Below are positions 1 to 42,355 of a stretch of 42,355 bases of DNA, in pieces. Origin of the DNA: Oscillospiraceae bacterium (GTDB lineage Bacteria > Bacillota > Clostridia > Oscillospirales > Oscillospiraceae); contig WQWL01000016.1 in assembly GCA_009785345.1 (NCBI GenBank), positions 1 to 42,355 of the forward strand. The letters are read 5' to 3'. The notes beneath the pieces were generated by a model. It saw only the letters and a program-made list of their open reading frames with translations. It was not told where the DNA came from and ran no database searches. Made by a program: the position numbers and the translations under genes. Every line of letters starts with the position of its first letter. Positions within the stretch are counted from its first letter, which is position 1.

Positions 1-622
1 TTGATCTTCGACCACTACATTAAGTGCAGGACCTGTCCCACTGTTCTCTACTTCTATTGTGTATACAATCGCATCGCCACGTTCGACTTCAACTGCTGTT
101 TCCAATGTATCACCATACTCAGGCGTCGCTGTCTTAGTCACGGATAGATCAGGATATACTTCATCTTCTTCATCTACTTCATGGTAGATAACTTCACTTC
201 TATAATCGGTGTCTTCACCATCTACTTCTGTGATGATGGCTTGGTTACGGAAGATTGTGCTATTTGGTGTCGCTGAACTTACTGTCGTTGGGATAATAAG
301 CATAAATGTTGTATCTGCTGCCAGCTCTTCAATTGTCCATGTTACTAGCTGACCACTTACTGTTACGACTACTCCTTCAGCTTCTAGCTCTGCTATTGTT
401 AGTAATGGTCCGGTGGTGCCGAACTGACCTTGGATACCCGCTTGGTTTATTGTCAGATAGGCCGGGATTTGGTCTTCAACTACTATATTAAGTGCAGGAG
501 CTGTTCCAAGGTTCTCTACTTCTATTGAGTATACAATCGTATCGCCACGTTCAACTTCAACTGCTGTTTCTAATGTATTACCATAATCAGGTGTCGCTGT
601 CTTTGTTATTTGTAGCTCAGGA
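1..622 (-). repeat. Tandem DUF11-encoding repeat, 468-bp period
   Basis: The stretches 1-154 and 469-622 are nearly the same DNA and encode the start of successive DUF11 units (156-codon period). The second unit runs off the window, so more copies may follow. Confidence 0.8.
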
Positions 623-2751
623 GCACCAATAAAACGGGTGCCTGTATAGTTAATGTCATAATTATTTAGCGCATGAGTACCCGGAAGACTTAATGGCGTT
701 GCCCAGAGGATATGTTCAGGGCTACCGCCCTCACCACCACCAGTATTATCACGATGAACCGGTACTGTTGAACCACGATTGCCTTGCCCATGGTCATGTG
801 GTGCATTAGCCCTATTGCCACCGAATACTACTCTATCACTAACTGTTAAGTTGTGATACCAGAGTGTCCAAATTCCACCACCATATTCGACTGCTGAATT
901 GTTTCGGAATGTTGCATCTCGTATATCCATCCTTCTATTCCCAAGAAGGATACCGCCGCCGTTATCGCGGACACCATTTTCAACATCATCTGTACCGGCA
1001 TGGTTACCAGTAATTGTTCCATTAATGATTGTAACCGGACCAACAGAATAATCTGTTGACGCAACAAACATACCGCCACCGCTATTGCCGGCCCTATTTT
1101 CGTGAATCGACCCAGACACATTATTGATTGTAACCTCGGTACGCGGACCAACATATATACCACCGCCATTACCGTTTACCTCATCTAGTGCTTCGTTGTT
1201 ATGAACTACACCGCCAGTCATGATAAACGTTAATGGGTAAGTACGAATAGGATTTGCTCCTATATTAAACAGACGAATTCCGCCACCTATGCTCTGCTCA
1301 GCTACGTTATTACCAATGAAACCGCCTTCCATTATAAACGTACCGAATTCGGAAGCAAAGTCAACGCCACCTCCGCTGTACGCAGCAGTGTTATTAACAA
1401 TAGTGGCATTCCCACCGATTGTTAAAGTTTGATTATTGTTAGTACCAATATGGATGCCTCCACCCCTTGCATTCGCAACTACTCCTGTTCCTATTGCCTG
1501 GTTATTCCTGATATCCGCTTCACCGCCAATGTATATCGATCCCCCGTTAGCGGAACTGTGCATAGCACCACCTTGGTAAGTGCGAGCAGTATTACCCCTC
1601 ATCTCACCGCCGGTCATTGTAAAGGTTGTGCCCGCATGATAGAAACGTATACCGCCACCGTTAGTTGCGGCCGTATTGTTATTGATTCCGCCACCAATCA
1701 TGGTGAAGCTACCGCTGACTTGCAATCCACCACCGCTATTTGATCTTGCTTCGTTATATTCTACAAAACCGTTATTGATTACTGTTTCTGATCCCGAACC
1801 GCGTATATATACACCACCACCTAGAAGTCCTGCTTGATTACCTTGAATTCTAGCAGCACCGTTCATTATGAATCTATTGTTATTGCCGAGCATTGCCACT
1901 CCGCCACCTTCGCGTGCTTCACTATTCATGATTCTGGCAGTGCCGTTCATTATAAGTGTGCTGCGGTCTCCGACAAAGCGAACGCCGCCGCCAGCGCGTT
2001 CGGTGTTTGACAGAGTTGTCAAGTTAGTATGACTGTTTTGAATAGTGGCAGCACCATTCATTATGAGCGTGCTACGAGCGCCTTCAACAGTAATACCACC
2101 ACCAAAATTAACATTACCGGGAGCACCGACTAAATCGCTAACACCGACAACACCACAAAGTGTGACATTAGTCAGTCTGAGTGTTGTATCAGCACCAACA
2201 ATAAAGTGCCTGCCCGTACCCAGCGGTCGAGTGATTGTAAAATCGCCAACGAGTGTTACATCCACACCTGATGGAACTAAAATTGGTGCACCTGTTATGG
2301 TAATATTATTATCGATTGTGATTATCACCGTTCCAGTAGCACCCTCTACTGCACTTCTGAGTCCTGCTTCATCGTTTACAATGCTTAACATTTCAATATC
2401 GATATATTCATTATAATAAGCAAGTTCTATTTCTTCTGCTTCATTATTGTAGTCATCTTCGTAGCTATACTCATCTTCGTCATAGTATAACTCGTCAGCA
2501 TCAAATGGAGTTTCTGCACCATCCGAGGAATCATATGAGTATTCATCCTGATAATCATTGCTATCAGCGACCACTCCTTGATATACGAAATCCTCATCGT
2601 AATCTGTCGCATAATCCAGGAATCCTGCTGCAATGGTACTAAGCATCATAAGTGTAGCCATTGTTATTGCAAGCAATCGATTTCCAATGTTGGTTCGGCT
2701 AACACGAGCCGAGCGCTTCCCTTTTCTAAAATTCATCAGTTTGTAACTCAT
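1..2751 (-). CDS. Surface beta-helix/DUF11 repeat protein, 3' end cut off by window
   Basis: The frame is open from an ATG at 2751 to the window edge (917 codons, no stop), so the C-terminus and any anchor are unseen. The start was chosen because GGAGG lies nine bases upstream. An in-frame ATG three codons earlier overlaps that site. Residues about 25-45 form a Sec signal sequence after a basic start. Residues about 46-95 are a linker very rich in Asp, Glu and Tyr. A long tract of GGG-(I/V)-x and NNxA-type repeats follows (about 100-680), typical of right-handed parallel beta-helices such as Pmp-like surface proteins. Two DUF11 units, starting ITKTATPDYG and VTKTATPEYG, close the visible part. 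In Gram-positives such proteins are exposed adhesin-like or stalk proteins; the ligand is unknown. It has its own promoter. Whether it carries the tail module of its neighbours cannot be told. Confidence 0.8.
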   Translation of the reverse strand, partial: MSYKLMNFRKGKRSARVSRTNIGNRLLAITMATLMMLSTIAAGFLDYATDYDEDFVYQGVVADSNDYQDEYSYDSSDGAETPFDADELYYDEDEYSYEDDYNNEAEEIELAYYNEYIDIEMLSIVNDEAGLRSAVEGATGTVIITIDNNITITGAPILVPSGVDVTLVGDFTITRPLGTGRHFIVGADTTLRLTNVTLCGVVGVSDLVGAPGNVNFGGGITVEGARSTLIMNGAATIQNSHTNLTTLSNTERAGGGVRFVGDRSTLIMNGTARIMNSEAREGGGVAMLGNNNRFIMNGAARIQGNQAGLLGGGVYIRGSGSETVINNGFVEYNEARSNSGGGLQVSGSFTMIGGGINNNTAATNGGGIRFYHAGTTFTMTGGEMRGNTARTYQGGAMHSSANGGSIYIGGEADIRNNQAIGTGVVANARGGGIHIGTNNNQTLTIGGNATIVNNTAAYSGGGVDFASEFGTFIMEGGFIGNNVAEQSIGGGIRLFNIGANPIRTYPLTFIMTGGVVHNNEALDEVNGNGGGIYVGPRTEVTINNVSGSIHENRAGNSGGGMFVASTDYSVGPVTIINGTITGNHAGTDDVENGVRDNGGGILLGNRRMDIRDATFRNNSAVEYGGGIWTLWYHNLTVSDRVVFGGNRANAPHDHGQGNRGSTVPVHRDNTGGGEGGSPEHILWATPLSLPGTHALNNYDINYTGTRFIGAPELQITKTATPDYGNTLETAVEVERGDTIVYSIEVENLGTAPALNIVVEDQIPAYLTINQAGIQGQFGTTGPLLTIAELEAEGVVVTVSGQLVTWTIEELAADTTFMLIIPTTVSSATPNSTIFRNQAIITEVDGEDTDYRSEVIYHEVDEEDEVYPDLSVTKTATPEYGDTLETAVEVERGDAIVYTIEVENSGTGPALNVVVEDQ

Positions 2752-2803
2752 AAAGTGCATCCTCCATTTATCCTGTACCATCTTTAGTTAGTTATTACTT
2801 GGT

Positions 2804-2832
2804 ATAATATACTCTATTCGCTGAGATTTCAA
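2804..2832 (-). promoter_or_regulatory. Promoter of the beta-helix/DUF11 gene
   Basis: On the minus strand TTGAAA (2832-2827) and TATTAT (2809-2804) are 17 bases apart. The start codon is about 50 bases downstream. Confidence 0.65.
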
Positions 2833-2910
2833 GTGCTTTTTTACATTTTCGCAAAATAAAATAATCACACTTTTGTACCATAACACACACCCAAACCATT
2901 TGCAATAGTC

Positions 2911-2951
2911 TGGGTGTGAAAAGCCATTTTTTGGGTATGAACGGTCATTTT
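2911..2951. repeat. Imperfect 20-bp direct repeat upstream of a promoter
   Basis: TGGGTGTGAAAAGCCATTTT (2911-2930) and TGGGTATGAACGGTCATTTT (2932-2951) match at 16 of 20 positions. They lie about 80-120 bases upstream of the -35 box of the beta-helix gene, where an activator could bind. The first unit is also half of an inverted repeat with 2886-2893. Confidence 0.4.
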
Positions 2952-3122
2952 CCGTTTGTTCAGAAGCATATGGTTAAATTTCGCTATAAAAAATGGCTCT
3001 GTCGATATACATATTTCTCCACATAGCGGTCCGGCGACCGTTTAATGGGCTGTTGCGACCCCGTAACAGGGTGCGAGGATTCGCAAAAAGGCTGGCAAGA
3101 CCTGATATAAAGGAGCGCAGAA

Positions 3123-3251
3123 ATGTTCATATTCTCCCTAAATTCCGCATGTAATTGCCGAATATTTAAGAAGAAATTATCACGTTGGGAAGAAGAGCTG
3201 GAATATGGCAAGAGCGTGAAGAAAGCAGAAGATAACTTCTGTATTGCATAG
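3123..3251 (+). CDS. Possible small protein, 42 residues
   Basis: An ATG at 3123 is preceded by AAGGAG with a seven-base gap and opens a 42-codon frame ending in TAG. The product would be basic and partly helical (FKKKLSRWEEELEYGKSVKK) with no signal peptide. A hairpin that could end its transcript lies 55 bases downstream. I recognise no family. It is the only short frame in this gap with a good ribosome site, but it could equally be the relic of a longer gene. Confidence 0.25.
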   Translation: MFIFSLNSACNCRIFKKKLSRWEEELEYGKSVKKAEDNFCIA

Positions 3252-3306
3252 GTATGGTAAAACTAACGCATTTTTCGATTCATGATACAAGCAAGAATAT
3301 TAAAAA

Positions 3307-3346
3307 GCAACCCTGAACGCTGTTTGTGATAAGCATTCGGGGTTGC
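3307..3346 (+). terminator. Hairpin, possible terminator
   Basis: GCAACCC-TGAACGCT pairs with AGCATTCG-GGGTTGC around a short loop. Only a weak T run (ACTTTATG) follows on the plus strand, so termination is uncertain. Confidence 0.35.
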
Positions 3347-3507
3347 AACTTTATGTAACTACATCAGCCTCTCGTTAGTATTTGAATCTGTTCACCTGCG
3401 GGCGGGTATGACATAATGGTTGCTGCTCGCAATATCAATCTTCGGGCAGATGAACAGAACGTAGCGCTTGTATATGATAATTATATGCGAAATAGGATAA
3501 ACCCGTT

Positions 3508-3552
3508 CGGGCTTTCTTCAGGAGGTATACTGTTCCTCCCAAAGAAAGCCCG
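3508..3552 (-). terminator. Terminator-like hairpin after the gene at 3584
   Basis: CGGGCTTTCTT-AGGAGG pairs with CCTCCC-AAGAAAGCCCG. It stands 31 bases past the stop codon. The inner GGGAGGA is shared with the terminators of the sister genes. The T run is weak. Confidence 0.55.
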
Positions 3553-3583
3553 ACAATTAAAAAATCGTGATACTATTCTTCTG

Positions 3584-6500
3584 CTATTCTATTTCTTCTG
3601 GTTCCGGCACTACTACCAGACAACGTCGAGTTGCATCTCTGTGTATGCTGATATTTGCTCCATCATACAGATACACATCTCCGCAAACATCCCAACAGTA
3701 GTTAACTGATGCACGTATGGTAAATCTACCGTCACTTCCGACTACAACATTACCTTCATTGAAGAATCTTGAGCCGGTTACATTTTCTACCCAACCATTA
3801 ACAATCAGGTTACCGCCATCTGCAACTGTTATTGTACTTCCATTACCTTGGTTGTTGACTCTTCCGCCAGGAAGTACCACTAGATTACCTTCAATAATAA
3901 ACTCTACATCGCCACGTTGTATATTTAATGTGGTTTGAACATATAGTGTTCTTCCTTCAGGTATCACGAATGGACTGTGCTGTGTAAATATGCCCAAGTT
4001 ACCGCGCGTCGTAAGGATAACATCGCCATCCTCAAGTAAATCTGCTAAACGATTTGGATTTGTGCCATCAAAAACTGCATCTACAGTAAATGGCTCAAGT
4101 ACCAAACGTCTGTCTGAGCGCGTGCCGACGTTGTGGAACGTAATACCCGGCTCACCTTGTAGGAGAATCGGATCAAGAATTGCTATTGCTAATGTGTACT
4201 CGCTATTAGATAAGTTAGCAGGCACAGTTACGGAAAACTCAACTTCTGTACGTCCATCGTTAGCAGGAATAGAGATATTTCCGGCTACACCTAGTTCTGC
4301 AAAGCTACGATAATCAATGCGTGTGCCGTCAGCAGTATAGCGGTGTGCCCCGGCTGGAGGACGTGCATTGTTTATTGGTCTGTGACGTGGCATCCATTCA
4401 GTGATGTCGATATCTTCGATGATTTGTCTGCCCACCACATTGCCGTTGCTATCTACGAATGAGGCTTCAAATGGCCAGCTGCGATAGAAGGGCGCAACAC
4501 CTCTATTGTTTACTACAATTCTCACATCCACTGTTTCGCCGCGCACAAGTTCACCTGTTACTTCGGCTTCTTCAAGTGTGAATCTGTAGCCCATGTTATC
4601 GTATGCTGCATCGTTATTCTTGTGTGCACGCTGCATGTCACCGGTTGTGGCATTGGTGCGTCCGGCATTCGGTCCGCGAGGTGCCATATTCGATACATGT
4701 GTCCAGCGGAATGAATCTAGAGTGTTCATAATATGAACTCTATTTATACCATTAGCATTACCCCATGCTGTGCTGTCACGACCATAGTCATGCATTGCAC
4801 CTCTATGGAGGTCACCCATTAGACCTACATCAAATTGTACGTACTGCCAGAACCAGTTGGTTGGGCAAGATACGTCGCCGTATTCGCCACCTGTCCATGC
4901 ATGCATCCAATGTGTTGAATGCTGGGAAGCAGTTGTATATTGAGCACCGCTAAGACCGGTAAATTCAGGTACATTTGCCATATTTGCATTAATGTTTCCG
5001 GGACCTCCTGTTGGTCCGCCGTGACCGGGCCAACCACCCAAGAACCCTTGGCTTGCTGCATTGTTACCAGCAAGATTTTGACCTGTCATGCCTACAACAT
5101 ATTGAATGTTGTTATTATGACCTGTTTGATCGTTAAATTGACCGAAATTATGTCTTGAAAGAATCCAGTTCGGATAGCGCATACCTATTTGTACATTGTC
5201 ATTAGATGCGAAAGCATCGACATAGTGTGTTACAAACTGATATGCAAGTTGAGCATTCGGGAATGTACCCGTGTCTGCTGCTGGCCAGTTATGCCACTCG
5301 CCCCAGCGTCCAAGTGAGCCGAGTTGAACATTGGCAACTGCATTCCAGACTGAACCTGGACGTGCAATTTCTCCTGCCAATGCATTGATTGCTCTTTGAT
5401 GATAATCAAGCATTAAGTGATGCTCATATCTTGGACCCAGACCAACGCCGCCTGAAATGTCCGGTGGAGGAGTCAAGTACCATGTACCTTCAGGACCCCA
5501 GAAGTTATCCGGATGCCATCCATGGCTATTTTGTTGAGCCGATGGCGCTGCTCTTAGTCCGATGGGACGGCGATACGGAACACATCCGTCAGCGCATATT
5601 CTAAGATCCGCACCACTTGCCGGGTTTGGTATTGTGCAATGGAAATATCCTGACATGAATCTCGCAAAAAACGCTGCGTTCGGATCGTTAGGATTGCGCA
5701 TTCTTTGATACAAACCATCTCCCGGATCAAAGTCTGCACGATTTGGAATATTATCATCGCAAGCAGCATTCGGACGGTTTGGTTCTTCGCGCATTCTTTC
5801 AATCAGCCATGTGGGAATATCCGCAATCGCTTCGTTACGTAAGTTAATCATTGCAAGCTCTGTGTGACTTCTATTTAGACCTTGTGGGTCATTGTCATAC
5901 CAGCCACCCATGTAGTTATCACCATACCAATAGCCAAATGGTGAGCCAAACGGATAGTCCATGACGAAACGCAATTGAACATATACACCCAGTCTGGCAT
6001 ACTCTGCAAGTGCTTTCGTAACAAGATTTCCACGTGCACATTGATATTGATCCATGTTCGGTCCAACTACCGGATAGTCACCTTTTGTATACATTCTGAC
6101 ATTGTCCCAATCAAATACACCTGGCTCGGGCTCAAGGCTTCTCCACGATACATATGCATAGCCATAGAATTGACCATCAAGAGGTCCATCAGTTTCTGAG
6201 AACGGAATTACATTTCCTGTCTCCGGACATGTTGTTGTGTGAATCCAAGTTGCAGGGCAATTTTCAGGATCTGCGCATGTGTGAACAGGTGCTTCACTGC
6301 TTTGCAGATTTGCACCACCACCTCTTAGCGGGTTGAAGATAATATCGAAATCTTCCGTCGGAAAATATACACCTTCAGGGTTATAGCGATCAAAGCTTGT
6401 TGCTTGGAGTAATGTTGCAGTGTTTGTCGGTAAATGCACAGCAGTGCCTCTGCGAGCAGTTTCGGTATTACCTTGAGTTCCGCCTGCCATACCGCGCCAC

Positions 6501-7204
6501 GAAATACTTACAGCTTCCGGATCTGGATTACCAATTTGATCCAATCTCAGACGCATGCCGGTCCAGTCTCTGAAGTATTCCATACCAATACGAGAAAGAC
6601 GTTCAGCATCTCTGTCCGGATCATTATCTGCGCCAAACCACTCCGGCATTTCTGTCCAACGGAAATGCTGATTGCCAGCATTAGTTGGGTTCACTTGTGC
6701 CGGTCTGGCGTACTCTGCACGATATTCATCCATATCGTTAAGGACACGATACAACCAGCCATTTGCAACGACATAACTGACATTCGGGCGTCCCATAAAA
6801 GTGAATCCCGGTACGCCTTCAATACTAATGTAGAATACGTTTCTTGTATCTCTATCAGGACGTGCATGACCCGTGGCAACTGCTCTGTTCCATGGCGTTG
6901 CATCTTCAATGATGGTATATAGTACATCACCACCGGATGTAGTTCTTAGAGTAAGATTACCTGCTGTATAGCTGGAATGATTAACGCGTCCCCACTCACT
7001 GCCCGTCATCTCATCCACACGACCTGTAAACTGTGCAAATGTTACACCTGTTACAGGAGGAAGTTCCTCCTCTTCAAACTGTGCATTAACAGTTAATGCA
7101 TCCGGACTTTCCGACTCTGTCGCCACTGCCGGAATTGTGATAGCACCCATTATGATAACTATCGACAATATCCATGCAATACTTCTTCTTAAACGTTTGC
7201 TCAT
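3584..7204 (-). CDS. Secreted DUF4832-type glycosidase-like protein with shared tail module (paralogue A)
   Basis: 1206 residues. I start at ATG 7204, where AGGAG sits seven bases upstream, instead of the in-frame ATG at 7222. Residues 1-30 are a Sec signal peptide. Residues about 55-265 form a beta-rich domain shared by all five paralogues. From about 285 a TIM-barrel-like core follows: FNPLRGGG, WRSLEPEPG, VQLRFVMDYP, then LGRWGEWHNWP (Glu near 636) and TGGEYGD (Glu near 774). These resemble DUF4874/DUF4832 proteins, whose activity I do not know; the two Glu motifs are candidate catalytic sites. A beta-sandwich (about 870-1040) and the tail module (1045-1195, with YCWDVCGD) end the protein. 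It is closest to the gene at 26217; both have a Cys-rich insert ahead of the FYGYAY motif. It has its own promoter, so is probably monocistronic. Confidence 0.8.
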   Translation of the reverse strand: MSKRLRRSIAWILSIVIIMGAITIPAVATESESPDALTVNAQFEEEELPPVTGVTFAQFTGRVDEMTGSEWGRVNHSSYTAGNLTLRTTSGGDVLYTIIEDATPWNRAVATGHARPDRDTRNVFYISIEGVPGFTFMGRPNVSYVVANGWLYRVLNDMDEYRAEYARPAQVNPTNAGNQHFRWTEMPEWFGADNDPDRDAERLSRIGMEYFRDWTGMRLRLDQIGNPDPEAVSISWRGMAGGTQGNTETARRGTAVHLPTNTATLLQATSFDRYNPEGVYFPTEDFDIIFNPLRGGGANLQSSEAPVHTCADPENCPATWIHTTTCPETGNVIPFSETDGPLDGQFYGYAYVSWRSLEPEPGVFDWDNVRMYTKGDYPVVGPNMDQYQCARGNLVTKALAEYARLGVYVQLRFVMDYPFGSPFGYWYGDNYMGGWYDNDPQGLNRSHTELAMINLRNEAIADIPTWLIERMREEPNRPNAACDDNIPNRADFDPGDGLYQRMRNPNDPNAAFFARFMSGYFHCTIPNPASGADLRICADGCVPYRRPIGLRAAPSAQQNSHGWHPDNFWGPEGTWYLTPPPDISGGVGLGPRYEHHLMLDYHQRAINALAGEIARPGSVWNAVANVQLGSLGRWGEWHNWPAADTGTFPNAQLAYQFVTHYVDAFASNDNVQIGMRYPNWILSRHNFGQFNDQTGHNNNIQYVVGMTGQNLAGNNAASQGFLGGWPGHGGPTGGPGNINANMANVPEFTGLSGAQYTTASQHSTHWMHAWTGGEYGDVSCPTNWFWQYVQFDVGLMGDLHRGAMHDYGRDSTAWGNANGINRVHIMNTLDSFRWTHVSNMAPRGPNAGRTNATTGDMQRAHKNNDAAYDNMGYRFTLEEAEVTGELVRGETVDVRIVVNNRGVAPFYRSWPFEASFVDSNGNVVGRQIIEDIDITEWMPRHRPINNARPPAGAHRYTADGTRIDYRSFAELGVAGNISIPANDGRTEVEFSVTVPANLSNSEYTLAIAILDPILLQGEPGITFHNVGTRSDRRLVLEPFTVDAVFDGTNPNRLADLLEDGDVILTTRGNLGIFTQHSPFVIPEGRTLYVQTTLNIQRGDVEFIIEGNLVVLPGGRVNNQGNGSTITVADGGNLIVNGWVENVTGSRFFNEGNVVVGSDGRFTIRASVNYCWDVCGDVYLYDGANISIHRDATRRCLVVVPEPEEIE

Positions 7205-7258
7205 AATATGTCTCCTATTCATTATTAAACACCACTTAATTAGTGTTCCTTAATAAGT

Positions 7259-7287
7259 ATTATATGATTGATGGTGTCTCATTTCAA
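7259..7287 (-). promoter_or_regulatory. Promoter of paralogue A
   Basis: TTGAAA (7287-7282) and TATAAT (7264-7259) are 17 bases apart on the minus strand, about 55 bases before the start codon. The sequence just downstream (ATACTTA...) is like that of the promoter at 11866. Confidence 0.75.
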
Positions 7288-7290
7288 GAC

Positions 7291-7308
7291 TTATTGTAAT
7301 TTTGTAAG
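7291..7308. promoter_or_regulatory. Conserved box upstream of promoter A
   Basis: The 18 bases TTATTGTAATTTTGTAAG (plus-strand reading) lie just upstream of the -35 box. An identical copy lies in the equivalent place at 11898-11915. This suggests a regulator site or an AT-rich UP element. Confidence 0.55.
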
Positions 7309-7377
7309 AATTACCAAATTGGTTTGTGGAATATGTCTTTTTGTCCTTTTTCTAGCTGTTGTTGGCAACAAAACAAT

Positions 7378-7418
7378 GCTCCTCCCAAAATTAAGTCTGA
7401 ACTTTCTTTGGGAGGAGC
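7378..7418 (-). terminator. Terminator after paralogue B
   Basis: On the minus strand GCTCCTCCCAAA pairs with TTTGGGAGGAGC and is followed by ATTGTTTTG. It begins 54 bases past the stop at 7472. Confidence 0.75.
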
Positions 7419-7471
7419 TATTATTTCTACCTATTCAGAAAGATCGTGTTTGTTACACTTTTACTGTAATG

Positions 7472-10400
7472 CTATTCTTCCGGCTCTATCACCGGACAAC
7501 GTCTGGTTGCATCTCTGTGAATGCTGATATTTGCTCCATCATATAGATACACATCTCCGCAGCATTCCCAACAATAGTACACTGATGCACGTACGGTAAA
7601 TCTGCCATTACTTCCAACTGTGACATTGCCTTCGTTGAAGAATCTTGAGCCGGTTACATTTTCTACCAAACCATTAACAATCAGGTTACCGCCATCTTCA
7701 ACCGTTATTGTACTTCCGTTACCTTGATTGTTGACTCTTCCGCCAGGAAGTACAACCAGATTACCATAGATTTGAAGCTCTACATCGCCTCGTTGTACAT
7801 TCAATGTCGTTTGGATGTATAGAGTTCTTCCTTCTGGTATCACAAATGGGCTGTGCTGTGCAAATATACCCAAGTTACCACGTGTTGTCAGGATAACATT
7901 GCTAGTTTTCAATAGGTCTACTAAGCGATTTGGGTTTGTGCCATCGAACTCAACAGTTGGCACAACCACTCCGTCAGTCACAACAAATGGCTCAAGTACA
8001 AGACGCATGTCGCTACGAACCGGATAGTTATGGAAACGGATACCTGGATTGTAATCTCTAAGAATCGGATCCAGTATAGCAATAGCTAAGGTGTGCTCAC
8101 CTTCAGGAAGGCTTGCAGGAATTGTCACTGCAAAATTGACTTCACTACGTCCATCAAATGCCGGAATATTCACTGTACCTTGTTGTGCTTGCTCAGCGCC
8201 CGGACGATAGTATACGCGTACTTCTTCGCCTGTAATATGACTGGTGACATAACGGTGATGTGTCATAGGCGGTCGTGCATTACTGAATGCACGGTGACGT
8301 GGAAGCCACTCTACGATATCTACACAATCAATAATGATTGCATCAGCTACTTGTCCTTCAGCGTTGATAAAGGACACTTCAAGCGGCCAGCTACGATGGA
8401 ATGGCGCAACACCGCGGTTGCTTACAACCATGTTCATGTCAACTGTTTCGCCACGATAGAGATTGCCATCGACTGCTACTTCTTCAACTACAAATCTATA
8501 GCCCATGTTGTCGAACATTGCGTCGTTGTTTTTATGCATTCTTTGATCTGTTGCATTACCTGGACGCGGACGACCCGCAATCGGACCACGAGGTGCAAGA
8601 TTCGATACATTACTCCAGCGGAAGGCGTATATGGTACGCATGATGGAGTTGAATTGCGGCTGTCCCCATCCGGAAACTAAATCACCACGTGAGATATCAC
8701 ATGTTACTGTTGAGCGAGGCGCTGCAGGGTTGGCAACGGAGGCAGAGGTGTCACCATACTCGCCACCGGACCATCTGTGCATCCAAAATGTAGGATCAGA
8801 GACGGCATTATTAAAGTTAGCTGCAGGAGTTCCCGGTATTCCTGTAAATGCCGGTACATTGGCCATATTGGCATTGCGGTTATACGTTATACTTGCAATG
8901 TTTACACCAATACCCGCATTGTGACCCGGTCCGCCTGCATGGTCAGTCGCACTTAGGTTTTGCTGTGCAATAACATTGACTTGTTCAAAGTGGGAAGTCT
9001 GACCGGCTTCATCATGGAAGTAGCCCATGCCATATCTCACACCAATCCAGTTTGCATAGCGCATACCAATGTGTACATTGGGGTTGCATGCGAATGCATC
9101 TATGTAGTGACGTACAAATGGATACGCAATTTGAGCATTCGGGAATGTGCCGGCATTTGCAGTTGGCCAGTTGTGCCACTCACCCCAGTGACCAAGTGTG
9201 CCGAGCTGTACTTGCACGACTGCGTTCCAGTCAGAACCAGGTCTTGCAATTTCTTCGGCTAGTAAGTTAATTAGTTGCTCGTGATAATCTAATAGTAAGT
9301 GGTGGTCATATCTCGGTGCAAGACCTACCGCACCGGAGATTGCAGGCCATGAGTAGTACCACATACCTTCCGGTCCCCAGTTGTTGTCTGGATGCCAACC
9401 TGCGAGGCGTTGGAGGCGACCGGTTCCATCAGAACAGTTGCCATCAACATTTGCTCTAACACCTGCCGGACGACGATAAGGAATACAACCGTCAGGACAT
9501 ACACGAAGATCAGCACCACCGGCTGGATTTGGAATTGCGCAACGGAAAAGTCCGTCTGTTACGCGTACAGGTTCGCCTTCTGCCGGATAGTAATATATTA
9601 CGTTATCATAATGTACGAATGGTTGATCTCTAAACCCTTGCCAGAATAATGCATGGGTATCGTTAGAATCTCTCATTCTGTCAAACAAACCATCATCTAC
9701 ATAACCGCCTTCGCCGCCATTTGCATTAGCATCCCATACGAAGTGACGTCTGTCAGGTTGGAATGGGATATTATGTTCGCAATTGTCATTTGGACGATTT
9801 GACTCGCGACGCATTGTCGCAACAGCCCAATCAGGAATATCTGCAATTGTACGATTTCTCAGGTTAACTGCACTACCTTGTTGTGCAGCACTAAGAGGAG
9901 TACCGCCATCATATGGAGGTGGGAAGTAATGCGCCGGAATCGGCACAAAGCCCGTGCCTGTTCTGTGGCCTGTTGGAAGATCCATGATCATGCGCAATTG
10001 AACATATTGTCCTCTGCTCGCATAATCTGCCATTAAATTTTCAAGCAATGGTGCACGCGGACCCCATTCGTCTCTATTTGGACCCCATACAGGATAGTCG
10101 TTCCAAATATATATTCTGGCTTGACTCAAGTCAACTTCATCTCTATTGGGCTGTAGACTTCTCCAGGATACATATGCATAACCCAGCGATTGTCCGGTGG
10201 GCGCACCACCTGATTGCATATTGGCACCGCCCCCTACCAGAGGGTTGAGAATGATACCAAAATACTCAGTCGGATAGTATACGCCTTCATCGCGTACACG
10301 TGCAAATCTCGCTGTTACAGGCATTAAAGATGTTCCGCCTGCAGGTAGATGTGCCGGTGTTGTACTGCGAACTGTTGCATCAAAAGCTTGCCATGAAATG

Positions 10401-11668
10401 CTGATGCTTGCCGGATCCGGGTTGCCCAGCTGATCAAGACGTACTCTCATACCTGTCCATGTTCCATGGTATTCCATATTGATACGGCTAACCCTGGTAA
10501 CTGTATTTGCAAACCATTCCGGTGTATTTGTAGCAGCTTGATCTGCTGTTGCTCTATAAAGCCATCCATTTGCTACGAGATAATGTATGTTAGTGCGACC
10601 ATGGCGGGTAAAGCCACCTTCTCTGCCTGCAATGCTGATGTAGTACACATTACGTGTATCTCTATGTGCACCCTCTACTATTGTATAGAGCATCTCATCA
10701 CTTGTTGTTGCACGTAGCGTAAGGTTTGCAGCTTGCACTGATGAGTAGTTTACTTCATCCCACTCACCTAGTCTTCCCATAAACTCACCGAGTGATACAG
10801 GATCGCCTAAAGGAGGAAGTTCAATTTCTTCAAACTGCGCATCAACCAATACTACACCGCCACCTTCAGGCATCGGGAATGCAGCGTTGATTTCAGTCAA
10901 AGTTATATCGGCAACTCCTGTTACATTCAAAGTACCCGGCACCAACACTTGTCCTGTTGGAGGAGTTACTGTTAATGTCATGAGGGTTCCGGCTTCTTGT
11001 GCGCCTGCCGGTGTAATTACTACATTTCCTACAGGAACTGTTGACGCTTCGCCTACTGTTACAGTGTATGTTGTTGGCTCAACACTACCAGCACCATGTT
11101 CGTATATAGACCAGTTGTTATCAGGGCTTGTGGGTACACCTAACCAGTTTACTGCCCAGTCAGCGGTTACGAACCAGTTGGCAAATGTTCCTGTTTCAAA
11201 TCCAGGATTTGCCAACAGATTTGTTCCGGCCGGACCTGTCAGAGAAAAGCCATCCAGCATGATGTCGTTCGCTGCAGATGTTCCGGTCTCAATTAAAAAA
11301 GTACGCCAGTTGCCACCTGTTGATGTTGCAGTACCTGTTATTTGTGTCCATTCTGCATAATTTACAGTCCTGTTCGGCACAAAAACTAAGTTTCCACCGC
11401 CACCTTCAGCACGAATATTCAATGCAGTGGCATTACCTCTTGCCCATACAGAAAATTCAAATGTTCCGATTGGGAAGTTTATACTCTGGTGTGGCGTGAA
11501 GCGGGCTGAAGATATCGCTCCGTTTCCTTGGAGTCTTAGTGAATAGTTGCCCGGATCAAATGCATCCAGAGCTTCCGGTTCAGTTGCCATTGCCGGAACC
11601 GCGACAACGCTTAACGCGATAGCCATCACTAAAAGCAATGCAAAACTTCTTTTAATAAGTCTTTTCAT
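7472..11668 (-). CDS. Secreted DUF4832-type glycosidase-like protein with extra N-terminal carbohydrate-binding-like domain (paralogue B)
   Basis: 1398 residues, ATG 11668 with AGGAG six bases upstream. After a signal peptide (1-29) this copy has about 250 residues the others lack. Residues 40-145 look like a CBM4/9-type jelly roll, then comes LLANPGFETGTFANW (about 150-165), which is normally the first strand of such a domain, then an InlB-type repeat (about 198-280) ending VDAQFEE. The family core follows: first beta domain (about 290-430), FNPLVGGG and WRSLQP, LGHWGEWHNWP (Glu near 831), SGGEYGD (Glu near 969), a beta-sandwich, and the tail module (1241-1391). The stub VNAQFEEEELPP in paralogue A resembles the end of this extension, so A may have lost it. 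Own promoter, long leader and own terminator. Probable role: binding or hydrolysis of an extracellular glycan; substrate unknown. Confidence 0.8.
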   Translation of the reverse strand: MKRLIKRSFALLLVMAIALSVVAVPAMATEPEALDAFDPGNYSLRLQGNGAISSARFTPHQSINFPIGTFEFSVWARGNATALNIRAEGGGGNLVFVPNRTVNYAEWTQITGTATSTGGNWRTFLIETGTSAANDIMLDGFSLTGPAGTNLLANPGFETGTFANWFVTADWAVNWLGVPTSPDNNWSIYEHGAGSVEPTTYTVTVGEASTVPVGNVVITPAGAQEAGTLMTLTVTPPTGQVLVPGTLNVTGVADITLTEINAAFPMPEGGGVVLVDAQFEEIELPPLGDPVSLGEFMGRLGEWDEVNYSSVQAANLTLRATTSDEMLYTIVEGAHRDTRNVYYISIAGREGGFTRHGRTNIHYLVANGWLYRATADQAATNTPEWFANTVTRVSRINMEYHGTWTGMRVRLDQLGNPDPASISISWQAFDATVRSTTPAHLPAGGTSLMPVTARFARVRDEGVYYPTEYFGIILNPLVGGGANMQSGGAPTGQSLGYAYVSWRSLQPNRDEVDLSQARIYIWNDYPVWGPNRDEWGPRAPLLENLMADYASRGQYVQLRMIMDLPTGHRTGTGFVPIPAHYFPPPYDGGTPLSAAQQGSAVNLRNRTIADIPDWAVATMRRESNRPNDNCEHNIPFQPDRRHFVWDANANGGEGGYVDDGLFDRMRDSNDTHALFWQGFRDQPFVHYDNVIYYYPAEGEPVRVTDGLFRCAIPNPAGGADLRVCPDGCIPYRRPAGVRANVDGNCSDGTGRLQRLAGWHPDNNWGPEGMWYYSWPAISGAVGLAPRYDHHLLLDYHEQLINLLAEEIARPGSDWNAVVQVQLGTLGHWGEWHNWPTANAGTFPNAQIAYPFVRHYIDAFACNPNVHIGMRYANWIGVRYGMGYFHDEAGQTSHFEQVNVIAQQNLSATDHAGGPGHNAGIGVNIASITYNRNANMANVPAFTGIPGTPAANFNNAVSDPTFWMHRWSGGEYGDTSASVANPAAPRSTVTCDISRGDLVSGWGQPQFNSIMRTIYAFRWSNVSNLAPRGPIAGRPRPGNATDQRMHKNNDAMFDNMGYRFVVEEVAVDGNLYRGETVDMNMVVSNRGVAPFHRSWPLEVSFINAEGQVADAIIIDCVDIVEWLPRHRAFSNARPPMTHHRYVTSHITGEEVRVYYRPGAEQAQQGTVNIPAFDGRSEVNFAVTIPASLPEGEHTLAIAILDPILRDYNPGIRFHNYPVRSDMRLVLEPFVVTDGVVVPTVEFDGTNPNRLVDLLKTSNVILTTRGNLGIFAQHSPFVIPEGRTLYIQTTLNVQRGDVELQIYGNLVVLPGGRVNNQGNGSTITVEDGGNLIVNGLVENVTGSRFFNEGNVTVGSNGRFTVRASVYYCWECCGDVYLYDGANISIHRDATRRCPVIEPEE

Positions 11669-11673
11669 ATGTA

Positions 11674-11735
11674 TCTCCTATTTAATATTTTGCCATTTTA
11701 TTCTGAGGTTGTGGCTCCTCTTTTTCAGCTACATT
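11674..11735 (-). promoter_or_regulatory. Conserved 5' leader element before paralogue B
   Basis: The leader contains GAGGAGCC-A-CAACCTCAGAA, followed by GGCAAAATATT and the ribosome site. The same block precedes the gene at 21545. GAGG and CCTC can pair around an AGCCACAA loop. In one frame both copies also read EEPQPQ-x-K-x-x-AK then stop, without a start codon. Confidence 0.5.
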
Positions 11736-11802
11736 TACTTAAGGTTGTGCATTCCTTTTTCTCTGTTCCAAGAGAAACCGCAAGTACATATATTCTCCAC
11801 AT
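11725..11802 (-). CDS. Candidate leader peptide, 25 residues
   Basis: Inside the ~190-base leader of paralogue B an ATG at 11802 follows GAGGTGAT, an eight-base match to the 16S anti-Shine-Dalgarno, and opens 25 codons (MWRIYVLAVSLGTEKKEC...) ending in TGA. The codons for VSLGTEKK overlap a small hairpin (TTTCTCT/AGAGAAA). It might couple translation to expression of the big gene, or be chance. The gap to the ATG is rather short. Confidence 0.3.
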   Translation of the reverse strand: MWRIYVLAVSLGTEKKECTTLSKCS

Positions 11803-11837
11803 ATCACCTCACTCTATATTAATGTATCATTATTCTC

Positions 11838-11868
11838 AATACTTACTTAGTGTTACTTAGTAAGTATT
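11838..11868. promoter_or_regulatory. Inverted repeat over the -10 and start site of paralogue B
   Basis: AATACTTACT (11838-11847) and AGTAAGTATT (11859-11868) are a perfect 10-bp dyad around 11 bases. The right arm enters the -10 box. It is placed like an operator. A degenerate version (ACTTAATTA...TTAATAAGT) lies in the same place before paralogue A. Confidence 0.5.
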
Positions 11869-11894
11869 ATATGATTAATATTATCGCATTACAA
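11866..11894 (-). promoter_or_regulatory. Promoter of paralogue B
   Basis: TTGTAA (11894-11889) and TATAAT (11871-11866), 17 bases apart on the minus strand, leave a leader of about 190 bases. Confidence 0.7.
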
Positions 11895-11897
11895 CTA

Positions 11898-11915
11898 TTA
11901 TTGTAATTTTGTAAG
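11898..11915. promoter_or_regulatory. Conserved box upstream of promoter B
   Basis: Second, identical copy of TTATTGTAATTTTGTAAG, a few bases upstream of the -35 box, as at 7291-7308. Confidence 0.55.
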
Positions 11916-11982
11916 ATTCACCAAACTGTTTGAGTGAAACCACGTCTTTTTTTATCGTTTTTATTAGCGTTAACGAAAAACA

Positions 11983-12027
11983 GTACTCCTCCCAAAAGTA
12001 AGTATGGACTTTCTTTGGGAGGAGTAC
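11983..12027 (-). terminator. Terminator of the 25573-12055 operon
   Basis: On the minus strand GTACTCCTCCCAAA pairs with TTTGGGAGGAGTAC, followed by TGTTTTTCG. It begins 28 bases past the stop codon and is the best T run among the related terminators here. Confidence 0.8.
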
Positions 12028-12054
12028 TTATAAAGGTAGTCGCTTATATAATTT

Positions 12055-15000
12055 TTACTCTTCAGGCTCTGGTTCTACTGGTGGTGGGCAACGTCTGGTT
12101 GCATCTCTGTGTATACTGATATTTGCTCCATCATATAGATACACATCTCCGCTGCATTCCCAACAATAGTACACTGATGCACGCACGGTAAATCTGCCCT
12201 CGCTTCCAACTGTGACATTACCTTCATTGAAGAATCTTGAGCCGGTTACATTTTCCACCCAACCATTAACAATCAGATTGCCGCCATCTTCAACCGTTAT
12301 TGTACTTCCGTTACCTTGATTGTTGATTCTTCCGCCAGGAAGTACCACTACATTACCATAGATTTGAAGCTCTACATCGCCACGTTGTACATTCAATGTC
12401 GTTTGGATGTATAGGGTTCTTCCTTCTGGTACCACAAATGGGCTGTGCTGTGTAAATATGCCAAGGTTACCGCGTGTTGTCAGGATAGCATTGCTTGTCT
12501 CCAGTAAGTCAGTTAAGCGATTCGGATTTGTGCCATCAAATTCAACTGTCATTACCGGCGGTACATCCACTGTAAGGCCGTCAATAACCAAACGTCCATC
12601 TGCACGTGTGCCGATATTGGCGAAACGAATGGCTGGCTCGTTATTTCTGAGAACAGGATCTAGAATCGCTATTGCTACAGAATACACACCGTCTTCGGAT
12701 AGTTCTGCTGGTATTTGAAGTTCGAAGTTTACAGCATTACGTCCATCGTGTGCAGGAATGAAGTAGGGACTATCTACAGGATGTATAGGTAATGTACGTA
12801 ATTGAGCAGCTGTGCGATAGTACACAGTATGCGTTTCGCCGATTGCATTTACTACTTCACGAGAACCGGCAGGAGTTGGGCGTGCATTATTTATCGCTCT
12901 GTGACGTGGCATCCACTCTGTGATATCCACATCTTCGATAACTTGGCGATATGCTATATTTCCGTCTGCATCAATGAACGATACTTCAAATGGCCATGTA
13001 CGGTAGAATGGTGCAACACCTCTGTTGTTAACTACCATACTCACATCGGCAGTTTCGCCACGTATAAGAGCACCATCTATTTCAATTTCTTCGATCACGA
13101 ATCTGTAGCCCATGTTGTCATGTGCTGCAAGATTGTTTTTTTGTATTCTTGTTGCTGCTGATGTTGCAGGTTGAGCTGTAGTCACATTATCCGGTCCGCG
13201 TCGCAATAGATTTGATGTGTTTGCCCAACGGAAAGCGTAGATTGTACGCATGATATTGATGCTGGTATTATCCCAGTCTCCGCCATATTGATTAGGAATA
13301 CCGGAAGCGACATTTATACCTGGCAAATCGCGATGCCATGCACCGGAGGAACTGTCACCCCATTCGCCGCCTGAGAAGCCACCGCTCATCCAGAAGGTTG
13401 GGTTACGGGCAGCATTGGCAAATTCATCAATATCGCGCATGGTTGGTGATGATCCGCTGTTGTACCAACTATCGCCTTCAAGTCCTGTGAACTCAGGAAC
13501 ATTTCTCATATTTGCATTAATGTTGTTATGCAATATGTAGTTGTTGTTCCAACCCCCACCCGGAATTGGATTTTGACCGTGGGTTCTATTACCACGACCC
13601 CAACCATTTGGTTCCCAATTGTCTGCAGCTAGATTTTGTCCGGCTAATGAGTTCCATACTGTGAAGTGTTGATTCTGGGCTGCCTGGTCGTGATGTATAC
13701 CCATATTATATCTTGTAGCTATCCAGTTAGCATAACGCATACTGAGTTGTACATTGTCAATTCCGGCAAAAGCGTCAACATAGTGGCGCACGATTTCATA
13801 TGCAAACTCTGCATTGGGGAATGTGTCTTTATCTTCTATTGGCCAATTATGCCATTCGGCCCAGTGACCTAAAGAGCCAATCTGAACTTGTGCTACTACT
13901 CTCCATGGGGAATCGGCATCGGCAATTTCTTCAGCCATCGCTCGAATAAGTGCCTCATGATGTATTGCAAGCATATGATGCTCATATCTCGGTCCAAGAC
14001 CCACCATACCACTGATATCATTAGGTGAATAGTACCATACACCTTCAGGACCCCAATTTTGATCACGTTGCCAGCCTGCACGTTGTTGCGAAATGCCACG
14101 AGCACCGGCAGGAAACTCATCATTTGCATTAAAGTCAGGACGTCTGTATGGAACACAACCATCCGGGCAGACACGTAAATCAGGACCGCCATTTGGAGCA
14201 GGAATCGCACAACGGAAGAAACCGTCCATGATTCCCTCTTGCTGTGCAGGTGTTAGAGGTGCACTTACGGCAAGTGGATTTTCAGGATTTGCTGCTACAT
14301 ATAATTGTTGATCTCTGAAGTTTTGGAAGAAGAGATAATCAGGATCAGCAGGATTACGCATTCTGGCAAATAATCCATCATCAACAAGAGCTTCTGCAAT
14401 GTCACACCATACGAGGTGAGGTCTGTCAGCTTGAAATGGAATGTTATGCTCACATTCAGAGTTTGGCAGATTTGATTGCCAACGCATATCATGAATTACC
14501 CATGTCGGAATATCAGCAACTCTGCGGTTCATTAGATTAAGATATGCAAGGCGTTGAGCTGCAGTTTTGGCTCCGGCTTCAACGGGATCAGGGAAAATAG
14601 GGTGAGTTCCCGGTACGGCAAGTCCCGGACCACCATGAGGACGATCCATAATCAAGCGTAGTTCAATGTAATGTCCTCGATCAGCGGCTGCTGTAAATAT
14701 ATCATCTAATAATGCGCCACGCGCAGGCCATTCGTCACGACCGGGACCGGCAGTTGGTAATGCTCCGTGAACAGATAGTACTGTTTGATCCAAATCAATT
14801 ACACCGGGTTCGGGTGACATATCACGCCATGCTACATGAACAAAGCCCATTACTCGTCCACCCGTTGGAGCACCTGTTCCTGCAACGGGACCGCCGCCCA
14901 TCAATGGGTTGAGGATAAGTGAGAAGTCTTCCTGTGGATAGAGTGCACCATCTCTTGCCTCACGGACGAATTGTCCGACAGGAGCTAGGCTCGTGCCACC

Positions 15001-15702
15001 AGCTGGTAAATGTCTCTGTATCGTCGTTCTGGAAACAAGTCCGGTATCCCAGCCTTGCCATGAAATGCGTATATCAGCAGGATCAGGAGTATTGCCGTCG
15101 CCATCTTCAAGCTGATCTAAGCGTAGGCGCATGCCTGTCCAATGTGTATGATATTCCATACCAACACGATCCAGGCGCACTGCACTGCCTAAGAAAAATT
15201 CATTTGTATAATCTCTAACGCCTGCATTACCTGTACCGGTCATAGTAGGAACACCTGGATCAACTCTATCAGCTGTAGGGCTGTAAAGGAACCCATTAGC
15301 CACTAAATAATGAATATTCTGGCGACCATGGAAAGTAAATCCATCATCTCTGCCATCAATACTGATGAACCAGATGTTTCTTGTGTCGCGGAATAAACCT
15401 TCCACTATTGTATATAGAACGCCACCACCGGCGGTCGCGCGGAGTGTAAGTTGGTCATCACCGGCTCCGTCTGTCACCGCATTGTGGTCAACACGGTTCC
15501 ACTCACCGGTTACTACATCGTTCCATACTTCCAGTCTGCCGGAAAATTCAGAAAATGGTACACCGACCGAAAGCACTTCTGCTGCTAAAGGTTCTGTATC
15601 ATATACTTCAGGCTCCTCTGCAAGAGCGCTAACTGCCAATATGCTGACCATGAAGCTTAACGCTAATAATAAGGCTATAATCTTTTTTATTGATCTTGAC
15701 AT
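12055..15702 (-). CDS. Secreted DUF4832-type glycosidase-like protein with shared tail module (paralogue D)
   Basis: 1215 residues. The start is ATG 15702, six bases after AAGGAG; the longer frame to 15732 overlaps the end of the upstream gene and lacks a comparable site. The signal peptide ends ALA-EEP. The architecture is the family one: beta domain (about 45-235), LNPLMGGG and WRDMSPEPG, IELRLIMDRP, GHWAEWHNWP (near 617; the Gly of the usual GEW is Ala here but the Glu is kept), SGGEWGD (near 780), beta-sandwich, tail module (1055-1205, YCWECSGD). It is closest to the gene at 21545, including an almost identical first 30 residues and ribosome-site region. It starts 33 bases after the glycosidase gene ends, so the two are surely co-transcribed. 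Function otherwise as for its paralogues: a secreted, probably glycan-acting protein. Confidence 0.8.
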   Translation of the reverse strand: MSRSIKKIIALLLALSFMVSILAVSALAEEPEVYDTEPLAAEVLSVGVPFSEFSGRLEVWNDVVTGEWNRVDHNAVTDGAGDDQLTLRATAGGGVLYTIVEGLFRDTRNIWFISIDGRDDGFTFHGRQNIHYLVANGFLYSPTADRVDPGVPTMTGTGNAGVRDYTNEFFLGSAVRLDRVGMEYHTHWTGMRLRLDQLEDGDGNTPDPADIRISWQGWDTGLVSRTTIQRHLPAGGTSLAPVGQFVREARDGALYPQEDFSLILNPLMGGGPVAGTGAPTGGRVMGFVHVAWRDMSPEPGVIDLDQTVLSVHGALPTAGPGRDEWPARGALLDDIFTAAADRGHYIELRLIMDRPHGGPGLAVPGTHPIFPDPVEAGAKTAAQRLAYLNLMNRRVADIPTWVIHDMRWQSNLPNSECEHNIPFQADRPHLVWCDIAEALVDDGLFARMRNPADPDYLFFQNFRDQQLYVAANPENPLAVSAPLTPAQQEGIMDGFFRCAIPAPNGGPDLRVCPDGCVPYRRPDFNANDEFPAGARGISQQRAGWQRDQNWGPEGVWYYSPNDISGMVGLGPRYEHHMLAIHHEALIRAMAEEIADADSPWRVVAQVQIGSLGHWAEWHNWPIEDKDTFPNAEFAYEIVRHYVDAFAGIDNVQLSMRYANWIATRYNMGIHHDQAAQNQHFTVWNSLAGQNLAADNWEPNGWGRGNRTHGQNPIPGGGWNNNYILHNNINANMRNVPEFTGLEGDSWYNSGSSPTMRDIDEFANAARNPTFWMSGGFSGGEWGDSSSGAWHRDLPGINVASGIPNQYGGDWDNTSINIMRTIYAFRWANTSNLLRRGPDNVTTAQPATSAATRIQKNNLAAHDNMGYRFVIEEIEIDGALIRGETADVSMVVNNRGVAPFYRTWPFEVSFIDADGNIAYRQVIEDVDITEWMPRHRAINNARPTPAGSREVVNAIGETHTVYYRTAAQLRTLPIHPVDSPYFIPAHDGRNAVNFELQIPAELSEDGVYSVAIAILDPVLRNNEPAIRFANIGTRADGRLVIDGLTVDVPPVMTVEFDGTNPNRLTDLLETSNAILTTRGNLGIFTQHSPFVVPEGRTLYIQTTLNVQRGDVELQIYGNVVVLPGGRINNQGNGSTITVEDGGNLIVNGWVENVTGSRFFNEGNVTVGSEGRFTVRASVYYCWECSGDVYLYDGANISIHRDATRRCPPPVEPEPEE

Positions 15703-15735
15703 TATTTTCTCCTTAAAATATTTTTGTCCCATTCC

Positions 15736-18700
15736 TTATGGTCGTATTCGAATGGCATCACGATTGATGTTAAGGGGATTACTTCCATCGATAAGTCCGT
15801 TGTCTATGAATATTGCTCTGGCACGTACCTCAAACCTTGCGTTATTGATTATGAGACCATAGTTATTTATAGTAGAATTCGTCACATTCTCCACATGCCC
15901 GTAATTCACTAAGCGACCACTTCCGGTAATGTTGATAGTACCGCCACCTGTACCGCTACCTTGGTTGTTGATTCTTCCGCCTTCAAGTACTACCACTGTG
16001 CCTTTTATAATGAGTTCAGCATCACGTTGTATGTTCAGAGTTGTTTCTATATACAGTGTTCTGCCTTCCGGTATTATAAACGGGCTGTGCTGTGCGAAGA
16101 TGCCCAGGTTACCACGAGTTTGTAGTGTTACATTATAATCGTCCAGAAGAGTACGCAAGCGTGCCGGATTCGTTCCGTCAAATTCTGTCGTAGGAACCGG
16201 TTCAACTTCATCATCTCTTTCAAATAAGAAGATAGGCTCACTAACTAGGCTTCCTTCACCGGCGCCGAATCTGATTCTGGCAGTATAGATTCCTGGTGCT
16301 TCAAACTGATCTTTGGAGATTCTTGTGGCTGCGGCACCGGGGAAGTATCCTGCATATACGAAACCGTTATTAAGGGTTCTGCCTCCAATACTTTGCTGTG
16401 AGAATACAATAACACTTCCGGTTTCAATCTCTCTGTTTCCTGCAACCAATGCTCCATCCCTGTAAATATCAACATAAACATAGGTGGTTCCGACTGCATT
16501 CTTGTTTTCTGTAATAAGGATAGGTTCAATGTCAATAAAGTTTCCACTTACGTCAGTAACATTACCAATGACTCCGAGTACACCGGCACTCGCACTTGTA
16601 ATGCTTATTCTGTCGATATTAGGTGCATTATTGGCATTGTCTCCCGCATGGAATGCGCCGCGTATTCGTATGGTATTCGGACCTTGTTGCAATGAGAGGG
16701 TAGTTGTCACAGGTTCAAATTCAGATCTTTGATTGAAGTCCCCTCTTGTGCCTTGAGCAATCAGCGGCGGAGATGTATCCCCCGGAACTGTGCTCACTGT
16801 AAGCAGTCTGGCATTGATTCTGTCGGGATCAGCAGCATTCGGGAAGGGCGAATGTCCTGCATCTGATCCTTGTACATAGTAAACACTTATGTTAAAGTCC
16901 CCGGCTGCAGGTGCATTGAAAACAACGTCAACACCGCGGGCGAGGTTTACATTACCTACCATTGCTCTATTGGATACATTTGCTGCTTCAGTTGAGGGTC
17001 TGCTGTTAATATTTGTACCCGGAGCGGGAGCGTAATCTCTAATAATACTATGACCTCCGCCCAGATCATAAATTCTATTTGCAGTGCCGGCAGTTATTGG
17101 TGTTGTACCATTAAAATTCGGAAATACAAGTCCGGCTTCAGCTTCCACTTGCCATGCTTCATAGGCACCATGCACGAAAACTTGGGCAGCAGATCTTCCG
17201 TCTACATTACTTGTCGCTGTTATTGTTGTGGTTCCTCTTGTAAGCACAGTTACTAAACCTGTCTCATCAACTGTAGCGATGACCGGATCCAAGCTTCTCC
17301 ATGTTACTGACGAGTCATAAGCACCTTCTACAACAGCTCTCAATTGAATTTGACCATTTGCTGTGAGCGTACCGGTTTGTGTGCCGGCAGGCAGTAAGCT
17401 TATTATCTGGCGAGGTGCATTGTCTCTGACAATGGCGCCCAATTGACGTATGTCAAAATCATTTTGAATACTTACAACAATTGCAGTATCGGTATCTATC
17501 GGATCACCTTCAACAGTAATCTCAAATTCTGCCATTACGGTAGGAGCAGCAATACTTGTAGCAGTTATTATCGCAGTGCCGCCACCAATCGCCAATACAA
17601 CACCATTATCATCAACTGAAGCAACAGCATTGTTACTGCTGCTCCATGTAACTGCTCTGTTTCCGGCAGTTTCAGGTAGTACAGTTGCTGTAACAGTCAG
17701 AATTTCTCCGCTGTCAACAGTAGCGCTCGTCGGATCCAAGACTATTGATACAGGAAGTATTGCCATATCCACAACTGTCACTTCTAAATCGAAAGTAAGA
17801 GTAGGGTCTTCAATGCTGGCAACTCTGATTGTTGTTGTTCCTGCTGTTAATGCTTGAACAAGTCCGTTAGTAACAGAAGCTACTTCCGGGTTTGTACTTA
17901 TCCATGTAACCCCTTGAGTCGAAGGCGTTCCGTCTCTGAGAACAACTCTGGCTTCTACAAGTGCTTGATCCTCACCTGCTGCTCCGTTGAGCGTTAAGTT
18001 CAGTTCACTTTCACTCGAGATAATGCCATAGGTTTGGACAATCCTTATTACCCTGCTTCCGCGTCCAATAAGGGTTTCGCTCCATTCAGTAACACCTCTG
18101 GCTATTACATCGCCATTCGGGTTTTCTGTAGTTGATGTCCAAAGGTCATACACATTAAATGCACCGCTGAGACCAATATCTTCAAATCTAAGCTCCCTAA
18201 GCTGCGGCGTGTTTTCACGGTTGAAAAATCCGATAACAGTATCTCCATTTTCAGTTTGTCCATAATAGATTTGTGTCAGTGGTCTAAATGTTAAACCTGC
18301 ACCGGGAGCTGTCGTATCTACATTGAAGAAATTTCCACCTGGACTATTACCCCCGCCCGGGAACGTATTTCTGCGGTTTGTGTCATTTCTTACATTCAGC
18401 CACGCCGGATTAGCTCCAGCCACGCCATCATTAATTAAGTCAACAAAGCTTTCAACAGGTTGTGCAATAAAGCGTTCTTCAATTAGCTCCATCATAGCCG
18501 GGTTAAACATAATATCAAGTGGTATTTCACGTAATTGCGGTAAAGAACCGGATAGTTGAATACCACTGCCGCCTAAGGTTTTTAACCCAAGAACATGCTT
18601 AAGTTCTGTATGCACACCTGCCGGTGCTCCCATGTCATAATCAAAAACTTTAGTTTGATGACCATCCAATATGACGCCATCTCTGCGATTCATGTTTGCC

Positions 18701-21429
18701 CAGAAATTAGTAGCGTCATGTTGATTCATGGTTGTACGCCACATGTCAGGCACTATGCGACCTCTTTCTTGATCATTAAAGCGACCCCAACCAGGACTGG
18801 AGTTTTGATCTTCAGAGATACGAATCATATCTGCATATGTTGCGCCATCTTCATAGAAATTTCTCATTCTTGAGTTAGCAGTAGAGATAAGGAAATCTGT
18901 TCCTGCTGCTTCACGCATCCATCTGAGTGCTAGTACATTTGCCATAGGTCCATAGCTTTCCTCATTATTTCGCATGAAGTCAACTTTCATGAATCCCATA
19001 CCAATGCTTCTGTAAAACTCAACCATTCCTTTTACATATTCTCTGGCTCCCGGTTTAAAGGGATCTATAATATACCAGTTTTGGAAGGAATACGCACCGC
19101 CATCACTATTTTGAATATTTGGTGTGCTGTAAGGCACTCGTCCGGGATAATCCTGCGGACTGGCACTTCCAAGCCCTTGTCCTGCGGCAAGTCCATCATT
19201 TTCCAAATTCCACACTCTTGATGGACGGCGTACAATATATCTTAGTGGTAAACCATTCGGATATTGTGCCGAAAGTTCAGGATTTTCCAGTGAAAATCTT
19301 GTTCTGGTGACTCCATCTGCTTCATACATTTCTGTATTCCAAATAGTAAGATCGGCAAATGCAGGATTATTGTATGCTCTGTTGAAATTCGACGTATTCA
19401 AATTCCAACCCACACCATCAGGCATAGGAGCACCAGTTACTCTGTTAATAAAAGGATGTTGGTCGTTATGAGGCATACATGGCCAATATACATACATCAT
19501 ATTAAGCCATAATGGGTTGTGGTATGTACCGGGTATCATTCCATGTGAAAGAACAAAGTTTGAAAAATCTTCATTGGATACGCCGTATGGAGTATATACT
19601 CTTTCACCTTCGATATAAATAAACTCTACTGTTTCCCATCCTCTGTAGTGGAATAATGGATAGCCGTGTTGATTTGGTTGTTGCCCGCCTCTGGAGGAAT
19701 CAACCCAACCGTCCATTGCAATAAAGTCAACGACGCCACCTCTGCCGTCATTCAACTCTAAATTATGGCGACCTCCTATGCCTTCTGTAGTTCCAAGCCA
19801 GTGTATTACATCGTAAATTTGCTGAACAAATCGCCACGCATTCGATGTATAACCTTCAACTGTCCAGAATACAGGTGCACGATTATGATAGTCAATCCAT
19901 GAAGGTAGATAACGATCTATATTGTAGTTAAGCGCATTATGATCGTTCGTTTCACGATAAGTAAAATATGGAGCTAACTGACCATTCACGGGATCCATCA
20001 AAACAGAACGGAATTGATAAGCAAGCCAAACAGGAGTGACAATGGTTTGCTCAATTCCTCTTCTGGGGCATAAAGATGCTTGGGGTGATAATATCAAACC
20101 TTGTCTGGCTGTTCTGAGATTGTTAAATGCAGCACTAACCTGAGCCTCTGTTGCATTGGTATTTTCCAAAACTGCCTCTGCCAAGGTTAGTTGATATTGT
20201 ACTTCGGTCCAACCAGCACTGAAATACCGCTCTTCCATGGTTCGTACTGCGTTTACAGAGGTTCTCAGAGCAGAAAAATCAACAGCAGTCTCTAATGCTC
20301 CAATCGCATTGTTTAATGCAAGAATTAAATTAGCAATTTCTGTGCTTGTTATGTTGGGATTTAACAGACCGGCTTCGGCAGCTTGCAGTGCCAAAATCAT
20401 GTCCGCCCATCCACCAACGAAGTCGCTCTCATCCAGTGCGTTAGCAGTGGCGATTACATTTCTGAGAGAAACCAGGCTCACCAAGGCATCTAAGGCTCCA
20501 AGCAGCTCGGATGTTGCTGTTGTGATCTGTGCCTCTGTTGCATTTGGATCATTTCTTACAACTATGGCTTGAGCCAAAACTGCTTGCATCGCTGACCAAC
20601 TACTTGCAGTATAATCTGCATCCGAAAGTGCTTGTGCTGCGTTAATCGCATTTGATAATGCAGGATTTGCGTCAAAGGGAGTAATAACAAAAGCCACAGG
20701 TGTAACTGAGCTACCATTGGTATGAGGTATAGTTACAACGGTCCTGAAGGTTTGTACTCCCGCTTCAAGGAATACTCTTTCTGAAAGAGTTACTGCAACA
20801 AGTATAGTATTATTGGCTATATTCGGTCGACCCAAAACATTTCTCAAAGTCTCCCTTGCAAACAATCGTTCACCACCAACTGCACTGATTGCACCGGTTG
20901 CGCCATTAGCACGTAGGTCAACAGGCACGCCAACCGGAGCAAGATTGCCTCCGGCAGGACCCACATAATTTTGCACTGTTGCTCTATTCATGTTCCATGC
21001 TCTGTAGACGAACTCAATTCTGTAGTATCCGGCTTCTACCGCTACAGGCGTGTTAATACTAACCCATTCGCCTAATGCCGGAGCTTGTGTACTCTCCCAA
21101 AAATGCAGGCTGCCATGGGTTGCTTCATTATTTACAGAGAAGTTACCAAAATTTGGTGATCTCTGAATTGTACTATTATACGCAAGACCATTACCAAATG
21201 GACTAAACCCGGCTGCCCCTTCAACTGCGCTAAATTGTGTTGCAATCGGGTTTCCTATATTTGTTGGTGTTGCTTCAATCGGGCTTTCGATATTCATCGG
21301 AGTTACTTCTGCATACGTATAATCCATCGATTGACTTGGTTCGTAGGCAACACCAGTAAAAGTCACGAAACTTAGAACTATACTGATGATTAATATTATT
21401 GCAAATATCTTTTTAGTTTTCTTCAACAT
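15736..21429 (-). CDS. Multidomain secreted glycoside hydrolase, alpha-galactosidase-clan-like, with FIVAR, Big_2, CBM35-like and shared tail module
   Basis: 1897 residues; ATG 21429 follows AAGGAG by six bases. Signal peptide 1-29; a jelly-roll-like, possibly sugar-binding domain (about 75-252); three FIVAR-type helical repeats (about 258-447). The catalytic region (about 455-1135) contains GMGFMKVDFMRN, whose Asp (817) fits the nucleophile of GH27/GH36-like enzymes, and ADMIRISEDQ, whose Glu/Asp (873/874) fits the acid/base; a beta-sandwich ends it. Three Big_2 domains (about 1137-1222, 1224-1307, 1330-1420; each with VTWxS and ASV/ATV), a CBM35-like domain starting WQVEAEAG (about 1425-1612), a linker domain, and the tail module (1750-1897) follow. 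Its tail lacks the cysteines of the other copies. Probably cleaves a galactose-type side chain of an external polysaccharide; specificity is inferred only. It is the middle gene of an operon. Confidence 0.75.
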   Translation of the reverse strand: MLKKTKKIFAIILIISIVLSFVTFTGVAYEPSQSMDYTYAEVTPMNIESPIEATPTNIGNPIATQFSAVEGAAGFSPFGNGLAYNSTIQRSPNFGNFSVNNEATHGSLHFWESTQAPALGEWVSINTPVAVEAGYYRIEFVYRAWNMNRATVQNYVGPAGGNLAPVGVPVDLRANGATGAISAVGGERLFARETLRNVLGRPNIANNTILVAVTLSERVFLEAGVQTFRTVVTIPHTNGSSVTPVAFVITPFDANPALSNAINAAQALSDADYTASSWSAMQAVLAQAIVVRNDPNATEAQITTATSELLGALDALVSLVSLRNVIATANALDESDFVGGWADMILALQAAEAGLLNPNITSTEIANLILALNNAIGALETAVDFSALRTSVNAVRTMEERYFSAGWTEVQYQLTLAEAVLENTNATEAQVSAAFNNLRTARQGLILSPQASLCPRRGIEQTIVTPVWLAYQFRSVLMDPVNGQLAPYFTYRETNDHNALNYNIDRYLPSWIDYHNRAPVFWTVEGYTSNAWRFVQQIYDVIHWLGTTEGIGGRHNLELNDGRGGVVDFIAMDGWVDSSRGGQQPNQHGYPLFHYRGWETVEFIYIEGERVYTPYGVSNEDFSNFVLSHGMIPGTYHNPLWLNMMYVYWPCMPHNDQHPFINRVTGAPMPDGVGWNLNTSNFNRAYNNPAFADLTIWNTEMYEADGVTRTRFSLENPELSAQYPNGLPLRYIVRRPSRVWNLENDGLAAGQGLGSASPQDYPGRVPYSTPNIQNSDGGAYSFQNWYIIDPFKPGAREYVKGMVEFYRSIGMGFMKVDFMRNNEESYGPMANVLALRWMREAAGTDFLISTANSRMRNFYEDGATYADMIRISEDQNSSPGWGRFNDQERGRIVPDMWRTTMNQHDATNFWANMNRRDGVILDGHQTKVFDYDMGAPAGVHTELKHVLGLKTLGGSGIQLSGSLPQLREIPLDIMFNPAMMELIEERFIAQPVESFVDLINDGVAGANPAWLNVRNDTNRRNTFPGGGNSPGGNFFNVDTTAPGAGLTFRPLTQIYYGQTENGDTVIGFFNRENTPQLRELRFEDIGLSGAFNVYDLWTSTTENPNGDVIARGVTEWSETLIGRGSRVIRIVQTYGIISSESELNLTLNGAAGEDQALVEARVVLRDGTPSTQGVTWISTNPEVASVTNGLVQALTAGTTTIRVASIEDPTLTFDLEVTVVDMAILPVSIVLDPTSATVDSGEILTVTATVLPETAGNRAVTWSSSNNAVASVDDNGVVLAIGGGTAIITATSIAAPTVMAEFEITVEGDPIDTDTAIVVSIQNDFDIRQLGAIVRDNAPRQIISLLPAGTQTGTLTANGQIQLRAVVEGAYDSSVTWRSLDPVIATVDETGLVTVLTRGTTTITATSNVDGRSAAQVFVHGAYEAWQVEAEAGLVFPNFNGTTPITAGTANRIYDLGGGHSIIRDYAPAPGTNINSRPSTEAANVSNRAMVGNVNLARGVDVVFNAPAAGDFNISVYYVQGSDAGHSPFPNAADPDRINARLLTVSTVPGDTSPPLIAQGTRGDFNQRSEFEPVTTTLSLQQGPNTIRIRGAFHAGDNANNAPNIDRISITSASAGVLGVIGNVTDVSGNFIDIEPILITENKNAVGTTYVYVDIYRDGALVAGNREIETGSVIVFSQQSIGGRTLNNGFVYAGYFPGAAATRISKDQFEAPGIYTARIRFGAGEGSLVSEPIFLFERDDEVEPVPTTEFDGTNPARLRTLLDDYNVTLQTRGNLGIFAQHSPFIIPEGRTLYIETTLNIQRDAELIIKGTVVVLEGGRINNQGSGTGGGTINITGSGRLVNYGHVENVTNSTINNYGLIINNARFEVRARAIFIDNGLIDGSNPLNINRDAIRIRP

Positions 21430-21454
21430 AGAGTTCTCCTTCATTTCTTGTTAT

Positions 21455-21492
21455 AACCGCCTTAGCAGATTAGCTTACCTGCTAAGGCGGTT
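21455..21492 (-). terminator. 14-bp perfect hairpin inside the operon
   Basis: AACCGCCTTAGCAG pairs perfectly with CTGCTAAGGCGGTT around a ten-base loop. On the minus strand it lies between the stop at 21545 and the ribosome site of the glycosidase gene, with only TTATAACAAG-type sequence after it. No promoter fits between it and the next gene. It may be a partial terminator or an RNA-stability element that sets relative expression. Confidence 0.6.
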
Positions 21493-21544
21493 TGAGGATT
21501 ACTGTTTAGTTTTTAATATTTACTTCTTGTCCGACATATTTTGC

Positions 21545-24500
21545 TTAATCTTCAGGCTCCGGCTCTACCACCGGGCAACGTCTGGTTGCATCTCTGTGTA
21601 TACTGACATTTGCTCCATCATATAAGTACACATCTCCGCAGCATTCCCAACAATAGTACACTGATGCACGTACGGTAAATCTGCCCTCGCTTCCAACTGT
21701 GACATTACCTTCATTGAAGAATCTTGAGCCGGTTACATTTTCTACCAAGCCATTAACAACTAAGTTTCCGGTATCTTCAACGGTTATTGTGCTTCCGTTA
21801 CCTTGGTTGTTGACTCTTCCACCTGGAAGTACCACTAGATTACCGTAGATTTGAAGCTCTACATCGCCACGTTGTACATTTAATGTGGTTCGAATGTATA
21901 GAGTTCTTCCTTCTGGTATCACAAACGGACTGTGCTGTGCAAATATGCCAAGGTTACCGCGTGTCGTTAGGATAACATTGCTTGTCTCCAGTAAGTCAGT
22001 TAAACGATTCGGGTTTGTGCCATCGAATTCGACAGTTGGCACTACAACAACAACAATAATCGTATAAACTATGCCATCCGCTACACGCACTGTATCGCCT
22101 GTTGCAACACCTGCTAAACCACCTAAGCTAAGCGGCCAGTCCTGACCAGCTACGTAGAATATAACCATATCGTCAGCTGCTTCAAGTACTGTGATCGTAC
22201 CTCTTAATTGATCTCCAAATGTTGGATGATTGTAAATCATGTCCTCAGAAACAGTAAACGTGATTGTTTGTTCCTCTTGATCAATTACTCCCGCAACATC
22301 GTCTATTGATAAGGCAGTAATGTCTAGCAACTCTACAACTGCTAGTGCATCTAACACCAAGCGTCCATCAGGACGTGTACCAATGTTGGCGAAACGGATT
22401 GCAGGCTCGTTATCTCTGAGAACCGGATCCAGTATAGCAAGAGCTATAGTAAGTTCGCCTTCTGGAAGATCTGCAGGTACTGTTAATGCAAAGTTAACCG
22501 CATTACGTCCGTCGTGTGCAGGAATGAAGTAAGGACTGTCTACAGGATGTATTGGTAATGTACGTAATTGATCAGCAGTGCGATAATATACTGTATGCGT
22601 TTCGCCGATCGCATTAACTACTTCACGAGTACCGGCCGGTGCTGGACGTGCATTATTTATCGCTCTGTGACGTGGCATCCACTGAGTGATATCCACATCT
22701 TCAATAACTTGGCGATATACTACATTTCCGTCTGCATCAATGAATGATACTTCAAAGGGCCATGTGCGGTAGAATGGTGCAACACCTCTATTATTTACAA
22801 CCATGTCCACGTTGACAGTTTCGCCACGTGCAAGAGCGCCATCAACTTCAATTTCCTCGATGACAAATCTGTAGCCCATGTTATCGTGTGCTGCAAGGTT
22901 GTTCTTTTGTAGTCGAGTTGCATCAGCTGTTGTAGGTTGAGCAGTGGTCACATTATTTGGACCGCGAGGCAACAGGTTTGATGTATTAGCCCAACGGAAA
23001 GCGTAGATAGTACGCATGACGTTAATCATGAGATTGTCCCAGTCTCCTCCAAACTCATTGGGAGTCCATGTGCCGCCTACATTTGTCAGTGCCGGCATAT
23101 TATGATGCCAAGAACCTGATGAATTATCACCCCATTCGCCGCCTGACCAACCACCACTCATCCAGAAGGTTGGGTTACGGGCAGCATTTGCGTATTCATC
23201 AATATCAGCCATTGTAGGTGATGAGCCGCTGTTGTACCAGCTATCGCCTGCAAGGCCTGTGAACGCAGGAACATTTCTCATGTTTGCATTTATGTTATTG
23301 TGTAAAAAGCTGGTATTATTTGGAGCGCCGGTAGGCAGATTTATGCCTTGCGTCCTATTACCGCGACCCCAGCCGTTTGCGTCCCAGTTGTCTGCGGCCA
23401 GATTTTGCCCGGCTAATGAGTTCCACACCGTGAAGTGCGCATTTTGTGCTGCCTGGTCATGGAATATACCCATATCATATCTTGTGGCTATCCAGTTTGC
23501 ATAGCGCATTGCGAGCTGTACATTGTCAAACCCGGCAAATGCATCAATATAGTGACGCACGATTTCATAAGCAAACTCTGAATTCGGGAAAGTGTCTTTA
23601 TCTTCTATTGGCCAGTTATGCCACTCACCCCAGTGACCGAGGGATCCTAGCTGAACTTGTGCTACAACTCTCCATGGTGATTCCGGATCACCGATTGCTT
23701 CTGCCATTGCCACAACGAGATCCTCATGGTGTTTTGCAAGCATATGATGCTCGTATCTTGGTCCGAGACCTACCCATCCGGAGATGTCATTAGGTGAGAA
23801 ATACCATACACCTTCAGGTCCCCAGCTGTTATCTTGACTCCAGCCTGCACGAAGTTGCGTAAGACCACGGCCGGTCGTGCCGCCACCTACAAAGTTACCC
23901 TCTGCGTTAAAGTCAGGGCGTCTGTATGGTACACAGCCCGCCGGGCAGACACGCAAATCAGGAAGAGGTATAGGAACACCAAACTCATCTAGCTCAGTGC
24001 CACGTGATGGATTCGGAATAGCACAACGGAAGAAGCCATCCGTAATTCCGGCTCGCTGTGCAGGTGTTGGCGGTGCACTTACGCCTGCCGGATTTTCCGG
24101 ATTTGCGGCTACGTATAATTGTTGATCCCTGAAGTTTTGGAAGAAACGATAATGTGGGTCAGCAGGATTACGCATTCTTTCATATAATCCGTCACTAACT
24201 AATACAGGATTGCCATAACCATCTAAAACGGGATTGCCATAGCCATCAAGTTGAGGAACCATGAATGGTCTGTCTGCTTCAAAGGGAATATTATGCGGAC
24301 AGTTCGCAGGTGATCCATCTGCTTGATAAGGTGTGTTCGATTGCCAGCGCATATCATGAATTACAAAAGTAGGTACATCGGCTACCCTGCGATTCCACAA
24401 ATTCATATATGCGAGTCGTTGAGCCGCACTGAGTTGCCCTGCAAGAGTGGAATTTGGGAAAACCTGGTTGCCAAATGGATCTGTTGCATCTGCAGCCACA

Positions 24501-25573
24501 GCATTTCCTTGCTGTCCGCTAGGAACGTCCATATGCAAGCGTAGTGAAATATATTGTCCGCGGTTGGCATAGCCAGTAAATATTGTATCCAATAATGCTC
24601 CGCGAGTGCCCCACTGGTCACGACCGGCACCTGCTGTAGGATAGGCATTCCAGGCATATGCTCTGGTTTGAGACAAGTCAATTTCATGGTTTTCATTTAT
24701 CATATCTCTCCATGATACATAGACATAACCCATGACTTGTCCACCACCGGGAGCACCTACTCCCGCGCTTGGTCCGCCGCCCATGAGTGGGTTGAGGAGG
24801 AGAGAGAAATCTTCCTGTGGATAGAGTACGCCTTCTCTTGCTTCACGGACAAATTGTCCAACCGTAGTTAAAGTTGTACCACCAGCCGGCAAATGCCTTT
24901 GCACATTCGTTCTTGAAATGGCACCGGTATCCCAGCCTTGCCATGAAATGCTTATATCAGCCGGAACAGGGATGTTGCCATCGCCATCACTAAGCTGATC
25001 AAGACGTAGGCGCATTCCGGTCCAGTGTGTATGGTATTCCATGCCCACACGACCCAAGCGCACAGCATTGCCATAGAAGAATTCGTTCATATAAACAGGT
25101 CTTGCAGCCATTGCAGGAACTCCTGGGTCAGCTCTGTTAGCTGTAGGTCTATAAAGGAATCCGTTTGCAACTAAGTAATGAACATTCGGACGTCCGTGGA
25201 ATGTGAATCCACCGTCTCTGCCATCAATGCTGATGAACCAGATGTTTCTCGTGTCGCGGTATAAGCCTTCTACTATTGTATATAGAACATCACCACCGGC
25301 GGTCGCACGGAGTGTAAGTTGATCATCTCCGGCTCCGTCTGTTACCGCGTTGTGAGCAACACGGTTCCATTCGCCGAGTACTACATCATCCCATACTTCC
25401 AGTCTACCGGAAAATTCAGAAAATGGTATGCCGACCGGAGGTGCTTCTTCTGCTGCTACAGGTTCTGCATCATATGCTTCAGGTTCCTCTGCAAGAGCGC
25501 TAACCGCTAATATGCTAACCAGGAAGCTTAACGCTAATAATAAAGCTATTATCTTTTTTATTGATTTTGACAT
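21545..25573 (-). CDS. Secreted DUF4832-type glycosidase-like protein with extra beta domain before the tail module (paralogue E)
   Basis: 1342 residues from ATG 25573, six bases after AAGGAG; the longer in-frame ATG at 25639 lies in the leader and would hide the signal peptide. Signal peptide ends ALA-EEP. Family core: beta domain (about 50-240), LNPLMGGG, ISLRLHMDVP, GHWGEWHNWP (Glu near 650), SGGEWGD (near 809), beta-sandwich. Unlike the others it has about 95 added residues (LLDITALSIDDVAGVIDQ onward, about 1085-1180), resembling the small Ig-like DUF5018-type domains, before the tail module (1183-1333, YCWECCGD). LDGYGNPV is duplicated in tandem (24-bp repeat, 24207-24254). First gene of an operon with the glycosidase and paralogue D, with its own promoter and about 160 bases of structured leader. 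Confidence 0.8.
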   Translation of the reverse strand: MSKSIKKIIALLLALSFLVSILAVSALAEEPEAYDAEPVAAEEAPPVGIPFSEFSGRLEVWDDVVLGEWNRVAHNAVTDGAGDDQLTLRATAGGDVLYTIVEGLYRDTRNIWFISIDGRDGGFTFHGRPNVHYLVANGFLYRPTANRADPGVPAMAARPVYMNEFFYGNAVRLGRVGMEYHTHWTGMRLRLDQLSDGDGNIPVPADISISWQGWDTGAISRTNVQRHLPAGGTTLTTVGQFVREAREGVLYPQEDFSLLLNPLMGGGPSAGVGAPGGGQVMGYVYVSWRDMINENHEIDLSQTRAYAWNAYPTAGAGRDQWGTRGALLDTIFTGYANRGQYISLRLHMDVPSGQQGNAVAADATDPFGNQVFPNSTLAGQLSAAQRLAYMNLWNRRVADVPTFVIHDMRWQSNTPYQADGSPANCPHNIPFEADRPFMVPQLDGYGNPVLDGYGNPVLVSDGLYERMRNPADPHYRFFQNFRDQQLYVAANPENPAGVSAPPTPAQRAGITDGFFRCAIPNPSRGTELDEFGVPIPLPDLRVCPAGCVPYRRPDFNAEGNFVGGGTTGRGLTQLRAGWSQDNSWGPEGVWYFSPNDISGWVGLGPRYEHHMLAKHHEDLVVAMAEAIGDPESPWRVVAQVQLGSLGHWGEWHNWPIEDKDTFPNSEFAYEIVRHYIDAFAGFDNVQLAMRYANWIATRYDMGIFHDQAAQNAHFTVWNSLAGQNLAADNWDANGWGRGNRTQGINLPTGAPNNTSFLHNNINANMRNVPAFTGLAGDSWYNSGSSPTMADIDEYANAARNPTFWMSGGWSGGEWGDNSSGSWHHNMPALTNVGGTWTPNEFGGDWDNLMINVMRTIYAFRWANTSNLLPRGPNNVTTAQPTTADATRLQKNNLAAHDNMGYRFVIEEIEVDGALARGETVNVDMVVNNRGVAPFYRTWPFEVSFIDADGNVVYRQVIEDVDITQWMPRHRAINNARPAPAGTREVVNAIGETHTVYYRTADQLRTLPIHPVDSPYFIPAHDGRNAVNFALTVPADLPEGELTIALAILDPVLRDNEPAIRFANIGTRPDGRLVLDALAVVELLDITALSIDDVAGVIDQEEQTITFTVSEDMIYNHPTFGDQLRGTITVLEAADDMVIFYVAGQDWPLSLGGLAGVATGDTVRVADGIVYTIIVVVVVPTVEFDGTNPNRLTDLLETSNVILTTRGNLGIFAQHSPFVIPEGRTLYIRTTLNVQRGDVELQIYGNLVVLPGGRVNNQGNGSTITVEDTGNLVVNGLVENVTGSRFFNEGNVTVGSEGRFTVRASVYYCWECCGDVYLYDGANVSIHRDATRRCPVVEPEPED
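24207..24254 (-). repeat. Tandem 24-bp in-frame repeat within paralogue E
   Basis: Two adjacent copies of a unit encoding LDGYGNPV, differing at a few bases. The other paralogues lack it, so it is a local duplication. Confidence 0.7.
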
Positions 25574-25577
25574 TATT

Positions 25578-25661
25578 TTCTCCTTAAAATATTTTTGCCT
25601 CTTTCTTCTGAGGTTGCGGCTCCTCATTTTCAACCACAATCTGAAGCGCGCAATGTGGTTG
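25578..25661 (-). promoter_or_regulatory. Structured, conserved leader of the 25573 operon
   Basis: CAACCACA (25631-25638) and TGTGGTTG (25654-25661) form an 8-bp stem. Next on the minus strand comes the block shared with the leader of paralogue B, GAGGAGCC-G-CAACCTCAGAA (25606-25625), then GGCAAAAATATTTT and the ribosome site. Confidence 0.5.
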
Positions 25662-25738
25662 CTTGAATCCTCCTTCCCCGCATCTTAAATCAATTGTGCT
25701 TTCTGAAATTGCGCATTACTAATTCAGGGTTAGAAACT

Positions 25739-25767
25739 ATTATAATTCCACACTTACCCCATTGCAA
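25739..25767 (-). promoter_or_regulatory. Promoter of the 25573-12055 operon
   Basis: TTGCAA (25767-25762) and TATAAT (25744-25739), 17 bases apart on the minus strand. The leader is about 160 bases. Confidence 0.7.
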
Positions 25768-25966
25768 TAGAAACTACACGAAAATGATAGTATTTGTATA
25801 AACACACAAAAGAGTTGGCGAAAATAGACAACACTTGAGGCATTTATCTTTTGCCACTTCTTAACCTCAAATAACATTTTTGTCACGTTGATCATAAATA
25901 TGAATCTTCCTCAGCAACTCATCGTTTTTACATAATCGACTAAAACAAAAAAATATGCATGCAGTG

Positions 25967-25995
25967 TTGAATAATATCAACATATGTTATATAAT
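25967..25995 (+). promoter_or_regulatory. Promoter of paralogue F
   Basis: TTGAAT (25967-25972) and TATAAT (25990-25995), 17 bases apart. A second TATAAT at 26070-26075 lacks a good -35 box. Confidence 0.6.
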
Positions 25996-26216
25996 GCCGA
26001 TTACTAATGGTCGATTAATAAAGACGTATTAATAATGCACATGTGTGCAAACAAGTAGATTATACGAGCTATAATTACTTGGATAATGAAAGAGGTGATA
26101 ATTAGAAAAATATAAATGTGTTTGTAATTAAACACAACTTTTATCCTTGGATAAGGATTTTGGAGTTCCAACACCGGTAACAAAAAGAAAAAAATAATTT
26201 TTAGAAGGAGAACAGA

Positions 26217-29200
26217 ATGCCAAAATCAGTAAGAAAAATTATTGCCTTAGTATTAGCTCTAAGTTTTATGGCGAGCGTACTGGCAATCAGTGCTATTGCG
26301 GAAGAGTATGATGCATATGAAAATTATGCTGTGAGTTCAGAAGCATTAGTAGAGGAAGACCCTCCTGTTACAACTGAGGAAGACCCTTCGGAAGAACTTC
26401 CTGTCACAGCCGTGGAAGATCCTTCGGTTGCAACAGGAGTAACTTTTGCAGAGTTTTCAGGTCGTGTTGATGAGTTAACAGGTACAGAATGGACAAGAGT
26501 TGATCATAATGCGTACACTGCATCAGGACTTACACTTCGTGTAACATCCGGAGGAGATGTAGTATATGCGGTCGTTGAAGGACCAAATCGTGATACTCAA
26601 AATGTATTCTACATAAGTATCGCAGGTAGAGAAGGTGGATTTAACTTCATCGGTCGTCCAAATGTACATTATGTCGTTGCTAATGGATTTATTTATCGTG
26701 TTCTTAACGATATGACAACCGTTCGTAGCGAAATGGCGCTTCCTGCGTCTAATGTTAACGCAAATGCAAATCCAAATGTTCCGGGTCCTGTTATGACTTA
26801 CATGCCGGAGTGGTTTGGTGCTGATAATGATCCAAACAGAGATGCGGCAAGACTTGAACGTATCGCTATGGAGCATTTCAGAACATGGACAGGTTTGCGA
26901 CTAAGGCTTGACCAAATTGGAAATCCCGATCCTGCTGACATCAGCATTTCATGGCGCGGGATGGGCACAGCCCCGGGACCTGCCGGTCAAGTTGTTGTGA
27001 ATCTTCCTACGAATACAGCTGAGTTACTTCCACTCACTGAAACATTCGAAAGATACAGACCGGAAGGCGTCTATCATCCAGCTGAAGATTACAGTATTAT
27101 CTTTAATCCTCTACGCGGTGGCGGATCAAATCTTCAAAGTAGTGAAGCTCCAAATTGTACATGTGTAGATGAGCAAGGTAATCCACTGCCGGATTGTAGA
27201 TTTGCACATATTCATACAGATGCCGCAGGCAATCCACTAATTGGAACAGACGGTCCTATAGATGGTCAGTTTTATGGTTATGCCTACATCACATGGAGAA
27301 GCCTCGAGCCTGAATCAGGACTTTTTGACTGGGATAATGTCAGAATGTATACAAAAGGCGACTATCCTGTGGTAGGACCAAACATGGATCAATACCAATG
27401 TGCACGCGGTCACTTGGTAACTCGCGCACTTGAAGAATTTGCTGCACAAGGTATATACGTACAGCTACGCTTTGTAATGGACTATCCATTTGGCTCACCA
27501 TTTGGACACTGGTATGGTAATAACTATGTTGGTGGTTGGTTCCATAATGACCCACAAGGCTTAAATAGAAGTCACACTGACTTGGCAATGATTAATCTGC
27601 GCAATGAAGCTATAGCGGATATTCCAACATGGCTGATTAACAGAATGCGCGAAGAGCCGAATCGTCCAAATGCAGCATGCCCTGATAATATACCTAATCG
27701 TCCTGACTTTGATCCGGGAGATGGTTTGTATCAAAGAATGCGCAATCCCGAGGATCCAAATGCAACATTTTTTGCAAGATTCTTGTCAGGTAATTTCCAT
27801 TGTGCAATCCCTAATCCGGCAGGCGGAGCAGATCTTAGAATCTGCGCAGCGGGATGTATTCCATACCGTCGCCCTGTAGGACTCGGTGGCAATCCAAATG
27901 CTGCCCAAGCCGCTCTAGGGTGGCATCCAAACAACTACTGGGGTCCTGAAGGTACATGGTATGTAACTCCACCACCACAAATCTCCGGCGGTGTTGGACT
28001 AGGACCAAGATATGAACATCACTTAATGCTCGAATATCATGAAAGAGCAATCAATGCATTAGCTGCAGAAATTGCACGTCCGGGCTCAGTCTGGAACGCG
28101 GTTGGTAATGTTCAGCTAGGCTCTCTCGGACGCTGGGGCGAGTGGCATAACTGGCCAGCTGAACACACAGGCACATTTCCGAATGCTCAACTTGCATATC
28201 AGTTTGTCCTTCACTATATCGAAGCATTTTCATGTAATGACAACATCCAAATAGGAATGCGCTATCCCAACTGGATTTTGTCCAGATACAATTTTGCACA
28301 ATTTAATGACCAAACAGGTCATGGTGGTAATCTAACATATTCAAATGCAATGACAGGTCAAAATCTTTCTGGAAACGATGCGGCAAACTTAAGTGGATGG
28401 CCCGGTCATGGTGGAGCAACAGGACTTGGTGGAAACATAAATGCAAATATGGCGAATGTTCAGACATTTACAGGGCTTAACGGTACTCAATATACTCAAG
28501 CTGCACGACATCCAACACATTGGATGTACGGTTGGGTAGGCGGTGAGTATGGTGATCAGTCTTCTCCATCCAACTGGTTCTGGCAATACGTACAATTTGA
28601 TGTGTCACGTATGGGCGATCTTCACAGAGGTGGAATGCATGATTATGGTCTTGGAACCGGTTCAACAAGAGTTCATGTCATGAATACCATTGACTCCTTT
28701 CGCTGGACTCATGTGTCCAATTTGGCACCTCGTGGTCCAAATGCCGGACGCACCAATGCTACAACCGGCGACATGCAACGTGCACATAAGAATAACGATG
28801 CTGCATATGATAACATGGGTTACAGATTCACTCTGGAAGAAGTCGAAGTAACGGGTGAATTAGAGCGTGGTGAAACTGTTGATGTAAGAATGGTTATTAA
28901 CAACAGAGGTGTTGCACCTTTCTATCGCAGCTGGCCGTTTGAAGCCTCATTTGTAGACAGTAATGGCAATGTAGTAGGCAGACAAATTATTGAAGATGTG
29001 GATATCACCGAATGGATGCCACGTCACAGACCAATAAATAATGCACGTCCTCCGGCTACCAATTTCCGACTTACAGCAAACGGAGCTCGTGTATACTATC
29101 GCACCTTTGCAGAACTTGGTGCAGCTGGAAATGTATTTATTCCTGCTAACGATGGACGTACAGAAGTTGAATTCTCAGTGACTGTACCTGCTAACTTATC

Positions 29201-29819
29201 AAATGCTGAGTACACATTAGCAATAGCCATACTGGATCCAGTTCTTCTACAAGGTGAGCCGGGTATTACATTCCATAATCTCGGTACGCGCTCAGACAGA
29301 CGTTTGGTACTTGAGCCATTCACTGTGGCCGCAATTTTTGATGGCGCAAACCCGAATCGCCTAGCAGATTTACTTGAGGACGGGGATGTTATTTTGACGA
29401 CACGCGGCAACTTGGGTATATTTGCACAGCATAGCCCGTTCGTGATACCTGAAGGAAGAACTTTATATGTTCAAACCACATTAAATATACAGCGTGGCGA
29501 TGTAGAGTTTATTATTGAAGGTAATCTAGTGGTACTTCCTGGCGGAAGAGTTAACAATCAAGGTAATGGAAGTACAATAACAGTTGCAGATGGCGGCAGG
29601 CTGATTGTTAACGGTTGGGTAGAAAATGTAACCGGCTCGAATTTCTTCAACGAAGGTAATGTCGTAGTCGGAAGCGAAGGCAGATTTACCGTACGTGCAT
29701 CAGTTAACTACTGTTGGGATGTTTGCGGAGATGTGCGCCTATATGACGGAGCAAATGTCAGTATACACAGAGATGCAACTAGACGCTGTGCTGTAGTAGA
29801 ACCGGAGCCTGAAGAGTAA
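26217..29819 (+). CDS. Secreted DUF4832-type glycosidase-like protein with shared tail module (paralogue F)
   Basis: 1200 residues; ATG 26217 follows AAGGAG by six bases. Signal peptide ends AIA-EEY and is followed by a Pro/Glu-rich linker with repeats of EEDP/VEDP (about 38-70). Then the family beta domain (about 80-260), FNPLRGGG, a Cys-containing insert, WRSLEPESG, VQLRFVMDYP, LGRWGEWHNWP (Glu near 640), VGGEYGD (Glu near 775), beta-sandwich and tail module (1041-1191, YCWDVCGD). It is the only paralogue on the plus strand and its nearest relative is the one at 3584, not its neighbour at 21545. This suggests duplication followed by inversion or ancient divergence. Own promoter and terminator. 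Probable role: extracellular glycan binding or cleavage, substrate unknown. Confidence 0.8.
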   Translation: MPKSVRKIIALVLALSFMASVLAISAIAEEYDAYENYAVSSEALVEEDPPVTTEEDPSEELPVTAVEDPSVATGVTFAEFSGRVDELTGTEWTRVDHNAYTASGLTLRVTSGGDVVYAVVEGPNRDTQNVFYISIAGREGGFNFIGRPNVHYVVANGFIYRVLNDMTTVRSEMALPASNVNANANPNVPGPVMTYMPEWFGADNDPNRDAARLERIAMEHFRTWTGLRLRLDQIGNPDPADISISWRGMGTAPGPAGQVVVNLPTNTAELLPLTETFERYRPEGVYHPAEDYSIIFNPLRGGGSNLQSSEAPNCTCVDEQGNPLPDCRFAHIHTDAAGNPLIGTDGPIDGQFYGYAYITWRSLEPESGLFDWDNVRMYTKGDYPVVGPNMDQYQCARGHLVTRALEEFAAQGIYVQLRFVMDYPFGSPFGHWYGNNYVGGWFHNDPQGLNRSHTDLAMINLRNEAIADIPTWLINRMREEPNRPNAACPDNIPNRPDFDPGDGLYQRMRNPEDPNATFFARFLSGNFHCAIPNPAGGADLRICAAGCIPYRRPVGLGGNPNAAQAALGWHPNNYWGPEGTWYVTPPPQISGGVGLGPRYEHHLMLEYHERAINALAAEIARPGSVWNAVGNVQLGSLGRWGEWHNWPAEHTGTFPNAQLAYQFVLHYIEAFSCNDNIQIGMRYPNWILSRYNFAQFNDQTGHGGNLTYSNAMTGQNLSGNDAANLSGWPGHGGATGLGGNINANMANVQTFTGLNGTQYTQAARHPTHWMYGWVGGEYGDQSSPSNWFWQYVQFDVSRMGDLHRGGMHDYGLGTGSTRVHVMNTIDSFRWTHVSNLAPRGPNAGRTNATTGDMQRAHKNNDAAYDNMGYRFTLEEVEVTGELERGETVDVRMVINNRGVAPFYRSWPFEASFVDSNGNVVGRQIIEDVDITEWMPRHRPINNARPPATNFRLTANGARVYYRTFAELGAAGNVFIPANDGRTEVEFSVTVPANLSNAEYTLAIAILDPVLLQGEPGITFHNLGTRSDRRLVLEPFTVAAIFDGANPNRLADLLEDGDVILTTRGNLGIFAQHSPFVIPEGRTLYVQTTLNIQRGDVEFIIEGNLVVLPGGRVNNQGNGSTITVADGGRLIVNGWVENVTGSNFFNEGNVVVGSEGRFTVRASVNYCWDVCGDVRLYDGANVSIHRDATRRCAVVEPEPEE

Positions 29820-29840
29820 AAATTCATAATATGTAAATCA

Positions 29841-29875
29841 TTACTCCTCCCAAAGCTTATTTTTGGGAGGAGTAA
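29841..29875 (+). terminator. Terminator after paralogue F
   Basis: TTACTCCTCCCAAA pairs with TTTGGGAGGAGTAA around a short loop, 21 bases past the stop. It has the same CTCCTCCCAAA stem as the terminators at 7378 and 11983. The T run after it is poor (TGTATCC). Confidence 0.65.
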
Positions 29876-29987
29876 TGTATCCACGGTGATCGGGTATAGA
29901 CGATTACACTGGTATATTTGACAATAATCGCTAAAGCCGTTGATATTCAATGTAGATCTTCATACTAAACACTAATAGAATAGTATA

Positions 29988-30692
29988 TTATTTTGTTAAA
30001 ACCATTATTGAGGGTCCCCCCAGTAACCGTACAGTTAAGTCCTTGTTCATTTTAAAACCTATTTTAAACAGCAAATTGAAAATGCGCTGAACTAAATTTT
30101 TTTTTGTCGGAAGCTCTAAAAACCCTTTCGTGTAAAAATAGTCAACTACCTCATATCCTGTATCTCTTAGTGTTTCAAACAATGTTTCCTTTGAAAAATA
30201 ATGAATGTGCCCGTATTTCTTTCGAAATTTGAGTTGTGAAGTAGCTATAACGCTTTTTGCGGACATTTCCAGTGGAACGTGGAATATCTTGTACTCTCCT
30301 CTTTCTTTTAGTACTCTTAAAAAATCGAAAAGATTTTCAATGTGCTCAATAACGTCAATTGCTAGCACAATTGAGTAGTGTACAGAGTCTTCTTCCAAAA
30401 GAAAGTCTGCCAGCTTAAAATCTAATCTTTTTGATTGCCTTTTACTTGCTAATTTAAATGCGCTAGGCGAAATATCATAACCGATAAACTGTACTCGCTC
30501 ATCCATATTTAAATATATTTGGCGTAATACTTCACCGGCACCACACCCTACTTCGCATACGGAATCCGGATGAAGTTCGTTTCTGCGTATAATTTTTAAT
30601 ATTTGAGTTGCTTTCCACAAAGAGTCCTCTGTGTGATAAGTGGGGTTATTTGCGACATATTCATCTGTTATATACATATCTATAGATGGCAT
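29988..30692 (-). CDS. Class I SAM-dependent methyltransferase
   Basis: 234 residues; ATG 30692 follows AAGGAG by five bases. Motif I is VCEVGCGAGEV (45-55), the acidic residue after strand 2 is in GYDIS (Asp 73), and the post-II region VLAIDVIEHI (109-118) is intact. The fold and length match the Methyltransf_23-like family. The acceptor cannot be read from the sequence. Divergent from the GT2 genes, it may methylate a sugar or lipid-linked intermediate of the same polysaccharide. The C-terminus (about 205-234) is short and basic with one hydrophobic stretch. Confidence 0.8.
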   Translation of the reverse strand: MPSIDMYITDEYVANNPTYHTEDSLWKATQILKIIRRNELHPDSVCEVGCGAGEVLRQIYLNMDERVQFIGYDISPSAFKLASKRQSKRLDFKLADFLLEEDSVHYSIVLAIDVIEHIENLFDFLRVLKERGEYKIFHVPLEMSAKSVIATSQLKFRKKYGHIHYFSKETLFETLRDTGYEVVDYFYTKGFLELPTKKNLVQRIFNLLFKIGFKMNKDLTVRLLGGPSIMVLTK

Positions 30693-30730
30693 GATAACTC
30701 CTTATAAATGCAATAATTTACTCAACATTG

Positions 30731-30759
30731 ATTGTATCTTACTATTTACGAGAACACAA
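30731..30759 (-). promoter_or_regulatory. Promoter of the methyltransferase gene
   Basis: TTGTGT (30759-30754) and TACAAT (30736-30731), 17 bases apart on the minus strand, about 40 bases before the start codon. Confidence 0.5.
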
Positions 30760-30823
30760 CATTTAATTTTTCATTTCAAAAACTTCACAATCACAATAGC
30801 CACATACACCCAAATTGATTCTC

Positions 30824-30852
30824 TTGACGTTAGTATACAGTTCTAATATAAT
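30824..30852 (+). promoter_or_regulatory. Promoter of the plus-strand polysaccharide arm
   Basis: TTGACG (30824-30829) and TATAAT (30847-30852), 17 bases apart. It is the strongest match to the housekeeping consensus in the window. Confidence 0.8.
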
Positions 30853-30924
30853 AATGTAAACAACTTTACATATACGAATGATAAAGATGAAGATTATCAT
30901 AGTTTAATAAGGATGGATAGTTTA

Positions 30925-31929
30925 ATGTCCGATTTGATTTCAATAATCATGCCTGTACAAAACATGGAAAAATATCTCGCGCGCTCTATTGACTCTGTTC
31001 TTGCGCAAACATACAAGAACTTTGAAATAGTACTGATTAATTACGGTTCGGCTGACAGTAGTAAGGCTATCTGTGATGAATACGTCGCTTCTGATTCGCG
31101 GATAAAGCTTGTAGATAAGGATGACAAAGGGCTTTCTGATGCGAGAAATGCCGGAGTTGCTCACGCAAGTGGGGAATATATTACATTTGTGGATAGCGAC
31201 GACTATATTCACGAATTATTTTTAGAGAAAATGTATACTCGCATCAAGTCCGACAACTCTGATATATGCATGTGCACTTATCACTTTGTTGACGAAGGTG
31301 AAGAGGATTACTCTGCAATGAAAAGCACTCCTGATACCTACGACTATCACATAGAGGGTCTTTCTGAAGGATTGCATACATCAGATACTGTAATGAAACA
31401 TATCTCTAACACTCGCATGACCGTACTATGGAATAAACTATATCGTCGTGAGCTGTTTGATGGTGTAAGTTTTCCTGTTGGGTTACTGCATGAAGATGAG
31501 TTCGTTATTCATCGAATATTTGCTGCTGCAGATGATGTTAGTGTTATCTCTGACAGGTTGTACTTCTATTTGCAACGATCTTCAAGCATAATGGGTCGAT
31601 CGTACTCAGTGCGGCGTTTGGAACTCTTAGATGCTTACGCTGACAGGGTGGATTTCTATATTGATAATGAAAAATTCGATCTTCTAAAATGTACATGTTT
31701 AGGCTATATTCGTCGCTATGCTGAGGCTCATGTTCTGCTTACAAAAAGTAAGGTAAATATTCACAGATTAAATGAGAGCAAGAAAAAATTCATTGAATAT
31801 CGGAAGACTATGTTCCGATATGGAGGCGCATATATAGGAGTTCGATTTTTATTTGCAGTTATTAGCCCCAGATTGAACCACGCCTTTTCAAAGCGTGTGC
31901 AACGTTTACGAAATAGAGACAACAGCTGA
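30925..31929 (+). CDS. GT2 family glycosyltransferase, diverged tandem copy
   Basis: 334 residues if started at ATG 30925, which gives MSDLISII and the same length as the next gene; an ATG at 30913 is also possible. GT-A fold of family GT2 with DSDD (90-93) intact for metal and nucleotide-sugar binding and GLSDARNAG present. The usual PVYNxE is PVQNME and the nucleotide-binding NDGS is NYGS (Tyr 40 for Asp), both changed from the neighbour. It would add a sugar to a lipid-linked repeat unit at the inner membrane, but the changed Asp raises doubt about activity or donor. First gene of the plus arm, 70 bases before its duplicate. Confidence 0.8.
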   Translation: MSDLISIIMPVQNMEKYLARSIDSVLAQTYKNFEIVLINYGSADSSKAICDEYVASDSRIKLVDKDDKGLSDARNAGVAHASGEYITFVDSDDYIHELFLEKMYTRIKSDNSDICMCTYHFVDEGEEDYSAMKSTPDTYDYHIEGLSEGLHTSDTVMKHISNTRMTVLWNKLYRRELFDGVSFPVGLLHEDEFVIHRIFAAADDVSVISDRLYFYLQRSSSIMGRSYSVRRLELLDAYADRVDFYIDNEKFDLLKCTCLGYIRRYAEAHVLLTKSKVNIHRLNESKKKFIEYRKTMFRYGGAYIGVRFLFAVISPRLNHAFSKRVQRLRNRDNS

Positions 31930-31999
31930 TTAGCTCACTTCACAGTACAAATTTGCAGATGCAAATACTACCGTGTCAATGAGCATGGAGGTCTAAAAA

Positions 32000-33004
32000 A
32001 TGTCTGATCTTATTTCAATAATAATACCCGTATACAACGTCGAAAAATACCTTAGGCGTTGTCTTGACTCTGTGCTCACGCAAACATACGAGAATATCGA
32101 AATAATCCTGATTAATGATGGCTCAACTGATGGGAGTCGTGTAATCTGTGAAGAATACGCCATTTCAGACTTGCGTGTAACACTTATAAATAAAGAAAAT
32201 GGAGGGCTTTCGGACACTAGAAATGTGGGTATTGCCCATGCCAAAGGTGAATATATTGCATTTGTAGACAGTGATGATTATGTTCATGAGTTGTTTATTG
32301 AGCGTATGTATTCTCAAATCGAGTCCGACAACTCTGACATATGTATGTGCGCTTTTCATTTTGTAAATGAAGGTGATGAGGATTATTCTGCAATTACAAC
32401 AATACCTGATAGTTACAACTATCAAGCTGAAGGTATTACAGAAGGATTGTATGAAGCAGATATTGCAATGAAGCATATCGCAAACAACCACTTAGTTGTG
32501 GCGTGGAACAAGTTATACCGTTGTCAGTTGTTTGAAGATATACGTTTTCCTGTTGGTCGCCTGCACGAAGATGCATTTATTCTTCATCGAATATTTGCAA
32601 AAGCTCGTAATGTCAGTATTATTTCCGATAAATTGCATTTTTATTTACAGCGTTCATCAAGCATAATGGGGCAATCATATTCAGTCCGACGTCTAGACTT
32701 ATTGGATGCCTACGCTGACAGAATGGACTTTTATTTCGATAATAAGAATTTAGAGCTACTTAAATGTACATGCCTGGACTATATGCGCCGCTACGCCGAG
32801 GCGTATATTTTGCTTCCAAAAAGCAAAGAAAATCTTCACCATTTCAAGGAAAAGAAAAAAAACTTCAGCGGATATCGAAAAATTATGTTTCAATATGGCG
32901 GCATATATGTCGGAACACGGTTTTTGCTTACCGCTATTAGCCCTAGACTTAGTCATGTTGTGTCGTCGTTCTTATATTCCAGGAAAGTAGGAAAAAATTT
33001 GTGA
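32000..33004 (+). CDS. GT2 family glycosyltransferase
   Basis: 334 residues; ATG 32000 follows GGAGG by eight bases. It has the full GT2 signature: IIIPVYNVEKYL (7-18), NDGSTDGS (39-46), GGLSDTRN and FVDSDDY (DSDD 90-93). The second half, with VAWNKLYR and GRLHEDAF, is typical of EpsJ/WfgS-like capsule transferases. Adds one sugar to the growing undecaprenyl-linked unit; donor and linkage cannot be told. It is a clear tandem paralogue of the preceding gene, aligned without gaps over most of its length. Its stop overlaps the GTG start of the next gene by four bases, so translation is likely coupled. Confidence 0.88.
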   Translation: MSDLISIIIPVYNVEKYLRRCLDSVLTQTYENIEIILINDGSTDGSRVICEEYAISDLRVTLINKENGGLSDTRNVGIAHAKGEYIAFVDSDDYVHELFIERMYSQIESDNSDICMCAFHFVNEGDEDYSAITTIPDSYNYQAEGITEGLYEADIAMKHIANNHLVVAWNKLYRCQLFEDIRFPVGRLHEDAFILHRIFAKARNVSIISDKLHFYLQRSSSIMGQSYSVRRLDLLDAYADRMDFYFDNKNLELLKCTCLDYMRRYAEAYILLPKSKENLHHFKEKKKNFSGYRKIMFQYGGIYVGTRFLLTAISPRLSHVVSSFLYSRKVGKNL

Positions 33005-34098
33005 AAAAGATAATAAAATCCGTTATGCCTCAACAGGTTTATAATGCACTAAAGTACAATCCTATTCGCCTCAAATCGAGAATTCAGGCGTGGGAGATTG
33101 AAAACAGAGTAAACATTGAGAGATCAAATGATTCGAAAAATAGTATTTTCCTTTTAAATACACCTGAGCATAAAAACTTAGGAGACCTTGCTATTGCAGA
33201 AGCTGAGATAGATTTTCTCAATTGTGCCCTGCCAAGTAAACAGATTATTGAAATCAGCTCTCTCAACCACAACGTCGGCAGTGTGGATGCTTTGAAGAAA
33301 TTCATACCTCATGATACTGTTATACTCTTTCATGGTGGTGGCTATATAGGGTCTGATTGGCCAGATGAGTATGAGACATTTAGAAGAACCGTCATGTTAT
33401 TCCCAAATAATCGCATCGTTCTATTGCCTCAGTCCGTATTTTTTTCTGATAATGCAACCGGGAGAGCCGCTCTAAAACGCTCTATCAAGGATTTATCTCA
33501 CCATAATGATCTTCATTTGATTGCCCGCGAGAGTATTAGCTATGAATTACTAAAAACATACTATCCAAAAGCAAACATATACCTGTCTCCGGACATGGTA
33601 CTCACCATGGAATACAACACTGTTCAATCCCATCGCAAAGGTGTACTGTTGTGCATGCGCTCAGACCAAGAACGGCTGCTTACCTATACAGAGACAGACC
33701 ATATTGAGCAACTCTGTGCTAAATATGGTCAGGTCGAATATACCGATACTTTCGCACCGGATGAATATTGCGGATTTATTAATGCTAGGACACGCAAGGC
33801 ACTTGTTGATGCGAAGTTGGAGCAGTTTTGTAAAGCAGAACTTGTCATAACAGATAGGCTCCATGGAATGGTTTTTGCTGCAATTACAGGTACGCCCTGC
33901 GTTGCTTTGAGCAATCATAATCATAAAGTAAAAGGAACTGCTGAATGGATCAAGGATTTAGATTATATAAGTTATGTGGATGATACTAAAGATATTGCCG
34001 AGGCAGTACACGCAGCGTTGTCACACGGTCCGGACAATTACAATAGAGATAAACTCATAACACACTATGATATTATTAAAGAGATAATAGAGGCATAA
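33001..34098 (+). CDS. Polysaccharide pyruvyl transferase family protein
   Basis: 365 residues from GTG 33001, overlapping the previous gene (GTGA). Motifs of the family (PF04230): NLGDLAIAEAE (59-69), LFHGGGYIG (109-117) and, near 285, ITDRLHGMVFAAITGTPCVAL. Members such as CsaB and EpsI-type proteins transfer pyruvate from phosphoenolpyruvate to a sugar as a ketal, adding negative charge; a few distant members act as glycosyltransferases. Placed after two GT2 genes it probably decorates the repeat unit. No signal peptide or membrane segment, so cytoplasmic. Confidence 0.85.
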   Translation: MKKIIKSVMPQQVYNALKYNPIRLKSRIQAWEIENRVNIERSNDSKNSIFLLNTPEHKNLGDLAIAEAEIDFLNCALPSKQIIEISSLNHNVGSVDALKKFIPHDTVILFHGGGYIGSDWPDEYETFRRTVMLFPNNRIVLLPQSVFFSDNATGRAALKRSIKDLSHHNDLHLIARESISYELLKTYYPKANIYLSPDMVLTMEYNTVQSHRKGVLLCMRSDQERLLTYTETDHIEQLCAKYGQVEYTDTFAPDEYCGFINARTRKALVDAKLEQFCKAELVITDRLHGMVFAAITGTPCVALSNHNHKVKGTAEWIKDLDYISYVDDTKDIAEAVHAALSHGPDNYNRDKLITHYDIIKEIIEA

Positions 34099-34133
34099 CA
34101 TTATCGGTATGCATAAAAGAAAGTAAAAGTTAA

Positions 34134-34907
34134 ATGATTGATTTTTTTAATAAATGGATGACTAGACTACATAAAGTGATTTTCATCGGATCATATTACC
34201 TTTTTCATCATCGTAGAATGATTAAAAAGTTGTCCTCATACGGCATGTCTGAAATCAAAACTCAAAATATTAAACAGTGGCTGAGGATTATCAGAAGCAA
34301 AAAAATTATTCGACACTTCTACAAGGCAAAGTTTGATGGTAAAGTCTGTTTCGTCAAACTGGGTCGTAAAGGCATGTTCATGGACAACGAAATCACTTTA
34401 AACAAATATATCAACCAGTTTAATTTCACGTTTATCCCTAAACTACTAATCAGCGACGACAATTTTGATAATGATAAAGCCATGATTGTTATAGAGTTTT
34501 TCCCTGAAGCTCGACGGTTTGAACTACCTGAAGATAAAGAATCTTTTGAGAGCGTATGCAGTCAATTTGAACATATTCATAGTTGTTTTTTGGAAATCGG
34601 ACTCATACACGGAGATTTGACTCCAGCAAATGTTTTGATCAATAAAGAAAATCAAGTTCAAATAATTGATTTTGGTGTTGCATGGATACCGAAATTTGAT
34701 GTTATAGAGATGACCAGGGCATATGGGAGAAATTATTTATTGTCAAAAAATTCGCTTGTATACGATAATGTCTATGCATTTTTGAAATTGTTAGAAAGTG
34801 TCGGCATCTCAGATGAGTACAAAACAACAAAATCTTACCAGGATTTACAAAGCTTAGTAGGAAAACATACAAAGATCTTTAGAGGTACCTTTTTCACTCC
34901 AAAGTAA
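34134..34907 (+). CDS. Protein-kinase-fold protein (WaaP/Kdo-kinase-like), copy 1
   Basis: 257 residues. Kinase catalytic motifs are present: Lys 75 in VCFVKLG, Glu 86 in NEITLNKY, HGDLTPAN (Asp 161, Asn 166) and IDFG (Asp 179). A glycine-rich loop is not evident, as in small sugar-kinase and RIO/WaaP-type families. It likely phosphorylates a sugar of the glycan or a carrier intermediate; protein targets are not excluded. It is clearly homologous to the gene at 37691, sharing (K/R)LxSYG near residue 33 and the spacing of all motifs. Ribosome site weak; 35 bases after the pyruvyltransferase gene, so same operon. It ends 24 bases from the convergent flippase gene. Confidence 0.75.
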   Translation: MIDFFNKWMTRLHKVIFIGSYYLFHHRRMIKKLSSYGMSEIKTQNIKQWLRIIRSKKIIRHFYKAKFDGKVCFVKLGRKGMFMDNEITLNKYINQFNFTFIPKLLISDDNFDNDKAMIVIEFFPEARRFELPEDKESFESVCSQFEHIHSCFLEIGLIHGDLTPANVLINKENQVQIIDFGVAWIPKFDVIEMTRAYGRNYLLSKNSLVYDNVYAFLKLLESVGISDEYKTTKSYQDLQSLVGKHTKIFRGTFFTPK

Positions 34908-34931
34908 AATATTGGAGCATAGTTTTCAGTA

Positions 34932-36401
34932 TTAGTCAGCGGTTATTTTACGTTTTGCGAAGCGTTGTTTTACCGTATCTAAAATGAAATAGAATGTCCT
35001 CAACCTAAAAATGAGTGAGAACAATAAGTAAATGACTGCACCAGCTATAATTTGCAACAACATTGCTAATATGCCAGGTATTTGCAATAATTGTATCGGG
35101 TAGATTATCACAGCCATTATTGCGGACATACCAATATACGGCAATACATCTGCCATTTGTTCTTTAAAACGGTAATTGATTAGTTTTGAATTTGGTAATA
35201 TGTTGATAAGTGAAAAAATTATCGAGGTTGGAATGGTGCTCAGTGCAATAATCAAAATCCCATGCCTCACCACTAGCAACAAAATACCGATGCCTATGAC
35301 TGTTTTAATGATTTTCAGCTTAAGAGTTATATCACTTCTTCCTATCGCGTTAATCGCTTGTGTGCTGGTCTCATTAAAAGGCAAAAGAGCAAAATAAATA
35401 CATGCGATTTGCAAAAACGGCACGGCTTCGATCCATATCTCGGTCAAAAGTAACAATACTAACGGCTCTGCTATTATTGCAAGACCTATCATCATTGGCC
35501 AAATTAAATATGATGTAACAGACACTGATTGCCGCACCATCTTCTTTACGGTTTCAGTGGATTTTTGTTTTTTGGAGATAGCTGGAAAGATCACACTGCT
35601 AATCGCACGTGAAGAATTATCAGCTATAAGCGCTGGGAAGCTTCTTCCGCGTGTAAAATATGCTACATCAGCACTACTGTAATAATTAGCAATAAGTAAT
35701 GTTCGCAATTGTTTATACGCATTATGTACGACATTCGAAACTAACAGCTTCCAGCCGTATGAATACAGGTTTTTCATTCGCTGCACTGAAAATACTAACT
35801 TGGGTCTCCACTTCAATGTAAACCACAAAATGATTGTACTAACCACAGCGCCAACCAAGTGGTGCACTACCAAAGTCCATATACCATAACCTGCTATTGC
35901 TAGAGTAATTGCAACTGCAGAAGAGATAATAACTGCTCCGAGGGTTGCCCAAAAGAAACTGTCAAACAGCATATTACGTGAAGCATAGGCGATTTGCACT
36001 ATATTCAAGCCACTAATGAGCATGGGTAAACTCATTAAACGCAAAGTAGGAACTATCTGTGGATGTTCGAAAAAATTTGCAATAATAGGCGCAGTAAAAT
36101 AAAGCAGTACATACGCTACAATAGAAATTGCAGTGGTTAGATAGAATACGGTCGAAAAGTCAATATCGTCGGCATTTTCTTTTTGGATAAGTGATTTACC
36201 AAAACCACTTCTTATAAATACATCGATAAAACTAGTAATTACTGCTATTATTGCGATTATTCCGAAAACCTCTGGGGCTATAATTCTTCCGAGTATGATA
36301 GAGGTCACAAACCTCACTACACTTGATCCAGCTTTTTCTGCAACTCTCCATAAAAAGCTGGAAAACACTACTAACTTTAAGGAGCTATTTGATGAAGACA
36401 T
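34932..36401 (-). CDS. wzx: WzxC-like polysaccharide flippase
   Basis: 489 residues from ATG 36401, with GGAG ten bases upstream; the longer frame to 36515 overlaps the upstream gene and adds a poor N-terminus. About 12-14 hydrophobic segments. N-terminal features of the Polysacc_synt/MOP family: FLWRVAEKAGSSVVRFVTSI, then LGRIIAPEVFGIIAI and SGFGKSLIQ, as in the colanic acid exporter WzxC. It would flip lipid-linked repeat units across the membrane for the polymerase. Last gene of the minus arm, 25 bases after the PP-loop gene. No strong terminator is seen between it and the convergent kinase-like gene. Confidence 0.88.
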   Translation of the reverse strand: MSSSNSSLKLVVFSSFLWRVAEKAGSSVVRFVTSIILGRIIAPEVFGIIAIIAVITSFIDVFIRSGFGKSLIQKENADDIDFSTVFYLTTAISIVAYVLLYFTAPIIANFFEHPQIVPTLRLMSLPMLISGLNIVQIAYASRNMLFDSFFWATLGAVIISSAVAITLAIAGYGIWTLVVHHLVGAVVSTIILWFTLKWRPKLVFSVQRMKNLYSYGWKLLVSNVVHNAYKQLRTLLIANYYSSADVAYFTRGRSFPALIADNSSRAISSVIFPAISKKQKSTETVKKMVRQSVSVTSYLIWPMMIGLAIIAEPLVLLLLTEIWIEAVPFLQIACIYFALLPFNETSTQAINAIGRSDITLKLKIIKTVIGIGILLLVVRHGILIIALSTIPTSIIFSLINILPNSKLINYRFKEQMADVLPYIGMSAIMAVIIYPIQLLQIPGILAMLLQIIAGAVIYLLFSLIFRLRTFYFILDTVKQRFAKRKITAD

Positions 36402-36426
36402 AGAACACACACTCCATTCTTCACGA

Positions 36427-37665
36427 CTATTGATTACACATATTAGTCCGTATAAATCGCCAAATCCGCGTTTTTCGAACGCAATTAAATATCTTTTTTC
36501 CAAAAGTATTATCAAGTTGCTCCGGCGTTCTTGTTATCAACCATCGCCATTGCTTTTTTTGTTTCTTGGTTACTATTGTTTCACGCATACGCTCTATAAT
36601 TGGTCCATAGCGAAGAAAAACAGAATATCGCCAGAGGATACTATATTTTACTTTTCGTATTACTTGTTTGTTCCATATGAAGCCATAATCGGCTGGGTTG
36701 TGCCCCTCTGCGGTAATAGCAAGCATTGTACGGAAACATTTTTCACAGTTGCTGCAATTTCCACCACCAATTGATTGCCAACAGACACGCATACTTACTT
36801 TTTTACCCGTTTCATCGGAATAGTTACATATTTCACCTATTTTTTCCTGCCTATGGTGTGTTGCACCATCATGTATTACATTTGAATTAGCAAAGCGCAC
36901 AAAGTTATCAATTGAATAGTGTGAAGCAATAGAAACATTATCCTGAATTCTAAATGAAGAGGCAATATACAACGTCCTTAACTTATTAGCATACATATAA
37001 GGCGCGGTATGCCCTATCAATGCTATGCCATGTTGAAAACCATGCCACCAACAGTCTCCGCTTCTTGAAATATATTTACTTAATTCGTCCTCATCAATGA
37101 CTTTCCTGAAAGAGCTTTTGATAGTCGTATAGTCGAAATCGTAGTCACCTGCAGTTTCTATTAGATGTGTTTTGACCCGCTTCCAGCCACCTTCATCATC
37201 AAGGCATACATCAGCCCCCCAAATACATATAAGGGCAGGTCCTTCGTCAAGGTGAGAAATCATCGTATGTATCGAATCCGCACCACCACTAAATAACGAG
37301 GCACAACCGCTACGTATGCCTTCATTCCTTTCGACCTGCCCCACAAGCATCGTTCCCTCAAAGTTTATCATTGGGTACATATCTATGTAACCTTGCTTGA
37401 ACTCTGGAATAGATTTAAGAAAGTCATGGTCTATTGCAGGAACGTTTATTTCAGCATTGGACACCCATGATATTGGTAGTATATTGCACAAAAAAGGTAT
37501 CGCCAAAACCCCTTCTGGCACATCATCAAGTGGAAAATCATATTCAATAAAAAATGTATCACTTCCAGAAAAAAAACGAGACCATTCGCCAGCCACACTA
37601 TATGAATATTCTACAATATTGCCACTGGTTTTAATTTCAGTTAATACCAAGCTATTCATGTTCAT
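36427..37665 (-). CDS. PP-loop ATP pyrophosphatase-like protein with Cys cluster
   Basis: 412 residues from ATG 37665 (AAAGG seven bases upstream); a TTG-started extension to 37683 is less likely. After an N-terminal domain of about 115 residues that I do not recognise comes the PP-loop LFSGGADS (124-131), the ATP-binding motif of the asparagine-synthase/QueC/ThiI superfamily. A later Cys cluster, NCSNCEKCFRTML (Cys 304, 307, 310; also Cys 295), resembles the zinc site of QueC. No queuosine genes are nearby. Relatives adenylate and then aminate or thiolate a carbonyl, so it could form an amide or amidine on a sugar acid of the polysaccharide; this is inference. Sits between kinase-like copy 2 and the flippase with 25-base gaps. 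Confidence 0.65.
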   Translation of the reverse strand: MNMNSLVLTEIKTSGNIVEYSYSVAGEWSRFFSGSDTFFIEYDFPLDDVPEGVLAIPFLCNILPISWVSNAEINVPAIDHDFLKSIPEFKQGYIDMYPMINFEGTMLVGQVERNEGIRSGCASLFSGGADSIHTMISHLDEGPALICIWGADVCLDDEGGWKRVKTHLIETAGDYDFDYTTIKSSFRKVIDEDELSKYISRSGDCWWHGFQHGIALIGHTAPYMYANKLRTLYIASSFRIQDNVSIASHYSIDNFVRFANSNVIHDGATHHRQEKIGEICNYSDETGKKVSMRVCWQSIGGGNCSNCEKCFRTMLAITAEGHNPADYGFIWNKQVIRKVKYSILWRYSVFLRYGPIIERMRETIVTKKQKKQWRWLITRTPEQLDNTFGKKIFNCVRKTRIWRFIRTNMCNQ

Positions 37666-37690
37666 GTATCTACCTTTCACCAATTCCCTA

Positions 37691-38485
37691 TTATATATTT
37701 ATGACATGTGTATGTGCACCAACCAGTCGCTGAAGCCTCTTATAACACTCTTCTTGCTTAAAAGTCTCAGAAATACCACAGTCATCCATAATACGTAAAA
37801 ACGAGTAGGCATTATCATAGATGCATTTATTTTCTGATACTTTGAAATGGGTTCCAACATGTGCTGTATCAAGTTGAAATGCTTTAAAAGTGGGCGAATA
37901 TGCAATACCAAAATCTATAATTACTATGTGTTGATCTTTTGTCATTGACAAGTTAGATACCGATAAATCCCCATGTACGATATCAGCTTCACGCATTTGC
38001 CCGTGAATATGTTCAAGTTGCTCACAAATTACTTCAAACTCTTTTTTATCAATAGGAATCTTAAAGTTCATTAAATCAGGGATAAACTCTGTTGCAATCA
38101 TTGCTGTATTTTTTTCATAGCTTTCATCACTTAGCAGTAGCGCTGGTATAAACTCCAAATCAAATTTTGACATCTGTTTATAAGCACGTATTTCTCTTAT
38201 TGTTGAGCAGTACTCACTTCGTTGGGTAAAATACTTCTCTAGCTTGATAAAGCATGGCTTTTCGTCATACGTCGCTTTGTAGAAGAAGCGTATAACTTTT
38301 TTTCCGGTAGTCTTGCCTCTTACTAAACCTATATACCAGATCCTTACATTATACATTTTAATATCTGTAATCCCATACGACTTTAATCGCTTGACTATTC
38401 TGTTATGGCTGAATATAAGATATCTCAGCATAAATGCCATTCGATATACTATTCTTCCTATTCTTTTAAAAAACCGCTTTATCAT
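37691..38485 (-). CDS. Protein-kinase-fold protein (WaaP/Kdo-kinase-like), copy 2
   Basis: 264 residues; the ATG lies four bases after the polymerase stop, so translation is coupled. Motifs: Lys 81 in CFIKLEK, Glu 98 in REIRAYK, HGDLSVSN (Asp 173, Asn 178) and IDFG (Asp 191). Compared with copy 1 at 34134 it has about seven more residues around RGKTTGKK (56-63). All catalytic residues are kept in both, so both are probably active, perhaps on different positions of the glycan. The basic, hydrophobic first 30 residues may touch the membrane. Confidence 0.75.
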   Translation of the reverse strand: MIKRFFKRIGRIVYRMAFMLRYLIFSHNRIVKRLKSYGITDIKMYNVRIWYIGLVRGKTTGKKVIRFFYKATYDEKPCFIKLEKYFTQRSEYCSTIREIRAYKQMSKFDLEFIPALLLSDESYEKNTAMIATEFIPDLMNFKIPIDKKEFEVICEQLEHIHGQMREADIVHGDLSVSNLSMTKDQHIVIIDFGIAYSPTFKAFQLDTAHVGTHFKVSENKCIYDNAYSFLRIMDDCGISETFKQEECYKRLQRLVGAHTHVINI

Positions 38486-38489
38486 AATC

Positions 38490-39731
38490 TCATTGCCTCA
38501 CATCTAAAATGGCTTTGTTTACTGCATTTTTCCCGTTTCGATACAGATACTTCCCAATTATCAATAGTACAAAGCAAACAGCTATATTGGTAACTTCACT
38601 CCCCATGATACCGAACAATGCAAACAAAATAATCATTATTTTATCTCTATTATCCATTTTACCAACTAAAATGAAAATAGCTACTATAGTTGCGATGGCA
38701 TTAATAATACCATATGACAGGAAATTACCGAGATAATAGTTGTCAAAGATTGTCATTGTCTCAAAATATCTACCTGCCCAAAACACATTTCTTGGAGACA
38801 TATCAGGCCTACCAAACAATGTCGGTCCGAAATTGTAATATGTAAATGCACCGAACCACAATCGACCTGTAAAAAAATCATCCAAATTATGCCACATAGT
38901 CAAGATTGTGCCACTGAGCTGAGTATACAATACTACCATTAATATAAATACAACAGCAAGAAAAATATATAGATATTTTGCCAGGAATGTAAGAATTTTG
39001 CTATAAAATTCTTTGCCTAGTTTATCAAATGCAACTAAAATTGAAGCCGCAATAAGCAAAAAAAGCGCGGTAAATGTTCGTGTAAAGTTGAAGAATATTA
39101 GAAAAATAATCCAAATTGCAGCGAAGTGTAAGACATTAATTTTTTTGTATTTTAAGTATACAAACTCCAGGCAGGTCCATATTAGTAATGCCATAAATGT
39201 ATTTGTATGACCCATAAAAAACTGGTGGCGAGAATCTCCAACACCACCTCGATACGCAAATGTTATGACCTCCGGGTTTGTGTTATATACAATAATATAC
39301 ACAATGACATGAATAGATACACAGATAAGTTTGAACCAAAACCCAAACCTAACAACACTTTTGAGTTCAATGTCCTGCATAGCAATGATAAGTAGAAAAC
39401 TTTGAAGAAATATAAAATTCGTGCTGATAAGTGCTGAATACCCTAAGATCACACTAACAATAATCGTGAATATCAAACGTCGCAATGTGTAGTTTTGCAT
39501 TGCTATTTTCGCGACCGCACAGGATATGCTGACAACTACAAGGATGGAGTTAAGAAGTTCCGGGCGCACTGGAAATAATTGAGAGCTGTCAATAAAAAAC
39601 CTGATACCAAAAATCAAAAAGGCCGCAAAGAAAAAAAATTGACCTAGTTCTCCTTTTCGGGGCTGCACAACTTTTTCCGTTCTGCCACGTGCCCAGAGTG
39701 GGATCCTTTCATTATTTGAGATTGACTTCAC
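38490..39731 (-). CDS. wzy: Wzy-like polysaccharide polymerase
   Basis: 413 residues from GTG 39731, with AGAGGTG just upstream. About ten to twelve hydrophobic segments, with a larger loop containing RGGVGDSRHQFFMGHTN (161-177); the GHxNTF pattern is typical of Wzy/EpsG-type polymerases. It would join flipped repeat units on the outer face of the membrane. Its ribosome site abuts a 157-bp inserted element (39747-39903), which separates it from the GH5 gene. Confidence 0.8.
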   Translation of the reverse strand: MKSISNNERIPLWARGRTEKVVQPRKGELGQFFFFAAFLIFGIRFFIDSSQLFPVRPELLNSILVVVSISCAVAKIAMQNYTLRRLIFTIIVSVILGYSALISTNFIFLQSFLLIIAMQDIELKSVVRFGFWFKLICVSIHVIVYIIVYNTNPEVITFAYRGGVGDSRHQFFMGHTNTFMALLIWTCLEFVYLKYKKINVLHFAAIWIIFLIFFNFTRTFTALFLLIAASILVAFDKLGKEFYSKILTFLAKYLYIFLAVVFILMVVLYTQLSGTILTMWHNLDDFFTGRLWFGAFTYYNFGPTLFGRPDMSPRNVFWAGRYFETMTIFDNYYLGNFLSYGIINAIATIVAIFILVGKMDNRDKIMIILFALFGIMGSEVTNIAVCFVLLIIGKYLYRNGKNAVNKAILDVRQ

Positions 39732-39742
39732 ACTCTACACCT

Positions 39743-39907
39743 CTAGTGGTCTGTAACCATCTAAAAGGTTACAAACTTACGCCGCCTTTTTCCGCCTGCC
39801 TACGTTAAAAATCTTGAAAGACCAGTGGTATTCCTGCGATTTTTCGCCTTGTCAGACGAAAAAATCCATCGCAATTTTGTAACCTTTTAGATGGTACAGA
39901 CCACTAG
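39743..39907. mobile_element. 157-bp MITE-like element with CTAG duplication
   Basis: The ends 39747-39775 and 39876-39903 are inverted repeats of 28-29 bp beginning TGGTCTGT and differing by one extra base in the left end. Each end also contains GTAACC/GGTTAC or its near-copy as a subterminal palindrome. CTAG flanks both sides (39743-39746, 39904-39907), fitting a 4-bp target duplication (or TA with CTAG as part of the end). There is no room for a transposase. The interior holds a further partial hairpin. Confidence 0.75.
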
Positions 39908-41181
39908 CTCGCCGCTCCGACAATGGCTTCTGCTATTTCCGGGAAAAACCATGTATTATTAAACCTATCAAGAAGCGCATAATTCCGCACATCTTCCGCA
40001 CTATCTGCCTGTCCGCCGTCATCCCACCAGAATGTGGCTATGCCATACTGTCTTGCAGTTTCGACATAGTGAATCGCATAATTTATTCTATCAGTGGTGT
40101 TATTTTTGTTTGATGCTCCGAACTCTGTAATAACGACCGGTATACCTCTATTTACAAAGTTATCTCTAAGTCTGCCTATTATCTCAACAGTATATCCGCC
40201 ATTGCGATGATAGTCCCATTCTGAATATGAGACAGTCCATGGTATATCCTCTTGTTGGCTAACAAAGCCATGTGTCCCATAGAAATGCACACCAACAATC
40301 AAGCGATTCGGCACAGAATCTTCCGGCAACACAAAGTCATTTATGGGACTCTCATAAACGATGGCACCGTACGTTTTTACTATAAGGAATCGATCTGCGT
40401 TGTTCCCACCGGTATTGCGTACTGTTTCAACAAAAACATGGTTTAGAACATTTACGGCTTCATGAGCATTTCTATCCGAACCACTCCAATTGCTGTCTGC
40501 GTCTAAAATTTCGTTGAAGCTTTCAAATATCAATCTCTCGCAATAATCAATAAAGTGTCCGGCAATTTGATGCCAAACTGTGTGAAAATGCTCCTTCATC
40601 CAATCAATATTATCCATGTCGGCTCTTAGCCACGGCCAACGTCCGCTGCCATTATCGTGATGAACATTAATAATTGCGTACATATCATTGTCAAGCACAT
40701 AATTCACAACTTGTTCAACTCTGTTTAGCCAACTTTCATTGATATTAAAGTCCCCATCCATATGATCAGTCCATGTCACCGGAATTCGAACAGCGCCAAA
40801 GCCCATCTGCGCGACACTCTCTATCATTTCAAAAGTCGTCACAGGATTACCCCAAAGTGTTTCGTAAAATTCCTCCGCAGTCATGTTATCAGGTAAATCT
40901 CCCGTAATCCCCCTTATTCTGGCGTCCAAACTATCGAGTGTATTGCCCAGATTCCAACCTACACCTATTGAAGCGAGCAGGTCAAATGCATCTCCTTCCA
41001 AAGGAGAACCATGGGTTGAATCAACATTGTTATTGTCATTCAACATATTTCCACTATCTGATTCTAATCCAATACCTGATCCTACTTCATTGCTGGTCAT
41101 AAAAAATACAAAGGCAACAATAGCAGCCACAGCAATAACTACTGCAATCAATATTATTATTCCCTTCTTACCAATTGCCAA
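39904..41181 (-). CDS. Membrane-anchored GH5 family endoglucanase-like enzyme
   Basis: 425 residues from a TTG start at 41181 (GAGAGG ten bases upstream; no ATG precedes the membrane segment). Residues 7-28 are one transmembrane anchor, then a Ser/Asn/Asp-rich linker to about 65. GH5 motifs in order: GWNLGNTLDS (75-84), VRIPVTW (131-137), NVHHD (172-176), FESFNEI with acid/base Glu 224, GVHFYG (297-302), VITEFGA with nucleophile Glu 353, and FWWDDGG (384-390). The pattern suits cellulase-type subfamilies such as GH5_4. Position between a GT14 and the polymerase suggests it trims or releases the polysaccharide made here, like glycanases of cellulose and exopolysaccharide operons. Its stop codon lies in the CTAG next to the inserted element. 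Confidence 0.88.
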   Translation of the reverse strand: MAIGKKGIIILIAVVIAVAAIVAFVFFMTSNEVGSGIGLESDSGNMLNDNNNVDSTHGSPLEGDAFDLLASIGVGWNLGNTLDSLDARIRGITGDLPDNMTAEEFYETLWGNPVTTFEMIESVAQMGFGAVRIPVTWTDHMDGDFNINESWLNRVEQVVNYVLDNDMYAIINVHHDNGSGRWPWLRADMDNIDWMKEHFHTVWHQIAGHFIDYCERLIFESFNEILDADSNWSGSDRNAHEAVNVLNHVFVETVRNTGGNNADRFLIVKTYGAIVYESPINDFVLPEDSVPNRLIVGVHFYGTHGFVSQQEDIPWTVSYSEWDYHRNGGYTVEIIGRLRDNFVNRGIPVVITEFGASNKNNTTDRINYAIHYVETARQYGIATFWWDDGGQADSAEDVRNYALLDRFNNTWFFPEIAEAIVGAAS

Positions 41182-41235
41182 TTATAACAATCCTCTCATT
41201 TCATTATTAGAAACACATTAATCTTGTAAGATAAA

Positions 41236-42162
41236 CTATGACATCACAGCAGAATCTATACGATCCATCAAGCTGTTTGAGATGCCCTCTCTTACTTTGC
41301 GAATAAACAGCACATCTTCAGCCATGATTTTTTTGAAATCAGCTTCTGTAAAAACCTTTATTTCTCGTGGATATTCAAAATAATGCAAATTACGCCAATT
41401 CACTAGCCATCGTTTTGCAGGCTCATCATATTTAATACAATTGTACTTAAAATCAGAGTTGTGAACAATTGTATGAAAATATTTCTCGTCAGGAAATTGT
41501 ACATGCTCCATGTACTTATTAAACTTGGGGTGCGAATCGTAGAAATCAACTATATACTCAGCTAGTTTTCTTGTTATAGCCCATTGAGCCGCTCCATAAT
41601 GTACGGCATATTCCTTTCCGTTTTCATGGATTATTCCGTTGCTCAGTATTGTTTTATAGCTTTTTAGCAACATATGCGCGTACCGCATATACATTCTCTG
41701 TTTGCTTCGCTTTTTTAAATAAAAATCATCGTCTCGCTGATTGTAAATTTTATACTTACTGGCATAATGCCAATCCTTTGTTCTAGCGATTGGACAGCCT
41801 CGTATAAATTCTGTTCCTTCTCTCTCTATGAAAAAATTAGAGATATAATCATTTGAGCGTATCGGATAATCCAAATTTTGCAGTACTACAAAATAGTCAT
41901 GAGATATCGGATTATTAAGTGCTTGCCTTAGAAGTAAGATTGTCGCGCGAACTGCATTAAATCCACCCCAATATAGTTTGATTCTCTCATTTGCAAAAAA
42001 CACATCGGGAATGTCTTCAAGGGCAACTTTGAATGGTTCAATATCGGATTTTGCGTCTACATGAATATACATAGAAAATCCGGGATGTATTGTAAGCTTA
42101 GACGCAACTCTCGACATAATGGTCGGTTCGGCATGGCATAAGTTTAAAAAAGCTATTTTCAT
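41236..42162 (-). CDS. GT14 family (core-2/I-branching type) glycosyltransferase
   Basis: 308 residues from ATG 42162 (AGG nine bases upstream); ATG 42168 is too near the ribosome site. Family motifs: IAFLNLCHAEP (2-12), IHVDAKSD, YWGGFNAVRATILLL (about 64-78), VLQNLDYPI (about 92-100), PDEKYFHTIVHNS (about 225-237), the last holding the probable catalytic Glu. Bacterial members add GlcNAc or xylose-like residues in capsule and exopolysaccharide clusters. First gene of the minus arm, 54 bases before the GH5 gene; no convincing promoter found upstream. Confidence 0.85.
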   Translation of the reverse strand: MKIAFLNLCHAEPTIMSRVASKLTIHPGFSMYIHVDAKSDIEPFKVALEDIPDVFFANERIKLYWGGFNAVRATILLLRQALNNPISHDYFVVLQNLDYPIRSNDYISNFFIEREGTEFIRGCPIARTKDWHYASKYKIYNQRDDDFYLKKRSKQRMYMRYAHMLLKSYKTILSNGIIHENGKEYAVHYGAAQWAITRKLAEYIVDFYDSHPKFNKYMEHVQFPDEKYFHTIVHNSDFKYNCIKYDEPAKRWLVNWRNLHYFEYPREIKVFTEADFKKIMAEDVLFIRKVREGISNSLMDRIDSAVMS

Positions 42163-42221
42163 TGTCATTTACCTGTCTATGGCTCGAAAGCTAGTGCTAA
42201 TTATCAACGAGACGCTATACT

Positions 42222-42355
42222 AAGGAACTGTTCGGAAATAAGTTGTGCAAATTTGCCTTAGGATTTTTGTTGTCAGGTGGTGCAGAAAAACCGCAGTAAT
42301 GCTTGTGCCTTTCAAGGTTTTTATGTGCCGCATGGCAGCAAAAAGACAAGGCAAA
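42222..42355. mobile_element. Possible end of a repetitive or insertion element, cut by window
   Basis: From AAGGAACTGTTCGGAAATAA onward the sequence changes character and holds no frame, promoter or terminator for the GT14 gene. It contains short inverted and direct repeats (GTGCAGAAAAACC, CATGGCAGCAAAAAG). It resembles the non-coding end of a dispersed repeat, but the other end lies outside. Confidence 0.3.

Follow-up and report, generated by a model that had tools for sequence, protein, structure and literature searches.

Why should neighbouring genes for two unrelated types of exported protein in an Oscillospiraceae bacterium carry one and the same C-terminal module, and what might this module do for its hosts? 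We addressed this question from the window, i.e. the whole 42,355-nt stretch of DNA that was analysed, in which a sequence-only reading had described such a module in five DUF4832 proteins and in an unrelated glycosidase. The shared module is real in 6/6 proteins (Table 1): each copy spans 148-151 residues, its translation holds no stop, and the copies are 59-95% identical to copy 1. The division into two protein types was borne out, as was the statement that the glycosidase copy is the one without Cys. We read its 1902-aa host as a putative GH36-type enzyme, a label that rests on the Melibiase_C match and on our own interpretation, since no catalytic domain model matched this protein. No RNA families or tRNAs were found in the window.

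Table 1. Module copies and neighbouring features of the window
Feature	Position	Strand	Description
Module copy 1	3620..4072	-	C-terminal in DUF4832 protein 3584-7222
Module copy 2	7496..7948	-	C-terminal in DUF4832 protein 7472-11668
Module copy 3	12088..12540	-	C-terminal in DUF4832 protein 12055-15732
Module copy 4, no Cys	15739..16182	-	C-terminal in alpha-galactosidase-like protein 15736-21444
Module copy 5	21575..22027	-	C-terminal in DUF4832 protein 21545-25639
Module copy 6	29337..29789	+	C-terminal in DUF4832 protein 26217-29819
1902-aa host of module copy 4	15736..21444	-	Melibiase_C, FIVAR and Big_2 matches
Surface-polysaccharide cluster	29988..42168		Methyltransferase, two GT2, pyruvyl transferase, flippase-like protein, core-2/I-branching glycosyltransferase, others
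Polysaccharide pyruvyl transferase (PF04230)	33001..34098	+	Within the surface-polysaccharide cluster adjoining the module array

The window holds only part of the family. In the source genome, a single draft (85.9% complete, 2.2% contamination), we counted 54 module matches at E<=1 (about 53 copies) on 31 contigs. Chance is excluded, since 53 of the 54 reach 4.7e-30 or better, the remaining divergent one standing at 2.8e-11. The scale first envisaged was therefore too low: the hosts are unrelated exported proteins of more than a dozen families. They include glycoside hydrolases (GH3/5/10/16/30/43/53/85/95 and the alpha-galactosidase-like protein), PL8 and PL11 enzymes, esterases, S8, S15 and M6-like peptidases, metallophosphatases, DUF4832 and DUF5695 proteins. 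We assigned these labels from Pfam matches and core similarity, the Pfam scan covering all 54 hosts except L050, where the module is a fragment at a contig end. The GH30 label of L067 lies below the Pfam cut-off, the GH95-like (L065) and FG-GAP (L059, L041) labels reflect core similarity or sub-cut-off matches, and the host-family counts leave aside the five rows that have no label and every family with a single member. Among exported proteins of at least 700 aa, 7/8 carried the module, a share biased upward by loci that had been chosen for holding it.

A C-terminal position is common without being the rule. Indeed, 48/54 copies are C-terminal (one of them cut by a contig end) and 44 of these lie within 14 residues of the C-end, while four others begin at residues 31, 35, 48 and 111 of their proteins and one further copy is internal. 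The description of a C-terminal module on secreted proteins thus stands for the position of most copies and for the exported hosts, and fails for C-terminal position as a defining feature. Using simple thresholds rather than a signal or membrane predictor, we found a signal-like N-end in 50/51 module ORFs with their own start (the 51st was recognised by eye from an internal Met) and a further hydrophobic stretch, at a loose setting, in 35/51. LPXTG sortase substrates carry their motif near the C-end; as the sequence-only reading had noted for the window, the module ORFs do not (0/51 in the last 120 residues). The predominance of C-terminal copies would fit a secretion or sorting signal processed by a dedicated machine, as for T9SS CTD or PEP-CTERM-type domains. 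These are however strictly C-terminal, and the near-N-end copies are scattered on the module tree (5 changes vs 4.9 in shuffles, on a weak tree with 8/49 inner branches starred). Together with the signal-like N-ends of the hosts, the near-N-end and internal copies make such a signal extremely improbable, and the sorting role once considered for the module is not supported.

We then asked whether the module belongs to a known family. At E<=1, the 54 modules matched 23 Pfam families, none of which covers the module and among which SLH, Dockerin_1, Cohesin and CWB2 are absent. None of the known domains for anchoring or binding was matched strongly, which rules out an overlooked known domain, and the many hosts from other families rule out a polymorphic part of the DUF4832 core; both alternatives had been named in the sequence-only reading. 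The module was not found in two scans of genome contigs, in one viral scan, or by tblastn of copy 4 against plasmids at E<=1, among them pRUMAL01 and pRUMAL02 of R. albus 7, which may or may not encode CBM37. A set of 59 relatives, including 18 congeners searched with the six-copy profile, yielded no confident copy. Profile searches at family, order and phylum level gave weak matches only. Some of these lie in long solenoid proteins from other genera, and in one such protein (L158) the alignment includes the N-terminal helix region. Those that we inspected, 9 of the 15 weak family-level matches among them, are segments within longer repeat proteins. A narrow literature search, with sources seen in part, returned no published description of such a module. 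As judged from these comparisons, the module matches no described domain and appears to be new to known families.

Weak similarities nonetheless point to a fold. Fil_haemagg was matched by 31/54 copies (best E 1.6e-4) and G8 by 8/54 (best E 1.9e-5), and hydrophobicity repeats at a lag of 20 residues, a signal equalled in 0.5% of 1000 shuffles with 44 lags tried. The AlphaFold2 model is unreliable (pLDDT 44.2). The module is probably a short right-handed beta-helix, with an N-terminal helix followed by a small number of coils, each some 20 residues long, in line with the beta-rich, solenoid-like character proposed earlier. Fil_haemagg, G8 and long beta-solenoid surface repeats are a possible source of this fold, but the module differs from the inspected repeats in being a single compact, strongly conserved unit. 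Eight polar residues are conserved across divergent copies: R70, N72, Q74, E98, N99, R116, R120 and R141 (numbering of the copy at 15739-16182). Cys residues are a subgroup trait, since 33/54 copies have none and 17/54 have two or more.

Neighbouring genes exchange copies of the module. At synonymous sites, module copies are closer to each other than their hosts are in 28/31 pairs, which defines a homogenised cassette. Low synonymous divergence is not a property of the module as such, the median pS being 0.75 over the 1326 pairs formed by 52 copies (two partial contig-end copies were left out, here as in the tree). In the same set the median dN/dS is 0.19 over the 561/1326 computable pairs, and pN exceeds pS in 0/1326: the module is under purifying selection. 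The exchange between neighbours could suit a selfish gene-conversion cassette devoid of a binding role, or a device for self-association by end-to-end stacking, of which beta-helices are capable. However, purifying selection and the polar residues kept across divergent copies argue for a function of the module, and the hosts, to judge from those N-ends that could be assessed, are exported, so that we regard this explanation as highly unlikely.

What, then, would the module do for such diverse hosts? Their substrates range over plant glycans and N-glycans and include those of a PL8 lyase, peptidases and phosphatases; this absence of a common substrate favours a substrate-independent retention role. 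We propose that the module would keep exported enzymes attached, by non-covalent means, to the surface of the bacterium that makes them; its ligand is probably a polysaccharide of the cell wall or capsule, which the eight polar residues given above would bind. A substrate-binding CBM that brings enzymes to plant or host glycans would agree with the carbohydrate-active nature of most hosts with a Pfam match, and CBM37 itself is described as binding many polysaccharides in the part of the source available to us (PMC4081043). It accounts poorly for hosts that differ widely in substrate and six of which already have a different binding domain (F5/8C, CBM4_9 or Laminin_G_3). We consider it very unlikely because the module is also found on peptidases (S8, S15 and M6-like) and metallophosphatases. 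These six hosts and L037, with Dockerin_1 and Cohesin, also indicate that the module is not the sole binding domain of each host. L037, the cellulosome-like width of the enzyme range, and 7 cohesin matches in the genome, some in proteins with LPXTG-like tails, could instead suggest that the module docks on a surface scaffold protein in the dockerin-cohesin manner, giving an enzyme complex. No docking partner was encountered in these comparisons, which were no systematic search for one. Since the genome holds 4 dockerin matches against 54 module matches, and five congeners have cohesins but lack the module, docking seems unlikely.

A comparison within the genus bears on attachment. SLH (PF00395) matches occur in 15/19 genomes, with 21 or more in 11 (11/18 congeners), and CsaB exceeds its cut-off in 8/19, each of the eight having 33 or more SLH matches. 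In contrast, a scan of the whole source genome, which scored 7 candidates, gave no SLH match at E<=1e-3. CsaB does not reach its cut-off there either: the one match, at 46.1 bits vs 213.1, is the PF04230 gene of the window. One enzyme appears with both devices: in the source genome the PL8 enzyme carries the module, in congener G004 its counterpart (L175) has three SLH stretches, and the two share 33% identity over 1515 columns. The stretch positions are approximate because the profile was iterated from one good seed. This is the only swapped pair among 40 SLH regions examined, and a search with the PL11 module protein yielded no counterpart at E<=1e-30 in any of the 18 congeners. SLH loss does not require the module as a replacement, as it is also missing from seven congeners in which SLH matches number 0-2 and CsaB does not exceed its cut-off (G002, G005, G006, G007, G008, G010, G013). 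In G002, taken as an SLH-free congener, no other shared C-terminal module was seen by eye among exported proteins of a 400-kb sample. With the own-genome census and the SLH/CsaB contrast added, attachment is the best reading, and of the earlier suggestion of a new attachment or sorting domain only the first half is retained. We thus favour, with some reserve, a compact, probably short beta-helix module that would attach proteins non-covalently to the cell's own surface in place of SLH; fold, binding, ligand and location are all inferred.

Attachment of this kind has known parallels. SLH domains, whose ligand is a wall polymer pyruvylated by CsaB, do in many sister species the job that we propose for the module; the module shows no sequence match to SLH and forms one unit of about 148 residues instead of repeats (44 positions in the Pfam model). 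It would work like CBM37 of Ruminococcus albus, which, in the parts of the sources seen, has 51-102 copies, is described as unique to this species and links enzymes to cell-wall carbohydrate (PMC4081043, PMC4300822), with dockerins in its place on a relative's orthologues (PMC4081043). As far as these sources and our searches go, both are one-species modules with dozens of copies on many enzyme types and another device in relatives. They differ in that the relatives' device is here SLH, that our module also occurs on peptidases and phosphatases, and that its neighbouring copies are homogenised; no CBM37 sequence was compared and no sequence relation is shown. CWB2 of Clostridioides difficile, according to the portion of the source seen, is likewise a non-covalent anchoring motif of many proteins and recognises an anionic wall polymer (PMC4973711), but it is tandem there, single in the module hosts, and unmatched in the 54 modules.

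The adjoining surface-polysaccharide cluster is a possible source of the ligand, the pyruvyl transferase being its conceivable maker. On this basis, a lineage free of SLH and CsaB might have rebuilt attachment with a home-grown short beta-helix cassette that gene conversion passes from one gene to its neighbours and that binds the polysaccharide of that cluster, a scenario that we offer as doubtful speculation. If attachment is confirmed, the module would be a second case of the CBM37 pattern, in which one species bears dozens of copies on cell-held enzymes, and would imply that members of one genus can keep a large exported enzyme set on the cell surface by completely different devices. It would also provide a novel tag for non-covalent display, as well as an instance of concerted evolution acting on a single domain and not on whole genes. 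Finally, the module is less acidic than its own host in 51/52 cases, a point in favour of attachment, and in the window it is followed by a tail of 0-11 residues, acidic in 5/6.

The six stretches that the sequence-only reading had grouped together all translate and form one module, with 59-95% identity to the first copy, and it is C-terminal in five DUF4832 proteins and in one other protein of the window. The latter has Pfam matches to Melibiase_C, FIVAR and Big_2, and we read it as alpha-galactosidase-like; its copy is the one lacking Cys residues, as had been noticed earlier. When the six whole window proteins were scanned, no Pfam or NCBIfam model came over cut-off on the module. Scanned alone, the 54 modules of the genome gave weak Pfam matches, mainly to beta-helix-type repeats, with Fil_haemagg in 31/54 (best E 1.6e-4, the first member's match being below cut-off) and G8 in 8/54 (best E 1.9e-5). 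Profile searches of PDB sequences with the module yielded nothing convincing (best E 0.042 and 0.56). The sequence alternates between short hydrophobic segments and turns, and its hydrophobicity repeats at lag 20; the AlphaFold2 model built from the six window copies, which is poor (pLDDT 44.2, pTM 0.44), has a helix at residues 6-15 and strands after it. The fold is predicted to be, probably, a beta-helix. Ten polar positions are nearly invariant (N25, N50, R70, N72, Q74, E98, N99, S103, R116 and R120, 0.96-0.98 each; numbering of copy 15739-16182), and the conservation of R141 is 0.91.

The source genome, a draft of 3.51 Mb in 237 contigs (85.9% complete, 2.2% contamination) whose contig C16 is the window, contains 54 module matches over 31 contigs, 53 of them at E 4.7e-30 or better and the remaining one at 2.8e-11. 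Two of them, partial matches at the ends of contigs C137 and C161, appear to be pieces of a single copy split in the assembly, so the total is about 53. Mean column identity in the alignment of all 54 copies (A2) is 54%. Outside this genome, the six-copy profile matched none of 59 relatives at E<=1e-3 (18 of the same genus, 18 of the same family, 23 of the same order). In overlapping samples, the 54-copy profile matched 15/299 other genomes of the family sample at E<=1e-3, 4/393 of the order sample at E<=1e-6 and 0/397 of the phylum sample at E<=1e-6. All outside matches are weak (best 6.5e-11), and all except one span part of the module; on inspection, nine loci from the family search (eight with alignments) and four from the order search were generic beta-solenoid repeat stretches. 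One locus, L158, matched over module positions 6-130, including the N-terminal helix region, a similarity that hints at the source of the module fold. Peptide-pattern scans, two of genome contigs and one of viral contigs, found no relative.

The C-terminal location proposed from the window holds by script for 48 of the 54 copies, 44 of which are followed by at most 14 residues and one of which is cut by a contig end. It does not hold for four copies that begin close to the N-end, at residues 31, 35, 48 and 111 (contigs C10, C3, C49 and C79), nor for an internal one with GH43 sequence behind it; the last is a contig-end fragment. These odd positions are scattered over the module tree (5 changes against a mean of 4.9 in shuffles) and therefore the module is kept at either end. 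Scanning the window's six proteins and 47 further hosts (L039 included, L050 left out) with Pfam revealed, besides DUF4832 (five hosts) and Melibiase_C (one), the families GH95, GH3 (two), GH16 (four), GH5, GH10 (two), GH30 (one over cut-off), GH43, GH53 (two), GH85 (two), PL8, PL11 (four), DUF5695 (two), Peptidase_S8, S15 peptidase (three), M6-like peptidase (two, one under cut-off), Metallophos (two) and esterases. One protein (L037/L105, contig C28) combines a polysaccharide deacetylase, Dockerin_1, Cohesin and the module, and several hosts have no Pfam match or accessory domains only. Other binding domains occur in six hosts: F5/8C (L031, L048, L060), CBM4_9 (L044, L062) and Laminin_G_3 (L066). 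Export is the factor common to the hosts: among 51 ORFs with their own start, a simple script found a signal-like N-end in 50, the 51st being recognised by eye from an internal Met. No LPXTG motif occurs within the last 120 residues of any of these 51 ORFs.

Among 19 genomes of the genus, matches to SLH number at least 150, 126, 87, 86, 75, 59, 56, 48, 41, 33, 21, 2, 2, 1, 1 and, in four genomes including the source genome, 0. CsaB is over cut-off in eight, all with 33 or more SLH matches, and in none with 0-2; it is also lacking in G009, G012 and G015, which have 21, 75 and 59 SLH matches and of which the last two are 64% and 69% complete. Each of the two models is also over cut-off in 4/14 unrelated control genomes. 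The module is also missing from seven congeners that have 0-2 SLH matches and no CsaB over cut-off, so the relation between SLH and module is a contrast and not a rule. When 40 congener SLH regions were compared with the module hosts, six host-congener matches were obtained at E<=1e-8, one of which is an obvious pair of enzymes: L032, a PL8 protein of the source genome, ends in the module, while its counterpart L175 (G004) has three terminal SLH stretches (33% identity over 1515 columns). Each of the remaining five matches covers little sequence, 69-196 columns in its two best pieces, and one PL11 host has no counterpart among 18 congeners at E<=1e-30. Sortase is found in 19/19 genomes, and the source genome has 4 dockerin and 10 Gram_pos_anchor matches at the limits used, and 7 cohesin matches. 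Two cohesin-bearing proteins with LPXTG-like tails (L103 on C51, L104 on C129) have neighbours whose C-ends look dockerin-like by eye, and together they make up a small separate cohesin system.

Because the hosts are all exported but have neither a common substrate nor LPXTG tails, and SLH with CsaB, the usual attachment device of the genus, is absent here, we consider it rather probable that the module serves surface attachment in the source lineage. According to PMC4081043 and PMC4300822, CBM37, described as unique to Ruminococcus albus, binds enzymes to cell-wall carbohydrates and occurs in 77, 51 and 102 copies, and orthologues in R. flavefaciens have dockerins instead. In its pattern, the module resembles CBM37 so described. 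The conserved arginines and such precedents make a polysaccharide the more likely ligand, ahead of a protein. The polysaccharide cluster adjoining the array, with its pyruvyl transferase, would be a candidate ligand maker; this link is weak, since CsaB-type matches below cut-off occur in the module-free congeners G007, G013 and G016.

Module copies and neighbouring features of the window
Feature	Position	Strand	Description
Module	3620-4072	-	DUF4832 host
Module	7496-7948	-	DUF4832 host
Module	12088-12540	-	DUF4832 host
Module	15739-16182	-	alpha-galactosidase-like host; no Cys
Module	21575-22027	-	DUF4832 host
Module	29337-29789	+	DUF4832 host
Surface-polysaccharide cluster	29988-42168		methyltransferase, two GT2, pyruvyl transferase, flippase-like protein, core-2/I-branching GT, small kinase-like gene
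Second kinase-like gene (by eye)	37691-38485		in cluster
GH5	39904-41181		in cluster; hydrophobic N-end, no module
Start of large surface-type protein	1-2781		repeats and DUF11 matches; cut by contig end

Across 52 copies, pN exceeded pS in 0/1326 pairs, and the median dN/dS was 0.19 (561 computable pairs). In the five DUF4832 genes, dS is lower in the module (0.28-0.64) than in the core (0.85 to saturated) in 10/10 pairs. In the whole set, 28 of the 31 host pairs whose cores are similar have a lower pS in the module than in the core, with a difference of about 0.1 or more in 24 of these 28; only two S15 pairs on different contigs and one GH3 pair on a single contig, C30, depart from this. On the module tree, copies group by contig (13 changes against 23.3 in shuffles, 0/200 as low). 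Host families present on the same contig cluster (7 against 13.6, 0/200 as low), whereas those spread over different contigs do not (14 against 13.8, 159/200 as low). Among the longest 70 of 525 DNA alignments of copies, similarity between copies in unrelated hosts extends at most about 18 bases before and about 18 bases after the module; the copies in the S15 peptidase gene L058 and the GH85 gene L060, for example, are 89.5% identical over 478 columns. The simplest account of these sequence patterns is local gene conversion of the module with occasional transfer onto new genes. Three pairs go beyond the boundaries: L031 and L065 share about 140 bases before the module, the similarity of L049 and L063 continues for more than 100 bases past it, and the GH10 gene L069, on another contig, shares about 300 bases before it with the DUF4832 gene at 21545-25639, where a linker segment may travel with the module.
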